Source of the DNA: Promicromonospora sukumoe 327MFSha3.1
GTDB lineage: Bacteria > Actinomycetota > Actinomycetes > Actinomycetales > Cellulomonadaceae
Assembly (NCBI RefSeq): GCF_000385135.1
Contig: NZ_ARQM01000011.1
Coordinates: 372,001 to 436,000 of the forward strand
Direction of reading: 5' to 3'
DNA length: 64,000 nucleotides
Made by a program: the position numbers and the translations under genes. Shown one piece after another: positions 1 through 64,000 of this stretch. The notes beneath the pieces were generated by a model. It searched no databases. It was not told where the DNA came from and was given only the letters and a program-made list of their open reading frames with translations. Position 1 is the first letter of the stretch, and the number at the start of each line of letters is the position of its first letter.

Positions 1-2
1 AG

Positions 3-224
3 GACGGCACGGTCGAGGCGTTCGCGCTGTGGAACCCGAACGACCTGGGCTACCTGGCGACCGAGGCCGCCGCGGCCCTGGTGGCGGGCGACATCACGGG
101 GGCGGAGGGCGACACCTTCGAGGCCGGCCGGCTCGGTGAGTACACCGTGGGTGCCGACGGCGTGGTCGTGCTCGGCGAGCCGTTCGTGTTCGACAAGAGC
201 AACATCGACGACTTCGACTTCTGA
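3..224 (+). CDS. rhaS: Rhamnose-type ABC importer substrate-binding protein, C-terminal fragment
   Basis: These are the last 73 residues of a sugar-binding protein; the rest lies left of the window. The frame enters at base 3 and ends at TGA 222-224. The visible stretch FALWNPNDLGYLATEAA and the acidic tail ending DDFDF resemble the C-terminus of periplasmic type I sugar-binding proteins of the RhaS kind, which deliver L-rhamnose to the RhaTPQ importer. The rhamnose operon starts 2.5 kb downstream on the same strand, which supports the call. Only the C-terminus is visible, so the sugar is inferred mainly from context. Confidence 0.6.
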   Translation, partial: DGTVEAFALWNPNDLGYLATEAAAALVAGDITGAEGDTFEAGRLGEYTVGADGVVVLGEPFVFDKSNIDDFDF

Positions 225-310
225 GTCCTGAGCTCCGGCGGTCGAGTCCTGAGCTCCCGGCGGTCGAGCTTGTCGAGACCTGGTGAGGTCTCGACAAGCT
301 CGACCGCCGG
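223..310. repeat. Tandem duplication plus VELVET-type palindrome downstream of rhaS
   Basis: A unit of about 21 bp beginning GAGTCCTGAGCTC is repeated twice (about 223-243 and 244-265). It is followed by a perfect 24-bp inverted repeat, arms 257-280 and 287-310, loop TGGTGA, whose core is GGTCGAGCTTGTCGAGACC. The same core recurs at 6024, 6107, 6531, 28488, 38598, 38635 and 48363. It lies directly behind a stop codon and may end transcription of the upstream transporter operon, although there is no T-tract. Confidence 0.8.
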
Positions 311-462
311 AACCCAGGTCGCGACCCATGGTTCGTATCGGAAGATCACCCGCTCCTCCCGGGTGAAAGGCCGCGGCAACCGGGTCGTTCACCACTAGCG
401 TCAGCCTGTTCTTCGCGTCGGCCCCCTTGCGGCCGACGCGTTCTGACGCGAGGAGGACATCA

Positions 463-2484
463 GTGGCTCGGCACGTGGCGGCACCCGCATCGCGGTCGAA
501 GCAGGACTCCCGGGACGGTGCGGGCAGGCCGACGCTCGCGAGCACCGTCGTGGGGCGCACGATCATCCTGGGCGTGGCGCCGGCGATGGTGCTCGGCGGC
601 GCGCTCGCCCCGGCGGCGACGGCGCTGACGACGCAGCCGTCCCTGGAGCCCGAGGGCATCGCGGCGTCCGCCGACTCCGCCCTGCCCGACGTCGGCACGA
701 CGGAGGCGCAGGTCGAGACCGTCGAGGTGTCCGCGGCCCCGGTCGAGCAGGCTGCCGTGGTCGACGACGTCACCGGCACGGACCCGGAGCAGGCGACAGA
801 GACCGCCACGGCCGCCGACGGCGCCGTCGTGCTCGACACCGCCGACGCCGACGGCCGGATCGCCGGCGCCATCGAGGTGCCGGAGGGGTTCCAGACGGTC
901 GGGCTGTCGTGGCCGGCCGAGATCGACCAGGCCGTGCCCGAGATGCAGGTGCGCACCCGCGCCGCCGACGGGACCTGGAGCGGGTGGAGCCACCTGGAGA
1001 AGTCCACGGACGACGCCGACGGCGGCTCCGCGGTCGTGACCTCCGCGCCGGTGTACGTGGGCGAGGCGGACGCGGTCCAGCTCGCCACGGTGGACGAGGC
1101 CGCCGAGTTCCCGGCCGGCGTGGAGCTCAGCCTGGTCTCGTCGGCCCAGGTCACCACGGCCGCGGCGACGACGTCCGGCGCGGTGGCGCCGTCGGCCGCG
1201 ACGAACGGGCCCACGATCATCACGCGCGAGGAGTGGGGCGCCGCGCCACGCTGCCTGGAGCCGGGCACCGGACCCACCTGGTTCCCCGCGGGGGGCGGCC
1301 TCAAGGCCGCCGCCGTGCACCACACGGTGAACCCCAACGACTACACGACCGTGGCCGAGGCCATGCAGGCCATCCGCAACGACCAGGCGTACCACCAGCA
1401 GACGCACGGCTGGTGCGACATCGGCTACAACTTCCTGGTCGACAAGTGGGGCAACATCTACGAGGGCGCCGACGGCAGCATCGAGGAGCCGATCATCGGC
1501 GCCCACACCGGCGGCTTCAACACCGGCACGGTCGGCGTCGCGATGGTGGGCACCTACACGAGCGCGGAGGGCGTGAAGCCCTCGGCCGCCCAGCAGGACG
1601 GCGTGGCCAGGATCATCGGGAGCCGGCTCGCGAAGTACGGCGTGAACCCGGACGAGAAGACGGTCCTCACCGCCGCCGGCCACACCGACGGCGGGCGGTA
1701 CGACGCGGGCGACAAGGTGACGCTGCAGCGGGTCTTCGGCCACCGCGACACCCACCAGACCGAGTGCCCGGGCGCGCTCGCCTACCCGCTGCTCGCGGGG
1801 ATCCAGGACCAGGCGGCCGTGTACGCGAAGCAGTACGCCCCGCAGGACCCCGTCGCGGAGGAGTACACGAACCTGGTCCAGGCCGTGTACAAGGACAGCG
1901 TCGGCAGCGAGGCGACCGCCGCGCAGATCGCGTCCTGGGAGTACAAGGTCTCGGTCAGCGGCGGGGGCGTGCTCGCCGAGGCCATGGAGAAGTCCGACTC
2001 GTACCGCAAGGCGCGGATCATCGCGGCGTTCCGGGGCACGCTGGGCTACGCGCCGACGTCCACCCAGCTGTCCGGCCACGTCGCAGGGATCAAGAAGGGC
2101 GTGCGGACGGTCGACGAGGTGGAGCCCTACCTGCTGATGAACCCGCTCTACTACAAGAAGAAGGGCGGCACCAACGGCACCTACGTGACGGCGCTGTACC
2201 AGCACATCCTGAAGCGCAGCCCGACGGCCCACGAGCGCAAGGTCTGGGCGGCGAAGGTCGGGTCGCTGGGCCGGCAGGGCGTCGTCGAGGCGCTGTGGGA
2301 GAGCCGGGCGGCGGTGGGGGTGCGCGTCAAGGCCACGTACCAGCACTACCTGGGCGTCCAGCCGACGTCGGCCCAGCTGACCCTGTGGACGGACCGCATC
2401 GTTGGCAAGTACTCGGAGGCCGACCTGCGCCGGTCGCTGATCAGCTCCCAGTCGTACCTGACGCGGGCGGACGCCCGGTACTGA
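463..2484 (+). CDS. Exported N-acetylmuramoyl-L-alanine amidase (PGRP / Amidase_2) with DUF4214-like C-terminus
   Basis: A 673-residue secreted peptidoglycan amidase that should cleave the lactyl-amide bond between MurNAc and L-alanine. I chose GTG 463 because AGGAGG (451-456) sits 6 bp upstream; an upstream TTG at 427 has no such site. A basic N-terminus and a hydrophobic stretch (about residues 30-50) form the signal peptide, followed by an Ala/Glu/Asp-rich linker. The PGRP/Amidase_2 domain spans about 250-460, starting TIITREEWGA. The putative zinc ligands are His286 in AVHHT, His427 and Cys435 in HRDTHQTECPG. Three DUF4214-like helical repeats with LYQHIL- and TYQHYLG-type motifs fill 475-673 and may anchor it to the wall. 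It separates rhaS from rhaI and shows no functional link to rhamnose use. Confidence 0.9.
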   Translation: MARHVAAPASRSKQDSRDGAGRPTLASTVVGRTIILGVAPAMVLGGALAPAATALTTQPSLEPEGIAASADSALPDVGTTEAQVETVEVSAAPVEQAAVVDDVTGTDPEQATETATAADGAVVLDTADADGRIAGAIEVPEGFQTVGLSWPAEIDQAVPEMQVRTRAADGTWSGWSHLEKSTDDADGGSAVVTSAPVYVGEADAVQLATVDEAAEFPAGVELSLVSSAQVTTAAATTSGAVAPSAATNGPTIITREEWGAAPRCLEPGTGPTWFPAGGGLKAAAVHHTVNPNDYTTVAEAMQAIRNDQAYHQQTHGWCDIGYNFLVDKWGNIYEGADGSIEEPIIGAHTGGFNTGTVGVAMVGTYTSAEGVKPSAAQQDGVARIIGSRLAKYGVNPDEKTVLTAAGHTDGGRYDAGDKVTLQRVFGHRDTHQTECPGALAYPLLAGIQDQAAVYAKQYAPQDPVAEEYTNLVQAVYKDSVGSEATAAQIASWEYKVSVSGGGVLAEAMEKSDSYRKARIIAAFRGTLGYAPTSTQLSGHVAGIKKGVRTVDEVEPYLLMNPLYYKKKGGTNGTYVTALYQHILKRSPTAHERKVWAAKVGSLGRQGVVEALWESRAAVGVRVKATYQHYLGVQPTSAQLTLWTDRIVGKYSEADLRRSLISSQSYLTRADARY

Positions 2485-2485
2485 G

Positions 2486-2526
2486 GCGCGGTGCGGCGCG
2501 CGGTGCGGCGCGCGGTGCGGCGCGCG
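2486..2526. repeat. 12-bp tandem repeat
   Basis: Just after the amidase stop codon the 12-mer CGCGGTGCGGCG occurs about three times head to tail. It is a simple GC-rich tandem repeat with no visible coding role; replication slippage is the simplest origin. Confidence 0.7.
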
Positions 2527-2538
2527 CCCGGATCCGCG

Positions 2539-2640
2539 TGGTCGGTAGAACGTCAGGTGGTCGGCAGCTCGGGCTGCCGACCACCTGACGTTCTACCGAC
2601 CATCTGATGTCCTGCCGACCACCTGACGTTCTGCCGATCG
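2539..2640. repeat. Long hairpin family A, copy 1, with an extra half-arm
   Basis: A perfect 30-bp stem (2539-2568 with 2573-2602) closes a TCGG loop. The arm contains TCGGTAGAACGTCAGGTGG. The right arm is then repeated in degenerate form at about 2613-2639. A second full copy of this hairpin lies at 24980-25043. Its place behind the amidase gene suggests a transcription terminator, but there is no T-run. Confidence 0.85.
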
Positions 2641-2663
2641 CATCGGTTCGCCTCCGGGATCTC

Positions 2664-2710
2664 TTGACCACCTCGCCGGTCGCGGACTAGGGTCTGAATG
2701 AATCGTTTCA
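2664..2710 (+). promoter_or_regulatory. rhaI promoter and LacI-type operator
   Basis: TTGACC (2664-2669) and TAGGGT (2688-2693) with an 18-bp spacer fit a housekeeping promoter. The near-palindrome TGAATCGTTTCA (2699-2710) overlaps the expected start of transcription, where a LacI-family repressor would block initiation. The cognate repressor is not evident next to the operon. The matching rhaI start codon is 2749. Confidence 0.55.
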
Positions 2711-2748
2711 AGGTGCGCACGAGGGCGTGCGCGGAGAGGGAGGACGCC

Positions 2749-3924
2749 ATGGCGGCATCCACACGTGTCGAGGCGGCCAGGTCGGCGCTCCGGCAGCAGA
2801 CGATCGAGCTGCCGTCCTGGGCGTTCGGCAACTCGGGCACGAGGTTCAAGGTCTTCAGCCAGCCCGGCGTGCCGCGTGACCCGTTCGAGAAGCTGTCCGA
2901 CGCCGCACAGGTGCACCAGTACACCGGGGTGGCGCCGCGCGTCAGCCTCCACATCCCGTGGGACCTGGTGGACGACTTCGGCGCGCTCGCCCGGCACGCC
3001 GAAGACCTGGGCGTCACGATCGGCATGATCAACTCGAACGTCTTCCAGGACGAGGACTTCATGCTGGGCTCCCTGGCCCACCCGGACCCGCGGGTGCGCG
3101 CCAAGGCCGTGGACCACCACAAGCAGTGCATCGACGTCATGCGCGCCACGGGGTCCAAGGACCTCAAGGTCTGGCTGTCGGACGGCCTCAACTACCCCGG
3201 CCAGGACTCGATCCGCGCCCGTCAGGACCGGATCGCCGAGTCGCTCGCCGAGATCTACGCCGCCCTCGACGACGACCAGCACATGGTGCTCGAGTACAAG
3301 TTCTTCGAGCCGGCCTTCTACGTGACCGACGTGCCGGACTGGGGCACCTCCCTGCTGCACGTCATGGCGCTCGGCGACCGGGCCAAGGTCGTGCTCGACA
3401 CGGGCCACCACGCGCCCGGCACCAACATCGAGTTCATCGTGGCGCAGCTCCTGCGCCAGGGCCGGCTCGGCGCCTTCGACTTCAACAGCCGGTTCTACGC
3501 CGACGACGACCTCATGGTCGGCGCCGCGGACCCGTTCCAGCTGTTCCGGATCATGCACGAGATCGTGTCCGCGGGCGCGCACGCCCCGGACAGCGGGGTC
3601 AACTTCATGCTCGACCAGTGCCACAACATCGAGCCCAAGATCCCCGCGCAGATCAGGTCGGTCATGAACGTCCAGGAGGCGACGGCCAAGGCGCTGCTCG
3701 TCGACGTCGAGGCGCTGGAGGCCGCGCAGCTCGCCGGCGACGTGCTCGGCGCGCACGGCGTGCTCATGGACGCGTACGACACCGACGTCCGGCCGCTTGT
3801 CGCGCAGGTGCGCGAGGAGATGGGGCTGGACCCGAACCCGACCGCGGCCTTCGCGGCGTCGGGCTATGCCGAGAAGATCGCACAGGAGCGCGTCGGTGGC
3901 GCGCAGGCGGGATGGGGAGCATGA
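2749..3924 (+). CDS. rhaI: L-rhamnose isomerase
   Basis: This 391-residue cytoplasmic enzyme should convert L-rhamnose to L-rhamnulose, the first catabolic step. It is a TIM-barrel sugar isomerase of the actinobacterial/Pseudomonas RhaI type rather than E. coli RhaA. Recognisable blocks are FSQPGVPRDPFEKLSDAAQV near the N-terminus, VLEYKFFEPAFY with the metal-binding Glu, VVLDTGHHAPGTNIE and FDFNSRFYADDDL, which supply the metal-binding Asp/His residues. ATG 2749 is preferred over the in-frame ATG 2698 because GAGGGAGG lies just upstream of it and 2698 sits inside the operator. The stop overlaps the rhaD start by 4 bp (ATGA), so the two are translationally coupled. Confidence 0.92.
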   Translation: MAASTRVEAARSALRQQTIELPSWAFGNSGTRFKVFSQPGVPRDPFEKLSDAAQVHQYTGVAPRVSLHIPWDLVDDFGALARHAEDLGVTIGMINSNVFQDEDFMLGSLAHPDPRVRAKAVDHHKQCIDVMRATGSKDLKVWLSDGLNYPGQDSIRARQDRIAESLAEIYAALDDDQHMVLEYKFFEPAFYVTDVPDWGTSLLHVMALGDRAKVVLDTGHHAPGTNIEFIVAQLLRQGRLGAFDFNSRFYADDDLMVGAADPFQLFRIMHEIVSAGAHAPDSGVNFMLDQCHNIEPKIPAQIRSVMNVQEATAKALLVDVEALEAAQLAGDVLGAHGVLMDAYDTDVRPLVAQVREEMGLDPNPTAAFAASGYAEKIAQERVGGAQAGWGA

Positions 3925-6011
3925 ACGACGTCAGCGGATCCGGTGTGGTCGAGGGCAGCGTGGTCCAGGACCTGGTGGGCCGGTCGAACCGCCTGGGCTC
4001 CGACCCGCGGGTGACCAACTACGCGGGCGGCAACACCTCCGCGAAGGGCACTGCCACCGACCCGGTGACGGGCGAGCCCGTGGAGCTGCTGTGGGTCAAG
4101 GGCTCCGGCGGCGACCTCGGCACGCTCACCGAGCAGGGCCTGGCCGTGCTGCGGCTCGACCGGATGCGCGCCCTCGTGGACGTGTACCCGGGCGAGGAGC
4201 GCGAGGACGAGATGGTCGCCGCGTTCGACTACTGCCTGCACGGCAAGGGCGGCGCGGCGCCGTCGATCGACACAGCGATGCACGGCCTGGTCGACGCGCC
4301 GCACGTGGACCACCTGCACCCCGACGCCGGCATCGCGATCGCCGCGGCCGCCGACGGCGAGAAGCTCACCGGTGAGATCTTCGGCGACGAGGTCGTGTGG
4401 GTGCCCTGGCGCCGTCCGGGCTTCCAGCTCGGCCTCGACATCGCGGCCATCAAGGCGGCGAACCCGCAGGCCGTCGGCTGCGTCCTCGGCGGTCACGGCA
4501 TCACGGCGTGGGGCGACACCTCGGCCGAGGCCGAGGAGCGGTCCCTCTCGATCATCCGGCGGGCCGAGGAGTTCATCGCGGCCCGGGCCGAGGCCCGCGA
4601 CACCCACGCCTTCGGGGCGGTCCGGCCGGGCTACGAGCCGCTGCCCGACGCCGAGCGGCGCGCCCGGGCGGCCGCGCTCGCCCCCGTGATCCGCGGCCTG
4701 GCCAGCGTCGACGCACCGCAGGTGGGCCACTTCACCGACTCGGAGCCCGTGCTGGACTTCGTCGCGCGCGAGCGGCTGCTCCCGCTCGCCGAGCTCGGCA
4801 CGAGCTGCCCCGACCACTTCCTGCGCACCAAGGTGAAGCCGCTGGTCGTGGACGTCCCGACGTCGGCCACGGTGGAGGAGACCGTGACCGCGCTGCGGGC
4901 CGCGCACGAGGCCTACCGCGCCGACTACGCCGCCTACTACGAGCGCGGCGCCGCCGTGGCCCGGGCGCGCGGTGAGGAGCCGCCCGCCATGCGCGGCGCC
5001 GACCCGGCGATCGTGCTGGTCCCGGGCGTCGGCATGTTCTCGTTCGGGCGCAACAAGCAGACGGCGCGCGTGGCCGGCGAGTTCTACGTGAACGCGATCA
5101 ACGTGATGCGCGGCGCGGAGACCATCTCGACGTACGCGCCCATCGCGGAGGCCGAGAAGTTCCGCATCGAGTACTGGGCGCTGGAGGAGGCCAAGCTGCG
5201 GCGCATGTCCGCGCCGAAGCCCCTGGCGACCCGGGTCGCGCTGGTGACCGGGGCGGCGTCGGGCATCGGCAAGGCGATCGCCGCCCGGCTGGCGGCAGAG
5301 GGCGCGTGCGTGGTGGTGGCCGACCTCGACGCCTCGAAGGCGGCGGCCGCTGCGGCCGAGCTCGGGTCGGCGGACGTCGCGATCGGCGTGGCCGTGGACG
5401 TGTCCTCGGAGGCAGCCGTGCGGGCCGGGATCCAGGAGGCCGTGCTGGCGTTCGGCGGCGTGGACCTCGTGGTGAACAACGCGGGGCTGTCGCTGTCGCG
5501 ATCGCTCTTCGAGACCACCGAGGCCGACTGGGACCTGCAGCACAACGTGATGGCCAAGGGCTCGTTCCTGGTTTCACGTGAAGCGGCGCGGGTGCTCGTG
5601 GACCAGGGCATGGGCGGCGACATCGTCTACATCTCGTCCAAGAACTCGGTGTTCGCGGGGCCCAACAACATCGCCTACTCCGCGACCAAGGCCGACCAGG
5701 CGCACCAGGTACGGCTGCTCGCCGCAGAGCTGGGGCAGTACGGCATCCGCGTGAACGGAGTGAACCCCGACGGCGTGGTGCGCGGTTCGGGCATCTTCGC
5801 CTCAGGGTGGGGCGCCAACCGGGCGGCCGTGTACGGCGTGCCCGAGGAGAAGCTCGGCGAGTTCTACGCGCAGCGCACCCTGCTCAAGCGCGAGGTGCTG
5901 CCCGAGAACGTGGCGAACGCCGTGTTCGCGCTCTGCACCTCCGACTTCTCGCACACGACGGGCCTGCACGTCCCGGTGGACGCGGGCGTGGCAGCGGCGT
6001 TCCTGCGGTGA
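3921..6011 (+). CDS. rhaD: Bifunctional rhamnulose-1-phosphate aldolase / short-chain dehydrogenase
   Basis: A 696-residue two-domain enzyme. The N-terminal class II aldolase/adducin-like domain (about 1-420) should split L-rhamnulose 1-phosphate into dihydroxyacetone phosphate and L-lactaldehyde. It carries zinc-binding histidines in HVDHLHPDAG (His128, His131, His133). The C-terminal short-chain dehydrogenase domain (about 435-696) has TGAASGIG near residue 443 for NAD binding and the catalytic Tyr586-x3-Lys590 in YSATK; it should oxidise lactaldehyde to lactate. Such fusions (RhaEW type) are standard in actinobacteria. The gene overlaps rhaI by ATGA and rhaB by GTGA, so the three proteins are made together. 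The lactate produced could feed the lutABC genes at 28.5-31.4 kb. Confidence 0.92.
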   Translation: MNDVSGSGVVEGSVVQDLVGRSNRLGSDPRVTNYAGGNTSAKGTATDPVTGEPVELLWVKGSGGDLGTLTEQGLAVLRLDRMRALVDVYPGEEREDEMVAAFDYCLHGKGGAAPSIDTAMHGLVDAPHVDHLHPDAGIAIAAAADGEKLTGEIFGDEVVWVPWRRPGFQLGLDIAAIKAANPQAVGCVLGGHGITAWGDTSAEAEERSLSIIRRAEEFIAARAEARDTHAFGAVRPGYEPLPDAERRARAAALAPVIRGLASVDAPQVGHFTDSEPVLDFVARERLLPLAELGTSCPDHFLRTKVKPLVVDVPTSATVEETVTALRAAHEAYRADYAAYYERGAAVARARGEEPPAMRGADPAIVLVPGVGMFSFGRNKQTARVAGEFYVNAINVMRGAETISTYAPIAEAEKFRIEYWALEEAKLRRMSAPKPLATRVALVTGAASGIGKAIAARLAAEGACVVVADLDASKAAAAAAELGSADVAIGVAVDVSSEAAVRAGIQEAVLAFGGVDLVVNNAGLSLSRSLFETTEADWDLQHNVMAKGSFLVSREAARVLVDQGMGGDIVYISSKNSVFAGPNNIAYSATKADQAHQVRLLAAELGQYGIRVNGVNPDGVVRGSGIFASGWGANRAAVYGVPEEKLGEFYAQRTLLKREVLPENVANAVFALCTSDFSHTTGLHVPVDAGVAAAFLR

Positions 6012-7606
6012 GCGAGTCCTCGCGGGTCGAGCTTGTCGAGACCGGGTTCGTCGCGGTCGACCTGGGCGCGACGAGCGGCCGGGTGATGCTGGGGATCGTG
6101 CGGGACGGGTCTCGACAGGCTCGACCGGCGGAGGGGGCGGCTCGGCCGGCGGGGGGCGTCGACGGCGCTCCACGGGTCGAGCTCGTGGAGTGCGGGCGGT
6201 TCGCGAACGGGCCCGTGCCCGACGAGCACGGCGCGCTCCGCTGGGACGTGCGCGCGCTGTGGCGCGGCATCCTCGACGGGCTCCGGTCCGCCGGCGACGT
6301 CGCGCGGGAGCGCGGCGTCGCGGTCCGAGGGATCGGCGTGGACGCGTGGGCCGTGGACCACGCGTTCCTCGACGACTCCGGGGACCTGGTGGCGGACCCG
6401 TTCTGCTACCGCGACCCCCGCACCGATGCGGTCGCCGACGAGGTGTACCGGCGTATCCCGTTTGCCGACCACTACGCGGTCAACGGGCTGCAGCACCTGC
6501 AGTTCACCACCGAGTTCCAGCTGGTGGCGGGGGTCTCGACAGGCTCGACCCGCGACGGGGTGGGCTCGGGCGGGGAGTGGGGACGCGCACGGGACCTGCT
6601 GCTGGTGCCCGACCTGATCACCTTCTGGCTCACGGGCCGCCGTGTCGCGGAGGTGACCAACGCGTCCACGACGGGCCTGCTCGACGCGACCTCGCGCACC
6701 TGGTCGGCCGAGCTCCTGGACCGGCTGGCGGCCGAGTACCCCCCGCTCGCCGGGCTCCGCGACAAGCTGCCGGAGCTCGTGGAGCCGGGCACCGTCGTCG
6801 GGCACCTGGTGCCCGAGGTGCGGGAGGCGACCGGGCTCGGCGAGGTGCCGGTGCTCGCCGTCGCATCGCACGACACGGCGTCCGCCGTGGCAGCGGCGCC
6901 GCTGGGGGAGTCCGCGGCGTACATCTCGTCGGGCACGTGGTCGCTGGTCGGGCTGGAGCTGCCCGAGCCCGTGCTCACCGAGTCGAGCCGAGCCGCGAAC
7001 TTCACGAACGAGCTCGGCCTGGACGGGACCGTGCGCTACCTGCACAACGTCATGGGCCTCTGGGTGCTGGACGAGTGCGTCCGGTCCTGGGCGCACGACG
7101 ACGGCGCGCCCGTCGACCTGTCCGCCCTGCTGGCGGCGGCCTCGGCCGAGCCCGGCGGCCGCTGCCTGGTCGACGTGGACGGCGGCGAGTTCCTCGCGCC
7201 GGGCGACATGCCGCGCCGGGTGTCCGACGCCGCCGCGCGCCTCGGGGTCGACCTGCCGGTGGACGGACCCGCCGCGCGGCCCGCCCTGGTCAGGGTTGTC
7301 CTCGACAGCCTCGCGGCCTCCTCGGCGCGGGCGATCGCGGACGCGTCGTCCCTGGCCGGTGTGGCCGTGGACGCCGTGCACGTGGTGGGCGGCGGCTCGC
7401 GGAACGAGCTGCTGTGCCGGCTCACGGCCGAGGCAGCCGGGCTGCCCGTGATCGCCGGGCCCGTCGAGGCGACGGCGCTCGGCAACGTGCTGGTGCAGGC
7501 CCGTGCGGTGGGCGTGCTGTCGGGCGACCTGACGGCGCTGCGCGACGTCGTGCGCGCGAGCGTCACGCTGCGTCGGTACGACCCGGCGTCGGTCACCGGC
7601 CACTGA
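6008..7606 (+). CDS. rhaB: Rhamnulokinase with in-frame palindromic-element insertions
   Basis: A 532-residue FGGY-family sugar kinase that phosphorylates L-rhamnulose. GTG 6008 overlaps the rhaD stop. The phosphate-binding FVAVDLGATSGRVMLG lies at about 13-28, followed by the HWDV-like stretch LRWDVRALWRGILDGL and, towards the C-terminus, the ATP-site HVVGGGSRNELLCRL. Three places carry copies of the dispersed VELVET palindrome read in different frames: RVELVET at residues 6-12, SRQARP at about 35-40 inside a roughly 22-residue insertion, and VSTGST at about 176-181 inside a roughly 16-residue insertion. None breaks the frame and all lie outside the core motifs, so the protein is probably active. 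The start before the palindrome is set by the coupling overlap. Confidence 0.9.
   Translation: MSESSRVELVETGFVAVDLGATSGRVMLGIVRDGSRQARPAEGAARPAGGVDGAPRVELVECGRFANGPVPDEHGALRWDVRALWRGILDGLRSAGDVARERGVAVRGIGVDAWAVDHAFLDDSGDLVADPFCYRDPRTDAVADEVYRRIPFADHYAVNGLQHLQFTTEFQLVAGVSTGSTRDGVGSGGEWGRARDLLLVPDLITFWLTGRRVAEVTNASTTGLLDATSRTWSAELLDRLAAEYPPLAGLRDKLPELVEPGTVVGHLVPEVREATGLGEVPVLAVASHDTASAVAAAPLGESAAYISSGTWSLVGLELPEPVLTESSRAANFTNELGLDGTVRYLHNVMGLWVLDECVRSWAHDDGAPVDLSALLAAASAEPGGRCLVDVDGGEFLAPGDMPRRVSDAAARLGVDLPVDGPAARPALVRVVLDSLAASSARAIADASSLAGVAVDAVHVVGGGSRNELLCRLTAEAAGLPVIAGPVEATALGNVLVQARAVGVLSGDLTALRDVVRASVTLRRYDPASVTGH
6024..6043. repeat. VELVET-type element inside rhaB, copy 1
   Basis: GGGTCGAGCTTGTCGAGACC is read as RVELVET at the extreme N-terminus of rhamnulokinase. 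It is identical to the left arm of the palindrome at 257-280. Confidence 0.85.
6107..6131. repeat. VELVET-type element inside rhaB, copy 2
   Basis: The opposite-strand orientation, GGGTCTCGACAGGCTCGACC plus CGGCGG, is read as GSRQARPA. It sits in a low-complexity Ala/Gly/Pro insertion that ordinary rhamnulokinases lack. Confidence 0.85.
6531..6551. repeat. VELVET-type element inside rhaB, copy 3
   Basis: The core GGTCTCGACAGGCTCGACC occurs again but in another frame, read as VSTGST. It begins a Gly/Ser-rich insertion just before the LLLVPDLITFWLTG block. Confidence 0.85.
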
Positions 7607-7657
7607 CCGAGCGCGCGGGCCGAGGCCGGTCCGGGGAAACACCTGTGCGTCCGAGGA

Positions 7658-7694
7658 GGTAACGGAGACGGAGCAGTGCTACGTCTCCGTTACC
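7658..7694. terminator. 13-bp inverted repeat between convergent rhaB and regulator genes
   Basis: Arms GGTAACGGAGACG (7658-7670) and its exact complement (7682-7694) flank an 11-nt loop. It lies between two converging genes and could terminate transcription in both directions. There is no T-tract. Confidence 0.55.
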
Positions 7695-7759
7695 CACCCC
7701 GCGGAGTGAGGTTCTCCCCGAGGCCCGAGGCCCGCGATCTTGCCGGGGCGTGGTCGGGG

Positions 7760-8911
7760 TCAGTCGCCGCTCGACGCGCGCACGATCAGCCGGGAGCTCA
7801 GCTCGATCCGGTGCACCGGGCGGTCGGCGTCCGCGAGCCGACGCGTCAGCAGCTCCACCGCGGCCGCGCCGATCGCGGCCTTGGGCGGGCTCACCGCGGT
7901 GAGCGGCGGGTCGGCCAGGGCGGCCACCTCGTCGTCGTAGGCGACCACCGCCAGGTCCGCGGGCACCCGCATGCCGCGTTCCCGCGCGAGCTCCACCAGC
8001 GAGATCGCCTCCCGGTCGGAGTGCACCAGGACCGCCGTCACGCCCGTCTCCGTGCACTCGTCCAGCACGGCCGCGGCGTCGGTGGCCCACGCCGCGCCGG
8101 CCAGCGGATCGGTCTCCAGGTCGAGCACCACGTCGAACTCCAGGTCCGCCGCCGCCGCGAGGAAGCCGCGGCGGACGGCCGCCGAGTGCGGGCTGGTCCG
8201 CGACGTCACCAGGCCCACGCGCTTGTGTCCCCGCTCCGCGATGTGCCGGGCGGCCGTGCCCGAGCCGAGCGCGTGGTCGGTCGCCACGGACTCCAGCGGC
8301 TCGCGGTAGGGCCCGCCCACCAGGCGCCGCTCCATCAGCACCACCGGCAGGTCCAGGCCCGCGAGCCAGTCGGCCAGGTCTGTGGCGTCCGGGCCGTCGA
8401 CGGGCGGGGCCACCAGCAGGCCGTCGACCCCGGGGCCGCCGTCGTCGCTGACGAGCGCCGCGAGCTGGTGCCGGATCTGGTCCGCGTCGTACGACCCGCC
8501 CCGCAGGATCAGCCGCGCCGTGTCGTGCGCGGCGGCCCGCGCGCCGCGGATCACCTCGGGCCAGTAGTAGTCCAGCGAGGGCACGACCATGCCGATGGTC
8601 GGCCGCTCGTCGTCGCCCGCGAACATGCCCTCCGGCAGGGGGACGCCGGTGCTCGCCCCGGTGCGGGCGCCCAGGCCGCCGCCGCTCCCGGAGCCGCCGT
8701 TGGTGCCGGTGCCGCGCGCCGGGATGCGGGCGCCCCCGTGCACCTTCTCCAGCGTGCCCTCGGCCACGAGCAGCGCGAGGTCGCGCCGCACGGTCACGGG
8801 GGTCACACCGAGCACGCGCGACAGGTCGCTCACCCGCGCCGAGCCCGTCTCCCGCACCCGTGCGATCAGGCGTGCCCGACGCTCGCTCGGGAGCGGCGCT
8901 TCCTGCGTCAT
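7760..8911 (-). CDS. Hybrid regulator: DeoR-type winged helix plus LacI-type sugar-binding domain
   Basis: A 383-residue one-component regulator. Residues about 8-58 form a DeoR/GlpR-type winged helix (RVSDLSRVLGVTPVTVRRDL, then the wing GTLEKVHGGA). A Gly/Thr/Ser-rich linker (about 65-90) leads to a periplasmic-binding-like effector domain (about 100-375) with TIGMVVPSLDYYWPEVIRGA and the typical VVAYDDEVAALADPPLTAV ending. DeoR proteins normally carry a sugar-phosphate isomerase-like sensor, so this is a domain swap. ATG 8911 has GGAGG 4 bp upstream and overlaps the lyase stop by ATGA. It probably controls the divergent promoters near 10.85-10.95 kb, which carry paired GATCG direct repeats. 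Confidence 0.88.
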   Translation of the reverse strand: MTQEAPLPSERRARLIARVRETGSARVSDLSRVLGVTPVTVRRDLALLVAEGTLEKVHGGARIPARGTGTNGGSGSGGGLGARTGASTGVPLPEGMFAGDDERPTIGMVVPSLDYYWPEVIRGARAAAHDTARLILRGGSYDADQIRHQLAALVSDDGGPGVDGLLVAPPVDGPDATDLADWLAGLDLPVVLMERRLVGGPYREPLESVATDHALGSGTAARHIAERGHKRVGLVTSRTSPHSAAVRRGFLAAAADLEFDVVLDLETDPLAGAAWATDAAAVLDECTETGVTAVLVHSDREAISLVELARERGMRVPADLAVVAYDDEVAALADPPLTAVSPPKAAIGAAAVELLTRRLADADRPVHRIELSSRLIVRASSGD

Positions 8912-10836
8912 GCGACCTCCTGCGATCCCGACCCGGTGGGTCTCATGGTTACCCGGAACTGGCCCGACGGCGCCTCTGCGCGCGCCGTGAGCCGCAACCG
9001 GTTCAGGTGTTCACCCCATACGGCGGTCAGCTCCGGGTCGTCCAGCGCACGCACGTCGACCGCGGCGTCGACGGCCTGAGGATCCCACGTGATCGCGAGT
9101 GCGCGGCGAGCCGGGGCGTCGTCCGGGGCGAACCTGACGACCGCGCGGCCAGGCGTGAGCTCGACGTCGCCCGCGAGCATCCAGTGCCACGCCGTCGGCG
9201 CGACGGGTTCGACGGACCTGGCCGGGACCGCGTCCGGGGCCGCGTCCGTGAACCGCCAGGAGTCCTCGACCGTCACGGCCTCGACGGCCGGGTCCAGCGT
9301 CACCTCGCGCCACCACTGCTCCAGCCCGGCGACGGGATACGCGCCGGCCAGCTCGACCCGCGCCCGCCAGCCCGCGGGCGGCTCGGTGTCGGTGCCGGCA
9401 CCGACGCCAGCCACGGCTACGCCGTCCGACACCTCGAAGGCGCTCGCGGCGAACTCCGGGCCCGGGGCCTGCTCCACGCCGCGCACCCGCGGGACGTTGT
9501 GCCAGTCGCCGCGCACCACCCACAGGTCGTACCGGTCGGGGCCGAAGGTGCCGGCGCGGTAGGTGGGCTTGCCGGCGTCGACCACGACGGGCACGCCGTC
9601 GAGGGCCACGATCACCGAGCCGACGTCCACGTGGTTGTGGTTCTCGTCGTTGTGCCCGCCCTTGACCGACACGGCGAGCCCGCGTGTCGAGCCCGGTGCG
9701 GTGCGCGCGACGGCGATCCCGGTCGCCGGGAACGTGGCCCGGCCCACCAGCGGCGGCGCGGTGGCCGGGGCGTCCACCCAGGACCCGGACAGCAGGCCGA
9801 CCGCGCGGGGCAGGGAGGCGCGCTCGTCGAACAGCCCGCCGGGCTGCCCGCGGTACGACGCCGCGTGCTGCGCCGCCGCCGCGTCGCCCACCCGCTGCGC
9901 CCACGTGTGCACGACGTTCCAGGGCCAGGTCGCGAGCGGCCGCGCGGCGCCGTCGGCCACGTTGACGTACCAGCTGCCGCCCAGGTGCATGGCGTGCGGG
10001 AAGGCCAGGGTCGCGCGGATGCGGTCCAGCGCCTCGGGCGCGGGGTCGGTGCCCGCGAACGTCAGCAGGTCCTGCGCCTCCAGCGCGCGGGCCGCGCCGT
10101 GCCACCAGTAGTGGTAGCCCTCGTCCACCCCGCCGTCGGCGGGCAGGGAGGCCCAGTACGCGGCGATGCCCTCCGCCACGAGCGCGGTGGTGGCCGCGCG
10201 GCGGTCGGGGTCGTCCTCCAGTGCGAGGTTGGCGGCGAGCACGTTGCCCTGGATCCAGGGGCTCCAGTTCATGATCGGGTGGTCGACGCCGAGCCACCAC
10301 CAGTCCCGCCGGTCGGTGAACGGGCGCAGCACCCGGGCCTGCGTCTCGTGCCGGACGCGCCAGCGCACGCCGGGCGCGCGCTCGTCGAGGGCCGGGCCGA
10401 GCAGGTGGTCGATCCACGCGAGCTGCGCCGCGACCTCCCCCGCGCCGAGGTCGAGGTGGGGCTCGGTCACGGTGGGCGTGACGCGGCCGAACCGCTCGAA
10501 CGTGTCGTCGTGCGAGGCCCAGCACCAGCTCGACTGCTCGCAGAGCAGCAGCACGCCGTCGACCACCTCGTCGACCAGGCCGTGACGCGGGTCGACGAGC
10601 GCCGCGAGCGTGGCTCGGGTCAGCCGTGCCTGCCGGGCGGCGACCTGCGCCTCGTAGACCGTGCGGTCGCCGTCGCGGAAGAACCGGGCGTAGTGCGAGG
10701 CGAGCGGCTGCGGCCACGGGGTGCCGCGCTCGGCATCCGCCCTGGCGAGCGTGGGTGCGAGGGCGCTCACCACGTGCCCGGCGGCCCAGTGGTCCCGGGC
10801 CGACACGTCGGGCGCGGGCAGCGACGCTGCTGTCAT
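8908..10836 (-). CDS. Heparinase II/III-like polysaccharide lyase family protein
   Basis: A 642-residue protein with an N-terminal alpha/alpha-toroid (about 30-350, rich in Trp, e.g. RRDWWWLGVDHPIMNWSPW) and a C-terminal heparinase II/III-type beta-sandwich (about 370-620). The family signature GGHNDENHNHVDVGSVIV, with the catalytic-region histidines, is present. Members of this fold cleave uronic-acid-containing polysaccharides or unsaturated oligosaccharides by beta-elimination. There is no signal peptide, so it should act in the cytoplasm on imported oligosaccharides. ATG 10836 is preceded by GGAGATAC. It is cotranscribed with the hybrid regulator and divergent from the dehydrogenase/DUF2264/ABC operon. 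The substrate is unknown. Confidence 0.85.
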   Translation of the reverse strand: MTAASLPAPDVSARDHWAAGHVVSALAPTLARADAERGTPWPQPLASHYARFFRDGDRTVYEAQVAARQARLTRATLAALVDPRHGLVDEVVDGVLLLCEQSSWCWASHDDTFERFGRVTPTVTEPHLDLGAGEVAAQLAWIDHLLGPALDERAPGVRWRVRHETQARVLRPFTDRRDWWWLGVDHPIMNWSPWIQGNVLAANLALEDDPDRRAATTALVAEGIAAYWASLPADGGVDEGYHYWWHGAARALEAQDLLTFAGTDPAPEALDRIRATLAFPHAMHLGGSWYVNVADGAARPLATWPWNVVHTWAQRVGDAAAAQHAASYRGQPGGLFDERASLPRAVGLLSGSWVDAPATAPPLVGRATFPATGIAVARTAPGSTRGLAVSVKGGHNDENHNHVDVGSVIVALDGVPVVVDAGKPTYRAGTFGPDRYDLWVVRGDWHNVPRVRGVEQAPGPEFAASAFEVSDGVAVAGVGAGTDTEPPAGWRARVELAGAYPVAGLEQWWREVTLDPAVEAVTVEDSWRFTDAAPDAVPARSVEPVAPTAWHWMLAGDVELTPGRAVVRFAPDDAPARRALAITWDPQAVDAAVDVRALDDPELTAVWGEHLNRLRLTARAEAPSGQFRVTMRPTGSGSQEVA

Positions 10837-10848
10837 GTTCGTATCTCC

Positions 10849-10955
10849 AATGATCGAAAATGATCGTATAGGAACTCTTCGCCGAGCGCCAGGGCTTGCC
10901 AACGGCCGGTCTGGTGGGCTTCAATGGGCCATCGTCCGATCGTAGGTGATCGGAA
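10849..10955. promoter_or_regulatory. Divergent control region with paired 10-bp-spaced GATCG direct repeats
   Basis: TGATCG occurs at 10851 and 10861, and CGATCG/TGATCG at 10937 and 10947, so each flank has two half-sites exactly one helical turn apart in the same orientation. Direct-repeat operators are typical of DeoR-type winged helices. One pair sits next to the lyase start and the other upstream of the dehydrogenase. The likely binder is the hybrid regulator at 7760-8911. Confidence 0.6.
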
Positions 10956-11005
10956 TTGTTCGCCTGAACGGTCAGGTGGACGCGGACTCGATGGAGAGGA
11001 GCGCG

Positions 11006-12031
11006 GTGGTGCGGCGACCTGAAGCCCTGCTCGTCATGGACGATCGGGCACTGCGAATGCAGTTCGGCCCGGACGAGGACTCCCGGCTGCGTGCGATCGC
11101 GAGTCTCGGTGAGACCGCTCGGGTGACCTCCTACGACACGCCCGAGGCCAAGGCCCGGCTGGCCGACGTCGAGGTGCTCGTCACCTCGTGGGGCGCGCCC
11201 CGGCTCACCTCCGAGGTCCTCGAGCTCGCGCCCAACCTGCGCGCGGTCGTGCACTGCGCGGGCTCGGTCCGGTCGCTCGTGTCCGACGCGGTCTGGGACC
11301 GGGGGCTGCTGGTGACCAACGCCGTGGCCGAGAACGCGCTGCCGGTCGCGGAGTTCACGGTGGCCGCGATCCTGATGGCGGGCAAGAAGGCGCCGTTCCT
11401 CGCGAACATCGCCCGCAAGCGCCGCGACGACTGGTCCTACCTGGACGAGCACGGCGACCTGTCCAACCGGGACCGCGTGGTCGGCATCGTCGGCTTCTCC
11501 CGGACCGGCCGCCAGGTCGTGGCGCGCCTGACCGTGCCGGGCTCCGGTCCCGAGACACGCGAGATCCTCGTGGCGGACCCGTTCGCGGACGCGGCCGCCG
11601 TGGCCGACGCCGGCGCGCGGCTGGTGCCGCTCGACGAGCTGCTGGCGGCGTCCGACATCGTCTCCCTGCACGCCCCGGAACTGCCCTCGACGCGCAACCT
11701 GATCGGTGCTCGCGAGCTTGCCCTGCTGTCCGACGGCGCCACGCTGATCAACACCGCGCGCGGCACCGTGGTCGACACCGCGGCGCTGGAGCGCGAGTGC
11801 TCCACGGGCCGCATCTACGCGATGCTCGACGTCACCGAGCCGGAGCCGCTGCCGGCGTCGTCCGTGCTGTACGACCTGCCCAACGTCATGATCACACCGC
11901 ACATCGCCGGGTCGCTCGGCACGGAGGCGCGCCGCATGACGGCGGCCGCGCTCGACGAGCTGGAGCGCTACGCCCGGGGCGAGTCGTCCCGCAGCGCCGT
12001 GACCCGCGAGGACATGGAGTTCGTCGCATGA
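11006..12031 (+). CDS. D-isomer-specific 2-hydroxyacid dehydrogenase family protein
   Basis: A 341-residue NAD(P)-dependent dehydrogenase. The nucleotide-binding turn reads GIVGFSRTGRQV, where the middle Gly of GxGxxG is Ser, as I recall for a subfamily found in glycan loci. Catalytic Arg (NTARGTVVD), Glu (LDVTEPEPLP) and His (ITPHIAGS) are all present. I prefer GTG 11006, with GGAGAGGAG just upstream, to the in-frame ATG at 10991 or 10946, because 10946 lies inside the putative operator. The stop overlaps the DUF2264 start (ATGA). It probably reduces or oxidises a hydroxy- or keto-acid from the lyase product; the substrate is not evident. Confidence 0.85.
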   Translation: MVRRPEALLVMDDRALRMQFGPDEDSRLRAIASLGETARVTSYDTPEAKARLADVEVLVTSWGAPRLTSEVLELAPNLRAVVHCAGSVRSLVSDAVWDRGLLVTNAVAENALPVAEFTVAAILMAGKKAPFLANIARKRRDDWSYLDEHGDLSNRDRVVGIVGFSRTGRQVVARLTVPGSGPETREILVADPFADAAAVADAGARLVPLDELLAASDIVSLHAPELPSTRNLIGARELALLSDGATLINTARGTVVDTAALERECSTGRIYAMLDVTEPEPLPASSVLYDLPNVMITPHIAGSLGTEARRMTAAALDELERYARGESSRSAVTREDMEFVA

Positions 12032-13953
12032 CCGACCACACAGCTTCCTTCCGTCCGTCCGGCGCAGGGGCGTCCGGCCCCGAGGCCCGGGCCTGGCTGA
12101 CCGGCTACGCCGACCGGCTGCTCGCCGCCGTCGAGCCCTACGCGTCGTCGACCGGCTCGCTCATCACGCTGCCGGGCACGCCCGGCGGCTACGGCACCGC
12201 CGTCGACGGGCTCGAGGGCTTCGCGCGCACGTTCCTGCTGGCCGGCTTCCGGCTCGCGGGCGAGGACGGCGCGGACCCGACCGGCCTCGCCGAGCGGTAC
12301 GCGGCAGGGCTGACCGCGGGCGCCGACCCCGCGCACCCCGAGCGGTGGGTCCGGCCGGACGAGCACAGCCAGGCCAAGGTCGAGGCGGCCTCGCTGGCCC
12401 TGATCCTCGACCTGACGCGCCCCTGGATCTGGGACCGCCTGGCGCCGTCGGCCCAGGAGCACCTGGTCGACTACCTCGCCTCGGTCGTGGGCGACGAGGG
12501 CTACCCGGACAACAACTGGGTCTGGTTCCGCATCGTCGTGGAGACCTTCCTGCGTTCGGTCGGCGGCCCGTTCTCCGCCGACGACGTCGCGCGCGACCTC
12601 GCGGCGCACGACCGGTTCGTCCGGCCCGGCGGCTGGTTCGCCGACGGCCCCGAGCGCAGCTTCGACCACTACACGGGCTGGGCGCTGCACCTCTACTCGG
12701 CCATGTGGGCGCGGATGACCGGCGCGGCCGAGGTCGCGCAGGCCGCGGGCGACGACCTGGCCACCCGCTCGGCGTCGGACCGCGAGCACCTCGCGCGGTA
12801 CCTGGACGACGCGCTGGCGCTGGTCGGCGCCGACGGCTCCCCGCTGCTGCAGGGCCGCAGCCTCACCTACCGCTTCGCGGCCGCCGCCCCGTTCTGGGCC
12901 GGCGCCGTGTCGGGCGTGGGCCGGCCGGGCCAGCTCCGGGAGGCGGCGACCCGCATCGTGCGGCACTTCGCCGACCACGACGTGCCGGGCGACGACGGCC
13001 TCCTGACCCTCGGCTGGCACCAGCCGTGGCGTCCACTCGCGCAGCGGTACAGCGGCACCGGCTCGCCGTACTGGGCCAGCAAGGGGCTGCTCGGCCTGGC
13101 CCTGCCCGCCTCGCACGAGGTGTGGACGGCGGCGCCGGAGCCGCTCCCGGTCGACGTCGGCGACGTGCTCACCGTCGCGGCCGCACCCGGCTGGGCGATC
13201 AGCGCCACGCGCGACGACGGCATCGTGCGCGTGATCAACCACGGCACGGACCACGCGCTGCCCGGGTCCGGCGGCGGCGACTCGCCGCTGTACGCACGCC
13301 TCGGCTACTCGACGGCGGCGTCCCCGCTCCTGGACCGCGACGCGTGGCTCTCGCCGGTGGACCAGTCGGTGGTGCTGCTCGACGTCGCCGACCGCGCCAC
13401 CCACCGCGCGGGCTTCGAGCGGCTCCCGCTGCCCGAGCCCGTCGAGACCCCCGCCGCCGTCCTCGCCTCGGTCGCCGACGCGCACTGGCTGGAGGAGGAC
13501 CGCTCCGCGCCCGACCACGGGTCCGGGCGGCCGGGTACGGCGACGACGGCCGGGCGGGTCACCACCGTGTCGATCGTCCGCGGCGCCTGGGAGGTCCGGC
13601 TGGTGCGGGTCGCGGACGGGCTCGACGCCCGGGCGACGGCGCTCCGGATCGGCGGCTGGGCCGCCGGCCCGGGCCTCGGCTCGACCCTGGTGCCGCTGCT
13701 CGGCGACATCGCCCCGCTCAGCGGATCGACCGTCGACGACGACGCCACGCCTCTCGCGGGACCGAGCACCACCCCCTGGCTGCGGTACGCCCCGGTGCCG
13801 GAGGGCTGGACCGCCGTCGGCGTCCACCTCGGGCGCGCCGCCGGCGACCCGCAGGACCCGGCGCCGCCCGCGGCGCCGCACCTCGAACTCACCGGCGACC
13901 AGGCCCTCGTGACCTGGCCCGACGGCGAACGGACCACGGCAACTCTGCCCTGA
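12028..13953 (+). CDS. DUF2264 domain-containing protein
   Basis: A 641-residue protein without signal peptide. The N-terminal two thirds (about 15-370) match DUF2264, an all-helical alpha/alpha-barrel fold: WRPDEHSQAKVEAASLAL-like WVRPDEHSQAKVEA, GYPDNNWVWFRIVVETFLRS, ERSFDHYTGWALHLYSAMWAR and YRFAAAAPFWAGA. The C-terminal part (about 375-641) looks like a beta-sandwich. DUF2264 proteins occur in pectin, rhamnogalacturonan and other glycan loci and resemble glycoside hydrolase toroids, but their activity is not established. It is coupled to the dehydrogenase upstream and followed by the ABC importer. Confidence 0.85.
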   Translation: MTDHTASFRPSGAGASGPEARAWLTGYADRLLAAVEPYASSTGSLITLPGTPGGYGTAVDGLEGFARTFLLAGFRLAGEDGADPTGLAERYAAGLTAGADPAHPERWVRPDEHSQAKVEAASLALILDLTRPWIWDRLAPSAQEHLVDYLASVVGDEGYPDNNWVWFRIVVETFLRSVGGPFSADDVARDLAAHDRFVRPGGWFADGPERSFDHYTGWALHLYSAMWARMTGAAEVAQAAGDDLATRSASDREHLARYLDDALALVGADGSPLLQGRSLTYRFAAAAPFWAGAVSGVGRPGQLREAATRIVRHFADHDVPGDDGLLTLGWHQPWRPLAQRYSGTGSPYWASKGLLGLALPASHEVWTAAPEPLPVDVGDVLTVAAAPGWAISATRDDGIVRVINHGTDHALPGSGGGDSPLYARLGYSTAASPLLDRDAWLSPVDQSVVLLDVADRATHRAGFERLPLPEPVETPAAVLASVADAHWLEEDRSAPDHGSGRPGTATTAGRVTTVSIVRGAWEVRLVRVADGLDARATALRIGGWAAGPGLGSTLVPLLGDIAPLSGSTVDDDATPLAGPSTTPWLRYAPVPEGWTAVGVHLGRAAGDPQDPAPPAAPHLELTGDQALVTWPDGERTTATLP

Positions 13954-14021
13954 TCACCCATGCGCACCGATGGTTCTCACCGGGGCGCCGCAGGACCGAA
14001 TTCACTCGAAGGAGAGTTGGA

Positions 14022-15317
14022 ATGAACCGCAAGATCATGAGCGCGCTCGGCATCGCCGCCGCCGCGTCGCTGGCCCTGACGGGGTGCGGCGGACAGGACG
14101 AGCCCGCGGACGCCGACGGCCCGGTCACCATCAGCCTGGCCGGCTGGGACTTCGCGTCCACGCCGGAGTTCCAGACGCTCGCGGACGCCTATCACGAGGC
14201 CAACCCCGACGTCACCGTGGAGCTCAAGGAGTACCCCGCGGGCGACGACTACGACACGGCGCTGACGGCCGACCTGGCCGCGGGTGCCGCGCCGGACGTC
14301 TTCATCGTGAAGAACCTGAAGAACTACATCACGTTCCAGGAGGGCGGCACGCTGCTCGACATCTCGGACGTGGCGGGCGAGCTCGACCCGGCGACGGGTG
14401 GCCTGGAGCCGATGGCGGTCGACGGCAAGACCTTCGCGGTGCCCTACCGCCAGGACTCGTGGCTGCTCTACTACAACAAGGCGCTCTTCGAGAAGGCCGG
14501 CGTCGACCTGCCCGACGGCTCCTGGACCTGGGACGACTACGCCGACGCCGCCGAGCAGCTCACCGAGGGCATCGGCGAGAAGGAGGTCACGGGCACCTAC
14601 CTGCACAGCTGGCAGTCCACCGTGCAGGGCTTCGCCCTCTCGCAGACGCCGGGCGCGTCGCTCGACGGCGGCGACTTCTCGTTCCTGGCCCCGTACTACG
14701 AGCGCGAGCTCGCGCTGCAGGACGCCGGCGCGCAGCCGTCGTTCGCGACCGTGACCACGAACGAGCTGGCCTACCAGTCGCAGTTCGGCACCCAGAAGGC
14801 AGCGATGCTCCCGATGGGCTCCTGGTACATCGGCACGCTGGTGGCGGAGCAGGAGTCGGGCGCCGCGGACACCTTCGAGTGGGGCATCGCGCCGATCCCG
14901 CAGCTCGACGAGTCCACGACCGGCACCGAGAACACCCCGCTGACGTTCGGTGACCCGACCACGATGGGCATCAGCTCGAACATCGACGAGTCCAAGATCG
15001 AGACCGCCAAGGACTTCCTGCGGTTCGCCGCCGGCCCCGAGGGTGCCGCCGCGCTCGCCGAGATCGGCATCACGCCGGCCCTGATCGACGACGCCGTGGC
15101 CGACGCGATCTTCGGGCTCGAGGGCGTGCCGCAGGACGAGCTGTCGCGGTTCGCCTACACCACGCACGACACCCTCCCCGAGAACCCGGTGGGCCAGAAG
15201 ACGGCCGCCATCCAGACGATCCTGGGCGAGACCCACTCGGCGATCATGTCCGAGTCCACCCCGGTGGACGAGGCGATCACCGAGGCCGAGGAGCGCGTCG
15301 CCAACGAGGTCGGCTGA
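14022..15317 (+). CDS. ABC sugar importer, solute-binding lipoprotein
   Basis: A 431-residue extracellular binding protein of the MalE/UgpB type. The lipobox LALTGC puts the acylated Cys at residue 22. The mature part shows SLAGWDFASTPEFQTLADAYHEANP, AAGAAPDVFIVKNL and the C-terminal helical hairpin typical of family 1 binding proteins. Two permease genes follow, but no ATPase gene, so a shared ATPase of the MsiK kind is expected. AAGGAGAG precedes ATG 14022. Location in the lyase locus suggests it binds the oligosaccharides produced by extracellular lyases. Confidence 0.92.
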   Translation: MNRKIMSALGIAAAASLALTGCGGQDEPADADGPVTISLAGWDFASTPEFQTLADAYHEANPDVTVELKEYPAGDDYDTALTADLAAGAAPDVFIVKNLKNYITFQEGGTLLDISDVAGELDPATGGLEPMAVDGKTFAVPYRQDSWLLYYNKALFEKAGVDLPDGSWTWDDYADAAEQLTEGIGEKEVTGTYLHSWQSTVQGFALSQTPGASLDGGDFSFLAPYYERELALQDAGAQPSFATVTTNELAYQSQFGTQKAAMLPMGSWYIGTLVAEQESGAADTFEWGIAPIPQLDESTTGTENTPLTFGDPTTMGISSNIDESKIETAKDFLRFAAGPEGAAALAEIGITPALIDDAVADAIFGLEGVPQDELSRFAYTTHDTLPENPVGQKTAAIQTILGETHSAIMSESTPVDEAITEAEERVANEVG

Positions 15318-15330
15318 CCTCGACCGACTC

Positions 15331-15374
15331 GCGCGCCCGGGCTCGGCCGCACCTCGCGCCGAGCCCGGGCGCGC
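15331..15374 (+). terminator. Intra-operon hairpin between binding protein and permease genes
   Basis: A perfect 17-bp GC-only stem (15331-15347 with 15358-15374) occupies the 93-bp gap between the binding-protein and permease genes. There is no T-run. At this position such hairpins usually give partial termination or protect the upstream message, so that binding protein is made in excess over permease. Confidence 0.65.
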
Positions 15375-15410
15375 CCCCGGACCACCACGCTTCCCAAGGA
15401 GACGAACCCC

Positions 15411-16364
15411 ATGACGACACCGGTCGTCGGCGAAGAGCGCACCCTCGGGTTCGCGCAGCCCGACACCCGGCCACCGCTCCGGACCCCGCGCACCTCGCTC
15501 AAGGTCCGTAACGCGCTGGTCGGCTGGACGTTCATCCTGCCGAACTTCCTCGGCTTCGCGGTGCTCACCCTCGCGCCGGTGCTCACGCTGTTCTACATCT
15601 CCCTGACCAGCTGGAACATCTTCGGCGCCGCCCAGTGGGTGGGCCTCGACAACTTCACGCGCCTGGTGGGGGACAAGAGCTTCCACACCGCGCTCGGCAA
15701 CACCTTCTACTACGCCGCGCTGCACATCCCGATCACCATCGTGGCGTCCCTGGGCCTCGCGCTGCTGCTGAACCAGAAGCTGCGCGGCGCGGCGTTCTTC
15801 CGCACGGTCGCGTTCTTCCCGTACATCACGTCGATCGTCGCGGTCGCCGTCGTGTGGAACATGCTGTTCAGCCCCGAGTACGGCCCGATCAACCAGTTCC
15901 TGAGCCTGTTCATCGGCGGCGAGATGCCCGGCTGGACGGTCTCCAAGGACTGGGCGATGCCCGCCGTGATCATCGTCGGCACGTGGAAGGACATGGGCTA
16001 CTACATGCTCCTGTTCCTCGCCGGCCTGCAGACCGTGCCCGGTGAGCTGCACGAGGCCGCCCGGATCGACGGCGCCGGTGCCTGGCAGCGGTTCTGGAAC
16101 GTCACGCTGCCGTGCCTGCGGCCCACGATGTTCTTCGTGACGGTCATGGTCACGATCCAGAGCTTCAAGGTCTTCGACCTGATCCTCGTCATGACCGACG
16201 GCGGCCCGGGCCAGGCGACCCTCGTGCTCAGCCAGTACATCTACCAGAAGGGCTTCGAGCAGTTCGAGTTCGGCTACGCCTCGGCCGTCGCCGTCGTCCT
16301 GTTCTTCATCTGCATCACCGTGACCGTGGTGCAGTTCCTGTACAACAAGCGGAAGGAAGCGTGA
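15411..16364 (+). CDS. ABC sugar importer, permease (MalF/UgpA type)
   Basis: A 317-residue membrane protein with six predicted transmembrane helices, starting VGWTFILPNFLGFAVLTLAP after a basic 35-residue cytoplasmic tail. The ATPase-contacting EAA loop reads HEAARIDGAGAWQRFWNVTLP. It forms the translocation pore with the next gene product. AAGGAGACG precedes ATG 15411; the stop shares one base with the next start (TGATG), giving coupling. The substrate follows the neighbouring binding protein and is unknown. Confidence 0.93.
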   Translation: MTTPVVGEERTLGFAQPDTRPPLRTPRTSLKVRNALVGWTFILPNFLGFAVLTLAPVLTLFYISLTSWNIFGAAQWVGLDNFTRLVGDKSFHTALGNTFYYAALHIPITIVASLGLALLLNQKLRGAAFFRTVAFFPYITSIVAVAVVWNMLFSPEYGPINQFLSLFIGGEMPGWTVSKDWAMPAVIIVGTWKDMGYYMLLFLAGLQTVPGELHEAARIDGAGAWQRFWNVTLPCLRPTMFFVTVMVTIQSFKVFDLILVMTDGGPGQATLVLSQYIYQKGFEQFEFGYASAVAVVLFFICITVTVVQFLYNKRKEA

Positions 16365-17203
16365 TGGCCGCCCGTCCGTCCGCCCTCCGGAGGTCCGGCC
16401 GGGTGCTGCTCTACGTGGTGATGATCCTCGCCGCGGCGGGCATCATGCTCCCGTTCGCCTGGATGGTGATCTCGTCGCTGAAGATGAACAACCAGGTGTT
16501 CACGGCGCCGGTGCAGTGGATCCCGGACCCCGTCCAGTGGCGCAACTACCTCGACATCTGGGTCAAGGCCGACATGGTCACGTGGGTGCGCAACACCCTC
16601 GTCCTGTCCGTCGCGGTGACGGTGCTGCAGGTCCTGACCGGCAGCTTCGCCGCCTACGGGTTCGCCAAGATGCGCTTCCCGGGCCGCGAGCCGCTGTTCC
16701 TGCTGTACATCGGCACCATCGCGGTGCCCTGGCAGTCGTACATGATCCCGCAGTTCCAGATGCTCTCGAGCTGGGGCCTGAACAACACCCTGTGGGCGAT
16801 CATGCTGCTCCAGGCGTTCGGCGCCTTCGGCGTGTTCCTCATGAAGCAGTACTACGAGTCCATCCCCGACTCCCTGTCGGAGGCCGCGCGCCTGGACGGG
16901 CTGTCCGAGTACGGGATCTGGTGGCGCATCATCATGCCGCTGTCGGTGCCGGCCCTGGCGTCGCTGACGATCATCACGTTCGTCTCGACCTGGAACGACT
17001 ACCTCGGGCCCCTGATCTACCTGCGTGACCGCGAGCTGTGGACCATCCAGATCGGCCTGCAGTCGTTCATCGGCGAGTACAACGCCGAGCACGCGCTGAT
17101 CATGACGGGCTCCGTGCTGTCGGTCCTGCCGATCGCGCTGATCTTCCTGCTCGGCCAGCGGTACTTCGTCGAGGGCGTCGCGACGACGGGCGTGAAGGGG
17201 TGA
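16364..17203 (+). CDS. ABC sugar importer, permease (MalG/UgpE type)
   Basis: A 279-residue second pore subunit with six predicted membrane helices (first: LLYVVMILAAAGIMLPFAW). The EAA loop reads SEAARLDGLSEYGIWWRIIMP, and the C-terminus RYFVEGVATTGVKG is the usual MalG-type ending. Start ATG 16364 overlaps the previous stop by one base, and the stop overlaps the GTG of the DUF624 gene by 4 bp (GTGA), so all are in one operon. Confidence 0.93.
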   Translation: MAARPSALRRSGRVLLYVVMILAAAGIMLPFAWMVISSLKMNNQVFTAPVQWIPDPVQWRNYLDIWVKADMVTWVRNTLVLSVAVTVLQVLTGSFAAYGFAKMRFPGREPLFLLYIGTIAVPWQSYMIPQFQMLSSWGLNNTLWAIMLLQAFGAFGVFLMKQYYESIPDSLSEAARLDGLSEYGIWWRIIMPLSVPALASLTIITFVSTWNDYLGPLIYLRDRELWTIQIGLQSFIGEYNAEHALIMTGSVLSVLPIALIFLLGQRYFVEGVATTGVKG

Positions 17204-17949
17204 GTGCCGTGGGCACGAACCTGGCGGCCGGCGTGGGCCCGACGGCGGCCGCGGCTCCCGCGGCCGCCGCCGGCCCCCGGCGCCGCCGGTTGCTGATCGG
17301 CCCCGAGACCTACGAGCTGGTGTTCGGCACGGTCTACACGGGTCTGATGACCAACCTGCTGCTCGCGGTCGCGTGCCTGCCGCTGGTGGTGCTGCTCGTC
17401 GCGACCGACCTCGCGTCGACCTGGCCGCTCGCGGCCCTGACGGCGCCGCTGCTCGGCCCGGCCCTGATCGCGTCGTTCTCGGTGTTCGCCGCCTTCAGCG
17501 CGGACGGGTCGACGACGGTGGTCCGCACCTTCGCCGGCGCCTGGCGCCGGCACCTGCGGCGCGGGCTGGCGCTGGGTGCGCTCGCGGCGGGCGCCGTCGT
17601 CGTGGCGGTCGTGGACGTGGCCTTCTTCTGGGGCCGGACGGCGGGGGCCGTCGCGATCCCCGTGCTGGTGACGCTCGCCGTCGTGGCGGTGCTCACCGGC
17701 CTCCTCGCCCTCGCGGCGGTGCCCGAGATGCCGGACGCCCGCCTGCGCGACGTCCTGCTCGCCGCCCTGGTGCTCGGCGTGCGGCGCTGGTACCTCTCGG
17801 CCGGCGCGCTGGTCGTGCTCGGCCTGCTGGTGAGCCTCGTGGCGACCCGTCCGGCGGTAGGCCTGGGCTTCGCGGCGGCCCCGCTCCTCTTCGCGACCTG
17901 GGGCGTGGCCCGCTACATCCTCCGCCCGGCCGCCACGCCTCCCACCTGA
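17200..17949 (+). CDS. DUF624 (YesL-like) membrane protein
   Basis: A 249-residue integral membrane protein with about five to six helices, starting after a basic Ala/Pro-rich tail. The stretch LIGPETYELVFGTVYTGLMTNLLL and the following CLPLVVLL fit DUF624/YesL, a family routinely encoded with carbohydrate ABC importers of plant-polysaccharide loci. Its role is not known; assistance to the importer is the usual guess. Start GTG 17200 overlaps the permease stop; an in-frame GTG at 17209 is an alternative. Confidence 0.8.
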   Translation: MSAVGTNLAAGVGPTAAAAPAAAAGPRRRRLLIGPETYELVFGTVYTGLMTNLLLAVACLPLVVLLVATDLASTWPLAALTAPLLGPALIASFSVFAAFSADGSTTVVRTFAGAWRRHLRRGLALGALAAGAVVVAVVDVAFFWGRTAGAVAIPVLVTLAVVAVLTGLLALAAVPEMPDARLRDVLLAALVLGVRRWYLSAGALVVLGLLVSLVATRPAVGLGFAAAPLLFATWGVARYILRPAATPPT

Positions 17950-17952
17950 CGG

Positions 17953-18015
17953 CGTTGACCACAGCACTTTCTGCCAGCCGGGAGCCCCGGCTGGCAGAAA
18001 ATGCTGTGGTCAACG
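17953..18015. repeat. Long hairpin family B, copy 1
   Basis: A long stem, arms starting GTTGACCACAGCA and ending in its complement, with the inner pairing CTGCCAGCCGG/CCGGCTGGCAG. It closes the DUF624 operon. A related copy at 57060-57122 differs by paired changes that keep the stem. Confidence 0.85.
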
Positions 18016-18097
18016 AGCAGAAGGCCCCGTCGTCGTGAACCCGATCCGTGCTTCGTGCGGATACAGGGGTGACAGTGGTTCCGACGGTCTGGGAGGC

Positions 18098-18139
18098 ATG
18101 ATGCGAACGAACGACTCGTGGGACGGCGCGGCGCCATGA
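18098..18139 (+). other. Possible 13-residue leader ORF before the sigma-factor gene
   Basis: ATGATG at 18098 opens a short frame reading MMRTNDSWDGAAP and ending at TGA 18137-18139, which overlaps the sigma-factor ATG by 4 bp. GGGAGG lies at 18091-18096, too close to the first ATG and 4 bp from the second. It may couple translation of the sigma factor or may be chance. Confidence 0.3.
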
Positions 18140-18750
18140 CGGCGCCCGCCGAGCTGGAGGTGCCCGACGCCGCGGGCCGGGCGAGCCGCTCCGACGCGCA
18201 GGTCATCGCGTCGTCGTTGCACCAGCCGGAGGACTTCGCGGCCGTCTACGGCCGGCACGCGAGGTCCGTCCACCGGTATGCGTACCGCCGGGTCGGACCC
18301 GAGCACGCCGAGGACGTGGTGGCCGAGACGTTCGTGGTGGCGTTCCGCCGCCGAGCGTCCTACGACCTGGCCAGGCCCGACGCCCGGCCCTGGCTGCTCG
18401 GCATCGCGACGAACGAGATCGCCCGGTTCCGCCGGGCCGAGGCGACGCGGTACCGCGCGATGGCACGCGTCGCGCCCGTCCGTCCTGAGGACGATCCGGC
18501 CGACCGCGCGACGTCGGACGTCGCCGCGCGCTCCGCCGGGCGTGCGCTCGGCGAGGCGCTCGGTGGTCTCCGGCCCGACGACCGGGACGTGCTGCTGCTC
18601 TGGGCGTGGGGCGAGCTCACCTACGAGGAGATCGCGACCACCCTCGACATCAAGAAGGGCACGGTGCGGTCTCGCCTGCACCGGGCGCGCAAGCTGATCC
18701 GCGCGGCGCTGCCGGGCGGGCTCCGGGACGTAGTGGAGGACGGGCGATGA
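18136..18750 (+). CDS. ECF-type RNA polymerase sigma factor
   Basis: A 204-residue sigma factor with region 2 at about 38-100 (EDFAAVYGRHARSVHRYAYR, then AEDVVAETFVVAFRR) and region 4 at about 145-195 (LTYEEIATTLDIKKGTVRSRL helix-turn-helix). It has no region 3 or fused domain. ATG 18136 is chosen for the length of the conserved region; GTG 18118 is an in-frame alternative. The stop overlaps the following gene by 4 bp, and that product is probably its membrane partner or antagonist. Confidence 0.9.
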   Translation: MTAPAELEVPDAAGRASRSDAQVIASSLHQPEDFAAVYGRHARSVHRYAYRRVGPEHAEDVVAETFVVAFRRRASYDLARPDARPWLLGIATNEIARFRRAEATRYRAMARVAPVRPEDDPADRATSDVAARSAGRALGEALGGLRPDDRDVLLLWAWGELTYEEIATTLDIKKGTVRSRLHRARKLIRAALPGGLRDVVEDGR

Positions 18751-19814
18751 GGACGAGCACCGAGTGGACGGGCCAGGAGCCCGCCGGGGTCGAGCTGGAT
18801 GCGCTGCGCGCGACGGGTGCCCTGCTGGACCCGTCGGCGGCGGAGGCAGAGGCCGCGTTCGCCGCGGGCCGGGTGCGGTGGGCCGAGGAGCTGCAGCACG
18901 CCGCCGCGGAGGAGCGGCCGTCGCCGTCGGCCGATCAGCCGGACGGCACGTGGCCGCCGGCCCGCCCGCGGGCCGTGCGCGGGCGGCGCGGCCGTCGGCC
19001 GGGTCTGCGGGTGGCGGTCGGGCTGGGCGTCGCGGCGTCCGTGGTGGGCGGGGCGTTCTTCGCGCCCACCGCGACGCTGACGCTGCCGTGGGACGACGAC
19101 GCCGCCGTGGCGCCGCCGGGCTCGGCGTCGGCGGCGGAGGTGCTGCGGTCCGCAGCGGCCCGTGTCGTCACCGGCGCCGACGGGTCCTGGGACCAGGTCC
19201 GGGGCGACCAGTTCGTGTATTACAGCAGCACGGGCAGCAGCAGGTACGAGGTGATCGGTGGGAGCACCACCGAGGAGCCTGCGGAGTACCGCGGCTGGTT
19301 CTCGGTCGACGGGACCCGGGACGGCCGGGCCACGGCGACGAACGCCACGGGGGACCCGCTCGACGAGCGGCTGTTCACCTGTGCCGACGGCGGGATCGAG
19401 CGGGCCCGTGCGGCGGGCACCGACTGCAGCTCGGAGCCCGGGATCGACCTTGACGCGCCCACCGACGTCGACGGGATGTACGACTACCTGCGGGATGGCG
19501 GCGACGGCTCGGCGCGGCTGATGTTCATCAGGGCGAACGACCTGTTGCTGACCCTGACGCCGGAGGCCCGGGCTGCGGTCTTCGGGGCGCTCAGCCGGGT
19601 CGACGGGCTGACGGTGACACCCGGGGTCGTCGACGCGGCGGGCCGCCCAGGCATCGCCGTCGGCGCCGAGATCGACGGGTACCGGCAGGACCTGATCTTC
19701 GACCCGGAGACGCGGGATCTGCTCGGTGGGGCCAGCGTCTACCCCGACGGCATGGCGGACGGGTACGCGGTCACCGGCTGGACCGTCGTGGACGAGGTGG
19801 GCCAGACATCGTGA
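18747..19814 (+). CDS. CU044_5270-like membrane-anchored protein (sigma-factor partner)
   Basis: A 355-residue protein: an acidic cytoplasmic segment (1-85), a basic stretch RGRRGRRPG, one membrane helix (about 88-108) and an extracytoplasmic domain of about 245 residues. The arrangement and the AAEVLRSAAARV / YRQDLIFDPETRDLLG features fit the CU044_5270 family, which follows ECF sigma genes in many actinobacteria. No HxxxCxxC zinc motif of classical anti-sigma factors is seen, so anti-sigma activity is an inference from coupling (ATGA overlap) and topology. Confidence 0.7.
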   Translation: MRTSTEWTGQEPAGVELDALRATGALLDPSAAEAEAAFAAGRVRWAEELQHAAAEERPSPSADQPDGTWPPARPRAVRGRRGRRPGLRVAVGLGVAASVVGGAFFAPTATLTLPWDDDAAVAPPGSASAAEVLRSAAARVVTGADGSWDQVRGDQFVYYSSTGSSRYEVIGGSTTEEPAEYRGWFSVDGTRDGRATATNATGDPLDERLFTCADGGIERARAAGTDCSSEPGIDLDAPTDVDGMYDYLRDGGDGSARLMFIRANDLLLTLTPEARAAVFGALSRVDGLTVTPGVVDAAGRPGIAVGAEIDGYRQDLIFDPETRDLLGGASVYPDGMADGYAVTGWTVVDEVGQTS

Positions 19815-19851
19815 TGCCAGGACCCTGAGCCGGGCCGGTCTCACCACTCAC

Positions 19852-19914
19852 CTTCGAGGCCCGGGTTTCTCCGCTTTGAGCAGGGCTCAAAGCGGAGAAA
19901 CCCGGGCCTCGAAG
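19852..19914. repeat. Long hairpin family C, copy 1
   Basis: A perfect 30-bp stem (19852-19881 with 19885-19914) closed by AGG lies between two convergent genes. The arm begins CTTCGAGGCCCGGG and contains CTCCGCTTTGAG. Related copies are at 27086-27149 and 38518-38585. Confidence 0.9.
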
Positions 19915-19926
19915 TGGATCGGCTCC

Positions 19927-20787
19927 CTACAGGTGCGGCGCCACGTGCTTGTCGTAGCGGTCCAGCACCGTCGCGGCCGTCTCTGCCGTCGGGCGGGACC
20001 AGATCTCCTCGTTGAAGATCTCGGTCTCGACGTCGCCCACGTACCCGGCGTCGCGCACCCAGCCGGTGATCGTCGCGAAGTCGACGTACCCGTCGCCCAC
20101 GTGCCCGCGCGAGTTCAGCGGCTCGGCCGCCAGCGGCAGCGCCCAGTCGCACACCTGGTACGACGCGATGCGGTCCTCCCGCCCGGCCCGCGCGATCGAC
20201 CGCTGCAGCGAGGGGTCCCACCACACGTGGTACGTGTCGACCACCACGCCCACCTCCGACGCCGCGAACGGCGCCGCCAGGTCCAGCGCCTGCGCCAGCG
20301 TGGAGATCACGGCCCGGTCCGCGGCGAAGATCGGGTGCAGCGGCTCAAGCACGATCCGCACCCCGTGCTCGGCGGCGAACGGCACCAGGTCGGCGATGCG
20401 GTCGGCCACCCGGCCGCGCGTCGCCACCAGGTCGCGGTCCACGCCCGACGTCGGGGCGCCACCCGGCGTCGAGCCCACCAGCCCGCCGACCACGAAGACC
20501 AGCTCCGAGGTGCCGATCGTCGCGGCCTCCTCGATCGCCAGCTTGTTGTCGTCGAGCGCGGCGCGGATCCCGGCGTCGTCGGCCGCGGTGAGGAACCCGC
20601 CGCGGCACAGGGACGACGCGCGCAGCCCGGCGTCCGCGATGATGCGCGCCGCCTGCGGCGCGCCGACGGCCTGCACCACGTCGCGCCACGGCCCGACGGC
20701 GCCGAAGCCCGCCGTGGCCGCCGCCTCGCACGCCTCGGCCAGGGTCGCGTGCTTGACGGTCGCGGTGTTCAGCGATGCCCGGCTCAT
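19927..20787 (-). CDS. Sugar phosphate isomerase/epimerase-like TIM-barrel protein
   Basis: A 286-residue AP-endonuclease-2-type TIM barrel (xylose-isomerase-like superfamily). Metal-binding positions are suggested by IVLEPLHP (Glu), VVDTYHVWWDP (Asp/His), YQVCDW and VETEIFNEEIW (Glu). It should isomerise or epimerise a keto sugar or related compound. It is the last gene of a three-gene cassette; its ATG overlaps the DUF993 stop by 4 bp. The substrate is unknown. Confidence 0.82.
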   Translation of the reverse strand: MSRASLNTATVKHATLAEACEAAATAGFGAVGPWRDVVQAVGAPQAARIIADAGLRASSLCRGGFLTAADDAGIRAALDDNKLAIEEAATIGTSELVFVVGGLVGSTPGGAPTSGVDRDLVATRGRVADRIADLVPFAAEHGVRIVLEPLHPIFAADRAVISTLAQALDLAAPFAASEVGVVVDTYHVWWDPSLQRSIARAGREDRIASYQVCDWALPLAAEPLNSRGHVGDGYVDFATITGWVRDAGYVGDVETEIFNEEIWSRPTAETAATVLDRYDKHVAPHL

Positions 20788-22013
20788 GCGGCCGCCCCGT
20801 TCGTCGTCAGGAACGCCCGCAGCCGCGCGGCGGCCAGGGGCGGGTCGAGCAGCATGCCGCAGCCGTCGGCCAGGCGGGCCAGCTCGACCAGGTGCCGCAG
20901 CGACCGGCCGGAGTGCAGGCCGCCCACCAGCGAGAACCCGGCCTGGAAGCCGTTCAGCCAGGACAGGAACGCGATCCCGGTCTTGTAGTAGTACGTGGGC
21001 GCGGCGAAGATGTGCCGCCCCAGTGCCTCGGTCGACGCCAGGATCTTGTGGCCGCCCTCGGCGTCCCCGGCGTCGAACGCCTGCAGGGCCGTGGACGCCG
21101 CCGGGTAGATCGCGGCAAAGATGCCGAGCAGTGCGTCCGAGTGGCCCTGCTCGTCGCCCGCGATGAGCTCCGGGTAGTTGAAGTCGTCGCCGGTGTACAG
21201 CCGCGGCCGCACGCCGTCGTCCGACGCCGGCAGCGCCGCCAGCGCCCGGCGCAGGCCCACTTCGTGGGCGGCGTCGAGCAGCGAGACCTTGACGCCGTCG
21301 ATCCGCGGCTGGTGCGCGCGGATCAGGTCGAGGAACGTCGCGGTGGCGTCGTCCACGGAGTCCGAGCCCCAGTAGCCCGCCAGCGCCGGGTCGAACATGG
21401 TGCCCAGCCAGTGCAGGACGACGGGCTGCTCGGCCTCGGCCAGCACGGCGTCGTACACGCGGGCGTAGTCCTCGGGGCCGCGGGCCACGCGCGCCAGCGC
21501 GCGGGAGGCCATGACGATGACCTGCGCCCCGGCGTCCTGGACCACGTGCACCTGCTCGCGGTAGGCCTCGGTGACGACGGCCAGGCCGGCGTCGCCCGGT
21601 TCGAGCGCCGCGACGACCGCCGGGTCGAGCTGGTCCGTGCCCGCGCCGCACGCGACGCGGGCGCCCACGGAGGACGCCTCGGCCGCCGAGCGCCGGATGA
21701 GCTCCTGGGTCGCCGCCCAGTCGAGGCCCATGCCGCGCTGGGCGGTGTCCATCGCGTCGGCCACGCCGAGCCCGTGCTCCCAGATGCGGTGCCGGTAGGC
21801 GAGTGTCGCGTCCCAGTCGACGACGGCGGGCGCGCCCGGCACGTTCTCCGCGCCGACCTGCGGCACCACGTGGGCGGCCGCGAACGCGATGCGCGAGGTG
21901 ATCGGGCCGGACGGCGTCGTCCACGGGCCGGGGGCGTTCAGCTCGACGGCCTCGGAGCCGGTGACCCGGCCCTCGGCGTCGAACAGGGGGAGGACGACGG
22001 CGACGCCGCTCAC
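20784..22013 (-). CDS. DUF993 family protein (dihydrodipicolinate-synthase-like)
   Basis: A 409-residue cytoplasmic protein that I place in DUF993, a TIM-barrel family distantly like DHDPS/NAL aldolases. Stretches such as MGLDWAATQELIRRSAAEA, PVVLHWLGTMFDP, DGVKVSLLD (a Lys in the position expected for a Schiff base) and YTGDDFNYPELI are visible. An aldolase or lyase role on a sugar-derived keto acid is plausible but unproven. GTG 22013 overlaps the oxidoreductase stop (GTGA). The neighbours are an oxidoreductase and an isomerase, suggesting oxidation, isomerisation and cleavage of one compound. Confidence 0.78.
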   Translation of the reverse strand: MSGVAVVLPLFDAEGRVTGSEAVELNAPGPWTTPSGPITSRIAFAAAHVVPQVGAENVPGAPAVVDWDATLAYRHRIWEHGLGVADAMDTAQRGMGLDWAATQELIRRSAAEASSVGARVACGAGTDQLDPAVVAALEPGDAGLAVVTEAYREQVHVVQDAGAQVIVMASRALARVARGPEDYARVYDAVLAEAEQPVVLHWLGTMFDPALAGYWGSDSVDDATATFLDLIRAHQPRIDGVKVSLLDAAHEVGLRRALAALPASDDGVRPRLYTGDDFNYPELIAGDEQGHSDALLGIFAAIYPAASTALQAFDAGDAEGGHKILASTEALGRHIFAAPTYYYKTGIAFLSWLNGFQAGFSLVGGLHSGRSLRHLVELARLADGCGMLLDPPLAAARLRAFLTTNGAAA

Positions 22014-23161
22014 AGGGTGATCTCCGGGATGTCGATGCGGCGGCCCTCCGCCGACGACTGCAGGCCCAGCTCCGCGAGCTGCACGCCGCGCGCGGCCGAC
22101 AGCAGGTCGTAGCGGTGCGGGCGCCCGGCCACGACGTCGCGCAGGAACTCCTCCCACTGCAGCTTGAAGCCGTTGTCGAGGTCGGCGTTCGCGGGGACGT
22201 CGAGCCACTGGTCGCGGAACGGCTCCGTGACCGGCAGGTCCGGGTTCCACACGGGCTTGGGCGTGTGCGCGCGGTGCTGGGCGCGGCACTCGCGCAGGCC
22301 GGCGACGGCGGAGCCGTGCGTGCCGTCCACCTGGAACTCGACCAGCTCGTCGCGGAACACGCGCACGGCCCACGAGGAGTTGATCTGCGCCACGACGTCG
22401 TCCCCGCCCGGGGTGGTGATGTCGAAGATGCCGTACGCGGCGTCGTCGGCGGTCGCCTTGTACTCGTTGCCCTGCTCGTCCCAGCGGGTCGGGATGTGCG
22501 TGGCGGTGCGCGCGGTCACGGTCTTGACCTGGCCGAGGATGCCCTCGAGCACGTAGTTCCAGTGGCAGAACATGTCGGTGGTGATGCCGCCGCCGTCCTC
22601 GGCGCGGTAGTTCCACGAGGGGCGCTGGGCGGGCTGCGAGTCGCCCTCGAACACCCAGTAGCCGAACTCGCCGCGCAGCGACAGGATGCGGCCGAAGAAG
22701 CCCTCGTCCACCAGGCGGCGCAGCTTCACCAGGCCCGGCAGGTACAGCTTGTCGTGCACGACGCCGACGGTCACGCCGGTCTCGGCCTGCAGCCGGGCCA
22801 GGTCGATGGCCTCGGCGAGGGTCTCAGCCGTCGGCTTCTCGGTGAAGACGTGCTTGCCCTCGCGCATCGCCTTGGACAGGGTCGCGGCGCGCAGGTTGGT
22901 CATCGCGGCGTCGAACACGATGTCGGCGTCCTTGATGGCCGCGTCGACGTCGGTGGTCCAGTGCTCGACGTCGTGCTTGGCCGCGAGCTCCTTGAGCTTG
23001 TCCGCGTTGCGGCCCACGAGCACGGGCTCGACCTGGACGCGCGAACCGTCGGCGAGCGTGACGCCGCCCTGGTCGCGGATCGGCAGGATCGAGCGCACGA
23101 GGTGCTGGCGGTAACCCATGCGGCCGGTGACGCCGTTCATGGCGATGCGAAGTGTGGTCAC
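22010..23161 (-). CDS. Gfo/Idh/MocA-family oxidoreductase
   Basis: A 383-residue NAD(P)-dependent sugar or polyol dehydrogenase. The Rossmann start is RIAMNGVTGRMGYRQHLVRS, and the family EKP motif appears in HVFTEKPTAET; the C-terminal beta-sheet domain follows from about 150. GTG 23161 is chosen because GGAG lies 8-9 bp upstream; longer in-frame versions would run through the operator at 23200. It is the first gene of a coupled cassette with DUF993 and an isomerase. Likely regulated by a LacI-type repressor through the palindrome at 23200. Confidence 0.87.
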   Translation of the reverse strand: MTTLRIAMNGVTGRMGYRQHLVRSILPIRDQGGVTLADGSRVQVEPVLVGRNADKLKELAAKHDVEHWTTDVDAAIKDADIVFDAAMTNLRAATLSKAMREGKHVFTEKPTAETLAEAIDLARLQAETGVTVGVVHDKLYLPGLVKLRRLVDEGFFGRILSLRGEFGYWVFEGDSQPAQRPSWNYRAEDGGGITTDMFCHWNYVLEGILGQVKTVTARTATHIPTRWDEQGNEYKATADDAAYGIFDITTPGGDDVVAQINSSWAVRVFRDELVEFQVDGTHGSAVAGLRECRAQHRAHTPKPVWNPDLPVTEPFRDQWLDVPANADLDNGFKLQWEEFLRDVVAGRPHRYDLLSAARGVQLAELGLQSSAEGRRIDIPEITL

Positions 23162-23199
23162 GGGCGGGACTCCATCGTCGGTGGTGGTGAGCGCCGTCT

Positions 23200-23215
23200 T
23201 GGAATGCGCTTTCCA
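23200..23215. promoter_or_regulatory. LacI-type operator upstream of the Gfo/DUF993/isomerase cassette
   Basis: TGGAATGCGCTTTCCA is a 16-bp near-perfect palindrome 38 bp upstream of the oxidoreductase start. A very similar site, TGGACAGCGCTTTCCC, precedes the other Gfo/Idh gene at 37035. The nearest LacI-family gene is 23615-24919. Confidence 0.65.
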
Positions 23216-23387
23216 GGGGAGCGTAGCGCACGTTTCCGGGTGAGTACATGGGGGCCGGGGTGAGGTGGGGCGGCAGTGGTGCTGCGGGGTGCGGTGCAAC
23301 AGGGCAGCGTGGGCGCGGGCGGCGGTGTCGGCGGTGCGCGGGCCATGGCCCTGGGGACGCGGGCACCGGCGTGACGCGGCTCCGGCT

Positions 23388-23456
23388 CGGCAGTTTGCCC
23401 CGCAGACTCGGCAGTCTGCTGCGGGACGCGGCAGTTTGCCCGGCAGACTCGGCAGT
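23388..23456. repeat. Pair of 28-bp direct repeats
   Basis: A unit starting CGGCAGTTTGCCC and ending ACTCGGCAGT occurs at 23388-23415 and 23429-23456 with one substitution. The second copy runs into the adjoining palindrome. Confidence 0.8.
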
Positions 23457-23506
23457 TGGCATCGAGATCGGCTCAGGCCTGAGCCGATCTCGATGCCAAC
23501 TGCCGA
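23449..23506. repeat. Perfect 29-bp palindrome (hairpin family D)
   Basis: Arms 23449-23477 and 23478-23506 are exact complements without a loop; the centre is GGCTCAGGCCTGAGCC. It lies about 110 bp behind the stop of the LacI gene on the minus strand and could terminate its transcript. Confidence 0.85.
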
Positions 23507-23513
23507 TCGTCGC

Positions 23514-23548
23514 TGGCTGCTGGCTGCTGGCTGCTGGCTGCTGGCTGG
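23514..23548. repeat. Heptamer tandem repeat
   Basis: TGGCTGC is repeated four times and followed by TGGCTGG, five units in 35 bp. It is a short microsatellite with no coding role visible. Confidence 0.85.
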
Positions 23549-23614
23549 TGGTCGCCAGACAGCTGACGGCGTAGTCGCCTCGCTGCCTCCGGTGGCAGGG
23601 TCCGGCGGCGGGGC

Positions 23615-24919
23615 TCAGGGGCGTCGGTTCCTCGCGGCCAGAGCCGGCGTCGACTCCCGGAGCACGACCTCGCCGCGCACCGGGGTGCTCGCGTCGCCTG
23701 CCTTGCCGAGCGCCAGGTCGGTCGCCAGCTCGCCGACCTCCGCGAGGGGGATTCGCACGGTCGTCAGCCCGGGGGAGACGTCGCGCAGGGTGTGGATGTC
23801 GTCGAACCCGGCGACGGCGACGTCGTCGGGCACGCTCAGCCCGGCATCGCGGACGGCGGCCATCGCGCCCACCGCCATGACGTCGTTGACGGCGAAGACG
23901 AGCTCGGGCAGTCGGCCCGCGCTGCCGGCCGCCGCCCCGCGAGCCGCATCGTCAGCCGCCGCCCCGCCGTCCGCCGCCCCAGCCGCCGCGCCAACTGCCC
24001 CCGCATCGGCCCGAGCGATCAGGTCGCGCATTGCGGTGTACCCACCGTCGCGGGTGAACGGACAGGTCAGGACGTCTTGGGGCGCCACGGGGCTGCCCAG
24101 CTCGGCGAGCGCTCCCGTGAAACCGCTGGTTCGGTCCGCCGCCGTCCGGTGGCCCGCGGGGCCGGCCAGCACGGCGAACCGGCGGTAGCCGTGCTCGTGG
24201 AGCGCCCTCGCGAGGTCGGCGGCGCCGTCGGCGTTCGCGATCTCCACCACCGGCAGGCCGCCGATCGGCTGCCCGACCAGCGCGACGCCGCCGCCCGCCG
24301 CCTGGAACGCGTTCAGCGCGGCCTCGAGCGCGCCGGGCTCCGACGCCGGGCCGCCGTCGTCCGCGGCAGAGGCAACGGCCTCCGGCACGCCTGCGGCCTC
24401 CGCCGCGCTGTCGGCCTCCGGCGCATCCGCACCAGCCCCACCCGTACCAGCCTCTCCCGCACCGGCCCCACCTGCCGCATCCGCCCCGCCGTCGCCCCCC
24501 GCCCCGCCGGCGCCCTCCGGCTCCAGCCGCCCGCCCGCGAGGATGATCGCGCGCGACCGCTGCCGCCGTGCCAGCTCGACGAACGCGAGCTCCCGCGCCG
24601 AGCTGTGCTCGGTCGACGCGAGCGTGACGATGAGGCCGGCCCGCTCCGCCGCGCGCGCCACGCCGGCGGCGATCGTGGAGAAGTACGGGTCGGCGATGTC
24701 GTGCACCACGAGCCCGAGCGCGGTGGTGCGGCCGCGGGCCATGGCCTGCGCGCTGGGGTCGGGCGAGTAGGCGAGGCGGCGCGCGGCCTCGAGGACGCGC
24801 TCGCGCAGGTCCTCGCGGACGCTGCGGGTGGCGCTCCCGTTGATCGCGCGGGACGCCGTGGCGAGCGAGACGCCGGCCTCGCGGGCGACCTGGCTCAGGG
24901 TGACGGGGGCGTCGGACAT
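23615..24919 (-). CDS. LacI-family transcriptional regulator with two low-complexity insertions
   Basis: A 434-residue repressor, about 100 residues longer than usual. The LacI helix-turn-helix is at 6-30 (VTLSQVAREAGVSLATASRAING), the hinge at about 50-60, and the periplasmic-binding-like effector domain follows. Two Ala/Gly/Asp-rich segments interrupt the effector domain at about 132-196 and 304-336, each between normal blocks (AIILAGG... and LPELVFAVNDVMAVGAM). They should loop out from the surface. The probable target is the palindrome at 23200 upstream of the Gfo/DUF993/isomerase cassette. ATG 24919 is the only sensible start. Confidence 0.9.
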   Translation of the reverse strand: MSDAPVTLSQVAREAGVSLATASRAINGSATRSVREDLRERVLEAARRLAYSPDPSAQAMARGRTTALGLVVHDIADPYFSTIAAGVARAAERAGLIVTLASTEHSSARELAFVELARRQRSRAIILAGGRLEPEGAGGAGGDGGADAAGGAGAGEAGTGGAGADAPEADSAAEAAGVPEAVASAADDGGPASEPGALEAALNAFQAAGGGVALVGQPIGGLPVVEIANADGAADLARALHEHGYRRFAVLAGPAGHRTAADRTSGFTGALAELGSPVAPQDVLTCPFTRDGGYTAMRDLIARADAGAVGAAAGAADGGAAADDAARGAAAGSAGRLPELVFAVNDVMAVGAMAAVRDAGLSVPDDVAVAGFDDIHTLRDVSPGLTTVRIPLAEVGELATDLALGKAGDASTPVRGEVVLRESTPALAARNRRP

Positions 24920-24979
24920 GAGGTCATCCTGCCGTGTCCGGCGCGCTCGTGGTCGCTAAATGACCCTTCGGGGGTCCGG

Positions 24980-25043
24980 TGATCGGTAGAACGTCAGGTG
25001 GTCGGCACCCCGGGGTGCCGACCACCTGACGTTCTACCGATCA
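24980..25043. repeat. Long hairpin family A, copy 2
   Basis: A perfect 31-bp stem (24980-25010 with 25013-25043) with almost no loop, sharing TCGGTAGAACGTCAGGTGG with the copy at 2539. It lies 3' of the glycosyltransferase gene and 5' of the LacI gene. Confidence 0.9.
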
Positions 25044-25081
25044 TCCGGCGCGGCCGGGATCAACCCCGCGCGCCCGATCCC

Positions 25082-26287
25082 TCAGACCCGTGCCATCCGT
25101 AAACCCGCGTCGCGGTGCGTGCGCTCGATGATGCTCGAGTACCCGGCGATCATCCGGACGTGGCTGAACTTCGGCCGGACGGCGGTGCGTGCCGACTCCA
25201 GCTCCTCGCGCCGGGCCGCGGCCTCGATCCAGGTCGCGGCGATCTCGTCGGGCTCGAACGACGTCACGAAGCCGATCCGCTCGACGATGGAGGGCGCGTC
25301 ACCCACCGGGGTCGTGACGGGCACGGCCCCGCACATCGAGCCCTCGATGAGGCACAGCGGCGCGGCCTCGCCGAACGCCGAGGTGAGCGCGACGACGTCG
25401 GCCGTCGCGTAGACCAGCTCCATGTCGTGGCGCACGCCCAGCAGCTCCAGGCGCTCCAGCAGGCCCGGGCGGTCGCCGAAGATGCGGGCGAGGTCGTCCT
25501 GCAGCGCGGGGTTGGCCGAGCTCATGCCTGCCCCGCACATCTGCACGTGGCCGGTGGGGTCGAGCTCGAGGAACGTCCGGGCCGACCGGAGGAACAGCTC
25601 GGGATTCTTCATCTCGTCGTACCGCGCGGCGTAGACCACGACCGTCGCGTCGGCCGGGATCCCCGCCGCGCCCCGCAGGGCGAGCCGGCGCGCGCCCTGG
25701 ACCGGCCGGAACCGGGCCAGGTTGATGCCGTTCGGCACCACGCGCAGCAGGTCGGCGGGCACGCCCGCCTCCCGGTACGCGTCGCGCGTGGACTCCGCGC
25801 AGCAGACGACGGCGGCCAGGCGGCCCCGCTCCGCCGCGGTCAGCAGGTCGCCGAGGGCGTCGCCCTGGTGCTCCGGGTCGGACCGGTGGAGGCACGCGAT
25901 GACCGGACGCTGCGGGAACGCGTCCTGGTTCACGAGCCGTAGCGGCTGTTCCTTGAGGGACAGGATGACGTGGGAGCCGGCTGCCTGGTGGGCCGCGGCC
26001 CGCAGCTCGGCCTCGGTGAACACCCGCGGGTCGTGATTCGCGTCGGTGCTCCGGCCCAGGGAGCCGATCCGGACGCCCGCGGCGCGCAGGGCGCGGTAGC
26101 GGGGGTCGTCCTCCATGCGCTGGAGGGTGGCCTCGCGCCGGACCTCGTGGTGCAGGCTCAGCACGGAATGCTGCTGACGACCGCCCTGATGCAGACCGGC
26201 AACCACTGTCGAGTGCAGGACACGAGCCCCGCCGCTGAAGAAGCCCTCGTAGAGCGAGAGCACACGCAAACCGTTGCGCTGGATCAC
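25082..26287 (-). CDS. Glycosyltransferase family 4-like protein
   Basis: A 401-residue GT-B enzyme that should transfer a sugar from a nucleotide donor to an acceptor glycan or lipid. The N-terminal loop SLYEGFFSGGARVLHSTVV resembles the acceptor-side start of GT4 enzymes; the C-terminal domain has VVPNGINLARFRP, VVVYAARYDEMKNPEL and the donor-site E-x7-E stretch in FGEAAPLCLIEGSMCGAVPV. GTG 26287 is set by GGAGGTGG 6-10 bp upstream. It stands alone, so the acceptor cannot be named. Confidence 0.85.
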   Translation of the reverse strand: MIQRNGLRVLSLYEGFFSGGARVLHSTVVAGLHQGGRQQHSVLSLHHEVRREATLQRMEDDPRYRALRAAGVRIGSLGRSTDANHDPRVFTEAELRAAAHQAAGSHVILSLKEQPLRLVNQDAFPQRPVIACLHRSDPEHQGDALGDLLTAAERGRLAAVVCCAESTRDAYREAGVPADLLRVVPNGINLARFRPVQGARRLALRGAAGIPADATVVVYAARYDEMKNPELFLRSARTFLELDPTGHVQMCGAGMSSANPALQDDLARIFGDRPGLLERLELLGVRHDMELVYATADVVALTSAFGEAAPLCLIEGSMCGAVPVTTPVGDAPSIVERIGFVTSFEPDEIAATWIEAAARREELESARTAVRPKFSHVRMIAGYSSIIERTHRDAGLRMARV

Positions 26288-26357
26288 AGACACCACCTCC
26301 TGTGCCCAGGGTGAGCCCTGCGGATGTGCGTTACATGGCAATTCGGTTACACGAGGA

Positions 26358-27014
26358 TTACGTATCCGAGGACTTCTGCACAAGGAGGTTCCGGATGTCT
26401 TTCTCCGCCTGAGCGGGTGAGGTTTCGCGGCAGCCCAGCGCGACCCACCGCTCGATCATCGCCGGCTCGGACCGCAGCAGCGAGGTCCCCCGGCGCAGCA
26501 GCGTCACGATCGGCTTGCGCGCCTCGGCGACGTCGCGCAGGAACCGGAACCAGAAGGTGACCAACCGCGGCCGCGACAGGCAGATCGCGTCGGCGAGCAG
26601 CCCCTCGGCGCGACACTCCTCGACGAGCTGCGCCGCGAAGATCCCCTCCGCGATCATCAGCGGCGAGTCCCCGATGTCGAGCCGGCGCACGCCCGTGCGG
26701 CGCGACGTCGGGATGTCGTAGACCGGCACCTCGGCGCGGCCCTCCGTGGCCAGCTCCTGCAGCGCGGCCAGCGCGCCCTTGCCGTCCCAGGTCGCCGGGC
26801 TGTCCCAGTCCACGCTGCCGTAGCGCTGCGGCAGCCCGGGGTGGTCGATGTCGAGGTAGAAGTCGTCGAGCTGGACCACCGGCAGGCCGAGCCGCCGCGT
26901 CAGCGACGTCTTGCCCGAACCCGACGGTCCGGTCAGCAGCACCACGCGCGCGCGGGGGCGGCGCGCACCCGCGGGCAGGTCGAAGAGGGCGGGCTCGGTC
27001 ACGGGGTCGGTCAC
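26358..27014 (-). CDS. Uridine-kinase-like P-loop kinase
   Basis: A 218-residue P-loop NTPase with Walker A GPSGSGKTS at about 29-37 and the family Asp-rich stretch QLDDFYLDIDHPGLP. IAEGIFAAQ is reminiscent of the uridine kinase/PRK active-site region. It probably phosphorylates a small metabolite such as a nucleoside or pantothenate-like compound; the substrate is not clear. GTG 27014 is the start; an in-frame GTG five codons later is possible. Confidence 0.8.
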   Translation of the reverse strand: MTDPVTEPALFDLPAGARRPRARVVLLTGPSGSGKTSLTRRLGLPVVQLDDFYLDIDHPGLPQRYGSVDWDSPATWDGKGALAALQELATEGRAEVPVYDIPTSRRTGVRRLDIGDSPLMIAEGIFAAQLVEECRAEGLLADAICLSRPRLVTFWFRFLRDVAEARKPIVTLLRRGTSLLRSEPAMIERWVALGCRETSPAQAEKDIRNLLVQKSSDT

Positions 27015-27085
27015 GAGATCTCATTCTCCCGCACCGGACGGCCGGTCGCTGCGGTGCGGGGGTGTGTGGGGCGTGACGCTTCTCG

Positions 27086-27149
27086 CCTTCGAGGCCTAAG
27101 TTTCTCCTCTTTGCGGCGGCCGAAAGCGAAGAAACTTAGGCCTCGAAGG
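27086..27149. repeat. Long hairpin family C, copy 2
   Basis: Outer arms CCTTCGAGGCCTAAGTTTCT and complement (27086-27105 with 27130-27149) are perfect; the inner part pairs less well. It lies 24 bp behind the AraC-family stop codon on the minus strand. Confidence 0.85.
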
Positions 27150-27172
27150 GGAGAGGGGGGGCGGCCCGGTCG

Positions 27173-28000
27173 TCAGCCCCGCTGGTAGCGCCCCGGCGTC
27201 GTCCGCAGCAGACGGCGGAAGTGCCGCGTCAGGTGCGCCTGGTCGTGGAACCCCGTGGCCGCGGCGACGTCGGCCGCGGGCTCGCCGGCCAGCAGCCGAC
27301 GTCGGGCCAGGTCCAGGCGGCGTCCGACCAGGTACCGGTGCGGCGGCAGGCCGAGCTCCCGGGTGAACGAGCGCACCAGGTGCGGCACGGAGACGTCCAG
27401 CTCGGCGGCGATCTCCGCGAGCCGCACCGGCCGCGCCGGGTCGGCGTCGAGCAGGTCGCGGGCCCGCCGTGCCGTGGTGGCCGACGGCGGCTCGCGCGGC
27501 GGCGTCGGGCGTCCGGTCAGGTGCCAGGCCAGACCCTCGGTGACCAGGGCGAGCAGGCTCTCGGCCGCGACGTCCTCGCGCACGGTCAGCGCCCGGTCGA
27601 GGCCCGCGAACCGCGCGCGGAGCGTGTCGTCCGGGACCAGCGGCGCGTCGACGGCCCGCCCGACGAGTCCGTCGTCGAGCACGGTGGGCTCCAGGTAGAC
27701 CACACGCTTGCGGAATCCGGTCGCGGTCACCGACCGGCCGTCGTGCACGACGCCCGGCGGCAGCACGGTCACCCCGGTGCGCCGTGCGGCGTGCTCCTGG
27801 CCGTCCAGGCCGTAGCCGATCAGGCCGCGGTCCACGATCAGCACGGTCCAGGTGTCGTGCGTGTGGGCCGGGTAGGCGTGCTCGTGCCACGCGGCGTGCA
27901 GCACCTCGGCCACGCCCGGGATGCCGGGCCGCCAGGCGCGCACCACGTCCGGGGCCGGGCCGGCAAGGACCGGGCCGGCGGGGTGATCGAGCGGGGGCAC
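27173..28000 (-). CDS. AraC-family transcriptional regulator
   Basis: A regulator of about 275 residues. The N-terminal cupin-like effector domain contains AWHEHAYPAHTHDTWTVLIV; the C-terminal AraC double helix-turn-helix (about 185-275) includes RLAEIAAELDVSVPHLVRSF and DVAAATGFHDQAHLTRHFRR. I use GTG 28000; an in-frame TTG at 28015 would add five residues, and no ribosome site separates them, so the message may be leaderless. It is divergent from the DUF2000 gene 50 bp away, its likely target. Confidence 0.85.
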   Translation of the reverse strand: MPPLDHPAGPVLAGPAPDVVRAWRPGIPGVAEVLHAAWHEHAYPAHTHDTWTVLIVDRGLIGYGLDGQEHAARRTGVTVLPPGVVHDGRSVTATGFRKRVVYLEPTVLDDGLVGRAVDAPLVPDDTLRARFAGLDRALTVREDVAAESLLALVTEGLAWHLTGRPTPPREPPSATTARRARDLLDADPARPVRLAEIAAELDVSVPHLVRSFTRELGLPPHRYLVGRRLDLARRRLLAGEPAADVAAATGFHDQAHLTRHFRRLLRTTPGRYQRG

Positions 28001-28050
28001 ATCAAGAACGTACAAGATCCGCGGCGCCGCCCGCCCGCACGCTGGGCGAC

Positions 28051-28464
28051 ATGACCTTCGAACAGCCCAAGATCGTGATCGTGCTCCGCGACGACCTGCT
28101 CGCCTGGCAGGAGAACAACGTCACCGCCTTCCTTTCCAGCGCCGTGACCGCCGCCTACCCCGAGCTGGTCGGCGAGACCTACCGCGACGCCGACGGCCGG
28201 GAGTACCTCGCGATGCTCGGCACCCCGGTCATGGTCATGGTGTCCGACGGCGGCGGGCTCGCCACGTTCCGCGAGCGCGCCGCCACCCGCGGGCTGCGCA
28301 TCGGCGTCTACACGGCCGACCTGTTCGCCACGGGGAACGACGTCGACAACCGGGCCGCCGTCGCCGGCGTCGCCACCGAGAAGCTCGACCTGGTCGGTCT
28401 CGCGGTGGCGGGCGAGCGGCGCGTCGTCGACAAGGTGGTCAAGGGCGCGCGGCTGCACCCCTGA
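28051..28464 (+). CDS. DUF2000 family protein
   Basis: A 137-residue cytoplasmic protein of DUF2000, a small alpha/beta family related to peptidyl-tRNA hydrolase 2-like folds. It begins KIVIVLRDDLLAWQENNVTAFLSSAV and ends VDKVVKGARLHP. DUF2000 proteins are often next to AraC regulators, as here, where the divergent AraC gene starts 50 bp away. Its biochemical role is unknown. Confidence 0.85.
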   Translation: MTFEQPKIVIVLRDDLLAWQENNVTAFLSSAVTAAYPELVGETYRDADGREYLAMLGTPVMVMVSDGGGLATFRERAATRGLRIGVYTADLFATGNDVDNRAAVAGVATEKLDLVGLAVAGERRVVDKVVKGARLHP

Positions 28465-28487
28465 CCCCGCTGGTCCCTCCGGTCCCG

Positions 28488-28507
28488 CTGGTCGAGCCTG
28501 TCGAGAC
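28488..28507. repeat. Single VELVET-type element abutting lutC stop
   Basis: CTGGTCGAGCCTGTCGAGAC lies immediately behind the lutC stop codon between convergent genes. Only one arm of the larger palindrome is present. Confidence 0.7.
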
Positions 28508-28508
28508 C

Positions 28509-29147
28509 TCAGGACACGAGCGCCACGTGCAGCGTCCGGGGGCCGTGCACGCCTTCCACGCGGTCGAGCTCGATGTCGCTCGTGGCGCTCGGACCACTGA
28601 TCCAGGTCAGCGGCCGGCCGGGATCGGCGTCGAGCAGCCGCACGGCCTCCGGCACGGTCTGCACCACCTGGTCGGTCCGCACCACGCACACGTGCACGTC
28701 GGGGACCAGGGAGATCGCGCGCCGGCCCTGGTCGGGCTCGCCGTCGAGCACGATCGTGCCGGTCTCGGCCACCGCGACCCGCGCGGCCGTGACCACGGCG
28801 TCGATCCCGTCGAGCTCCACCGCGGAGAGCGGCGCCTCGCGCGAGTCCGTCCGCACCTCGACCTCCGCCAGCCCGGCGAGCCACGCGGCGTCGATCCCGG
28901 GCGGCACGACGACGCTCCCCGGCCCCAGCAGCTCCGCCAGCAGCCCCGGCAGGTCGGCCGCGGCGACCTGGTGCACGTGCGCCTTGTAGTCCACGAGCCG
29001 GTCGACCAGCACCTCCAGCACCTCCGCCGACCCGGCGGCATGCTCACCGGCCGCCCGGTACTCCCGGGGCACCGACGTAGCCTCCGGCGTGGAGGTGCCC
29101 AGCGCCGTCCGGATCCGCGACAGCATCTCGGTCCTGGCGTCGCTCAT
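28509..29147 (-). CDS. lutC: Lactate utilization protein C (LutC/YkgG)
   Basis: A 212-residue LUD-domain protein, third component of the LutABC iron-sulfur L-lactate oxidase complex. LUD features are visible in VVVPPGIDAAWL, VAETGTIVLDGEPDQGRRAISLVPDVHVCVV and PLTWISGPSATSDIELDRVEGVHGP. ATG 29147 overlaps the lutB stop by 4 bp, so the three genes are translated together. The complex would oxidise lactate, including that from rhamnose breakdown, to pyruvate. Confidence 0.93.
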   Translation of the reverse strand: MSDARTEMLSRIRTALGTSTPEATSVPREYRAAGEHAAGSAEVLEVLVDRLVDYKAHVHQVAAADLPGLLAELLGPGSVVVPPGIDAAWLAGLAEVEVRTDSREAPLSAVELDGIDAVVTAARVAVAETGTIVLDGEPDQGRRAISLVPDVHVCVVRTDQVVQTVPEAVRLLDADPGRPLTWISGPSATSDIELDRVEGVHGPRTLHVALVS

Positions 29148-30661
29148 CGCTCGTCCTCCCGCTCGGCCCACCAGTCGTGGAAGGTCTGCTTCGGTGGTTC
29201 CGGCAGGTCCCTGGACCGCGTCCACAGCGACCCGGGGAACGGCAGCCGCTTGATCACGCCGTGCCGCGAGATCGCCCGAAGCGCCCGCGGGACGCGCGCG
29301 GCCCGGCGGAACCGGGCGCCGTCGGCCATCGCGAAGGACGCGGCCTTCATGGCCGCCTTCCACACCCGGTCCGCGGCGTCGGGCGAGGCGCCGCCGAGCT
29401 CGACCTCGCGCGCCCGCAGCTCGACCAGGATCGACGGGATGTCGATCTTGACCGGGCAGACCTCGTAGCACGCGCCGCACAGCGTGGAGGCGTAGGGCAG
29501 GTCCGACTTCTCGCCGGTGAGCTGCGGCGTCAGGATCGCGCCGATCGGGCCGGGGTAGACCGACCCGTAGGCGTGCCCGCCCACCCGCTCGTACACGGGG
29601 CAGACGTTGAGGCAGGCGGAACAGCGGATGCAGTGCAGGGCCGAGCGTCCGGCCTCGTCGGCCAGCACCTTGGTGCGGCCGTTGTCGAGCAGCACCAGGT
29701 GGAACTCCTGCGGCCCGTCGCCCGGCGTCACGCCCGTCCACATGGAGGTGTACGGGTTCATCCGCTCGCCCGTCGACGACCGCGGCAGGAGCTGGAGGAA
29801 CACCTCCAGGTCGCGATAGGTCGGCACCAGCTTCTCGATGCCCATCACCGTGATGAGGGTCTCGGGCAGCGTGAGGCACATGCGGCCGTTGCCCTCGGAC
29901 TCCACGACGGCGAGCGTCCCGGTGTCCGCGACCGCGAAGTTGGCGCCGCTGATCGCGACCTTCGCCGAGAGGAACTTGCGCCGCAGGTGGGCGCGGGCCG
30001 CCATCGCGAGCTCGCGGGGTACGTCCGTCAGGTCGGGCGGGGCGTCGCCCATCCGCTCCAGGAAGATGTCGCGGATCTCCGTGCGGTTGCGGTGGATCGC
30101 GGGCACCAGGATGTGCGACGGCATGTCGTCGGCGAGCTGCACGATCAGCTCCGCGAGGTCGGTCTCGACCGCGGCGATGCCCTCCTCGGCCAGCGCCTCG
30201 TTCAGCCCGATCTCCTGCGTCGCCATGGACTTGACCTTGACGACCTCGTCGGTCTCCTTGGCGCGCACCAGGTCGGCGACGATCCGGTTGGCCTCGGCGG
30301 CGTCCCGCGCCCAGTGCACGACGCCGCCCCGCGCGGTCACGTTGCGCTCGAGCTCCTCCAGGAGCTCGGGAAGGCGCGCCAGCACGTCCCCCTTGATGGC
30401 GGACCCGGCGTCACGCAGGGCCTCCCAGTCCGGCACCTCGCCCACCACGCGGGCCCGCTTGGACCGGATGGTGGCGGTCGCGTTGCCCAGGTTGCGGCGC
30501 AGCTGGTCGTTCTCCAGCGCCGCCTTCGCGGCGTCGGGAAAGGACGCGCCCCAGTGCAGCGGGTCCTCCGGGCGGCCGACGCCGCCCAGGGTGCCGGGCG
30601 CGGCGTCCGGGCTCGGGCCACGTCCGGTGCGCGTGGCCGGCATACCGAGGAACGTGCTCAT
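29144..30661 (-). CDS. lutB: Lactate utilization protein B (LutB), iron-sulfur LUD protein
   Basis: A 505-residue protein with an N-terminal LUD domain (about 65-300, e.g. KVAISGANFAVADTGTLAVVESEGNGRMCLTLPE) and two 4Fe-4S ferredoxin motifs, CIRCSACLNVCPVY and CGACYEVCPVKIDIP, at about 370-440. A C-terminal DUF3390-like tail follows. ATG 30661 overlaps the lutA stop by 4 bp. It carries the electron path of the lactate oxidase. Confidence 0.94.
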   Translation of the reverse strand: MSTFLGMPATRTGRGPSPDAAPGTLGGVGRPEDPLHWGASFPDAAKAALENDQLRRNLGNATATIRSKRARVVGEVPDWEALRDAGSAIKGDVLARLPELLEELERNVTARGGVVHWARDAAEANRIVADLVRAKETDEVVKVKSMATQEIGLNEALAEEGIAAVETDLAELIVQLADDMPSHILVPAIHRNRTEIRDIFLERMGDAPPDLTDVPRELAMAARAHLRRKFLSAKVAISGANFAVADTGTLAVVESEGNGRMCLTLPETLITVMGIEKLVPTYRDLEVFLQLLPRSSTGERMNPYTSMWTGVTPGDGPQEFHLVLLDNGRTKVLADEAGRSALHCIRCSACLNVCPVYERVGGHAYGSVYPGPIGAILTPQLTGEKSDLPYASTLCGACYEVCPVKIDIPSILVELRAREVELGGASPDAADRVWKAAMKAASFAMADGARFRRAARVPRALRAISRHGVIKRLPFPGSLWTRSRDLPEPPKQTFHDWWAEREDER

Positions 30662-31443
30662 CGGGCCACCTCCTGCCGGTCGGCGGGCACCACGGGCGCC
30701 TCGCGCGTCGAGACCAGGATCTCCGCCAGGTGCATGGGCCGCACGCCCGTGCCCCCGCGGGAGAGGCCGCCGCCGATGTGCATCAGGCACGACCAGTCGC
30801 CTGCGGTGAGCACCTCGGCGCCCGTACCGACCACGTTCGCCACCTTGTCGTCGAGCATCGCCGCCGACGTGTCGGCGTTCTTCAGTGAGAAGGTGCCGCC
30901 GAACCCGCAGCAGCCCTCCGCCTGCTCCAGGGGCACGAGCTCCAGCCCCTCGACGGCGCGCAGCAGCCGCTCGGGCTTGTCACCCACGCCGAGCATCCGC
31001 AGCGAGTGGCAGGTGGGGTGGTAGGTCACGCGGTGCGGGAACCAGGCGCCGACGTCGGTCACGCCGAGCACGTCGACCAGCAGCTCCGAGAGCTCGTAGG
31101 TGCGCTCCGAGACGGCCGTCGCCGTCCGCGCCTCGGCGCCCAGCCCCGCGCGCTCCAGGACCATCTTCTGCTGGTGCCGGATCGAGCCCGTGCACGAGCC
31201 GGACGGCACCACGACGGCGTCCCACTCGCCGTCCGCCACGGGGGCGAACGTCCGCACGTGGTTCCGCACCACGGGCACGGCGTCGGCGAGGTAGCCGGTG
31301 TTCACGTGCATCTGGCCGCAGCAGGCCTGCGCGGCGGGGAACACGACCTCGTGACCCAGCCGCTCCAGGAGCGTGACGACGGCCTTCGGGGCCTGCGGGA
31401 ACATCGCGTCGGCGATGCAGGTGGCGGCCAGGGCGATGCGCAT
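30658..31443 (-). CDS. lutA: Lactate utilization protein A (LutA), CCG-domain protein
   Basis: A 261-residue protein with two cysteine-rich CCG domains: QACCGQMHVNTGY near residue 40 and EGCCGFGGTFS near 185, plus THPTCHS-like YHPTCHSLRML. It is the Fe-S/heterodisulfide-reductase-like subunit of LutABC. AAGGAGAG precedes ATG 31443. It is the first gene of the operon and divergent from the GntR regulator. Confidence 0.94.
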   Translation of the reverse strand: MRIALAATCIADAMFPQAPKAVVTLLERLGHEVVFPAAQACCGQMHVNTGYLADAVPVVRNHVRTFAPVADGEWDAVVVPSGSCTGSIRHQQKMVLERAGLGAEARTATAVSERTYELSELLVDVLGVTDVGAWFPHRVTYHPTCHSLRMLGVGDKPERLLRAVEGLELVPLEQAEGCCGFGGTFSLKNADTSAAMLDDKVANVVGTGAEVLTAGDWSCLMHIGGGLSRGGTGVRPMHLAEILVSTREAPVVPADRQEVAR

Positions 31444-31458
31444 GGGCACTCTCCTTCG

Positions 31459-31508
31459 AGGTCTGACCACACCATAGCCCACTGTGGACAGACCACACCA
31501 CGTACCAT
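31459..31508. promoter_or_regulatory. lut/GntR divergent operators and promoter
   Basis: Read on the minus strand, TGGTCTGTCCA (within 31483-31497, arms TGTGG/CCACA) and TGGTCAGACCT (about 31458-31469) both fit the TnGTnnnACnA-like FadR/LldR half-site pattern approximately. TACCAT at 31503-31508 is a good -10 element seven bases from the regulator GTG, implying a leaderless message that the same operator would repress. Confidence 0.5.
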
Positions 31509-31514
31509 GCACCG

Positions 31515-32213
31515 GTGAGAACCCACGAGCGTGTCCTGGCCCGGATCGAGGAGGGCCTCGCCGCGGGCACCTGGTCTCCCGGCGAGCGGCTCCCGGCCGA
31601 GCGGGCGCTCGCGGAGGAGCTGGGCGTGTCCCGCCCGTCGGTGCGCGAGGCCATCCGGATCCTGGAGGCGATGGGCATCGTGCGCACCGCCGTCGGCTCG
31701 GGTCCCGGCGCGGGCGCCACGGTGATCGACCGGCCCGCCGCCGGCCTGGGCGCGGCGGTGCGGCTGCACGTCGCCTCCGGCACGCTGCCGGTGTCCGACG
31801 TCGTCCGCACGCGCGTGCTGCTCGAGGCGAACGCCGTGCGGGACGCCGCCGAGCGCTCGTTCGACGACGCCGCGCTGGACCCCCTCCGCGAGCTGCTGAA
31901 GGCGATGGCCGAGCCGGGCTTCGGCATCGACGAGTTCCTGGCGCACGACCAGGACCTGCACCTCGGGCTCGCGCGACTGGGGGGCAACCAGCTCGTCGAG
32001 GCGATCCTGAGCGGCATGCGCGCCGCCGTCGCCTCCTACGTGACGACGGGCGCGCGGGCCGTCGAGAGCTGGCCGCGCACGGCGGCGCGGCTGTGCGCGG
32101 AGCACGAGGGGATCGTCGACGCCGTCGCGCGGCACGACGCCGCCGAGGCGGAGCGCCTCACGCGCGCGCACATCGAGGGCTTCTACCGCGAGGCGGGCCT
32201 GGCTCAGGCCTGA
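31515..32213 (+). CDS. GntR (FadR/LldR subfamily) regulator, likely lactate-responsive
   Basis: A 232-residue regulator: GntR winged helix at about 1-72 (RLPAERALAEELGVSRPSVREAIRILEAMGIV) and an all-helical FCD effector domain (about 95-225) with the metal/ligand histidines in FLAHDQDLHLGLARLGGN and HEGIVDAV. GTG 31515 follows a -10 hexamer by six bases and has no ribosome site, so it is probably leaderless. Divergent position and the operators between suggest control of lutABC and itself. Confidence 0.88.
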   Translation: MRTHERVLARIEEGLAAGTWSPGERLPAERALAEELGVSRPSVREAIRILEAMGIVRTAVGSGPGAGATVIDRPAAGLGAAVRLHVASGTLPVSDVVRTRVLLEANAVRDAAERSFDDAALDPLRELLKAMAEPGFGIDEFLAHDQDLHLGLARLGGNQLVEAILSGMRAAVASYVTTGARAVESWPRTAARLCAEHEGIVDAVARHDAAEAERLTRAHIEGFYREAGLAQA

Positions 32214-32217
32214 CACG

Positions 32218-32730
32218 TCACGGGGTGCCCGGTGCCTCCGCCGGCCGGGTCGCCTGGACCACCGTGCGGCACGGGTCGGAGTCCGGGCCGGTGCCCGACG
32301 CCGCTCGCTCCAGCAGCTCGCGGAGCACCGCGCGCTGCGCCGGCTCGAGCCCGGCGAGCAGCTCCTCCTCCGCGGCGGCGACGCGCGCGTCCATCGCGGC
32401 GAGCACCTCCAGGCCGCGGTCCGTCGCGACGACGCGGCGCGCCCGCCGGTCGGCCGGGTCCTGCTGCCGCTCCACGAGCCCGCAGCCCTCGAAGGCGTCC
32501 AGCAGGTAGGTCATCACCGTGCGGTCGATGCCGAGCGAGGCGGCGAGCGCGGCCTGGCTCGGCAGGTGGCCGTGCACCACGGCGGTGAGCAGCTGGTAGC
32601 CGCGCGTGCCCTGCGGCAGGTCGTCCGCGGCGGCGTCGACCCGTGCGCTCCACTCGCGCAGGAGCGCGGCGAGGGACCAGCCGAACAGGGAGTGCTGGCC
32701 CGTGCGGGTCTCGGTGGGGACGGTGCTCAT
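32218..32730 (-). CDS. MarR-family transcriptional regulator
   Basis: A 170-residue winged-helix regulator. The DNA-binding part reads PSQAALAASLGIDRTVMTYLLDAFEGCGLVERQQDPADRRARRVV with the classic MarR wing. It should respond to a small phenolic or similar ligand. ATG 32730 is preferred; GTG 32736 would add two residues. It is divergent from the flavoenzyme fusion, and the palindrome at 32780 lies between them. Confidence 0.9.
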   Translation of the reverse strand: MSTVPTETRTGQHSLFGWSLAALLREWSARVDAAADDLPQGTRGYQLLTAVVHGHLPSQAALAASLGIDRTVMTYLLDAFEGCGLVERQQDPADRRARRVVATDRGLEVLAAMDARVAAAEEELLAGLEPAQRAVLRELLERAASGTGPDSDPCRTVVQATRPAEAPGTP

Positions 32731-32779
32731 GCCCACATCCTACGGGAATGTGCGGCGATCAAGAAGAGTTGTGAGTAAT

Positions 32780-32800
32780 ATCGTCTGCTAGACAGACGAT
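32780..32800. promoter_or_regulatory. MarR operator
   Basis: Perfect arms ATCGTCTG and CAGACGAT flank CTAGA. The site overlaps TAATAT (32776-32781), a plausible -10 element, and lies midway between the MarR gene and the fusion gene, so one bound dimer could repress both. Confidence 0.7.
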
Positions 32801-32850
32801 CTGCCGCGACGCGCGGCAGGCGCAGAGCGACGACGAGGGACACCGCACGC

Positions 32851-35160
32851 ATGACCGACTACGGGCACGACCTGCTCTTCGGCACGTTCATCACGCCCAC
32901 CAACGCGAACCCGCAGGTTCCCGTCGGGCTGGCCCAGCTCTCCGAGCAGCTCGGCCTCGACCTGGTCACGTTCCAGGACCACCCGTACCAGCCGTCGTTC
33001 CTCGACACCTGGACGCTCATGTCCTGGGTGGCCGCGCAGACCGAGCGCATCCACCTCTCCGGCAACGTCCTCAACCTGGGCATGCGCCCGCCGGCCCACC
33101 TGGCGCGCGCCGCCGCGAGCCTCGACCTGCTCAGCGGCGGCCGGTTCGAGATGGGCGTGGGCACGGGCGGCTTCTGGGACGCGATGGTCGCGATGGGCGC
33201 CACGCGCCGGACGCCCGGCGAGGGCGTCACCGCCCTCGAGGAGGGCATCGAGATCATGCGCGGCATCTGGGACGCCGAGAACCGCACGCCGCTGCGCGTG
33301 CCGGGGAAGTTCCACCATGTCGACGGCGCCAAGCGCGGCCCGGCCCCCGCGCACGACATCCCGATCTGGCTCGGGGCGTACAAGAAGCGCATGCTCCGGC
33401 TCACCGGGGCCAAGGCCGACGGCTGGCTGCCCTCGCTGCCCTACTTCAAGGACGGCGACCTGGCGCGGGGCAACGCGACGATCGACGAGGCGGCCGAGGA
33501 AGCCGGGCGCTCGCCGAGCGAGATCCGCCGGCTGCTGAACCTGGGCGGCACCATCACCGACCGCTCCACCGGTCCGCTGCAGGGCCCGGCCGACCAGTGG
33601 GTCGAGGAGCTCACCCTGATGGCGCTGGAGGACGGCGTCAGCGGGTTCATCGCCATGGGCGACGACCCCGACCAGATCCGCGCCTTCGCGCAGGAGGTCG
33701 CGCCCGCCGTCCGCGAGGCGGTGGCGGCCGAGCGCAGGTCCAGCGGCACGACGCCGGCTGCCGCCCGCCGGGGGACCGCGGCCCTGGCCGCGCGCCGCGA
33801 CCGGATCGACTACGACTCGCTCCCGCCGGAGCTCGCGGCGCACGCCGTGGAGCCGGGCGACCGCGAGTACGGCGCGGTGCGGCACAACTACCTGCGCTCC
33901 GGCGCGCCGGGCCTGGTGCTGCGGCCGCGGGGCGTCGACGAGGTCGCCTCCGGCCTCGCCTGGGTGCAGAAGCAGGACGTCGAGTTCGCCGTCCGCTCGG
34001 CCGGGCACGGCATCTCCGGCCGGTCCACGAACGACGGCGGCGTGGTGCTCAGCCTCAGCCGCATGCGCTCGGTCGAGGTGGTCGACGAGGCCACGCGCCG
34101 GGTGCGGATCGGCGCAGGGGCCACCTGGGGCGAGGTGGCCGAGGTGCTCGCGCCGCGCGGGTGGGCCATCACGTCGGGCGACTACGGCGGCGTCGGCGTG
34201 GGCGGGCTCGCCACCACCGGGGGCATCGGGTTCCTGGGTCGGCTGCAGGGCCTGACGATCGACCACGTCGTGGCCGCCGAGGTGGTCACGGCGGACGGCC
34301 GGGTGCTGCACGCCTCCCGCGACGAGCACCCCGACCTGTACTGGGCGCTCCGCGGCGCCGGCGGCAACATGGGCGTCGTCACGTGGATCGAGATCGAGGC
34401 CGGCGCCGTCGGGGACGTCGTCTTCTCGCAGATGACGCTCGACGCCACCGACACCGCGGGCCTCCTCGAGCGCTGGGGCGCCACCGTCGAGGCGGCACCG
34501 CGCGGGCTCACGTCGTTCATGATCCTGGGCTCGGGGCGGCGCGGTCAGCCGCCGATGGCGCAGCTCCTGACCGTGTTCGCGGCGGAGGGCGCCGACGCCG
34601 ACCCGGACGAGGCGATCGCCCAGCTCGAGCTGCTGGCCGACGCCGGCCCGCTGCTGGGGCACCAGGCCCAGCTCCTGCCGTACTCGGGCGTGGTGCGCAA
34701 GGAGGGCACGCACCACTCCGGCGGCGGCGACCCGTCGGCGCGGTCCGGCCTGCTGACCCACCTGGACCAGGGCACGAGCCGCGCGATCGAGCGCCTGCTC
34801 GCGTCGGGCGAGTCGTACTTCACGTCGATCCGGGCGACCGGCGGCGCGGCGCACGACGTCGCCCCGGACGCCACGGCGTACGCGCACCGGCACCAGAACT
34901 TCGCGCTCTCGGCGCTGGCGAGCGACCAGGACCGGCTCAACCAGGCGTGGGACGGCGAGATCGGGCCCGTGATGGACGGCTCGTACCTGTCCTTCGACAC
35001 CGACAGCCGGCCCGAGCGGCTGCTGGAGGCGTTCCCGGAGCCGACCCTCACGCGCCTGCGGCAGGTGAAGGCGGTCTACGATCCGTCGAACGTGTTCCGG
35101 ACGAACTTCCCGATCCCGCCGGCCGACCCGGCGGAGGCCTCCGCGGGGAGCGACGCCTGA
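32851..35160 (+). CDS. Fused luciferase-like monooxygenase / FAD-linked oxidase
   Basis: A 769-residue protein joining two flavoenzymes. Residues about 8-290 are a luciferase-like (LLM class, FMN or F420) oxidoreductase: LGLDLVTFQDHPYQPSFLDTW, LLSGGRFEMGVGTGGF and IPIWLGAYKKRMLRL. After an Ala/Arg-rich linker (about 295-330), residues 335-760 form a VAO/PCMH FAD domain with SAGHGISG (His386, the likely covalent FAD anchor), GGVGVGGLATTGGIGFLGR and a berberine-bridge ending YDPSNVFRTNFPIPP. No Cys stands at the second flavin-linking position, so attachment should be through His only. It is probably a detoxifying or catabolic enzyme induced through the divergent MarR. Confidence 0.85.
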   Translation: MTDYGHDLLFGTFITPTNANPQVPVGLAQLSEQLGLDLVTFQDHPYQPSFLDTWTLMSWVAAQTERIHLSGNVLNLGMRPPAHLARAAASLDLLSGGRFEMGVGTGGFWDAMVAMGATRRTPGEGVTALEEGIEIMRGIWDAENRTPLRVPGKFHHVDGAKRGPAPAHDIPIWLGAYKKRMLRLTGAKADGWLPSLPYFKDGDLARGNATIDEAAEEAGRSPSEIRRLLNLGGTITDRSTGPLQGPADQWVEELTLMALEDGVSGFIAMGDDPDQIRAFAQEVAPAVREAVAAERRSSGTTPAAARRGTAALAARRDRIDYDSLPPELAAHAVEPGDREYGAVRHNYLRSGAPGLVLRPRGVDEVASGLAWVQKQDVEFAVRSAGHGISGRSTNDGGVVLSLSRMRSVEVVDEATRRVRIGAGATWGEVAEVLAPRGWAITSGDYGGVGVGGLATTGGIGFLGRLQGLTIDHVVAAEVVTADGRVLHASRDEHPDLYWALRGAGGNMGVVTWIEIEAGAVGDVVFSQMTLDATDTAGLLERWGATVEAAPRGLTSFMILGSGRRGQPPMAQLLTVFAAEGADADPDEAIAQLELLADAGPLLGHQAQLLPYSGVVRKEGTHHSGGGDPSARSGLLTHLDQGTSRAIERLLASGESYFTSIRATGGAAHDVAPDATAYAHRHQNFALSALASDQDRLNQAWDGEIGPVMDGSYLSFDTDSRPERLLEAFPEPTLTRLRQVKAVYDPSNVFRTNFPIPPADPAEASAGSDA

Positions 35161-35287
35161 CTCGTCCACCTTGTCACGCATGGTTGTGGATAACTTCACC
35201 CGCGTGTGGGTGAGAACCCGTAGGTTCGATCGCGTCCGGTTCACCCGGACGCGATCTGACCGTTGAACGACCACCGCAGGGGTACCC

Positions 35288-35902
35288 ATGAACCTTGTCG
35301 CCGCCTCGCGCCTTGCGCGCGAACTGATGGACCAGCACGGGCTGAAGGCCTGGACGTTCGAGTTCGACGACGCCGTGCGGCGCGCCGGGATGTGCAGCTA
35401 CGGAAAACAGCGCATCAGCCTGTCGGCGCCGCTCACCCGCATCCACGACGAGCGGGAGGTGCGGGACACGATCCTGCACGAGGTGGCGCACGCGCTCGCG
35501 GGCCCCAAGGCCAAGCACGGGCCGGCCTGGCGCGAGGTGGCGGTGCGCATCGGGTGCTCGGGGCGGCGCTGCGTGGACCCGTCGGCGCCGTCGATCGACG
35601 GGCCGTGGGTCGGCACGTGCCCGTCCGGCCACCGGGCCACCCGGTTCCGGCGGCCGTCCGGCATCATGTCCTGCCGCTCGTGCGGGCCCCGGTTCGCCCT
35701 GGCCAACCTCATCGCCTGGACCTACAAGGGGCGCAACGCGGCGATGGGGGAGCGGTACGACAGCCAGCTGCGCGGGGCGTTCCGCGAGGTGGGCGAGGCG
35801 CCGGCCACCGGGCCGGGCGCCGAGGAGCGGGTGGCGCGGGTCGCGCGGGAGCGGGCGTCCGGCACCGTCATGGAGCCGTTCGACCTCGGCGCGCTACGTT
35901 GA
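35288..35902 (+). CDS. SprT-like zinc metallopeptidase domain protein
   Basis: A 204-residue protein with the metallopeptidase motif HEVAH (His64, Glu65, His68) in TILHEVAHALAGPKAKHGPAW, followed by a zinc-ribbon-like set of cysteines (CSGRRC, CPSGH, CRSCG). This is the layout of bacterial SprT-like proteins, related to the eukaryotic DNA-protein-crosslink protease Spartan; the bacterial function is not settled. The FabH-like gene starts 4 bp behind its stop. Confidence 0.88.
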   Translation: MNLVAASRLARELMDQHGLKAWTFEFDDAVRRAGMCSYGKQRISLSAPLTRIHDEREVRDTILHEVAHALAGPKAKHGPAWREVAVRIGCSGRRCVDPSAPSIDGPWVGTCPSGHRATRFRRPSGIMSCRSCGPRFALANLIAWTYKGRNAAMGERYDSQLRGAFREVGEAPATGPGAEERVARVARERASGTVMEPFDLGALR

Positions 35903-35906
35903 CCCC

Positions 35907-36941
35907 ATGGCTTCCGCTCTCACGCTCCCGTCCGGCGCAGCCGGCTCCCGCATCGTCGGTCTGGGGCACCACCAGCCACCGCAGACGCTCACGAACGACG
36001 ACATCGCGCAGCGGGTCGAGACCAACGACGAGTGGATCCGGTCGCGGACCGGCATCGTCACGCGGCACGTCGCCGCGGACGACGTCACCGTCGCCGACAT
36101 GGCGACGGCGGCCGCCGAGCACGCGCTGGCGGACGCCGGCCTGACCGCCGACGCCGTCGACCTGGTGATCGTCGCGACCGCCACGAACGACGACCGCTCG
36201 CCGAACACGGCCGGCCGGGTCGCCTACGCACTGCACACCGGCGTCCAGCCGGGTGCGTCCACGCCCGAGGGTGAGGAGGCGCCGGACCTGCGCAACGTCG
36301 TGGGCCCGGCGGCGCTCGACCTCAACGTGGCGTGCTCCGGGTTCGCGCACGGCATCGGGGTGGCCGACCAGGCCATCCGCACCGGCTCCGCGCGCACCGC
36401 GCTGGTCATCGGCGCCGAGAAGCTCACGGCGTACACCGACTGGACCGACCGCTCGACGTGCATCCTCACGGCCGACGGCGCGGGTGCGGCCGTGCTGCAG
36501 GCGGCGGACGCGCCCGCCGTCGGGCCCGTGGTGTGGGGCACCGAGCCGGAGCTCACGCCCGCGGTGCGGATCGAGGCGCCCGAGGTCAAGTTCCAGCAGG
36601 ACGGCCGCTCGGTGTTCAAGTGGGCCATCACGCGGGCCGCCGATCGGGCGCGGGACGTCGTGGCGGCGTCCGGGCTGAGCCTCGACGACATCGAGGTGCT
36701 CGTGGCGCACCAGGCCAACCTGCGGATCATCGAGCCGCTCGCCAAGGCGCTCGGCATGGAGAGCAAGGTCGTCGTCACGGACATCACGGAGTCGGGCAAC
36801 ACGTCCGCGGCGTCGATCCCGCTCGGGCTGTCCAAGTGGTGGCACGCGGGCAAGATCCCGGCGGGCGTGCCCGCGCTGCTGTTCGGGTTCGGCGGCGGGT
36901 TCGCGTGGGCCGGCCAGGTGGTGATCACGCCGGAGCGGTGA
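35907..36941 (+). CDS. FabH-like 3-oxoacyl-ACP synthase III
   Basis: A 344-residue thiolase-fold condensing enzyme with the complete KAS III triad: Cys143 in NVACSGFAHG, His268 in VAHQANLRI and Asn298 in SGNTSAAS. Compared with typical FabH there is an extra segment between the NTAGRVAYALH and ALDLNVACSGF blocks (about 112-134). It starts fatty-acid or polyketide chains from acyl-CoA and malonyl-ACP. No other fatty-acid gene is near, so it may be a secondary KAS III for branched or special primers. Confidence 0.85.
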   Translation: MASALTLPSGAAGSRIVGLGHHQPPQTLTNDDIAQRVETNDEWIRSRTGIVTRHVAADDVTVADMATAAAEHALADAGLTADAVDLVIVATATNDDRSPNTAGRVAYALHTGVQPGASTPEGEEAPDLRNVVGPAALDLNVACSGFAHGIGVADQAIRTGSARTALVIGAEKLTAYTDWTDRSTCILTADGAGAAVLQAADAPAVGPVVWGTEPELTPAVRIEAPEVKFQQDGRSVFKWAITRAADRARDVVAASGLSLDDIEVLVAHQANLRIIEPLAKALGMESKVVVTDITESGNTSAASIPLGLSKWWHAGKIPAGVPALLFGFGGGFAWAGQVVITPER

Positions 36942-36955
36942 GTGGTCGGAGGGCA

Positions 36956-36971
36956 TGGACAGCGCTTTCCC
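36956..36971. promoter_or_regulatory. LacI-type operator upstream of Gfo/Idh gene
   Basis: TGGACAGCGCTTTCCC, 64 bp upstream of the oxidoreductase start, closely resembles the palindrome at 23200. GTATCGTTTCAAT follows at 36978. Confidence 0.55.
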
Positions 36972-37034
36972 GGCGCCGTATCGTTTCAATCCCATCCACC
37001 CGACGTCGACGACGACCGAAGGAGCTCTCCACCG

Positions 37035-38435
37035 ATGCCTGAGCCGACCACCGAGCCGATCACCGGTCCGACCCATGAGCCCGTTCCGCCGTCGGGGCCG
37101 CTGCCCGAGGGTCGCCGCCGCTACGCGGTGGTCGGCACGGGGCACCGCGCGTCGATGTACGTCGACGCCCTGATCGGCACGCACGCCCCGGACGGCGAGA
37201 TCGTCGCCTGGGTCGAGCCCAATCCCGTGCGCGCCGCGGCCTACGAGGCGCGGGTCGCGGCCGCGCTCGGCGGCATCCGCCCCGTGTACCAGCCAGACGA
37301 CCTGGAGAAGGCGATCGCGGAGCACTCCGTGGACCGCGTGATCGTCACCTCGGTCGACCGCACGCACGCCGACCTGGTCACCCGCGCCCTGCGGGCCGGC
37401 GCCGACGTCGTCGTGGAGAAGCCCATCGCGGCGCACCCCGACCAGGCCCGGCAGATCGTGGACGCCGTGGCCGAGACCGGCCGCGACCTGGTCACGACGT
37501 TCAACTACCGCTACTCGCCCCGCAACAGCGCGCTGCGCGAGGTGATCGCGAGCGGCGAGATCGGGAAGGTGCTGTCGGTCCACTTCGACTGGGCCCTCGA
37601 CACCGTGCACGGCGCCGACTACTTCCGCCGCTGGCACCGCGAGAAGGTGAACAACGGCGGCCTGCTGGTGCACAAGTCGAGCCACCACTTCGACCTGGTC
37701 AACTGGTGGATCGACGGCGTGCCGCGACGCGTCTTCGCCTCCGGCGGCCGGCGCTTCTACGGCGACGACGGCGCCCACGAGACGGACTACGAGCCCACGG
37801 CCGGCGAGCGCGCCCTGAACGACCTCGGCATCGATCCCTGGCAGCTCGACGTCGAGAACAACGAGTGGCTGTCCACCCTGTACGGGCCGGAGGCCCAGGC
37901 GGTGGACGGCTACGTGCGCAACCGGTCGGTCTTCGACGCGGGCATCACCACCGAGGACACGCTCGGGCTCGTCGTCGAGTACGAGGGCGGCGCGCTGATG
38001 ACCTACTCGCTCACCGCCCACTCGCCGTGGGAGGGCTACCGCGTGGTGGTCAACGGCGCGCGCGGCCGGGCGGAGCTGGAGGTCGTCGAGCGCGGTTCCG
38101 TGGAGTTCGGCGACGGCCGGGCCGCGATCCTCGACCCGAGCGCCACCGAGGTGTTCGAGGAGGACGTGGTGCGGCCCATCGGCGAGCGGCTCGTGGTGCA
38201 GCGGCACTGGGAGCGCGCCGAGGAGCGGCCGATCGTGCGCGGCGGCGGTGGGCACGGCGGCGGCGACGCGCTGCTGCTGGCCGACGTGTTCAAGCCGTCC
38301 GACGAGGCCGACCCGCTGGCCCGCGCGGCCGGCTACGTCGACGGCGTCCGCGCGTCGTCGGTGGGCTACGCGGGCAACCGCTCGCTGGAGACGGGCGACC
38401 CGGTCCGCATCGAGGACCTGGACCTGGGCATCTGA
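37035..38435 (+). CDS. Gfo/Idh/MocA-family oxidoreductase
   Basis: A 466-residue NAD(P)-dependent oxidoreductase, longer than the usual 330-390 because of a Pro/Thr/Glu-rich N-terminal tail (1-30) and an extra segment in the C-terminal domain. The nucleotide fold starts YAVVGTGHRASMYVDAL and the EKP motif is VVVEKPIAAHPDQ. A conserved C-terminal stretch is NNGGLLVHKSSHHFDLVNWWIDG. GAAGGAGC precedes ATG 37035. It stands alone behind a LacI-type operator. Sugar or sugar-acid dehydrogenation is likely; substrate unknown. Confidence 0.87.
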   Translation: MPEPTTEPITGPTHEPVPPSGPLPEGRRRYAVVGTGHRASMYVDALIGTHAPDGEIVAWVEPNPVRAAAYEARVAAALGGIRPVYQPDDLEKAIAEHSVDRVIVTSVDRTHADLVTRALRAGADVVVEKPIAAHPDQARQIVDAVAETGRDLVTTFNYRYSPRNSALREVIASGEIGKVLSVHFDWALDTVHGADYFRRWHREKVNNGGLLVHKSSHHFDLVNWWIDGVPRRVFASGGRRFYGDDGAHETDYEPTAGERALNDLGIDPWQLDVENNEWLSTLYGPEAQAVDGYVRNRSVFDAGITTEDTLGLVVEYEGGALMTYSLTAHSPWEGYRVVVNGARGRAELEVVERGSVEFGDGRAAILDPSATEVFEEDVVRPIGERLVVQRHWERAEERPIVRGGGGHGGGDALLLADVFKPSDEADPLARAAGYVDGVRASSVGYAGNRSLETGDPVRIEDLDLGI

Positions 38436-38465
38436 CGGTCCTCCGGGTCCGGGTCCGGGTCCGGA
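38436..38465. repeat. Short GGGTCC tandem
   Basis: Behind the oxidoreductase stop the hexamer GGTCCG/GGGTCC is repeated about three times. A trivial microsatellite. Confidence 0.6.
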
Positions 38466-38517
38466 GTTGCCCCTCCCCGGCCAGTTTCCCGGGGCAGCCC
38501 CTTCTTGGGTGGCCCTT

Positions 38518-38585
38518 CCCTTTTGAGGCCTAAGTTTCTTCGCTTTGAGCCGTCTCAAAGCGAAGAAACTTAGGCCTCAAAAGGG
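38518..38585. repeat. Long hairpin family C, copy 3
   Basis: A perfect 32-bp stem (38518-38549 with 38554-38585) around loop CCGT, containing GAGGCCTAAGTTTCTTCGC. It separates the convergent Gfo/Idh and AEC genes. It has the A/T-rich outer end CCCTTTT/AAAAGGG, the closest to a terminator of the set. Confidence 0.9.
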
Positions 38586-38597
38586 GATCGCCCCGAC

Positions 38598-38660
38598 GGA
38601 TCTCGACAGGCCCGACCGCCGGTGGCCCCGACTGCCGGTGGTCGAGCCTGTCGAGACCCG
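38598..38660. repeat. VELVET-type palindrome
   Basis: GGATCTCGACAGGCCCGACC (from 38598) and its degenerate complement at 38635-38660 form an imperfect inverted repeat adjoining hairpin family C copy 3 and the end of the AEC transporter gene. Confidence 0.75.
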
Positions 38661-38690
38661 ACCGCGCCCGTCGGGACCCGCCGACCGCGG

Positions 38691-39731
38691 TCACACCAGC
38701 AGCGCGCCGATGACCACCAGCACCGGGACGCACAGGGCCGTCGTCCAGACGGTCGCGCGGGCCGCGACGCCGTCGAACACCCCGTACCGCGTCGCGTACG
38801 TCGTCACGTTGACCGCCGTCGGCAGCGCGGCCATCGTCACCACCAGCGCGAGAGCGGGCGCGTCCAGCCCCACGGCCGAGCCCAGGGCCCAGGCCGCGAG
38901 CGGGTGCAGCAGGTTGCGTACCAGCACGGCGATCGCGATGACCCAGCCCACCAGCCGGCGGCCTCGCCCGGCAGCCACGCCGAGGTCGGCGTCCGCGGCC
39001 GGCATCGGTACGGCGAGCGTCATGCCGAACGTGAGCAGGCCCAGCGGCGGCGCCGCGGCGCCGATCAGGTCGAACGGCAGCAGCACGACCTCGGGCAGCC
39101 GCGCGCCGGTCAGCTCGCTCACCACGGCGACGAGCAGGCCCGCGACCGTCCCGAGCGTGATCGGGTTCCGGAACGCCGCGAGGAACACCTGCCCCATGGA
39201 CCGCCAGCCCGACCGGGTGGCGGGCCCGTCGGCGGACGCCGTCGCGCGGTCGAGCGCGGAGAGGGTCAGCGGCGCGAGCACCAGGAGCTGGAACAGCAGC
39301 GTCGGCACCACGGCGAGGGCGTCGTCGAACAGGTAGACCGCCAGCGGCAGCCCGATGTTGCCGCCGTTCACGTAGACGGCGGCCAGCGTGGTGACGGCGG
39401 CCGGACCGGCGGGCAGGCGCAGGAGCCAGCGCGCCGCCGCGGCCGTCGCCAGGCCGAGCACTGCCGTCGTGATCCACGTGACGGCGGCGCCGCGCGAGAG
39501 CACGTGCGCGAGGTCGGTCGAGGCGAGCGTGCTGAACATCAGTGCCGGCGCGCAGATCGTGAACGACAGCGTCGCGAGGGTCTGCCGGGCGCCCGCCCCG
39601 CCGTCACCCGCGCCGTCGCGCGCGATCCCGCGGGGGAGGCCGCGGCCGGCCAGCAGGCCGGTCCGCTGGATCACCCAGCCGAGCGCGACCACGCAGGCCA
39701 TGGAACCGATGGCAGTCAGGACGGGCAGCAC
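38691..39731 (-). CDS. AEC-family (auxin efflux carrier-like) transporter
   Basis: A 346-residue membrane protein with about ten predicted helices. The fold-typical half-repeat stretches FTICAPALMFSTLASTD and VYVNGGNIGLPLAVYLFDD (the conserved N-x-G-x-G-L motif) near residues 55 and 120 and ATLPTAVN-like MAALPTAVNVTTYATRYG near 300 support the call. AEC carriers move organic acids such as malate or malonate. GTG 39731 is the start. No operon partner is seen. Confidence 0.87.
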   Translation of the reverse strand: MLPVLTAIGSMACVVALGWVIQRTGLLAGRGLPRGIARDGAGDGGAGARQTLATLSFTICAPALMFSTLASTDLAHVLSRGAAVTWITTAVLGLATAAAARWLLRLPAGPAAVTTLAAVYVNGGNIGLPLAVYLFDDALAVVPTLLFQLLVLAPLTLSALDRATASADGPATRSGWRSMGQVFLAAFRNPITLGTVAGLLVAVVSELTGARLPEVVLLPFDLIGAAAPPLGLLTFGMTLAVPMPAADADLGVAAGRGRRLVGWVIAIAVLVRNLLHPLAAWALGSAVGLDAPALALVVTMAALPTAVNVTTYATRYGVFDGVAARATVWTTALCVPVLVVIGALLV

Positions 39732-39758
39732 CCGAGCACCATGTCACGCTCCCCGGAT

Positions 39759-41033
39759 CTACCTCGCGAGTGTCCACGGGGCGCCCAGCTCCGTGAACGT
39801 ACGCTGCTCGCGCGCGGCGCGCTCGCACCACGCGGCGACGTCGTGCACCACCGGGTGCCGCGCGTCGCCCTCGGGATTCCCCTGCCCGACGCCGCCCGCG
39901 CGGCCCGGCCCACCTGAGCCACCTGAGCCGCCCGCGCGGCCCGCGCCGCCCGGCCCGTCCGCGACCGACGCCACGCCGTCCTCCCAGTCCACGAAGGCGC
40001 TACCGATCGGCGCCGGGTCTGCCGCGGTGCGCACCGCCTCCAGCACCCGCATGAACGCGCCGGTGTCCCGCACGTCGCACAGCAGCCGCTCCTCGACGGC
40101 CCGGGCACGCAGCAGGTTCTCCAGCAGGCCGGTGCGCTCGTACCGCTTCTCGGCCACGACCTTCCCGGCGCGCAGCCGCACCAGGTCGTGCTCGTACTCC
40201 AGCTCGATCTCGCCCGCCGTGCCCTGCACGATCACCCGCGCGGGCGTGCGCACGGCAGCGCACAGCGTGAGCCCGAACCCGTACCGCGTCCCGTCGGTGC
40301 CGACGGCCCGGAGCGACGAGGTGTCGTCCGCCTCGATCGGGTTGGCACGCCACAGGTCGGTGTTCACGTACTCGAGGTCGGCGGCGGTGCGTGCGCCGCC
40401 GACCCACAGCGCGGTCGCCACGGCGTGCGCCAGCGGGTTGGTCACCACGCCGTCGACCACGGCGCGGTCGCCCATCCGCCGCCGCCCCGCCCACGGCGAG
40501 CGCGTCCAGTAGGCCGCGGTCCGCACCCAGGTGCCGATGGCGCCGATCCCGGTCACCTGCCCCACCTCGCCGCGCGCGATCATGTCGGCCACGGCGGGCA
40601 GCGCGTGCGACCCGAAGGTCTGGAACCCGACCTGGCACAGCCGCCCGGTCCGCTCGGCGACGGCGACGAGCTCGGCGTGCTCCGCGAGCGACGCGGTGGT
40701 CGGCTTCTCCAGCAGCACGTCGATCCCCGCCTCCAGCGCGGCGCGCGCCAGCGGCAGGTGGGTGTGGATGGGCGTGGCGAGCACGACGACGTCGGGCAGC
40801 GTCCCGGCGTCGGCGGACAGGAGGTCGCCCAGGCTCGCGAACCAGGGCGCAGGGGCGTCCTGCGGCTCCCGCGGGTCGACGACGGCGCTCAGCCGCGCCA
40901 GCCCGCGCTCCGCCAGGTCCGCGACGGCGCGCAGGTGCGAGCCGCCGTGGCCGTGGATGCCGACCACGGCCACCTTGGGCACGCCCGCCGCCGGCCCGCC
41001 TGCTGCCGGCACGCCCGTCCCCGGCAGGCTCAC
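39759..41033 (-). CDS. Gfo/Idh/MocA-family oxidoreductase, partner of the DUF6807 domain
   Basis: A 424-residue oxidoreductase: KVAVVGIHGHGGSHLRAV nucleotide-binding start near residue 16, EKP motif in VLLEKPTTASL, and FGLTLCAAVRTPARVIVQGTAGEIELEYEHD in the C-terminal sheet domain. A Gly/Pro-rich insert (about 375-398, GGAGRAGGSGGSGGPGRAGG) lies near the end. GTG 41033 overlaps the LacI-DUF6807 stop (GTGA), so the two are coupled. In many bacteria a Gfo/Idh and a DUF6807/PmoA-like protein are encoded together in sugar-catabolic operons, matching this pair. Confidence 0.87.
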   Translation of the reverse strand: MSLPGTGVPAAGGPAAGVPKVAVVGIHGHGGSHLRAVADLAERGLARLSAVVDPREPQDAPAPWFASLGDLLSADAGTLPDVVVLATPIHTHLPLARAALEAGIDVLLEKPTTASLAEHAELVAVAERTGRLCQVGFQTFGSHALPAVADMIARGEVGQVTGIGAIGTWVRTAAYWTRSPWAGRRRMGDRAVVDGVVTNPLAHAVATALWVGGARTAADLEYVNTDLWRANPIEADDTSSLRAVGTDGTRYGFGLTLCAAVRTPARVIVQGTAGEIELEYEHDLVRLRAGKVVAEKRYERTGLLENLLRARAVEERLLCDVRDTGAFMRVLEAVRTAADPAPIGSAFVDWEDGVASVADGPGGAGRAGGSGGSGGPGRAGGVGQGNPEGDARHPVVHDVAAWCERAAREQRTFTELGAPWTLAR

Positions 41034-43066
41034 CGCCGGCCGCCGTCGGTGAGGCCCGAGGCCAGGCCCGCCGCGGCCTCCGCCGTGAGCTCCGTGTCCA
41101 GCAGCACGGCGACGAGGTCGAGCCGCACGGACCCGCCGTCGGGCACGACCAGGGGCGCGTCCCAGGCGAGCGCGGGGCAGGCGCCGGGGTACTCGGCGGA
41201 CCGCAGGAACCACGGCCGCACCTGGCCCGGCTGCACCAGCAGCAGCGTGGTGGAGCGCCCGCCCTGCTGCTGCACGAACGCGACCCAGGGCGACGTGCCG
41301 CCGTGCGCCCGGTTCTCGCCGGTGCCCGCGGCCGACAGGACCGTGGTGCTCTCGGCGATCGGCAGGCGCCAGAACAGGCCGCCGTACCCGGCGCCCGGCC
41401 GGCCGTTGGTGGCGGGCGAACGGATCTCCAGCGGGCCGTGGTCCGCGTGCAGGGTGGAGCGCCAGTCGAGCACCCACCCGGGGGCGGCGCCGGAACCGGG
41501 CGCGACGGGGAGCAGGCGCGCCGAGATGCGGCGCTCCTCGCGGAGCTGCGGCTCGCCGTGCTCGTCGGACCAGACCACGTCCTCGACCAGGGTCTCGCCC
41601 GCGGTACCCGCGGCACCGGGGACGCCCGGCTCCACGCGGATCCCTGCCGACGTCTGCCGGCCGTGGTTCTTCAGGAGGGTCGGGCCCACGTCCTCGATGA
41701 ACGTGCGGCCGCCCCAGTGGCTGGTGCCGTTCACGTCCGGCACCGCGATGCCGACGCCGTAGTGGTGCCGGTGGTCCACCGGGCTCACGTCGGTCAGCGG
41801 CACGCCGGCCAGCGTGTGCACGGGGTGCAGGTAGGGCCGCCGGGCATGCACCTTGGGCATCCGGTCGCCGCCGTCGCGGCGCACCAGCTCCAGGCCGTCG
41901 CCGCAGGTCAGGACCACGGCGTCGGCGGCCGGGTCGGCGGGCACGGACCAGACCGGCGCGGCGGTGGGCGGCACCGTCGGCACCTCCTCCGGCTGCCTGG
42001 CGACGAGGTCGTCGTCCGTGATGTGCACCCGCTCGGGGCCCTGGGGCACGGGTCCGGTACTGCCCCGCACCTCCAGGCTGGGCGTGAATCGTGCAGAGCT
42101 TGCGGGGTGGGCGTCGTCGTCGATCACGGCGTGCAGCTCCCTCCAGGCGTGTCGGCCGAGCTCGGCCTGCGGCACCGCGACCGTCGTCAGCGCGGGTGTG
42201 GCGTAGCGGGACAGTTCGATGTCGTCGAAGCCGGCCACCGAGATGTCGGCGGGCACGGCCACCCCGGCCTCGTTCAGCCCGGCGAGCAGGCCGAACGCGA
42301 CGAGGTCGTTGAAGGCCACCGCGGCGGTGGCGCGGGTGGCGAGGACGGCGGGCGCGGCGGCGTGACCGGCCTGGATGTCTGGCCCGGCGGGCAGGTCGAG
42401 GATCTCGAGGTCGGTGTGCCGCGCCCGGGCGCGGTCCAGGCCTGCGCGCCGCATCTCGTCGGAAGCGCTGCGCACCGGCCCGCCCAGGTAGACCATGCGG
42501 CGGTGGCCGAGGGCCACGAGGTGCTCCACCACCTGGACGGCGGCGTCCTCGTAGTCCACGACCAGGCTGGGCGCTGCCCCGTTGGTCTCCCGGTTGACCA
42601 GCACCACGGGCTCGACGTCGGCGATGAGCGCGCTGAGCTCGGCGTCGCCGACGCGCGGGGAGACGAGCACCAGCGCGTCGCACCGCATGCGGGCCTCGAG
42701 CGCGATCGCGCCCTCCTGCTGGTCGTCCTCGACCGTGTCCGCGACGAGCACGCGGTAGCCGTCCTCGGCGGCGCCGTCCATCACGCCGCGCAGGATCTGC
42801 TGGAACACGGGGTTGCCGAGGTCCGGCACCACCAGCGCGACCGTCTGCGTGCGGCCGAGCGCGAGGCTGCGGGCCGCGTTGCTCGGCCGGTAGCTGAGCT
42901 CGGCGGCGGCGCTCCGCACGCGCTCGGCGATCGCGGCGTCGACCGTGCTGCGCCCGTTCATCACGCGCGACACGGTGGCGCGCGAGACCCCCGCCGCCGT
43001 CGCGACGTCCCCGATCGTGGCCGTAACGCGGCGCTGACCTGCCCCTCGAACGCTGCCGCTGCCCAT
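41030..43066 (-). CDS. LacI-family repressor fused to a DUF6807 (PmoA-like) domain
   Basis: A 678-residue fusion. Residues 15-340 are a complete LacI repressor: ATIGDVATAAGVSRATVSRVMNG helix-turn-helix, hinge SYRPSNAARSLALG, effector core ending in VAGFDDIELSRYATPALTTV. A Pro/Glu-rich linker (about 345-375) leads to a DUF6807/PmoA-like domain (about 380-670) with MPKVHARRPYLHPVHTL (Met403), DHRHHYGVGIAVPDVNG and WGGRTF. That family is named after a methane-monooxygenase annotation but its role is unknown; it looks like a carbohydrate-active beta-sandwich. ATG 43066 follows GGAG by 6 bp. Three ACCGGT-centred operators upstream point to autoregulation and control of the divergent ABC importer. 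Confidence 0.85.
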   Translation of the reverse strand: MGSGSVRGAGQRRVTATIGDVATAAGVSRATVSRVMNGRSTVDAAIAERVRSAAAELSYRPSNAARSLALGRTQTVALVVPDLGNPVFQQILRGVMDGAAEDGYRVLVADTVEDDQQEGAIALEARMRCDALVLVSPRVGDAELSALIADVEPVVLVNRETNGAAPSLVVDYEDAAVQVVEHLVALGHRRMVYLGGPVRSASDEMRRAGLDRARARHTDLEILDLPAGPDIQAGHAAAPAVLATRATAAVAFNDLVAFGLLAGLNEAGVAVPADISVAGFDDIELSRYATPALTTVAVPQAELGRHAWRELHAVIDDDAHPASSARFTPSLEVRGSTGPVPQGPERVHITDDDLVARQPEEVPTVPPTAAPVWSVPADPAADAVVLTCGDGLELVRRDGGDRMPKVHARRPYLHPVHTLAGVPLTDVSPVDHRHHYGVGIAVPDVNGTSHWGGRTFIEDVGPTLLKNHGRQTSAGIRVEPGVPGAAGTAGETLVEDVVWSDEHGEPQLREERRISARLLPVAPGSGAAPGWVLDWRSTLHADHGPLEIRSPATNGRPGAGYGGLFWRLPIAESTTVLSAAGTGENRAHGGTSPWVAFVQQQGGRSTTLLLVQPGQVRPWFLRSAEYPGACPALAWDAPLVVPDGGSVRLDLVAVLLDTELTAEAAAGLASGLTDGGRR

Positions 43067-43136
43067 GTGCTCTCCGTCCGTGACCTTCGTCCGACCGGAT
43101 CCCGCGTGGTTCCGCGCCTTCGTCGGCGTGGCCCGC

Positions 43137-43150
43137 GTTACCGGTTTCCC
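43137..43150. promoter_or_regulatory. LacI operator O1
   Basis: GTTACCGGTTTCCC, centred on ACCGGT. Its complement GGGAAACCGGTAAC closely matches O2 at 43169. It lies near the expected promoter of the LacI-DUF6807 gene. Confidence 0.65.
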
Positions 43151-43168
43151 GATGTGACCGTACACCAT

Positions 43169-43182
43169 GGGAAACCGGTTCC
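43169..43182. promoter_or_regulatory. LacI operator O2
   Basis: GGGAAACCGGTTCC, the inverted partner of O1, 32 bp centre to centre (three helical turns). It overlaps the probable -35 region of the importer promoter. Confidence 0.65.
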
Positions 43183-43205
43183 TCATGTGGTACGTTCCTC
43201 CACCA

Positions 43206-43219
43206 GAGACCGGTTTCTC
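43206..43219. promoter_or_regulatory. LacI operator O3
   Basis: GAGACCGGTTTCTC, 37 bp downstream of O2, just below TACGTT (43191-43196), a possible -10 hexamer. Binding here would block the importer promoter. Confidence 0.65.
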
Positions 43220-43262
43220 ACCGATGATGCCGGGGATCGACGACGATCCGGAGGACAACGCG

Positions 43263-43358
43263 ATGCGCCACCCGACCCGCGAGCCCGGACCCTGGCGGTC
43301 CGAGCCCCCGCCCGCCCCGACGGGCCCCGTCCGCGCGGGGGTGAACCCATGTCAGTGA
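43263..43358 (+). CDS. Possible 31-residue leader peptide overlapping the permease start
   Basis: ATG 43263 has a good GGAGG at 43250-43254 and opens a frame of 31 codons, starting MRHPTREPGPWRSEPPPAP and ending at TGA 43356-43358, inside the permease gene whose ATG is 43349. The peptide is Pro/Arg-rich with no known domain. Its ribosome site is better than that of the permease, so it may couple or attenuate permease translation, or it may be a fortuitous reading of a structured leader. Confidence 0.35.
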   Translation: MRHPTREPGPWRSEPPPAPTGPVRAGVNPCQ

Positions 43359-44272
43359 TCCAGGAGCTCTCGCGCGGCAAGCAGGGCGTCAGCGCGCGCC
43401 GCAAGGGAGACGGCCGCTGGGCGCTGCTCTTCCTCGCGCCGTGGTTCGTGGGGCTCGCGCTCATCACGGCCGGGCCCATGGGGGCGTCGCTCTGGCTGTC
43501 CTTCACGGACTACGACCTGCTCTCGGCCCCGCAGTGGGTGGGGCTCGAGAACTACACGCGGATGTTCGACGACCCGCGGTTCCTGAAGTCGCTCGGCGTC
43601 ACGTTCACCTACGTGTTCGTCTCCGTGCCGCTGCAGCTCGCCGCGGCCCTCGGGCTGGCGCTGCTGCTCGACAAGGGCCTGCGCGGCCTCGCGCTGTACC
43701 GCTCGGTGTACTACCTGCCGTCCCTGCTGGGCGGCTCGGTGGCCATCGCGATCCTGTGGCGCCAGATCTTCGGCGCGGACGGCCTGGTCAACCAGGTCCT
43801 GGCGATCTTCGGGGTGGAGGGGCAGGGCTGGGTCTCGCACCCGGACTACGCGCTCGGCACCCTCATGGCGCTCAACGTCTGGACGTTCGGCGCGCCCATG
43901 GTGATCTTCCTGGCCGGCCTGCGGCAGATCCCGCAGATGTACTACGAGGCGGCCGCGATCGACGGCGCCTCGCGGTGGCGGCAGTTCCGCAGCATCACGG
44001 TGCCGCTGCTGACGCCGATCATCTTCTTCAACCTCGTGCTCCAGCTCATCGAGGCGTTCCAGTCCTTCACGCGAGCGTTCGTCGTCAGCGGCGGCAACGG
44101 CGGCCCGTCCGACTCGACGCTGCTGTACACGCTCTACCTCTACCTCAAGGGGTTCGGCTCGCTGGACATGGGTTACGCCTCGGCCATGGCCTGGTTCCTG
44201 CTGCTGATCATCGGCGGCATGACGGTCGTCAACTTCCTCGCCTCCAAGTACTGGGTCTTCTACGATGACTGA
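43349..44272 (+). CDS. ABC sugar importer 2, permease (MalF/UgpA type)
   Basis: A 307-residue pore subunit with six predicted helices (first: WALLFLAPWFVGLALITAGP). The EAA loop reads YEAAAIDGASRWRQFRSITVP. GGGGGTG lies 6 bp before ATG 43349. It overlaps the next permease by 8 bp. No ATPase gene is present, so a shared ATPase is expected. Repression by the divergent LacI-DUF6807 protein is likely from the operators at 43137-43219. Confidence 0.93.
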   Translation: MSVIQELSRGKQGVSARRKGDGRWALLFLAPWFVGLALITAGPMGASLWLSFTDYDLLSAPQWVGLENYTRMFDDPRFLKSLGVTFTYVFVSVPLQLAAALGLALLLDKGLRGLALYRSVYYLPSLLGGSVAIAILWRQIFGADGLVNQVLAIFGVEGQGWVSHPDYALGTLMALNVWTFGAPMVIFLAGLRQIPQMYYEAAAIDGASRWRQFRSITVPLLTPIIFFNLVLQLIEAFQSFTRAFVVSGGNGGPSDSTLLYTLYLYLKGFGSLDMGYASAMAWFLLLIIGGMTVVNFLASKYWVFYDD

Positions 44273-45242
44273 CGCCTCGACGCCCACACAGACCGCACAG
44301 ACCACGACGACGGCGGTGCGGCCGCCGTCGGACACCGGTACCGCCTCCGGTTCCCGGGGGACCGGAGGGCGCACCGCCCGCCCGGTCGCCGTCCGCCCGC
44401 GCGGCCGGCGCGCCCAGGCCCGCGTGATCAGCCTGCTCAAGCACGCGGGGCTGATCGCCTTCGGGTTCGTGATGCTCTACCCGCTGCTGTGGATGCTGGC
44501 CAGCTCGTTCAAGCCGAACGCGCTGATCTTCCGCGAGCCGGGCCTGATCCCCACCGACATCGACCTGTCCAACTACACGGACGGGTGGAACGCGCTGCTG
44601 CACCCGTTCAGCCACTACCTGATCAACTCGGCGCTGGTGGTGCTCGGGTCGCTGCTCGGCAACCTGCTGTCCTGCTCCCTGGCGGCCTACGCGTTCGCGC
44701 GGCTGGAGTTCAAGGGCAAGCGGCTGTGGTTCGCGATCATGCTGATGTCGATCATGCTGCCGATCCACGTGGTGATCGTGCCGCAGTACGTGCTGTTCTC
44801 CCAACTCGAGTGGATCAACACGTTCCTGCCGCTGATCGTGCCCAAGCTGCTGGCCACGGACGCGTTCTTCATCTTCCTGATGGTTCAGTTCTTCCGCGGC
44901 ATCCCGCGCGAGCTGGACGAGGCCGCGACCCTCGACGGCTGCAACCACCTGCGGATCTACCTGCAGATCATGCTGCCGCTCTCCATGCCGGCCCTCGCCA
45001 CCACGGCGATCTTCACGTTCATCTGGACCTGGAACGACTTCTTCAGCCAGCTGATCTTCCTCACGCGGCCGGAGATGTACACCGTGCCGATCGCGCTGCG
45101 CACCTTTGTCGACTCCACGGGCGAGAGCTCGTGGGGCTCGCTGTTCGCGATGTCGATCGTGTCCCTGATCCCCGTCTTCATCGCCTTCCTGTTCGGACAG
45201 AAGTACCTGGTCAAGGGCATTGCGACCACCGGAATCAAGTAG
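44265..45242 (+). CDS. ABC sugar importer 2, permease (MalG/UgpE type)
   Basis: A 325-residue second pore subunit with a long Thr/Ser/Arg-rich cytoplasmic tail (1-58) before the first of six helices (HAGLIAFGFVMLYPLLWML). The EAA loop is LDEAATLDGCNHLRIYLQIMLP, and the C-terminus KYLVKGIATTGIK is canonical. It overlaps the upstream permease gene and is followed by the binding-protein gene after 49 bp. Confidence 0.93.
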   Translation: MTDASTPTQTAQTTTTAVRPPSDTGTASGSRGTGGRTARPVAVRPRGRRAQARVISLLKHAGLIAFGFVMLYPLLWMLASSFKPNALIFREPGLIPTDIDLSNYTDGWNALLHPFSHYLINSALVVLGSLLGNLLSCSLAAYAFARLEFKGKRLWFAIMLMSIMLPIHVVIVPQYVLFSQLEWINTFLPLIVPKLLATDAFFIFLMVQFFRGIPRELDEAATLDGCNHLRIYLQIMLPLSMPALATTAIFTFIWTWNDFFSQLIFLTRPEMYTVPIALRTFVDSTGESSWGSLFAMSIVSLIPVFIAFLFGQKYLVKGIATTGIK

Positions 45243-45291
45243 CTCCGCCCGCGATGCGACAACGACGTCAACGTCACCGAAGGAGAACCAC

Positions 45292-46641
45292 ATGAGCACC
45301 ACCGGCAACCGACCGACCTCGAGGCGCGGCAAGCGCCTCGCCGGCTCGGCCGCGGGTATCGCGGCCGTCGCCCTGACCCTCGCCGCCTGCGGCGGCGGCG
45401 ACTCCGGCATCGGCGGGGGCGGCGACGACGCTCCCGCCGCCGCGGAGGAGTGCCCCTGCGAGATCCGCTTCGCGTGGTGGGGCTCGGACAGCCGCCACGA
45501 GGCGACGCAGCAGATCATCGACGCGTTCGAGGCCGAGAACCCCGACATCACGGTGGTCCCCGACTTCACCGACTGGGACGGCTACTGGGACAAGCTCGCC
45601 ACCTCGGTGGCCGCGGGCGACACCCCGGACGTCATCACCCAGGAGGAGCGCTACATCTCCGACTACTCGACCAAGAACGTGCTCGCCGACCTGGGCACGC
45701 TCGACATCGACACCTCGAAGGTGGACGACGGCGTGCTGGCCGGCGGCCAGATCGAGGGCACCCAGTACGGCATCCCGACCGGCATCAACGCCTACGCGCT
45801 CGTCGCCGACCCGGAGCTGTTCGCCGACGCCGGCGTCGACGTGCCGGACGACACGACCTGGACGTGGGAGGACTACGTGACCACCGCGAACGCGGTCGCG
45901 GACGGCTCCGGCGACAAGGTCTGGGGCACGCAGGACTACGGCTTCAACGAGGCCGGCCTGAACGTGATGGCGCGCCAGCGCGGCGAGACCCTGTTCACGC
46001 CCGAGGGCGAGCTCGGCGTCTCCGAGCAGACCGTGGCCGACTTCTTCCAGGTCTCCCTCGACCTGGTCGAGGGCGGCGGCCAGCCCGACGCCGCGCGCAC
46101 GGTCGAGTACCAGGCGGCCGGCCCCGAGGGCGGCCTGCTCGGCACCAACAAGGGCGCCATGGGCGTCTGGTGGACCAACCAGCTCGGCGCGCTGTCCGAC
46201 TCGTCGGGCCACGAGCTGGAGCTGCTGCGCCTCCCGGGCGAGTCCGAGGGCGAGCGCACCGGCATGTACTACAAGCCCGCGATGTTCTACTCGGTCTCCG
46301 CGGACACGCAGTACCCGGAGTCGTCCGCGAAGTTCGTGGACTTCCTGCTCAACTCCGAGGAGGCCGCCAAGATCATGCTGACCGACCGCGGCCTGCCGGC
46401 GAACACCGACGTCCGCGAGGCGATCCTGGACGACCTGTCGCCCACGGACCAGAAGGTCGCCGACTTCATGGCGGACATCGAGGACGAGATCGTCGACAAC
46501 CCGTCGGTCCCGCCGCACGGCTCCGCCGAGCTCGCCGACATCATGGAGCGCATCAACACGGAGGTCCTCTTCGAACGCATCACGCCGGACGAGGCCGCCA
46601 CGCAGTTCATCGACGAGGTCAACGCCGCGATCGCCGGCTGA
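45292..46641 (+). CDS. ABC sugar importer 2, solute-binding lipoprotein
   Basis: A 449-residue binding protein; lipobox LTLAAC puts the lipidated Cys at residue 33, followed by a Gly/Asp-rich tether. The mature part starts EIRFAWWGSDSRHEATQQIIDAFEAENP and has SVAAGDTPDVITQEERYISDYS and the WTWEDYVTTANAV stretch common in oligosaccharide-binding proteins. GAAGGAGAACC precedes ATG 45292. Being last in the operon and followed by a strong hairpin is opposite to the first importer, where the binding protein comes first. Confidence 0.93.
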   Translation: MSTTGNRPTSRRGKRLAGSAAGIAAVALTLAACGGGDSGIGGGGDDAPAAAEECPCEIRFAWWGSDSRHEATQQIIDAFEAENPDITVVPDFTDWDGYWDKLATSVAAGDTPDVITQEERYISDYSTKNVLADLGTLDIDTSKVDDGVLAGGQIEGTQYGIPTGINAYALVADPELFADAGVDVPDDTTWTWEDYVTTANAVADGSGDKVWGTQDYGFNEAGLNVMARQRGETLFTPEGELGVSEQTVADFFQVSLDLVEGGGQPDAARTVEYQAAGPEGGLLGTNKGAMGVWWTNQLGALSDSSGHELELLRLPGESEGERTGMYYKPAMFYSVSADTQYPESSAKFVDFLLNSEEAAKIMLTDRGLPANTDVREAILDDLSPTDQKVADFMADIEDEIVDNPSVPPHGSAELADIMERINTEVLFERITPDEAATQFIDEVNAAIAG

Positions 46642-46646
46642 CCCAC

Positions 46647-46705
46647 CCGCCGGGTGCGGGGTGTTCGCTGGGCGGTCCACCCAGCGAATGCCCCGCACCC
46701 GGCGG
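46647..46705 (+). terminator. 26-bp hairpin ending the second importer operon
   Basis: Arms 46647-46672 and 46680-46705 pair along their whole length with two G-T wobbles; the loop is CGGTCCA. No T-tract follows. It lies 5 bp behind the binding-protein stop codon. Confidence 0.75.
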
Positions 46706-46752
46706 TGTCACGGCTGGTTAGCATGACTCGGTCCAGAGGAGAGGTGCCACAG

Positions 46753-48348
46753 GTGTCACAAGATCTGCTCGTACTGCGGGAGGGCGACGACGTCGCCGTC
46801 GCCACGCGGGACCTGAGCCCGGGCGACGCGCCCGAGGCCTCCGGAACCGGCCCGGTCGACGTCCGGCAGCCGGTGCCGCGCGGGCACAAGATCGCCCTGC
46901 GGGCCGTGCCCACGGGCGGCCACGTACGCAAGTACGGGCAGGTCATCGGGGTCGCCACCACGGACATCGCCCCCGGCGACCACGTGCACTCCCACAACCT
47001 CGGGTTCGAGGAGGGCGAGCGGGAGACGCCCCTGGGCGGCACCCACACCGAGCTCCCCGTGCCCGACGGCGCCCGGCCCACCTTCCGCGGTTACCGCCGG
47101 GCCGACGGGCGCGTGGGCACCCGCAACTTCGTCGCGATCCTGACCAGCGTGAACTGCTCGGCCTCGACGGCCAAGATGATCGCCGACCAGTTCCGCGGCG
47201 CGGCGCTGGACGAGTTCGAGAACGTCGACGGCGTCATCGCGCTCACCCACACGAGCGGCTGCGGCCTGGTGCCGGACTCCGAGGGCGGGCAGATCCTGCT
47301 CCGCACCCTGCGGGGCTACGCCGCGCACCCGAACGTCGCGGGCCTGCTGGTGCTCGGGCTGGGCTGCGAGATGGTGCCGGGCGCCGCGCTGTCGGCCCGC
47401 TCGGGCCAGGTCGCCGACCTGGGGATGCCCGGGATCGGCGCCCCCGACGAGACCCGGTCCGGCCTGCTGGCCGCCATCTCGGACGACACCGTGGTGCGCT
47501 CGCTGACCATCCAGGAGGCCGGCGGCGTGCGGGCCTCGGTGCGGGCCGGCGTCGCCGCGATCCGCGAGATGCTGCCGCTGGTCAACCAGCGCGAGCGCGT
47601 CGAGTGCGACGTGTCCGAGCTGGTCCTCGCGCTGAACTGCGGCGGTTCGGACGGCTACTCGGGGATCACCGCCAACCCGGCCCTCGGCTGGGCGTCGGAC
47701 CGCCTGGTCGCCTACGGCGCCACGTCGGTGCTGGCCGAGACGCCCGAGGTCTACGGCGCGGAGCACCTGCTCACCGCCCGGGCCGCGGAGCCGGCCGTGG
47801 CCAAGAAGCTGCTGGACCGCATCGACTGGTGGCGCGACTACATGGCCGCGGGCGGTGGCACGCTGGACAACAACCCGTCGCCGGGCAACAAGGCCGGCGG
47901 GCTGACCACGATCCTGGAGAAGTCGCTCGGGGCCGTAGCCAAGGGCGGCCAGGCCGACCTGGGTGCCGTCTACGAGTACGCCGAGCCGATCACGGAGCGG
48001 GGGTTCGGCTTCATGGACACCCCGGGCTACGACCCGGTGTCGGTCACGGGCCTGGTGGCGGGCGGCGCCAACGTCGTCGTCTTCACCACGGGGCGTGGCT
48101 CGGTGTTCGGGTGCCGCCCGACGCCGTCGATCAAGGTGGCCACCAACACCCCGATGTACGCGGTGATGTCCGAGGACATGGACGTCAACGCGGGCGTGGT
48201 CGTGGACGGCACCGCGACCGTGGCCGAGGTGGGGCGGCAGATCTTCGACCGGATCCTCGCCGTCGCGTCGGGGGAGCAGACGGTCAGCGAGGAGCTGGAG
48301 ATCGGCGCCGAGGAGTTCATCCCCTGGCACATCGGCGCGGTCACCTGA
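46753..48348 (+). CDS. uxaA: Altronate dehydratase family protein (UxaA type)
   Basis: A 531-residue iron-dependent dehydratase. The N-terminal SAF domain (about 1-100; PRGHKIALRAVPTGGHVRKYGQVIG) and the C-terminal UxaA/GarD catalytic domain (about 115-531; GYRRADGRVGTRNFVAIL, VNCSAST, THTSGCGL, LGLGCEM, LNCGGSDGYSGITANPALG) are complete. It should dehydrate D-altronate or a similar aldonate/aldarate to the 2-keto-3-deoxy acid. GTG 46753 follows AGAGGAGAGG. It lies behind the importer operon, suggesting that the imported sugar contains or yields a uronic acid. Confidence 0.88.
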   Translation: MSQDLLVLREGDDVAVATRDLSPGDAPEASGTGPVDVRQPVPRGHKIALRAVPTGGHVRKYGQVIGVATTDIAPGDHVHSHNLGFEEGERETPLGGTHTELPVPDGARPTFRGYRRADGRVGTRNFVAILTSVNCSASTAKMIADQFRGAALDEFENVDGVIALTHTSGCGLVPDSEGGQILLRTLRGYAAHPNVAGLLVLGLGCEMVPGAALSARSGQVADLGMPGIGAPDETRSGLLAAISDDTVVRSLTIQEAGGVRASVRAGVAAIREMLPLVNQRERVECDVSELVLALNCGGSDGYSGITANPALGWASDRLVAYGATSVLAETPEVYGAEHLLTARAAEPAVAKKLLDRIDWWRDYMAAGGGTLDNNPSPGNKAGGLTTILEKSLGAVAKGGQADLGAVYEYAEPITERGFGFMDTPGYDPVSVTGLVAGGANVVVFTTGRGSVFGCRPTPSIKVATNTPMYAVMSEDMDVNAGVVVDGTATVAEVGRQIFDRILAVASGEQTVSEELEIGAEEFIPWHIGAVT

Positions 48349-48362
48349 CCGAGCCCGGCTCT

Positions 48363-48440
48363 CGCTGGTCGAGCTTGTCGAGACCCAGGTGAGGTCTCGA
48401 CAAGCTCGACCAGCGGTGGTGTGAGGTCTCGACCAGCGAG
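48363..48440. repeat. VELVET-type palindrome between convergent genes
   Basis: A perfect 23-bp inverted repeat, arms 48363-48385 and 48393-48415, with loop CAGGTGA and core GGTCGAGCTTGTCGAGACC, identical in core to the copy at 257-310. A further partial arm follows at 48422-48440. It separates uxaA from the beta-helix gene. Confidence 0.85.
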
Positions 48441-48450
48441 TGGCGATGAC

Positions 48451-50672
<2,222 letters not shown>

Positions 50673-50676
<4 letters not shown>

Positions 50677-52112
50677 GAGACCACCTCCTCGCGTGCCGCG
50701 GCCTCGCGCGCGGCCGTGGTCTCGGGCACGAGCTCGTAGTTCTCGTCGAGCACCGTGCCCCGGTGCGGCTTGTACAGGTCGTAGCCGCGCGGGTTGCACT
50801 GCAGGCCGCCGTTGATGCAGTGCTCCACGAGCCGGCGCAGCACCTCGGGGTCCCAGGCGTTGACGAAGTCGTAGTGCCACGACTGGTCGGACCCGCTCAC
50901 CAGCGCGACGTCGGACATGTCACCGCTGACCGGCCACGCGATCTTGAACTCCAGCATCGGCACCGCGACCGGGTGGCTCATGGGGCACTGGCCCGCGACC
51001 GGGTACGCCATGTGCGAGCCGTGGCCCATGTGCGCGGACTCCTCGGGCGTCAGGTGCTGCCCGTCCCAGCAGCTCGGCGCCTGGTAGCGGATGTTGAGCT
51101 GCGTGCCCTCGGGGCAGTGGGCCGGGATCTCCCAGCTCTTGGAGATGTCGCCGCACTCCCAGCCCTCGACGGCGCCCGGTGCGGTGCGGAACTCCTCGAC
51201 CGTGGCCATCATGTCGCCCGTGACGAACTGGAGCCCCTCCGGGAACGGCACCACGTCCTCGTAGTCGTCGATGCCCGACTTGTAGTAGACGGTCATCGGG
51301 ATGTTCGGCTCGACCGGCACGCCGCCCTTGGTGATGGCGGGGAACCAGTAGGCCGAGTGGTCCTGCGGCACGGTGCAGGTGCTCTCCGGCATGGCGTTCA
51401 GGCTCGTCGGCGTGGTGAACGCGTCCGTCGAGCGGTTGCCGATGAACGTGTGCAGGTGCGACCGGCCCGGCTGGTTGGGGTACACGATCGAGTCGTCCGG
51501 CAGGAAGTGCGAGAACTCGCAGTTCGCCTGGAACTCGTGGTGCGTCACCTCGTCGCCGGGGAACGGCGGCGGGTCCTCCGGCCCGCCCGCCTCGCCGTCG
51601 CCGAACACCTGGAACTCCAGGAGCGAGTAGCCGTACCCCGTGCCGCGGGCGGTGCCGACGAGCTGCACGTACCGGCCGGTCGCGGTGATGTCGTAGACCT
51701 CGGTGCCGCCGGTCCCGGCGCCCTCGGTGACCACGGTGGTCCAGGACTGCGCGTCGGACGAGACCTGGAGCGTGAACGCCGCGCCGTACGCGGCCTCCCA
51801 CTCCAGGGCTACGTGGTCCAGGGCGTAGGAACGCCCCAGGTCGATGCGGATCCACTCGTCGTCCGTGGGGGCGCTGGCCCAGCGGGTGGTGCGGTCGCCG
51901 TCGACCGCGAAGCGCGGCCCGAGGCCGCCGGACTCCGAGCTGGACGCCGCCGTGAGCGCACCCTGCGAGAGCAGGGTGTTCGGGTCGGCGACGGCGGTGG
52001 TGGCGCCGATGGTGCCGGCCGCGCTCAGGGTCGAGGCGAGCAGGGCCGTGGCGAGCGCGCCCGCCAACGTCCGGGATCTGTTGCCGCGAGGAGTGCTGGG
52101 TGCAGTGCGCAT
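50673..52112 (-). CDS. Exported discoidin-domain DUF1996 protein
   Basis: A 479-residue secreted protein: signal peptide (about 15-42), discoidin domain (about 48-172; DGDRTTRWASAPTDDEWIRIDLG ... TARGTGYGYSLLEFQVFG), a Pro-rich linker, and DUF1996 (about 185-460; HEFQANCEFSHFLPDDSIVYPNQPG, SHLHTFIGN, YWFPAI, QLNIRYQAPSCWDG). DUF1996 is common in fungi and actinobacteria that grow on plant biomass; its six or more cysteines suggest disulfides, but its function is not established. ATG 52112 is 45 bp from the upstream GH2-like gene, and the stop overlaps the beta-helix gene. Confidence 0.87.
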
Positions 52113-52157
52113 GGTTCCTCCTTCTTCGGTGGTGTGCGTTGCTGGCTCACTGCCTGA

Positions 52158-54461
52158 TCACTGCTGGTAGACGCCGACCTCGTACAGCGAGTAGCCCCAC
52201 TCCGTGCCGCGCTCGGTGAGGTTCAGCCGCACGTAGCGGCCGGTGCCCGAGACGTCGAGGCTGTCGACGCCGCCGTTGCCGCCCGTCACGGTGCGGACCG
52301 TGGACCAGGCGTTCCCGTCGTTCGACGTCTGCACCTGGTACGACTTGCCGTACGCGGTCTCCCAGACGAGCTGCACGTGGTCGAACGACTGCACCGAGCC
52401 CAGGTCCACCTGGTACCAGGCGGACGGGCCCCACTCGCTGGCCCAGCGCGTGGTCGCGTCGCCGTCGACGGCGCGGCCCGGCGTCCAGTCGCCGTTCCAC
52501 GGGTCGAAGCTGGAGGCCGTCGCTGTCTTGCCCCGTGCGATGTTGGTCCCGTCGACCGGCGGCGCGACGACGCGGAACGACCTCGTCTCCACGCCCACGT
52601 TCCCGTGGCCGTCCTCGGCGAACACGTAGACCTTCCAGACGCCCAGCATCTCGGGCGCCGTGACCCGGAACGTGCCCGGGGCCGTCTGGTCGAAGTCGGC
52701 CTGCGCGATGCCGCCCGCGTTGTTGACGTACTTGCTGTTCAGCATCACGTTGGCGTCGATCGGGTCGCCGTCGGGGTCGGTGACGTCCACGCTGACCGTG
52801 AACTCCTCGCCGGCGGACACCGCCGTCGCGCCCTGGACGTTCATCGCGGTGATGCGCGGCGGGGTGTTCATGCCGGAGGTGTCGACGCCCCAGGCCCGCG
52901 CGATCGAGTAGTAGCCGAGGCGCTTGTTGTCGCCCGGGAGCACGTTGAACCAGACGCCGCCGAAGTCGCCCTCGATGCCGTAGTGGAAGAACGTGGCGCC
53001 CAGCGCGACGCCGTCGTGCTCCCGCAGGCAGCGCCACGAGTCCACGTACGCCTGCTCCTTCTCCAGGTCGGTGGGCTCGTCGGGCACGCCGTTCGCGTCG
53101 TCCGGCACCTCCCACTCGCCGGCCGCGCCGCCCTCCGTGATGATGTACGGCCGGTCGTAGCCGCCGGCCTCCCAGGCCGCGGGCACGTTGCACAGGTCGC
53201 CGTACGCGTTCACGGAGAGCAGGTCCAGGTCCGGCGCGTTGCGCTCGAGGTACGGCCAGGCCCCCACCCAGGCGTCGGTGCTGGTGGTCGGGTGCTTCGC
53301 GTCGGCCTGGTGCACCGCGACGCTGACCTCGTTGACGAAGGCCGCGTACGCGTTGCGGATCTCCTCCAGCTCCGTGCCCGAGTAGCAATTCTGCAGGCCC
53401 AGGAGCGACTCGTTGCCGATGTTCCACATGAGCACGCCCGGGTGGTCCTTGTACGCCGCGACCTGGGCGAGGATGTCGGCCTTGGTGTTCGCCCTGTAGG
53501 TCGCGTCGGTGCGGTAGTCGATGCAGCCGCCGGATCCGGGGCCGCCGCCCGGCAGGAGCCAGAAGCCCATCACCACGCGGACGTCGTGCGCCGCCGCCGA
53601 GTCGAGGAGCTGGCGGGTGTCCGCTCCGGTGCCCCAGGTGCGGATCGTGTTGGCGCCCATCGCGGTGAGGGTGGGCATGTAGTGGTCGGCCGTGCTGAAC
53701 GCCGGGCCCCACGTGAATCCGCGGACCGTGTACGGCTGCCCGTCCACCTCCAGGTCCCAGTCCCCGTTGCCGCCCACCACCTCGACGGTGCTGGCGCCCG
53801 AGTCCCGCACCGGGACGTTCGGGTGGCCGGGGTTCACGTAGTCCGGGTCCCCGGGGTCGCCCGGATCGGTGCTGCCGCCCGCCGCGCCGAAGACGCGCAG
53901 CTCCCACAGCGAGTTGCCGTACCCGCCCGAGCGCGCGGTCGACAGCAGCCGCACGTACCGCGCCGTCCCGTCGACGTCGAAGGTGTCGGTGCCGCCGTCG
54001 CCCGAGGTGGTCGAGTACGCCGTCGCCCACGTCGAGCCGTCGGCCGAGACCTGGAACTGGTACTTCGTGGAGTACGCGGACTCCCAGACCAGCTCCACGT
54101 GATCGAGGGCCGAAGCCTTGCCCAGGTCGACCCGGATCCACTGCGGGTCGCTGAACTCGCTGGCCCAGCGCGTGGTCAGGTCGCCGTCGACGGCGGCGCT
54201 CGCGGGCGTGTAGTCGGGGTTCTCCACGGAGGAGGCGGTGGCGGGGCGGCCCTGCGACAGCAGGACCGGGTCGACCTGCGCGGCAGTGGGTGCCGGGGCT
54301 GCGGGCGCCGGTGCCGCGGCCGCCGGGGCCGCAGGTGCCGAGGCGGCGGGCGCTACGAGCGCCGCCGCGGCCAGCAGGCCGGTCGCCAGGGTGGCGGCCC
54401 CGGCGCGTGCCCCGCGCCTGAGCCGTCGCGTCCGGGCGCCGGGTGATCCGGTGGTGGTCAT
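52158..54461 (-). CDS. Exported GH2-like glycosidase with two discoidin domains
   Basis: A 767-residue secreted protein: signal peptide (about 15-42), Ala/Pro linker, first discoidin domain (about 65-195), a GH2-C-like TIM barrel (about 225-490) with the general acid Glu351 in WNIGNES and the nucleophile candidate Glu443 in IITEGGAAG, an Ig-like domain (about 530-620) and a second discoidin domain (about 635-767). The spacing of the two glutamates fits clan GH-A. It should hydrolyse or transglycosylate an extracellular beta-glycan. GGAGAGGAAC precedes ATG 54461. First gene of the operon, facing the LacI repressor gene across two identical operators. Confidence 0.86.
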   Translation of the reverse strand: MTTTGSPGARTRRLRRGARAGAATLATGLLAAAALVAPAASAPAAPAAAAPAPAAPAPTAAQVDPVLLSQGRPATASSVENPDYTPASAAVDGDLTTRWASEFSDPQWIRVDLGKASALDHVELVWESAYSTKYQFQVSADGSTWATAYSTTSGDGGTDTFDVDGTARYVRLLSTARSGGYGNSLWELRVFGAAGGSTDPGDPGDPDYVNPGHPNVPVRDSGASTVEVVGGNGDWDLEVDGQPYTVRGFTWGPAFSTADHYMPTLTAMGANTIRTWGTGADTRQLLDSAAAHDVRVVMGFWLLPGGGPGSGGCIDYRTDATYRANTKADILAQVAAYKDHPGVLMWNIGNESLLGLQNCYSGTELEEIRNAYAAFVNEVSVAVHQADAKHPTTSTDAWVGAWPYLERNAPDLDLLSVNAYGDLCNVPAAWEAGGYDRPYIITEGGAAGEWEVPDDANGVPDEPTDLEKEQAYVDSWRCLREHDGVALGATFFHYGIEGDFGGVWFNVLPGDNKRLGYYSIARAWGVDTSGMNTPPRITAMNVQGATAVSAGEEFTVSVDVTDPDGDPIDANVMLNSKYVNNAGGIAQADFDQTAPGTFRVTAPEMLGVWKVYVFAEDGHGNVGVETRSFRVVAPPVDGTNIARGKTATASSFDPWNGDWTPGRAVDGDATTRWASEWGPSAWYQVDLGSVQSFDHVQLVWETAYGKSYQVQTSNDGNAWSTVRTVTGGNGGVDSLDVSGTGRYVRLNLTERGTEWGYSLYEVGVYQQ

Positions 54462-54557
54462 GGATGTTCCTCTCCGTCCGCTCGTCGGCCAGGTGCGGGG
54501 GCCGGGGCGCGGTTCGTCGTTGAGCCTGCGCTCGCGTCGCTCCGGTGCGCCGCGAGT

Positions 54558-54574
54558 TGGGAGAGCGCTCTTAC
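54558..54574. promoter_or_regulatory. CelR-like operator, copy 1
   Basis: TGGGAGAGCGCTCTTAC with palindromic core GAGAGCGCTCTT, 97 bp upstream of the GH2-like start. It resembles the TGGGAGCGCTCCCA site of actinobacterial CelR repressors. Confidence 0.75.
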
Positions 54575-54736
54575 CGGGTTCATCTTTGACCCGCTCTTGG
54601 TGGAGCGTCAAGAGCTGTCCGGGCGGACTTCACCTGGTCTGTGAGGGTCTTTTGCCTCATTTCGACGCTCTGAGTCTGGCTTGGTGGTGCGAGCGGTTTG
54701 CGCCGAACTCGCTGCATCTCATCCGCACGGGCTCCG

Positions 54737-54753
54737 TGGGAGAGCGCTCTTAC
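54737..54753. promoter_or_regulatory. CelR-like operator, copy 2
   Basis: Identical 17-mer TGGGAGAGCGCTCTTAC, 18 bp before the LacI start codon. Position implies autoregulation. Confidence 0.75.
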
Positions 54754-54770
54754 TCTGTTACCGTCGGCCT

Positions 54771-55817
54771 GTGAGCAAGGATCTGCGGCGCGCGGCGCCG
54801 ACCCTGGAGGACGTGGCGAAGGTCGCCGGCGTCTCGCGCGCGACCGTGTCCCGGGTCATCAACGGCAAGCGCAAGGTGGCGCCCGCGGTCCAGGAAGTGG
54901 TGCTGGAAGCCGTCGCCGAGACCGGCTACGTGCCGAACCGGGCCGCACGGTCCCTGGTCACGCGCCGCACGGGCACGGTCGCCGTCGTCATCTCGGGCGC
55001 GGACGCCGACCCCGAGGGCGAGCTCGACCTGTCCGGCGTCTTCTCCGACCCGTTCTTCGGCCGGGTGGTCGGCTCCCTGGTGCGGACGCTGCGCCCCCAC
55101 GACGTGCACCCGGTCCTCATGTTCGCCGATGACGCGCAGACCCGGGGCCAGGTCACCTCCTACCTGCGGTTCGGCAACGCGGACGGCGCCCTGCTGGTCT
55201 CCACGTACGCCGACGACCCGCTCCCCGAGGAGCTCATCGGCACCGGCCGCCCCATCGTGCTGTTCGCCCGGCCGGGGCACGCGATCCCGGCCAGCTACGT
55301 CGACCTGGCCAACGCCGACGGCGCCCGGATGGCCGCCAACCACCTGCTCGACCGCGGCTGCCGCACCCTTGGCGTCATCTCGGGGCCGCTCGACGTCCCG
55401 TCCGCGCGGGACCGGCTCGACGGCTTCCGCGACGCCGCGGCGCGGCGCGGGCACGCGTTCGTCCCGAGCGTCGCGGGATCGTTCACGTTCGAGAGCGGGG
55501 AGTCCGCGATGGCGGAGCTGCTCGCCGCCGCGCCGGACCTGGACGGCGTCTTCGTGTCCAACGACCTCATGGCCCAGGGCGCGATCCACGTGCTCCAGTC
55601 CCAGGGGCGGCGCGTGCCAGAGGATGTCGCGATCGTCGGGTTCGACGACAGCCCGGTGGCGGTGCAGGCGCGACCCCGGCTGACGACGGTGCGCCAGCCC
55701 GTGGAGAAGATGGCGGAGGAGATGGCGCGGATGCTGCTGGAGCAGATCGACGCCGACGAGCCGGCGGTGCGCTCGGCGATCTTCGAGCCGGTCCTGGTGG
55801 TCCGCGACTCGGCGTGA
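54771..55817 (+). CDS. LacI-family regulator, CelR-like
   Basis: A 348-residue repressor with helix-turn-helix PTLEDVAKVAGVSRATVSRVING (about 10-32) and a full effector domain (about 65-345; VAVVISGADADPEGELDLSGVFSDPFFGRVVGS, VFVSNDLMAQGAIHVL, VGFDDSPVAVQARPRLTTV). The phrase with FSDPFF and the GAGAGCGCTC operators recall CelR of cellulolytic actinobacteria, which is released by cellobiose. GTG 54771 has no ribosome site and GTTACC lies 6 bp upstream, so it may be leaderless. It should control the divergent discoidin operon and itself. Confidence 0.88.
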   Translation: MSKDLRRAAPTLEDVAKVAGVSRATVSRVINGKRKVAPAVQEVVLEAVAETGYVPNRAARSLVTRRTGTVAVVISGADADPEGELDLSGVFSDPFFGRVVGSLVRTLRPHDVHPVLMFADDAQTRGQVTSYLRFGNADGALLVSTYADDPLPEELIGTGRPIVLFARPGHAIPASYVDLANADGARMAANHLLDRGCRTLGVISGPLDVPSARDRLDGFRDAAARRGHAFVPSVAGSFTFESGESAMAELLAAAPDLDGVFVSNDLMAQGAIHVLQSQGRRVPEDVAIVGFDDSPVAVQARPRLTTVRQPVEKMAEEMARMLLEQIDADEPAVRSAIFEPVLVVRDSA

Positions 55818-55859
55818 GGTGGCCTGCTGCCTGTGGGCCTCTGTCTGGCTGGGGTGCTG

Positions 55860-55923
55860 ACTTCGGTCGGTTGCCTTGAGACCGGTCGATCGTCGGACCG
55901 GTCTCAAGGCAGGCGACCGAAGT
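55860..55923. repeat. Long hairpin (family E) behind the LacI gene
   Basis: Arms 55860-55887 and 55896-55923 pair over 28 positions with two internal mismatches; the loop is GATCGTCG. The outer arm is ACTTCGGTCG. It is of the same design as families A-D but no second copy is in the window. Confidence 0.8.
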
Positions 55924-56094
55924 GGCAACGGGCCTGCGCTCCCCACTCGGCTCGCGCTCCCCATGTAAGGCCCGCACGTACGGGTACCCGTGTGGGAATC
56001 CCTCACGACCAGGCTGGGAGCATCTTGCTAGGTTCCTGAACAAATCGGCCGACGTATCGACGCCGGCCCAGGACCCGAAGCGAGGTGGTTCCCC

Positions 56095-57033
56095 GTGAGA
56101 GCTCGTCGCGTACCGCTCTTTGTCGCAACCCTTGTCGCCGCACTCCTGACGACGGGCGTCGTCGCAGTCCCCGGCTCGGCTGCCCCCGCCGCCGACACGG
56201 CCGCGCCCGCCGCGGTCGCCAGCTGCAGCGCCGCCGCCTGGAGCAGCAGCGCCGTCTACGTGGGCGGCAGCCTGGTGACCCACGCCGGCGCGTCGTGGCG
56301 TGCCAAGTGGTGGACGCAGGGCGAGACGCCCGGCACCACCGGCGAGTGGGGCGTCTGGGAGCGCACCGGTACCTGTGACGGCGGCGAGCCGCCGGTCGAC
56401 CCGCCGGGCACCGAGGACTTCCCGGTCAGCCAGGCCCAGTTCAACTCGTTCTTCCCGAACCGGAACTCGTTCTACACGTACGCCGGGCTCGTCGACGCGC
56501 TCAGCGCGTACCCCGGGTTCGCGAACAGCGGCAGCGAGACCGTGCAGAAGCGGGAGGCGGCGGCGTTCCTGGCCAACGTCTCGCACGAGACCGGCGGGCT
56601 GGTCCACATCGTCGAGCAGAACACGGCCAACTACCCGCACTACTGCGACACGACGCAGCCGTACGGCTGCCCCGCGGGCAACGCCCAGTACTACGGCCGC
56701 GGACCCGTCCAGCTCAGCTGGAACTTCAACTACAAGGCCGCGGGCGACGCGCTCGGCATCGACCTGCTGAACAACCCGAACCTGGTCTCGACCAACTCGG
56801 CGATCGCCTGGAAGACCGGCCTCTGGTACTGGAACACCCAGAACGGTCCGGGCACCATGACGCCGCACAACGCGATCGTCAACGGCGCCGGGTTCGGCGA
56901 GACGATCCGCAGCATCAACGGCTCGATCGAGTGCAACGGCGGCAACCCCGCCCAGGTGCAGAGCCGCGTGGACACGTACCTGCGCTTCACGAGCGCCCTG
57001 GGCGTCGACCCGGGCGGCAACCTCTACTGCTGA
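56095..57033 (+). CDS. Secreted GH19 chitinase with N-terminal chitin-binding module
   Basis: A 312-residue exported chitinase that hydrolyses chitin with inversion. Signal peptide at about 1-30, CBM5/12-like module at about 43-95 (AWSSSAVYVGGSLVTHAGASWRAKWWTQGETPG), linker PPVDPPGT, GH19 domain about 108-312. The general acid is Glu165 in SHETGG, with Glu174 in VEQN nearby; YYGRGPVQLSWNFNYKAAG and the AWKTGLWYWN block are typical. GTG 56095 follows CGAGGTGG. It stands alone; the family is common in soil actinobacteria feeding on fungi. Confidence 0.93.
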   Translation: MRARRVPLFVATLVAALLTTGVVAVPGSAAPAADTAAPAAVASCSAAAWSSSAVYVGGSLVTHAGASWRAKWWTQGETPGTTGEWGVWERTGTCDGGEPPVDPPGTEDFPVSQAQFNSFFPNRNSFYTYAGLVDALSAYPGFANSGSETVQKREAAAFLANVSHETGGLVHIVEQNTANYPHYCDTTQPYGCPAGNAQYYGRGPVQLSWNFNYKAAGDALGIDLLNNPNLVSTNSAIAWKTGLWYWNTQNGPGTMTPHNAIVNGAGFGETIRSINGSIECNGGNPAQVQSRVDTYLRFTSALGVDPGGNLYC

Positions 57034-57059
57034 CGCCGGCCCCGGCCCTCCGGCCCGGG

Positions 57060-57122
57060 CGTTGACCACAGCAGTTGCTGCCAGGAGCACGGCTCGACTG
57101 GCAGCAACCGCTGTGGTCAACG
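57060..57122. repeat. Long hairpin family B, copy 2
   Basis: Arms starting CGTTGACCACAGCAGTTGC and ending in the complement, between the convergent chitinase and TerD-domain genes. Compared with copy 1 (17953) inner bases differ on both arms in matching fashion. Confidence 0.88.
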
Positions 57123-57214
57123 AAGAGAGCGGGCGAGGAGAGCGCGGCGACTAGGTTCATCCAAGAGTGAGAAGGAAGCCGCCGCATGGCCTCGCCCGGG
57201 CGACACCCTAGACG

Positions 57215-59377
57215 TCAGGCGGGCACCAGGTCGAGCAGGTTCTGCGGCGTGACGACGCGGGACCCCGCCGGCAGGTCCTCCGGGGCGCCGAACCCGAGGT
57301 ACGTCACCGACCCCGCACCCTGCGGAACCGAGTGGTGCACCTTCACGCCGTCGGCCTGCAGCAGGTCCACGAGGTAGCGCACCGTGAGGTAGCGCCGCGC
57401 CGCGATGTCGCGGACCAGGGTCGTCGTGGTCACGCGGTGCCCCTCGACGGTGTTGAAGCTCGACCTGCCGCGCAGGTTCAGGTGCAGCCAGAGCGCCTCC
57501 CAGCCGTCGTCGGCCCGCAGGAAGGCCAGCGGGACGGTGACCCGGCCGGAACCGGCCAGGTCGGACCGCATGCGCACCGTCGCCGGCTCGAACGGCAGCC
57601 CGGCCTGCGCGACGTCGCGCGTCATGAAGCCGAAGAAGCCCTCGGCGACCTGGTCGAACCCCTCGCCGGAGTAGACGTGCACCTCGGGCACGACGACGTC
57701 CCGCCGGATCCCGGACAGCCTGACGTCCACGAACTCGGTGGCGCCCTCCGGGGCCTCGGTGAGGTCGCCGGAGTGCACGAAGCCCCCGCCACGCAGCCGC
57801 GTCCAGGAGACGTGCTCGGCGTCGGCGAAGTCGCGGTCCAGCAGCAGGCACGAGAGGTCGAGGTCCGTGTCCGCGCTCGTCTGCCGCCAGTGCACGAAGA
57901 ACCGCAGCAGCTCGCCGGTCACCCGTGTGCGCGACCCGCGCGGCAGGATCCCCGTCCCGCCGGGCCGGGCCCGCGCCGACAGCGGGAGCGCCACGTCGAG
58001 GAACGCCGGGTCGACCACGAGGCCGTCGGGCCGAGGCACCCGGCGGAGCACCTCGGCGTCGCACGCCTCGGCGAGGGCGGTCAGCGCGGCGGCCGGGACC
58101 GGCGCGCGCTCGTCGGGCACGGCCCACGCCCCACCCTGCCGGTTGACGAAGACGCGCCGGTCGCCGTCCGCCCGGCGCCGGTTCTCCAGGTGCTCCCTCA
58201 GCCCGAGCACCACCCGGCCCGAAACGGACGGCAGCGCCCGCTTCAGCGAGTCGACGACGGCGGCCGCCTCGGCGTCGTCGGACGCCGACCGCAGCAGGTG
58301 GTCCGCACGCCGGACCAGCGTGCCCGGGGACGCCGCGAGCAGGCGCAGGGCGTCGGCCCGCGCGCCCGTCGCGAGCGACCGCTCGACCCGGGCGGCGAGC
58401 GACGGCGCGTCCTCGTCCCCGCGCGCGACGGCGAACACCCGGGCGGCCGCCGGCAAGGCCCGGTGCTCGTGCGGGTGCAGCCGCTCCCCGAGCCGCTTCC
58501 ACGCCTCCCGGTGCGCCGCGACGTCGCCGAGCTTCGCGGGCGACGCCTCCACGACGGCGTCCAGCGCGCCGAGCAGCACGCGCCGGACCGGCCGCGGCAG
58601 CGAGCGCAACCGCGTGGCCGTCTCCAGGGTCACGTCCCCGCCGGACAGCGCGCAGGCCAGCCGGAGCACGTCGGTGACGGTGTCGACGTCGGGCTCCCGG
58701 CCGTACAGGACGTGCGTGGTGTTGACGATCGCGCGGGCCGATCGCAGGGGAACAGAATCGGGCTGCTCCATCCCACCGCAGTGCCCGGCCAGCAGCCCGA
58801 GGTCGGCCAGGTCGGCGTCGGACAGCGGTGTCGTGCTCCCCGCGAGGTGCAGGTAGAGCCGGTGGGCCTCCTCGTCGAGCGTGCCGCCGGCGTCGAGCAC
58901 CGTGCGCCGGTCGCCGAGCGCGGGCAGGAACGCGTCGTGCGCGGCGACCATCTCGTCGTAGGTGTGCTGGTAGCGGCCGTAGGTCGGCAGGCCGAGCAGG
59001 TCGACCGGGCCGCGCGTCAGGAGCTCCGCCGCCTGCCCCTCTTGCGGCGTGCCGCGCAGCGCGTCCTCCAGCGCAGCGACCCAGAAGTCGTCGGTGTCCG
59101 GCACGTTCGCGGGGAAGTCCTTGAAGTACGCGTTGTGCCGCACGTGGTCGCCGAGCGACTCGCGCACGACGGCGAGCGTCCGCACCGCCACCAGCCGCGC
59201 GTCCTGCGGCGCCAGCCCGCCCAGGTAGCGCAGCAGGCGACCGGACGCCTTGAAACCCGAGGTGAGGAGCACGCCGTCGAACCGCCGGGCGACCGAGGCG
59301 GCGTCGCCGGCCGAGCCCTCGGTGCGGGGGACGCGCCACGTCCGGCGGACGACCAGATCGAAGATCTCCTGAGACAT
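57215..59377 (-). CDS. TerD-domain protein (SCO0854-like, lacking a RING motif)
   Basis: A 720-residue cytoplasmic protein. The N-terminal two thirds are helical with no domain I can name for certain; the last third (about 490-640) is TerD-like: DTDLDLSCLLLDRDFADAEHVSW, GFVHSGDLTEAPEGATEFVDV and VPEVHVYSGEGFDQVAEGFFGFM. Overall it resembles what I recall of the MXAN_6230/SCO0854 family, but the CxxC cysteines of that family's RING finger are absent. TerD domains bind calcium and belong to stress and tellurite-response systems. ATG 59377 is used; ATG 59386 would add three residues but overlaps a palindrome arm. Confidence 0.65.
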   Translation of the reverse strand: MSQEIFDLVVRRTWRVPRTEGSAGDAASVARRFDGVLLTSGFKASGRLLRYLGGLAPQDARLVAVRTLAVVRESLGDHVRHNAYFKDFPANVPDTDDFWVAALEDALRGTPQEGQAAELLTRGPVDLLGLPTYGRYQHTYDEMVAAHDAFLPALGDRRTVLDAGGTLDEEAHRLYLHLAGSTTPLSDADLADLGLLAGHCGGMEQPDSVPLRSARAIVNTTHVLYGREPDVDTVTDVLRLACALSGGDVTLETATRLRSLPRPVRRVLLGALDAVVEASPAKLGDVAAHREAWKRLGERLHPHEHRALPAAARVFAVARGDEDAPSLAARVERSLATGARADALRLLAASPGTLVRRADHLLRSASDDAEAAAVVDSLKRALPSVSGRVVLGLREHLENRRRADGDRRVFVNRQGGAWAVPDERAPVPAAALTALAEACDAEVLRRVPRPDGLVVDPAFLDVALPLSARARPGGTGILPRGSRTRVTGELLRFFVHWRQTSADTDLDLSCLLLDRDFADAEHVSWTRLRGGGFVHSGDLTEAPEGATEFVDVRLSGIRRDVVVPEVHVYSGEGFDQVAEGFFGFMTRDVAQAGLPFEPATVRMRSDLAGSGRVTVPLAFLRADDGWEALWLHLNLRGRSSFNTVEGHRVTTTTLVRDIAARRYLTVRYLVDLLQADGVKVHHSVPQGAGSVTYLGFGAPEDLPAGSRVVTPQNLLDLVPA

Positions 59378-59383
59378 GACGCG

Positions 59384-59435
59384 CATCGTGGCACGGAACC
59401 GTGGTCCGGAGGGACAGGTTTCCCGTGCCACGATG
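59384..59435. promoter_or_regulatory. 13-bp inverted repeat in the TerD/aldo-keto reductase divergent gap
   Basis: CATCGTGGCACGG (59384-59396) and its exact complement (59423-59435) flank 26 bp and fill almost the whole 63-bp gap between the two start codons. It may be an operator for both genes or a cruciform; it also overlaps the alternative TerD-protein start. Confidence 0.5.
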
Positions 59436-59440
59436 GCCGT

Positions 59441-60496
59441 ATGCCTCTCGCATCCCGGTACCTCGCAGCAGAGGACCGTTACGACACCATGCAGTACCGC
59501 CGCACCGGCCGCTCGGGCCTCGACCTGCCCGCGCTGTCCCTGGGGCTCTGGCACAACTTCGGCGACACCAGCCCGTTCGACACGCAGCGCGCCATCCTGC
59601 GCCGCGCGCTCGACCTGGGCGTCACGCACTTCGACCTGGCGAACAACTACGGCCCGTCCTACGGCGCGGCCGAGGCGAACTTCGGCCGGCACCTCGCCGC
59701 CGACCTCAAGCCGTACCGCGACGAGCTCGTCCTCTCCACCAAGGCCGGCTACGACATGTGGCCCGGCCCCTACGGCGACCACGGCTCCCGCAAGTACCTG
59801 CTGGCCAGCCTCGACCAGTCGCTGACCCGCATGGGCGTCGACTACGTCGACGTCTTCTACCACCACCGGCCCGACCCCTCGACGCCCCTCGAGGAGACCA
59901 TGGGCGCGCTGGCCTCGGCGGTCCAGCAGGGCAAGGCGCTGTACGTCGGCGTCTCCAACTACTCGCCGGCGCGCACGCGTGACGCCGCGCGCATCCTCGG
60001 CGAGCTCGGCGTGCCGCTGCTCATCCACCAGCCGTCCTACTCGATGTTCAACCGGCACATCGAGAACCCCGCGCACGAGGACGGGTACGACGGCGTGCAG
60101 AGCGAGTCGCTCCTCGACGTCGTCGGCGACCTGGGCGTCGGGACCATCGTGTTCTCCCCGCTGCAGCAGGGCCTGCTGACCAGCAAGTACCTCGCGGGTG
60201 CCGCCCCGGCCGGGTCGCGGGCCGCGCGCTCCGACTCGCCGTTCCTCTCCGACCGGGCGCTCACCGAAGACTACCTCGGCCGCGCCAAGGCGCTCAACGA
60301 CATCGCCGCCGACCGCGGCCAGACGCTCGCGCAGCTCGCGCTCGCCTGGGTCCTGCGGGACGAGCGCGTGACCTCGGCCCTCATCGGCGCCTCGTCGGTG
60401 GCGCAGCTCGAGGACAACGTCGCGGCGCTCGCGGCGGGCCCCCTGTCCGCCGACGAGATCGCGGCGATCGAGCCCCTGGCCCGTCCGCTGGGCTGA
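59441..60496 (+). CDS. Aldo/keto reductase, L-glyceraldehyde 3-phosphate reductase (YghZ) type
   Basis: A 351-residue NADPH-dependent TIM-barrel reductase. The tetrad is recognisable: Asp and Tyr in THFDLANNYGPSYG, Lys in LSTKAGYDMWPGPYG, His in FYHHRPDP. The NADP end reads LIGASSVAQLEDNVAAL. The FDLANNYGPS block is that of the YghZ/Kv-beta-like AKR14 group, which detoxifies methylglyoxal and L-glyceraldehyde 3-phosphate. Divergent from the TerD-domain gene, which could make both part of a stress response. Confidence 0.9.
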   Translation: MPLASRYLAAEDRYDTMQYRRTGRSGLDLPALSLGLWHNFGDTSPFDTQRAILRRALDLGVTHFDLANNYGPSYGAAEANFGRHLAADLKPYRDELVLSTKAGYDMWPGPYGDHGSRKYLLASLDQSLTRMGVDYVDVFYHHRPDPSTPLEETMGALASAVQQGKALYVGVSNYSPARTRDAARILGELGVPLLIHQPSYSMFNRHIENPAHEDGYDGVQSESLLDVVGDLGVGTIVFSPLQQGLLTSKYLAGAAPAGSRAARSDSPFLSDRALTEDYLGRAKALNDIAADRGQTLAQLALAWVLRDERVTSALIGASSVAQLEDNVAALAAGPLSADEIAAIEPLARPLG

Positions 60497-60518
60497 GCGG
60501 CCAGGGCCTCCGGGCCGT

Positions 60519-60558
60519 GAGCCCCGCGGCCCGGCACGACTGCCGGGCTGCGGGGCTC
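60519..60558 (+). terminator. Hairpin behind the aldo/keto reductase gene
   Basis: An 18-bp GC-rich stem (60519-60536 with 60541-60558, one G-T pair) and loop CGAC lie 22 bp after the stop codon. No T-run follows. Confidence 0.65.
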
Positions 60559-60709
60559 GCCCCCCTCGTCAGCGTCCCCACACCCCGAGTTCCACCGCAC
60601 TTCACGAGGCCGTCGCGCCGAATCGACCCGTCCGGCGGACCATGAGGGGGTCGCCGCTCGACGGGGAGGGGTACTGGGAGGTACTGCACTCGCGAGAAGG
60701 AGCACCAGC

Positions 60710-61948
60710 GTGTCCGAAACGAAGTCCGTGATCGTCGTCGGGGCCGGCATGGTCGGCCTGGCGACAGCCTGGCACCTGCAGGAACGCGGCGTGGAGGTGA
60801 CGGTCCTCGACCGGCACGGCGTCGCCGCCGGCTCCTCCTGGGGCAACGCCGGCTGGCTCACGCCCGGCATGGCCATGCCGCTCGCCGACCCGTCGCTCTG
60901 GGCGTACGGCCCCAAGGCGATGCTCGACCCCGACGCCGCCCTCAGTGTGCCGTTCCGGTTCGACCGGGCGCTCTGGGGCTTCCTCACGCGGTTCATGACG
61001 CACGCGACGCCGTCCGCGTGGCAGCGTGCGATGGCGGCCCTCACGCCGATCGACCGCGTGGCGCTCGACGCGTACGACGAGCTCGAGTCCGGCGGCGTGC
61101 ACGCGACGTCGTACCCGAGCCCCTGGGTGGTGGGGTTCGAGCGGGAGCACCAGTCGCGCCCGTTCGTGCACGAGCTGCGGGGCGTGGCCCGGGCCGGCCA
61201 GGAGGTCCGGCTGTCCCGGCTGCCCGACGGCGTGCGCGTGCCCCACCTCTCCCGGGCGGTCAAGGAGATCTGGACCCTGGACGGGCAGCGGTACATCGAG
61301 CCCGGCCCGTACGTGCAGGCGCTGGCGACGTCGGTCAGCGCGCGGGGCGCGAAGGTGCTCACGGACGCGCGGGTCACGGAGGTCCGGCCGCTGCCCGACG
61401 GCGGTTCCGAGGTGCACGTCGCGGGCCACGACCCGCTGCGGGCGGACGCCGTCGTGGTCGCCACGGGCGCGTGGCTCCCGGACCTGACGCGGCAGCTCGG
61501 CGTCCGCACGCGGGTGCAGGCCGGCCGCGGGTACTCGTTCAGCGTGCCCGTCACCGGCCCGCCGATCGACCACCCGGTCTACTTCCCGGCCCGCCGCGTG
61601 GCCTGCACCCCCTACCAGGGGCGGCTGCGGATCGCCGGGACCATGGAGTTCCGCGGGCCCGACGAGCCCTTCCAGCCGCGCCGCGTCCGGGCCATCGTGA
61701 ATTCGGTCCGGGGGCTGTTCGACGGCGTAGACCTGGACTCGCGCACGGACGAGTGGGTGGGCTCCCGGCCGGTGACGCCGGACGGGCTGCCGCTCGTGGG
61801 CAGGACGGCGGCGCCCGGCGTCTTCGTGGCCGGCGGCCACGGCATGTGGGGCATGGTGCTGGGCCCGGCCACGGGCCGCGCGCTGGCGACCCAGATCATG
61901 ACGGGGGAGACCCCGGAGGAGATCCGGGCCTTCGACCCGCTGCGCTGA
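60710..61948 (+). CDS. FAD-dependent amino-acid/amine oxidoreductase (DadA/DAO family)
   Basis: A 412-residue flavoenzyme. The FAD dinucleotide fold is VIVVGAGMVGLATAWHLQERGVEVTVLDR, followed by SSWGNAGWLTPGMAMPLADP, which is the DadA-type second stretch, and the C-terminal ending GRTAAPGVFVAGGHGMWGMVLGPATGR. It should dehydrogenate a D-amino acid, sarcosine- or proline-like substrate. GTG 60710 follows GAGAAGGAG. It is monocistronic and convergent with the TetR gene. Confidence 0.87.
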   Translation: MSETKSVIVVGAGMVGLATAWHLQERGVEVTVLDRHGVAAGSSWGNAGWLTPGMAMPLADPSLWAYGPKAMLDPDAALSVPFRFDRALWGFLTRFMTHATPSAWQRAMAALTPIDRVALDAYDELESGGVHATSYPSPWVVGFEREHQSRPFVHELRGVARAGQEVRLSRLPDGVRVPHLSRAVKEIWTLDGQRYIEPGPYVQALATSVSARGAKVLTDARVTEVRPLPDGGSEVHVAGHDPLRADAVVVATGAWLPDLTRQLGVRTRVQAGRGYSFSVPVTGPPIDHPVYFPARRVACTPYQGRLRIAGTMEFRGPDEPFQPRRVRAIVNSVRGLFDGVDLDSRTDEWVGSRPVTPDGLPLVGRTAAPGVFVAGGHGMWGMVLGPATGRALATQIMTGETPEEIRAFDPLR

Positions 61949-62001
61949 CGGCGCCGGCCGCTGCGCCGCCAGCCGCGGCGCCGTCCGCCGCCGTCGGGCG
62001 C

Positions 62002-62769
62002 TCAGCGCCTCCCGTCCGCGGCCAGGCGGTCGAGCCCGTCGAGCAGGAGGTCGAGGCCGAACTCGAACTCGGTCTGGTCGTCGCACCAGCCCAGGGTGGA
62101 CCCCGGCTGCTCGTGGGCCACCTCGGCCAGCATCTCCACGAGGTGGGGCACCTGCTCGGCCATCTGTTCCAGCATGGCGACCGTCTCGTCCTCGGCGCCC
62201 GCCTCGGGGAGGCCGCCGGCCGCGGAACCCGCCGCGGCGCCGTCGGGCTCGAAGAGCTCCTGCGAGAACCCGAGCGCGCGGCTGCCCAGGGCGTGCATGG
62301 CGTGGTGGACCAGGTCGTACGAGAAGCCGCCGCGGCGCATCAGGGCGAGCAGCGAGTCGAAGTAGCGCACCACGTGCAGGCTGAACGACTTGCGGGTCTC
62401 CAGCACCGTCGGCGCCCACGGGTGGCGCAGCAGCACCGATCGCGCCGTGAGGATCTGCCGCCGCATCGCGGGCTTCCAGGCGGACGGCGGCGCGTCGGCC
62501 GGCAGGGGCTCCAGGGCGGCGACGGCGTCCTGGATCTCCGCGGCGACGAGGTCGACCACGCCGTCGAGCAGGTCCTCCTTGTTGGCGACGTGGTGGTAGA
62601 GCGACATGGCCTCGATGCCGAGCTCCTTGGCCAGGCTCCGCATGGTGAGCGCCCCGAGGCCGTCCCGGTCCGCCAGGGCGACCGCGGACTCCAGCACCCG
62701 GGCGCGGGTCAGGGTGGTCCGGGGCGCTGCGCCTGCCGTCTGCGGAGAAGCCGTCTGCGGGGAAGTCAT
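62002..62769 (-). CDS. TetR-family regulator
   Basis: A 255-residue repressor with helix-turn-helix LTMRSLAKELGIEAMSLYHHVANKEDLLD (about 41-69) and a TetR-type (TetR_C_1) effector domain with a Gly/Ala-rich insert near 185-195. It is divergent from the DUF385/quinone-reductase pair, and two tandem CTTACGnCGTAAG operators lie between, overlapping a good promoter. A hydrophobic or redox-active ligand is likely. Confidence 0.9.
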   Translation of the reverse strand: MTSPQTASPQTAGAAPRTTLTRARVLESAVALADRDGLGALTMRSLAKELGIEAMSLYHHVANKEDLLDGVVDLVAAEIQDAVAALEPLPADAPPSAWKPAMRRQILTARSVLLRHPWAPTVLETRKSFSLHVVRYFDSLLALMRRGGFSYDLVHHAMHALGSRALGFSQELFEPDGAAAGSAAGGLPEAGAEDETVAMLEQMAEQVPHLVEMLAEVAHEQPGSTLGWCDDQTEFEFGLDLLLDGLDRLAADGRR

Positions 62770-62797
62770 GGTCTCGCGATCCTACGTCCGCGAACCC

Positions 62798-62850
62798 TTG
62801 ACGGAGCCTGGGGACGGTCCTACCTTACGACGTAAGGCTTACGCCGTAAG
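62798..62850 (+). promoter_or_regulatory. Promoter with tandem TetR operators
   Basis: TTGACG (62798-62803), 17-bp spacer, TACCTT (62821-62826). Two 13-bp palindromes, CTTACGACGTAAG (62824-62836) and CTTACGCCGTAAG (62838-62850), start at the -10 element and run to the transcription start, so repressor binding would occlude polymerase. Confidence 0.75.
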
Positions 62851-62873
62851 TCTCCTCCGGAAGGCGGTGCGTC

Positions 62874-63422
62874 ATGTGGAGCTGGATCCTCTGGGCAGTG
62901 GTGGTCCTCCTGGTGCTGGGGCTGGCCTGCTTCACCGCGCTGGTGCTGGTCATGCGCACCAAGAACCCGCGAGGGCTCGCGGTCGTCCGCCGGTTCAACC
63001 GGCGGTTCACCAACCGCCGCACGCTGCGGCACGCGGGGGAGGCCGGTTCGTCCAACGACCTGATCCGCCATGTCGGGCGCAGGTCCGGGATGCGGTACGC
63101 GACGCCGATCGGCGTGTACCCGATGGGCGACGACTTCCTCGTGTACCTGCCGTACGGCTCCGGCGTGGACTGGCTGCGGAACGTCCGGGCCGCCGGCTCC
63201 GCGGAGCTGCGGGTCGACGGGCAGACATACGTGGTGACCCCGGAGATCGTCGAGCCGGCCGCGGCGCTGCCCTACCTGTCCGCGGCGGACCGGCGGGTCG
63301 CGCGGCTCTTCAGGGTCACCGACTTCCTTGCGCTGCGGCGGGTAGCGGTGGGGTCGGACGGCGCGGGCGCCCCGGCGGCCGCCGGCCCGGTCGCGGACGA
63401 CGGCGCGGGCGGCACGCCGTGA
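62874..63422 (+). CDS. Membrane-anchored DUF385 / deazaflavin-dependent nitroreductase family protein
   Basis: A 182-residue protein: one N-terminal membrane helix (about 2-25) followed by a split-barrel domain (about 60-150; LIRHVGRRSGMRYATPIGVYPMGDDFLVYLPYGSGVDWLRNVRAAGSAEL). This is the Ddn/FDOR-A family, which uses cofactor F420 (or FMN) to reduce quinones and nitro compounds at the membrane. It overlaps the quinone-reductase gene by GTGA and is under the TetR operators. Confidence 0.85.
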   Translation: MWSWILWAVVVLLVLGLACFTALVLVMRTKNPRGLAVVRRFNRRFTNRRTLRHAGEAGSSNDLIRHVGRRSGMRYATPIGVYPMGDDFLVYLPYGSGVDWLRNVRAAGSAELRVDGQTYVVTPEIVEPAAALPYLSAADRRVARLFRVTDFLALRRVAVGSDGAGAPAAAGPVADDGAGGTP

Positions 63423-64000
63423 GAGCGGTCGTCCGAGACCGGTACGGGCCGGTCGACGTCCTGCGGGTCGCCGACGTCGAGCAGCCCGACCCGGGCCCCG
63501 GCGAGGCCGTGGTCCGGGTCGCCGCCGCCTCGCTGAACATGGCCGACGTCGACCACCTGCTCGGCCGTCCGTGGCTCGCGCGGCTCGCCACGGGGCTGGT
63601 GCGGCCGGCGAACCACCGGGTCGGGCTCGACGTGGCCGGGACGGTCGAGGAAGTCGGGCCGGACGTCACCGGTCTGCGCCCCGGCGACCGCGTCTGGGCC
63701 GACCTCTTCGACAGCGGCCACGGCGCGCTGGCCGAGCGGGTGTGCGTGCCGGCGTCGGCCCTGTCGCCGCTGCGGGACGACGTCCCGTTCGACGTCGCAG
63801 CCACCGCGCCGCACTCCGGCTCGCTCGCAATGCTGGGGCTGCGCGCCGCCGGGCCGCTCCGCGCGGGCGAGCGCGTGCTGGTCAACGGGGCCGGAGGCTG
63901 CGTGGGGCCGTTCGCGGTGCAGATCGCCAAGGCGCGCGGCGCCGTCGTCACCGCCGTCGACCACGGTGGCAAGGCGGACCTGCTCCGGGAGCTGGGCGCC
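63419..64000 (+). CDS. Zinc-free quinone oxidoreductase (MDR family), 5' part
   Basis: The first 194 residues of a medium-chain dehydrogenase/reductase; the gene runs off the right end. The GroES-like domain starts MRAVVRDRYGPVDVLRVADV, with HRVGLDVAGTVEEVG, and the Rossmann domain begins RVLVNGAGGCVGPFAVQIAKARGA. No zinc-ligand Cys/His set is seen, which fits NADPH:quinone reductases. GTG 63419 overlaps the DUF385 stop, so both are coproduced, giving two redox enzymes for the same stress. Confidence 0.85.
   Translation, partial: MRAVVRDRYGPVDVLRVADVEQPDPGPGEAVVRVAAASLNMADVDHLLGRPWLARLATGLVRPANHRVGLDVAGTVEEVGPDVTGLRPGDRVWADLFDSGHGALAERVCVPASALSPLRDDVPFDVAATAPHSGSLAMLGLRAAGPLRAGERVLVNGAGGCVGPFAVQIAKARGAVVTAVDHGGKADLLRELGA

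Follow-up and report, generated by a model that had tools for sequence, protein, structure and literature searches.

A family of long, U-tract-less hairpins at gene ends in Promicromonospora

In GC-rich actinobacteria, the manner in which RNA polymerase halts at U-poor sites is an unsettled question. The stretch analyzed here (the window: 64,000 nucleotides of Promicromonospora sukumoe 327MFSha3.1) poses it locally, with three long hairpins of related sequence, termed family C, lying at gene ends. We asked what these elements are and what they do there. Our best reading, to which we assign a probability of about 0.6, is that family C is a gene-end signal, either a terminator or a 3'-end protection element, and that it belongs to a set of hairpin families exchanged at such sites.

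Three hairpins and their genes

The hairpins, the repeat adjoining the third and the neighboring genes are listed below; gene models are those of our own gene caller, not of the annotation.

19852..19914, no strand assigned: copy 1 of the family C hairpin, of the CCCGGG variant; perfect stem of 30 bp closed by a 3-nt loop, core of 55 nt; convergent gap
27086..27149, no strand assigned: family C hairpin copy 2; outer stem of 20 bp perfect, inner stem mismatched; 23 nt past the stop of a minus-strand gene for an AraC-type regulator
38518..38585, no strand assigned: copy 3 of the family C hairpin; perfect stem of 32 bp closed by a 4-nt loop; convergent gap
38590..38667, no strand assigned: family D (GGTCGAGC..GAGACC) inverted repeat, imperfect, adjoining copy 3; 33-nt arms, 82% complementary
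18747..19814, plus strand: gene with its 3' end before copy 1; without a Pfam match (E 0.001)
19927..20787, minus strand: convergent neighbor with its 3' end at copy 1; AP_endonuc_2, xylose-isomerase-like TIM barrel
27173..28000, minus strand: gene with its 3' end before copy 2; AraC-family regulator
26358..27014, minus strand: next co-directional gene past copy 2; matches AAA_16 and PRK weakly
37035..38435, plus strand: gene with its 3' end before copy 3; GFO/IDH/MocA oxidoreductase
38691..39731, minus strand: convergent neighbor with its 3' end at copy 3; Mem_trans transporter

The stems were assessed by direct reading and by repeat search, and unbroken pairs were counted from the foot. Copy 1 forms 30 Watson-Crick pairs and copy 3 forms 32, or 34, with a G-U, in the RNA fold, while the 20 pairs of copy 2 are followed by a mismatched inner part (CTCCTCTTTG / GAAAGCGAAG). 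The preliminary description of three long perfect stems thus held for copies 1 and 3 and for only the outer 20 bp of copy 2; likewise, the paired differences it reported between copies are real but are broken in the inner stem of copy 2. RNA folding gave energies of -65.6, -51.7, and -61.6 kcal/mol for copies 1, 2, and 3, with z values of -12.0, -8.0, and -12.8, and for each copy 0 of 200 shuffles equaled it. Direct reading found no T-tract after any of the three, in agreement with the earlier remark that they are longer than ordinary terminators and lack this element. With as many as three mismatches allowed, the 15-mer AGAAACTTAGGCCTC was found at six places in the window, against 0.18 expected, and Rfam covariance models at the gathering score gave no match in the whole window.

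Copy 1 sits between the convergent stops at 19814 (+) and 19927 (-), and copy 3 between those at 38435 (+) and 38691 (-), 82 nt past the former; copy 2 lies 23 nt past the stop at 27173 (-), ahead of a co-directional gene. This placement is as first described, and the family as a whole is found mostly in convergent and co-directional gaps. The family D repeat next to copy 3 is possibly the relic of a second, decaying gene-end hairpin. Family C is also present at the gap orthologous to that of copy 2 in genomes G002, G003, G004, G008, G010, G011, and G012, with two tandem copies in G010, and at the gap orthologous to that of copy 3 in G008, G009, and G010.

A genus repeat with covarying arms

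By hand count of the listing, at least 77 places in the same genome carry family C. The search for the family was scored per genome, and the strand matches in the genus ranged patchily from 0 to a top value given as at least 150. It was detected in 11 of 13 Promicromonospora congeners, G005 and G006 having no match in the search of genus genomes, and a single weak match was found among 137 other genomes of the same taxonomic family; under strict filters, with which weak matches are lost, 12 of 150 sampled family genomes carried it, 11 being Promicromonospora. Family C is a repeat of Promicromonospora, a genus of soil bacteria. These counts bear on the explanation that the hairpins are ordinary intrinsic terminators of independent origin, alike merely through GC-rich composition. 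Their position and missing U-tract do resemble those of mapped Streptomyces 3' ends (PMC12207403, PMC8269248; here and below, papers are cited for the available parts of their text), but this explanation is contradicted by the copy number within one genome, and the near confinement to one genus and the G+C contents of the hairpins (63.5, 56.2, and 48.5% for copies 1, 2, and 3, within a 72.4% stretch) also speak against it, making it very improbable.

The per-column pattern revealed two conserved inverted ends at a fixed spacing, enclosing a variable, hairpin-forming middle. A 54-nt core was present in 89 of 92 copies, and the arms contain invariant blocks (C14, T20, C22, T23, and T30, plus their partners), the loop and apical stem being free. 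All nine copies of this genome in a 400-kb stretch lay inside gene gaps. With regard to a possible MITE, which would share its ends with an autonomous transposon, the 100 listed places with exact family C arms were all at hairpin spacing or in a listed family C place, except C10:689712, an arm whose partner is decayed.

Covariation was strong. In a first alignment of 40 copies, including one shortened row (L031), two-sided change was observed at 17 of 33 pairs, and 0 of 500 shuffles were as good. A second alignment held 74 copies from ten genomes (74 of 90 listed references), which were chosen by the structure model or by a filter of at most seven arm mismatches, so that sampling favors pairing; two-sided change was found there at 25 of the 33 pairs. 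Of its 2442 cells, 95.1% were paired, compared with at most 54.0% in slid structures, and two-sided cells numbered 266 against 70.8 in shuffled data. Pairing is conserved through matched changes on both arms, as had been proposed, in a family that extends far beyond the three copies of the window; neither of the outcomes named beforehand as refuting, a lack of further copies or of covariation, occurred. The two causes offered for this, selection on a structure and copying, were both supported and are mutually compatible.

For most species, the paired consensus was their own: GAGGCC in the genome under study, and GAGACC, GAGGTC, GAGTCC, or GAGACCGAGG in others. The 15-mer with GAGACC occurred 134 times in G010 and twice in our genome, and that with GAGGCC 3 and 114 times, respectively. 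The consensus set comprised 206 copies from loci already fetched (G000 39, G001 11, G002 11, G003 11, G004 54, G008 17, G009 18, G010 12, G011 18, and G012 15), and candidates with more than seven arm mismatches were left out. At eight orthologous sites, copies at gene ends followed the consensus of their own species; this comparison used a loose pattern, the unrelated matches being discarded by eye. Three of these sites were anchored by a single matched flanking gene.

Such shifts could also arise if each family were the palindromic site of a protein acting in nucleoid structure, repair, or recombination, with which the site co-evolves. The invariant arm blocks with a free loop and apical stem, the widely retained core, and the switch of a whole genome to a new paired motif would suit such a site, as would the hairpin at 27086, whose inner 28 nt our genome shares unchanged with G004, the two genomes differing in both outer arms. 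Nevertheless, at least eight families of like build and placement would require as many proteins, two-sided change at 25 of 33 stem positions is atypical of a binding site, and the position just past stop codons would be left unexplained; we consider this explanation improbable.

The RNA-strand signature of the hairpins was weak: G.U outnumbered A.C by 40 to 32 in the first set (p 0.41) and by 72 to 49 in the pooled set (p 0.045), the strictest threshold on the pooled set gave 25 versus 17 (p 0.28), and convergent gaps gave 55 versus 68. Maintenance as DNA only was also considered; the first of these counts was without strand bias, and the pooled count leans to RNA.

Gene-end placement and mixed families

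Long hairpins of the same build, with no U-tract, recur in at least eight families, and family C is one of these. At a score of at least 18 and in gaps of at least 60 nt, hairpins were present in 19 of 32 convergent, 21 of 111 co-directional, and 1 of 47 divergent gaps of our genome, leaving 13 of the 32 long convergent gaps with no hairpin of score 18. The corresponding counts were 24/37, 20/112, and 1/50 in G010, 5/19, 10/131, and 1/43 in G009, and 9/34, 13/106, and 0/56 in G006. Co-directional hairpins started a median of 20 nt past the stop, 94 of 112 being closer to the upstream stop, and for all families only 1 of the 112 had at least six T among the 12 nt that came next, the mean being 2.0. 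The 115 family C copies in gaps were distributed as 63 convergent, 47 co-directional, and 5 divergent, the co-directional ones lying a median of 38 nt past the stop. Inspection by eye suggested that the hairpin itself may supply stop codons. Across five genomes, two hairpins shared a gap in 3 of 254 convergent cases, against 18.6 expected (0 of 1000 as low), and in 2 of 1068 co-directional cases, against 15.5; under an even-placement model restricted to gaps of at least 40 nt, doubles were 3/173 versus 18.4 and 2/649 versus 8.4, respectively. Gene-end hairpins are nearly always single in their gap.

Orthologous gaps can carry unrelated hairpin families, defined as having no common 8-mer on either strand or fewer than two common 9-mers, a rule by which some diverged relatives may be scored as different. 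Mixed families occurred between genomes about 95% identical for families other than C, and for family C only at larger distance. With same-family pairs removed and co-directional gaps of at least 40 nt in both genomes, hairpins co-occurred between our genome and G010 (6 gaps with a hairpin in both, 6 and 4 in one, 61 in neither; p 0.0006), G006 (7, 9, 1, and 39; p 0.0003), and G009 (6, 14, 4, and 40; p 0.04), and co-directional mixed-family pairs were absent with G004 (0, 4, 3, and 24). Gaps of at least 80 nt gave p values of 0.003, 0.002, 0.08, and 1.0 for G010, G006, G009, and G004. In convergent gaps of at least 40 nt, none of four comparisons reached significance for co-occupancy (p from 0.15 to 0.56); for convergent gaps of any length, again without same-family pairs, p was 0.02 with G004, 0.21 with G010, 0.07 with G009, and 0.02 with G006, and three pairs not including our genome gave 0.67, 0.59, and 0.21. 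Among 17 convergent gaps compared with G004, both genomes had a hairpin in eight, four of these from different families; in these four swaps family D faced two other families, and family C was in none.

Filled and empty sites were also found. One gap measured 137 nt with a family C hairpin in our genome and 11 nt in G006, and another 3 nt in our genome and 61 nt, with a family other than C, in G010; the protein ends were unchanged in both. As to the target-site duplication of a MITE, gaps with and without a hairpin exist, and the family C pairs were all too distant to give exact boundaries. Nested insertion into hairpin loops as a general route was rejected, since the flanks of family C (140 copies) and of the GTGTCAGACG family (52 copies) paired no better than shuffled ones; family D flanks did pair above shuffled (mean 4.91 versus 4.14, with 1 of 200 shuffles as high), mainly from 2 of 23 copies, so nested insertion is not the rule.

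The empty and filled sites, the patchy copy number, and the tandem pair at one G010 gap would be expected of selfish REP- or REPIN-like palindromes with no host role, multiplied by a mobilizer and surviving where they do least harm, past stops and away from promoters; pairing would then be kept because the mobilizer acts on a single-stranded hairpin. The anatomy agrees with this (REPINs likewise have two conserved ends, fixed spacing, a variable middle, and compensatory changes; PMC3116915), and REPs elsewhere likewise favor convergent and co-directional gaps and lie near stops (PMC3733652). However, none of the 13 genus genomes matched the Y1 transposase domain PF01797 (E ≤ 0.001), against 5 of 14 controls, which rejects RAYT-driven REPs; moreover, copies do not accumulate within gaps, and the recurrence of different families at one orthologous co-directional gap would need a shared insertion preference or tolerance. 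We regard this explanation as unlikely.

The reading we prefer remains the gene-end signal. Family C is a dispersed, almost fully symmetric element of about 70 nt that would give a very stable RNA stem past the stop codon and, being palindromic, could form this stem for each of two converging genes. The hairpin would most likely halt RNA polymerase, block 3' exonucleases, or both, without a U-tract, and termination or 3'-end protection is its most likely function by analogy with the U-poor 3'-end hairpins of Streptomyces. The families, at least eight with a common placement, would compete for the same gene-end sites, with copies arriving at ends that other families occupy in related species; the mixed families at orthologous gaps would then reflect replacement. 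Since copies would be kept alike within a genome, species would drift to their own paired consensus. The copying and homogenizing could be the work of gene conversion between ectopic sites, of a sequence-specific factor, or of an unrecognized mobilizer. We advance only tentatively the broader proposal that gene-end hairpins are exchangeable parts, whose families spread by copying between sites with no recognized transposase, some displacing others within about 5% coding divergence, and whose copies evolve in concert pair by pair, perhaps through a copying or recognition factor acting on hairpins. If true, terminators would not be components of individual genes but would form a mobile, self-homogenizing genomic layer. 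Dozens of near-identical long gene-end hairpins per genome are natural replicates for the termination question, and family exchange with paired species shifts is a natural experiment on hairpin gain, replacement, and homogenization.

Comparison with known systems

Paired DNA uptake sequences consist of a short motif and form U-tract terminators, unlike the elements described here, which have arms of 25-35 nt and fall into several families. The two are alike in that those of Neisseria and Haemophilus are dispersed motifs whose inverted pairs form gene-end hairpins (PMC2267715). The SLS families are also stem-loops repeated genome-wide, some suggested to be terminators, in a survey whose genomes include Mycobacterium and Corynebacterium; its available text contains neither Streptomyces, Actino-, nor convergent, and neither family exchange nor paired species shifts (PMC2267715).

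Compared with canonical Rho-independent terminators, the U-tract is absent in all but one of the 112 co-directional hairpins, and the trait of U-less (I-shaped) terminators, a very stable hairpin soon after the stop, is present. The U-poor 3'-end hairpins of Streptomyces, likened by their authors to I-shaped terminators, are likewise long, very stable, and covarying, and are not presented in the available text as copied, exchanged, or homogenized repeat families (PMC12207403, PMC8269248).

Among repeats, the REPs predicted by RepRanger are extragenic palindromes without T-rich tails, listed also for three Actinomycetota genomes; the available text gives a detection rule and does not mention Promicromonospora, RAYT, or convergent (PMC12306157). 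CGTC-tagged REPs are likewise families without a linked transposase, mostly in convergent and co-directional gaps near stops, and differ in their 8-9 bp stems and CGTC tag; Actinobacteria are not mentioned in the available text (PMC3733652). Among the matches listed from open-licence literature, as far as their available text goes, such repeats are not described in Promicromonospora, and the letters of family D did not occur in that literature.

The closest parallel is with the REPINs of Pseudomonas and other bacteria, also dispersed extragenic hairpins of fixed length with inverted ends and compensatory changes (PMC3116915); the earlier statement that family C is not a described family therefore stands for its sequence, with no Rfam match in the window, and not for its kind. 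Among 412 feet of the 206 copies, the commonest occurrence of GTAG or CGTC at one position was CGTC, with 16, and the consensus feet are TCCCCTTC..GAAGGGGA. Six consensus arms folded as RNA at -0.5 to -5.0 kcal/mol, against shuffled means of -2.0 to -5.3, three better and three worse than shuffled. Unlike REPINs, family C has no RAYT, no consistent GTAG/CGTC foot, and no self-folding arms, and it forms one continuous stem of at least 30 bp when perfect, nearly always single per gap. On the best reading, its spread nevertheless resembles that of REPINs; family exchange and the paired species shifts point to hairpin spreading without a recognizable RAYT transposase.

Hairpins of the window and the pairing of their arms

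Family C, a near-symmetric hairpin of about 70 nt placed at gene ends, was found by direct reading and by repeat search at all three window positions where it had been claimed, in a genome of 6.25 Mb.

Window 19852-19914: copy 1, perfect stem of 30 pairs, RNA folding energy -65.6 kcal/mol, z-score -12.0
Window 27086-27149: copy 2, perfect in the outer 20 pairs only, -51.7 kcal/mol, z-score -8.0
Window 38518-38585: copy 3, perfect stem of 32 pairs, -61.6 kcal/mol, z-score -12.8

The three stems had been described as perfect, and this stands for copies 1 and 3 but not for copy 2. Where copy 2 lies (27086), P. sukumoe and G004, one of 12 other Promicromonospora genomes (G001 to G012), share all 28 nt of the inner part, and both outer arms differ between them.

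The pairing was kept while the sequence drifted. In 40 family C copies, two-sided changes were observed at 17 of the 33 pairs, and none of 500 shuffles did as well; in 74 copies from ten genomes, they were present at 25 of 33 pairs, with 95.1% of 2442 cells paired, and when the structure was slid along this alignment pairing did not exceed 54.0%. These 74 copies had been found with a structure model or had passed a pairing filter, which favours pairing, and such selection does not explain the two-sided changes. The core measured 54 nt in 89 of the 92 copies listed. Within one genome the arms were similar and the loop and apical stem variable, this variability being smaller in G002 and G003. 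All outer 15 pairs were intact in 28/39 copies of P. sukumoe, 49/54 of G004, 16/17 of G008, 8/12 of G010, 16/18 of G009, 17/18 of G011, 7/11 of G001, 6/15 of G012, 5/11 of G002 and 6/11 of G003.

If the hairpins acted at the RNA level, single-step changes leaving G.U should outnumber those leaving A.C on the transcribed strand of co-directional gaps. There, the first set contained 40 G.U and 32 A.C (p 0.41), and the pooled, de-duplicated set 72 and 49 (p 0.045); by threshold, the pooled counts were 46 against 28 at score 18 (p 0.047) and 25 against 17 at score 22 (p 0.28). In convergent gaps, which should show no bias, 55 G.U and 68 A.C were counted (p 0.28). The direction agrees with RNA-level selection; the signal has little strength and comes from related copies.

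Range of family C and species-wide shifts of its arms

A covariance model built from 40 copies gave at least 150 strand matches in the P. sukumoe genome, corresponding to at least 77 places counted among the matches listed. With this search, 11 of the 13 genomes of the genus contained family C (only four strand matches in G007), and no match was found in G005 and G006. Under strict filters, 12 of 150 sampled genomes of the bacterial family matched, i.e., the same 11 Promicromonospora and G122, a 79%-complete draft from another genus with three weak matches (best E 1.9e-8), which could be a transfer, an old relative or contamination. A hairpin-pattern scan of named genomes, which may leave aside records of the P. 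sukumoe genome itself, returned 64 stretches, all with Promicromonospora in the title (P. kroppenstedtii, P. umidemergens, P. iranensis and sp. MEB111).

Arms were compared through exact 15-mer matches, summed over two strands in 13 genomes. The GAGACCTAAGTTTCT arm was counted 134 times in G010, 2 in P. sukumoe, 4 in G004, 5 in G008, 4 in G012 and 0 in the remaining eight, and the GAGGCCTAAGTTTCT arm 114 times in P. sukumoe, 98 in G004, 20 in G008, 20 in G012, 10 in G002, 6 in G003, 3 in G010 and 0 in the remaining six. Among sampled copies, GAGGCC was common to P. sukumoe, G004, G008 and G012, GAGGTC was the type of G002 and G003, and most G009 copies had GAGTCC; the G011 type was GAGACCGAGGTTGCT, and in G001 the core was GACGTTTCTCGG and the outer hexamer varied.

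For eight of nine P. sukumoe copies in a 400-kb stretch, the matching gap of G010 also contained family C, sites being paired up by eye and three of them via one flanking gene. Seven of these eight G010 copies were of the G010 type in both arms, and the eighth was mixed and older-looking. Copies at shared sites thus changed in concert. Any of three processes could produce this shift: ectopic gene conversion, renewed copying of a master, or a factor that reads the arms and selects for them.

Gene ends and the families that fill them

Genes were called with a codon-frame model in four 400-kb stretches, and stems were searched with loops of at most 14 nt, a score of at least 18 and gaps of at least 60 nt.

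Gaps with a hairpin in the 400-kb stretches (convergent; co-directional; divergent)
P. sukumoe: 19/32; 21/111; 1/47
G010: 24/37; 20/112; 1/50
G009: 5/19; 10/131; 1/43
G006: 9/34; 13/106; 0/56

The hairpin midpoint fell within a called gene in 4/49 cases in P. sukumoe, 6/56 in G010, 1/22 in G009, 0/29 in G006 and 0/25 in G004 (loops of at most 30 nt). Co-directional hairpins began a median of 20 nt past the stop (quartiles 9 and 42.5), the upstream stop being the nearer one for 94 of 112; six or more T within the next 12 nt followed 1 of these 112, so there is no general T-tract. Of the family C copies located in gaps, 63 were in convergent, 47 in co-directional and 5 in divergent ones, and the co-directional copies began a median of 38 nt past the stop.

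Clustering by shared 11-mers placed 174 hairpins (score of at least 16) in 51 clusters, the largest with 30, 22, 20, 15, 10, 10, 7 and 6 members, and family C ranked third. The biggest in the 400-kb stretches was the CGTGTCAGACGNNCAGGTC family (30/174), within whose arms the stop codons of convergent genes can fall. Further inverted repeats of the window were the following.

2539-2602 and 24980-25043: TGRTCGGTAGAACGTCAGGTGGTCGGCA.. family, both perfectly palindromic, the first over 30 bp and the second, without a loop, over 32 bp
17953-18015 and 57060-57122: CGTTGACCACAGCA..CTGCCAG family, in gene gaps, with paired differences
257-310 and 48363-48415: family D (GGTCGAGCTTGTCGAGACC), also at L191:11508 and L214:10832
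23449-23506, 46647-46705 and 55860-55923: other long inverted repeats of different sequence, in gaps

Another TGRTCGGTAGAACGTCAGGTGGTCGGCA.. copy was seen in a G004 gap, and a similar-looking hairpin at the copy-2 gap of G005. By eye, the repeat at 46647 looks related, with divergence, to the GTTGAGTGCGGG hairpin that G010 has in the orthologous gap. Family D had 113 exact 19-mers in P. sukumoe; when 198 genomes of the order were sampled, 4 matched it. Of its copies, 2 of 23 lay inside the loop of another hairpin; single direct units were also found beside it.

Gaps seldom held two hairpins. In five genomes, 95 hairpins were distributed in 254 convergent gaps, three of which had two, against 18.6 expected by free length (0/1000 simulations that low), and 108 in 1068 co-directional gaps, two of which had two, against 15.5. 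Under even placement in gaps of at least 40 nt, the expectations were 18.4 for convergent (0/2000 that low) and 8.4 for co-directional gaps (9/2000).

Orthologous gaps were filled by different families. The copy-2 gap, read in G001 to G008 and G010 to G012, carried family C in G002, G003, G004, G008, G010 (two in tandem), G011 and G012. In G005 and G006 it was occupied by hairpins of unrelated sequence, in G001 by none, and in G007 it measured 1.9 kb. The copy-3 gap had family C in G008, G009 and G010 and unrelated hairpins in G001 and G011; it was 18 nt without a hairpin in G007, the anchors were 5.3 kb apart in G004, and five genomes had a single anchor only. Unrelated hairpins occupied the copy-1 gap in G009 and G012, most genomes having a single anchor there. 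P. sukumoe and G004 (about 95% identity in aligned pieces) both had hairpins in 8 of 17 convergent gaps, and the families differed in 4 of the 8: P. sukumoe had family D in all four, and G004 had the GTGTCAGACG family in two and the GTTGAGTGCTGG family in two, so that family C took part in none.

After same-family pairs were taken out, co-occupancy of co-directional gaps of at least 40 nt was above expectation between P. sukumoe and G010 (6 both filled, 6 and 4 one-sided, 61 neither; p 0.0006), G006 (7, 9, 1 and 39; p 0.0003) and G009 (6, 14, 4 and 40; p 0.04). None was found with G004 (0, 4, 3 and 24), and co-occupancy of convergent gaps of at least 40 nt, with the same removal, was not significant. 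Filled and empty forms of a gap measured 137 nt in P. sukumoe (family C) and 11 nt in G006, and, in the reverse case, an empty gap of 3 nt in P. sukumoe faced one of 61 nt in G010 filled by another family, with the same protein ends in both cases.

Likeness to known repeats and 3'-end hairpins

Family C is repeated in a manner like REPINs (PMC3116915), but it lacks three REP/REPIN features: the Y1 transposase (PF01797, RAYT) had no match in any of the 13 genus genomes, a GTAG or CGTC foot did not occur consistently in family C, and self-folding arms were not seen in it. Family C therefore consists of REPIN-like gene-end hairpins without a recognisable RAYT. In Streptomyces, the hairpins at mapped 3' ends are the longest and most stable, and they are U-poor and covary (PMC12207403); among 535 3' ends with strong structure there, 353 have at most two U within the 8 nt that follow (PMC8269248). 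We infer a terminator role for family C, which is like these U-poor Streptomyces hairpins in placement and build.
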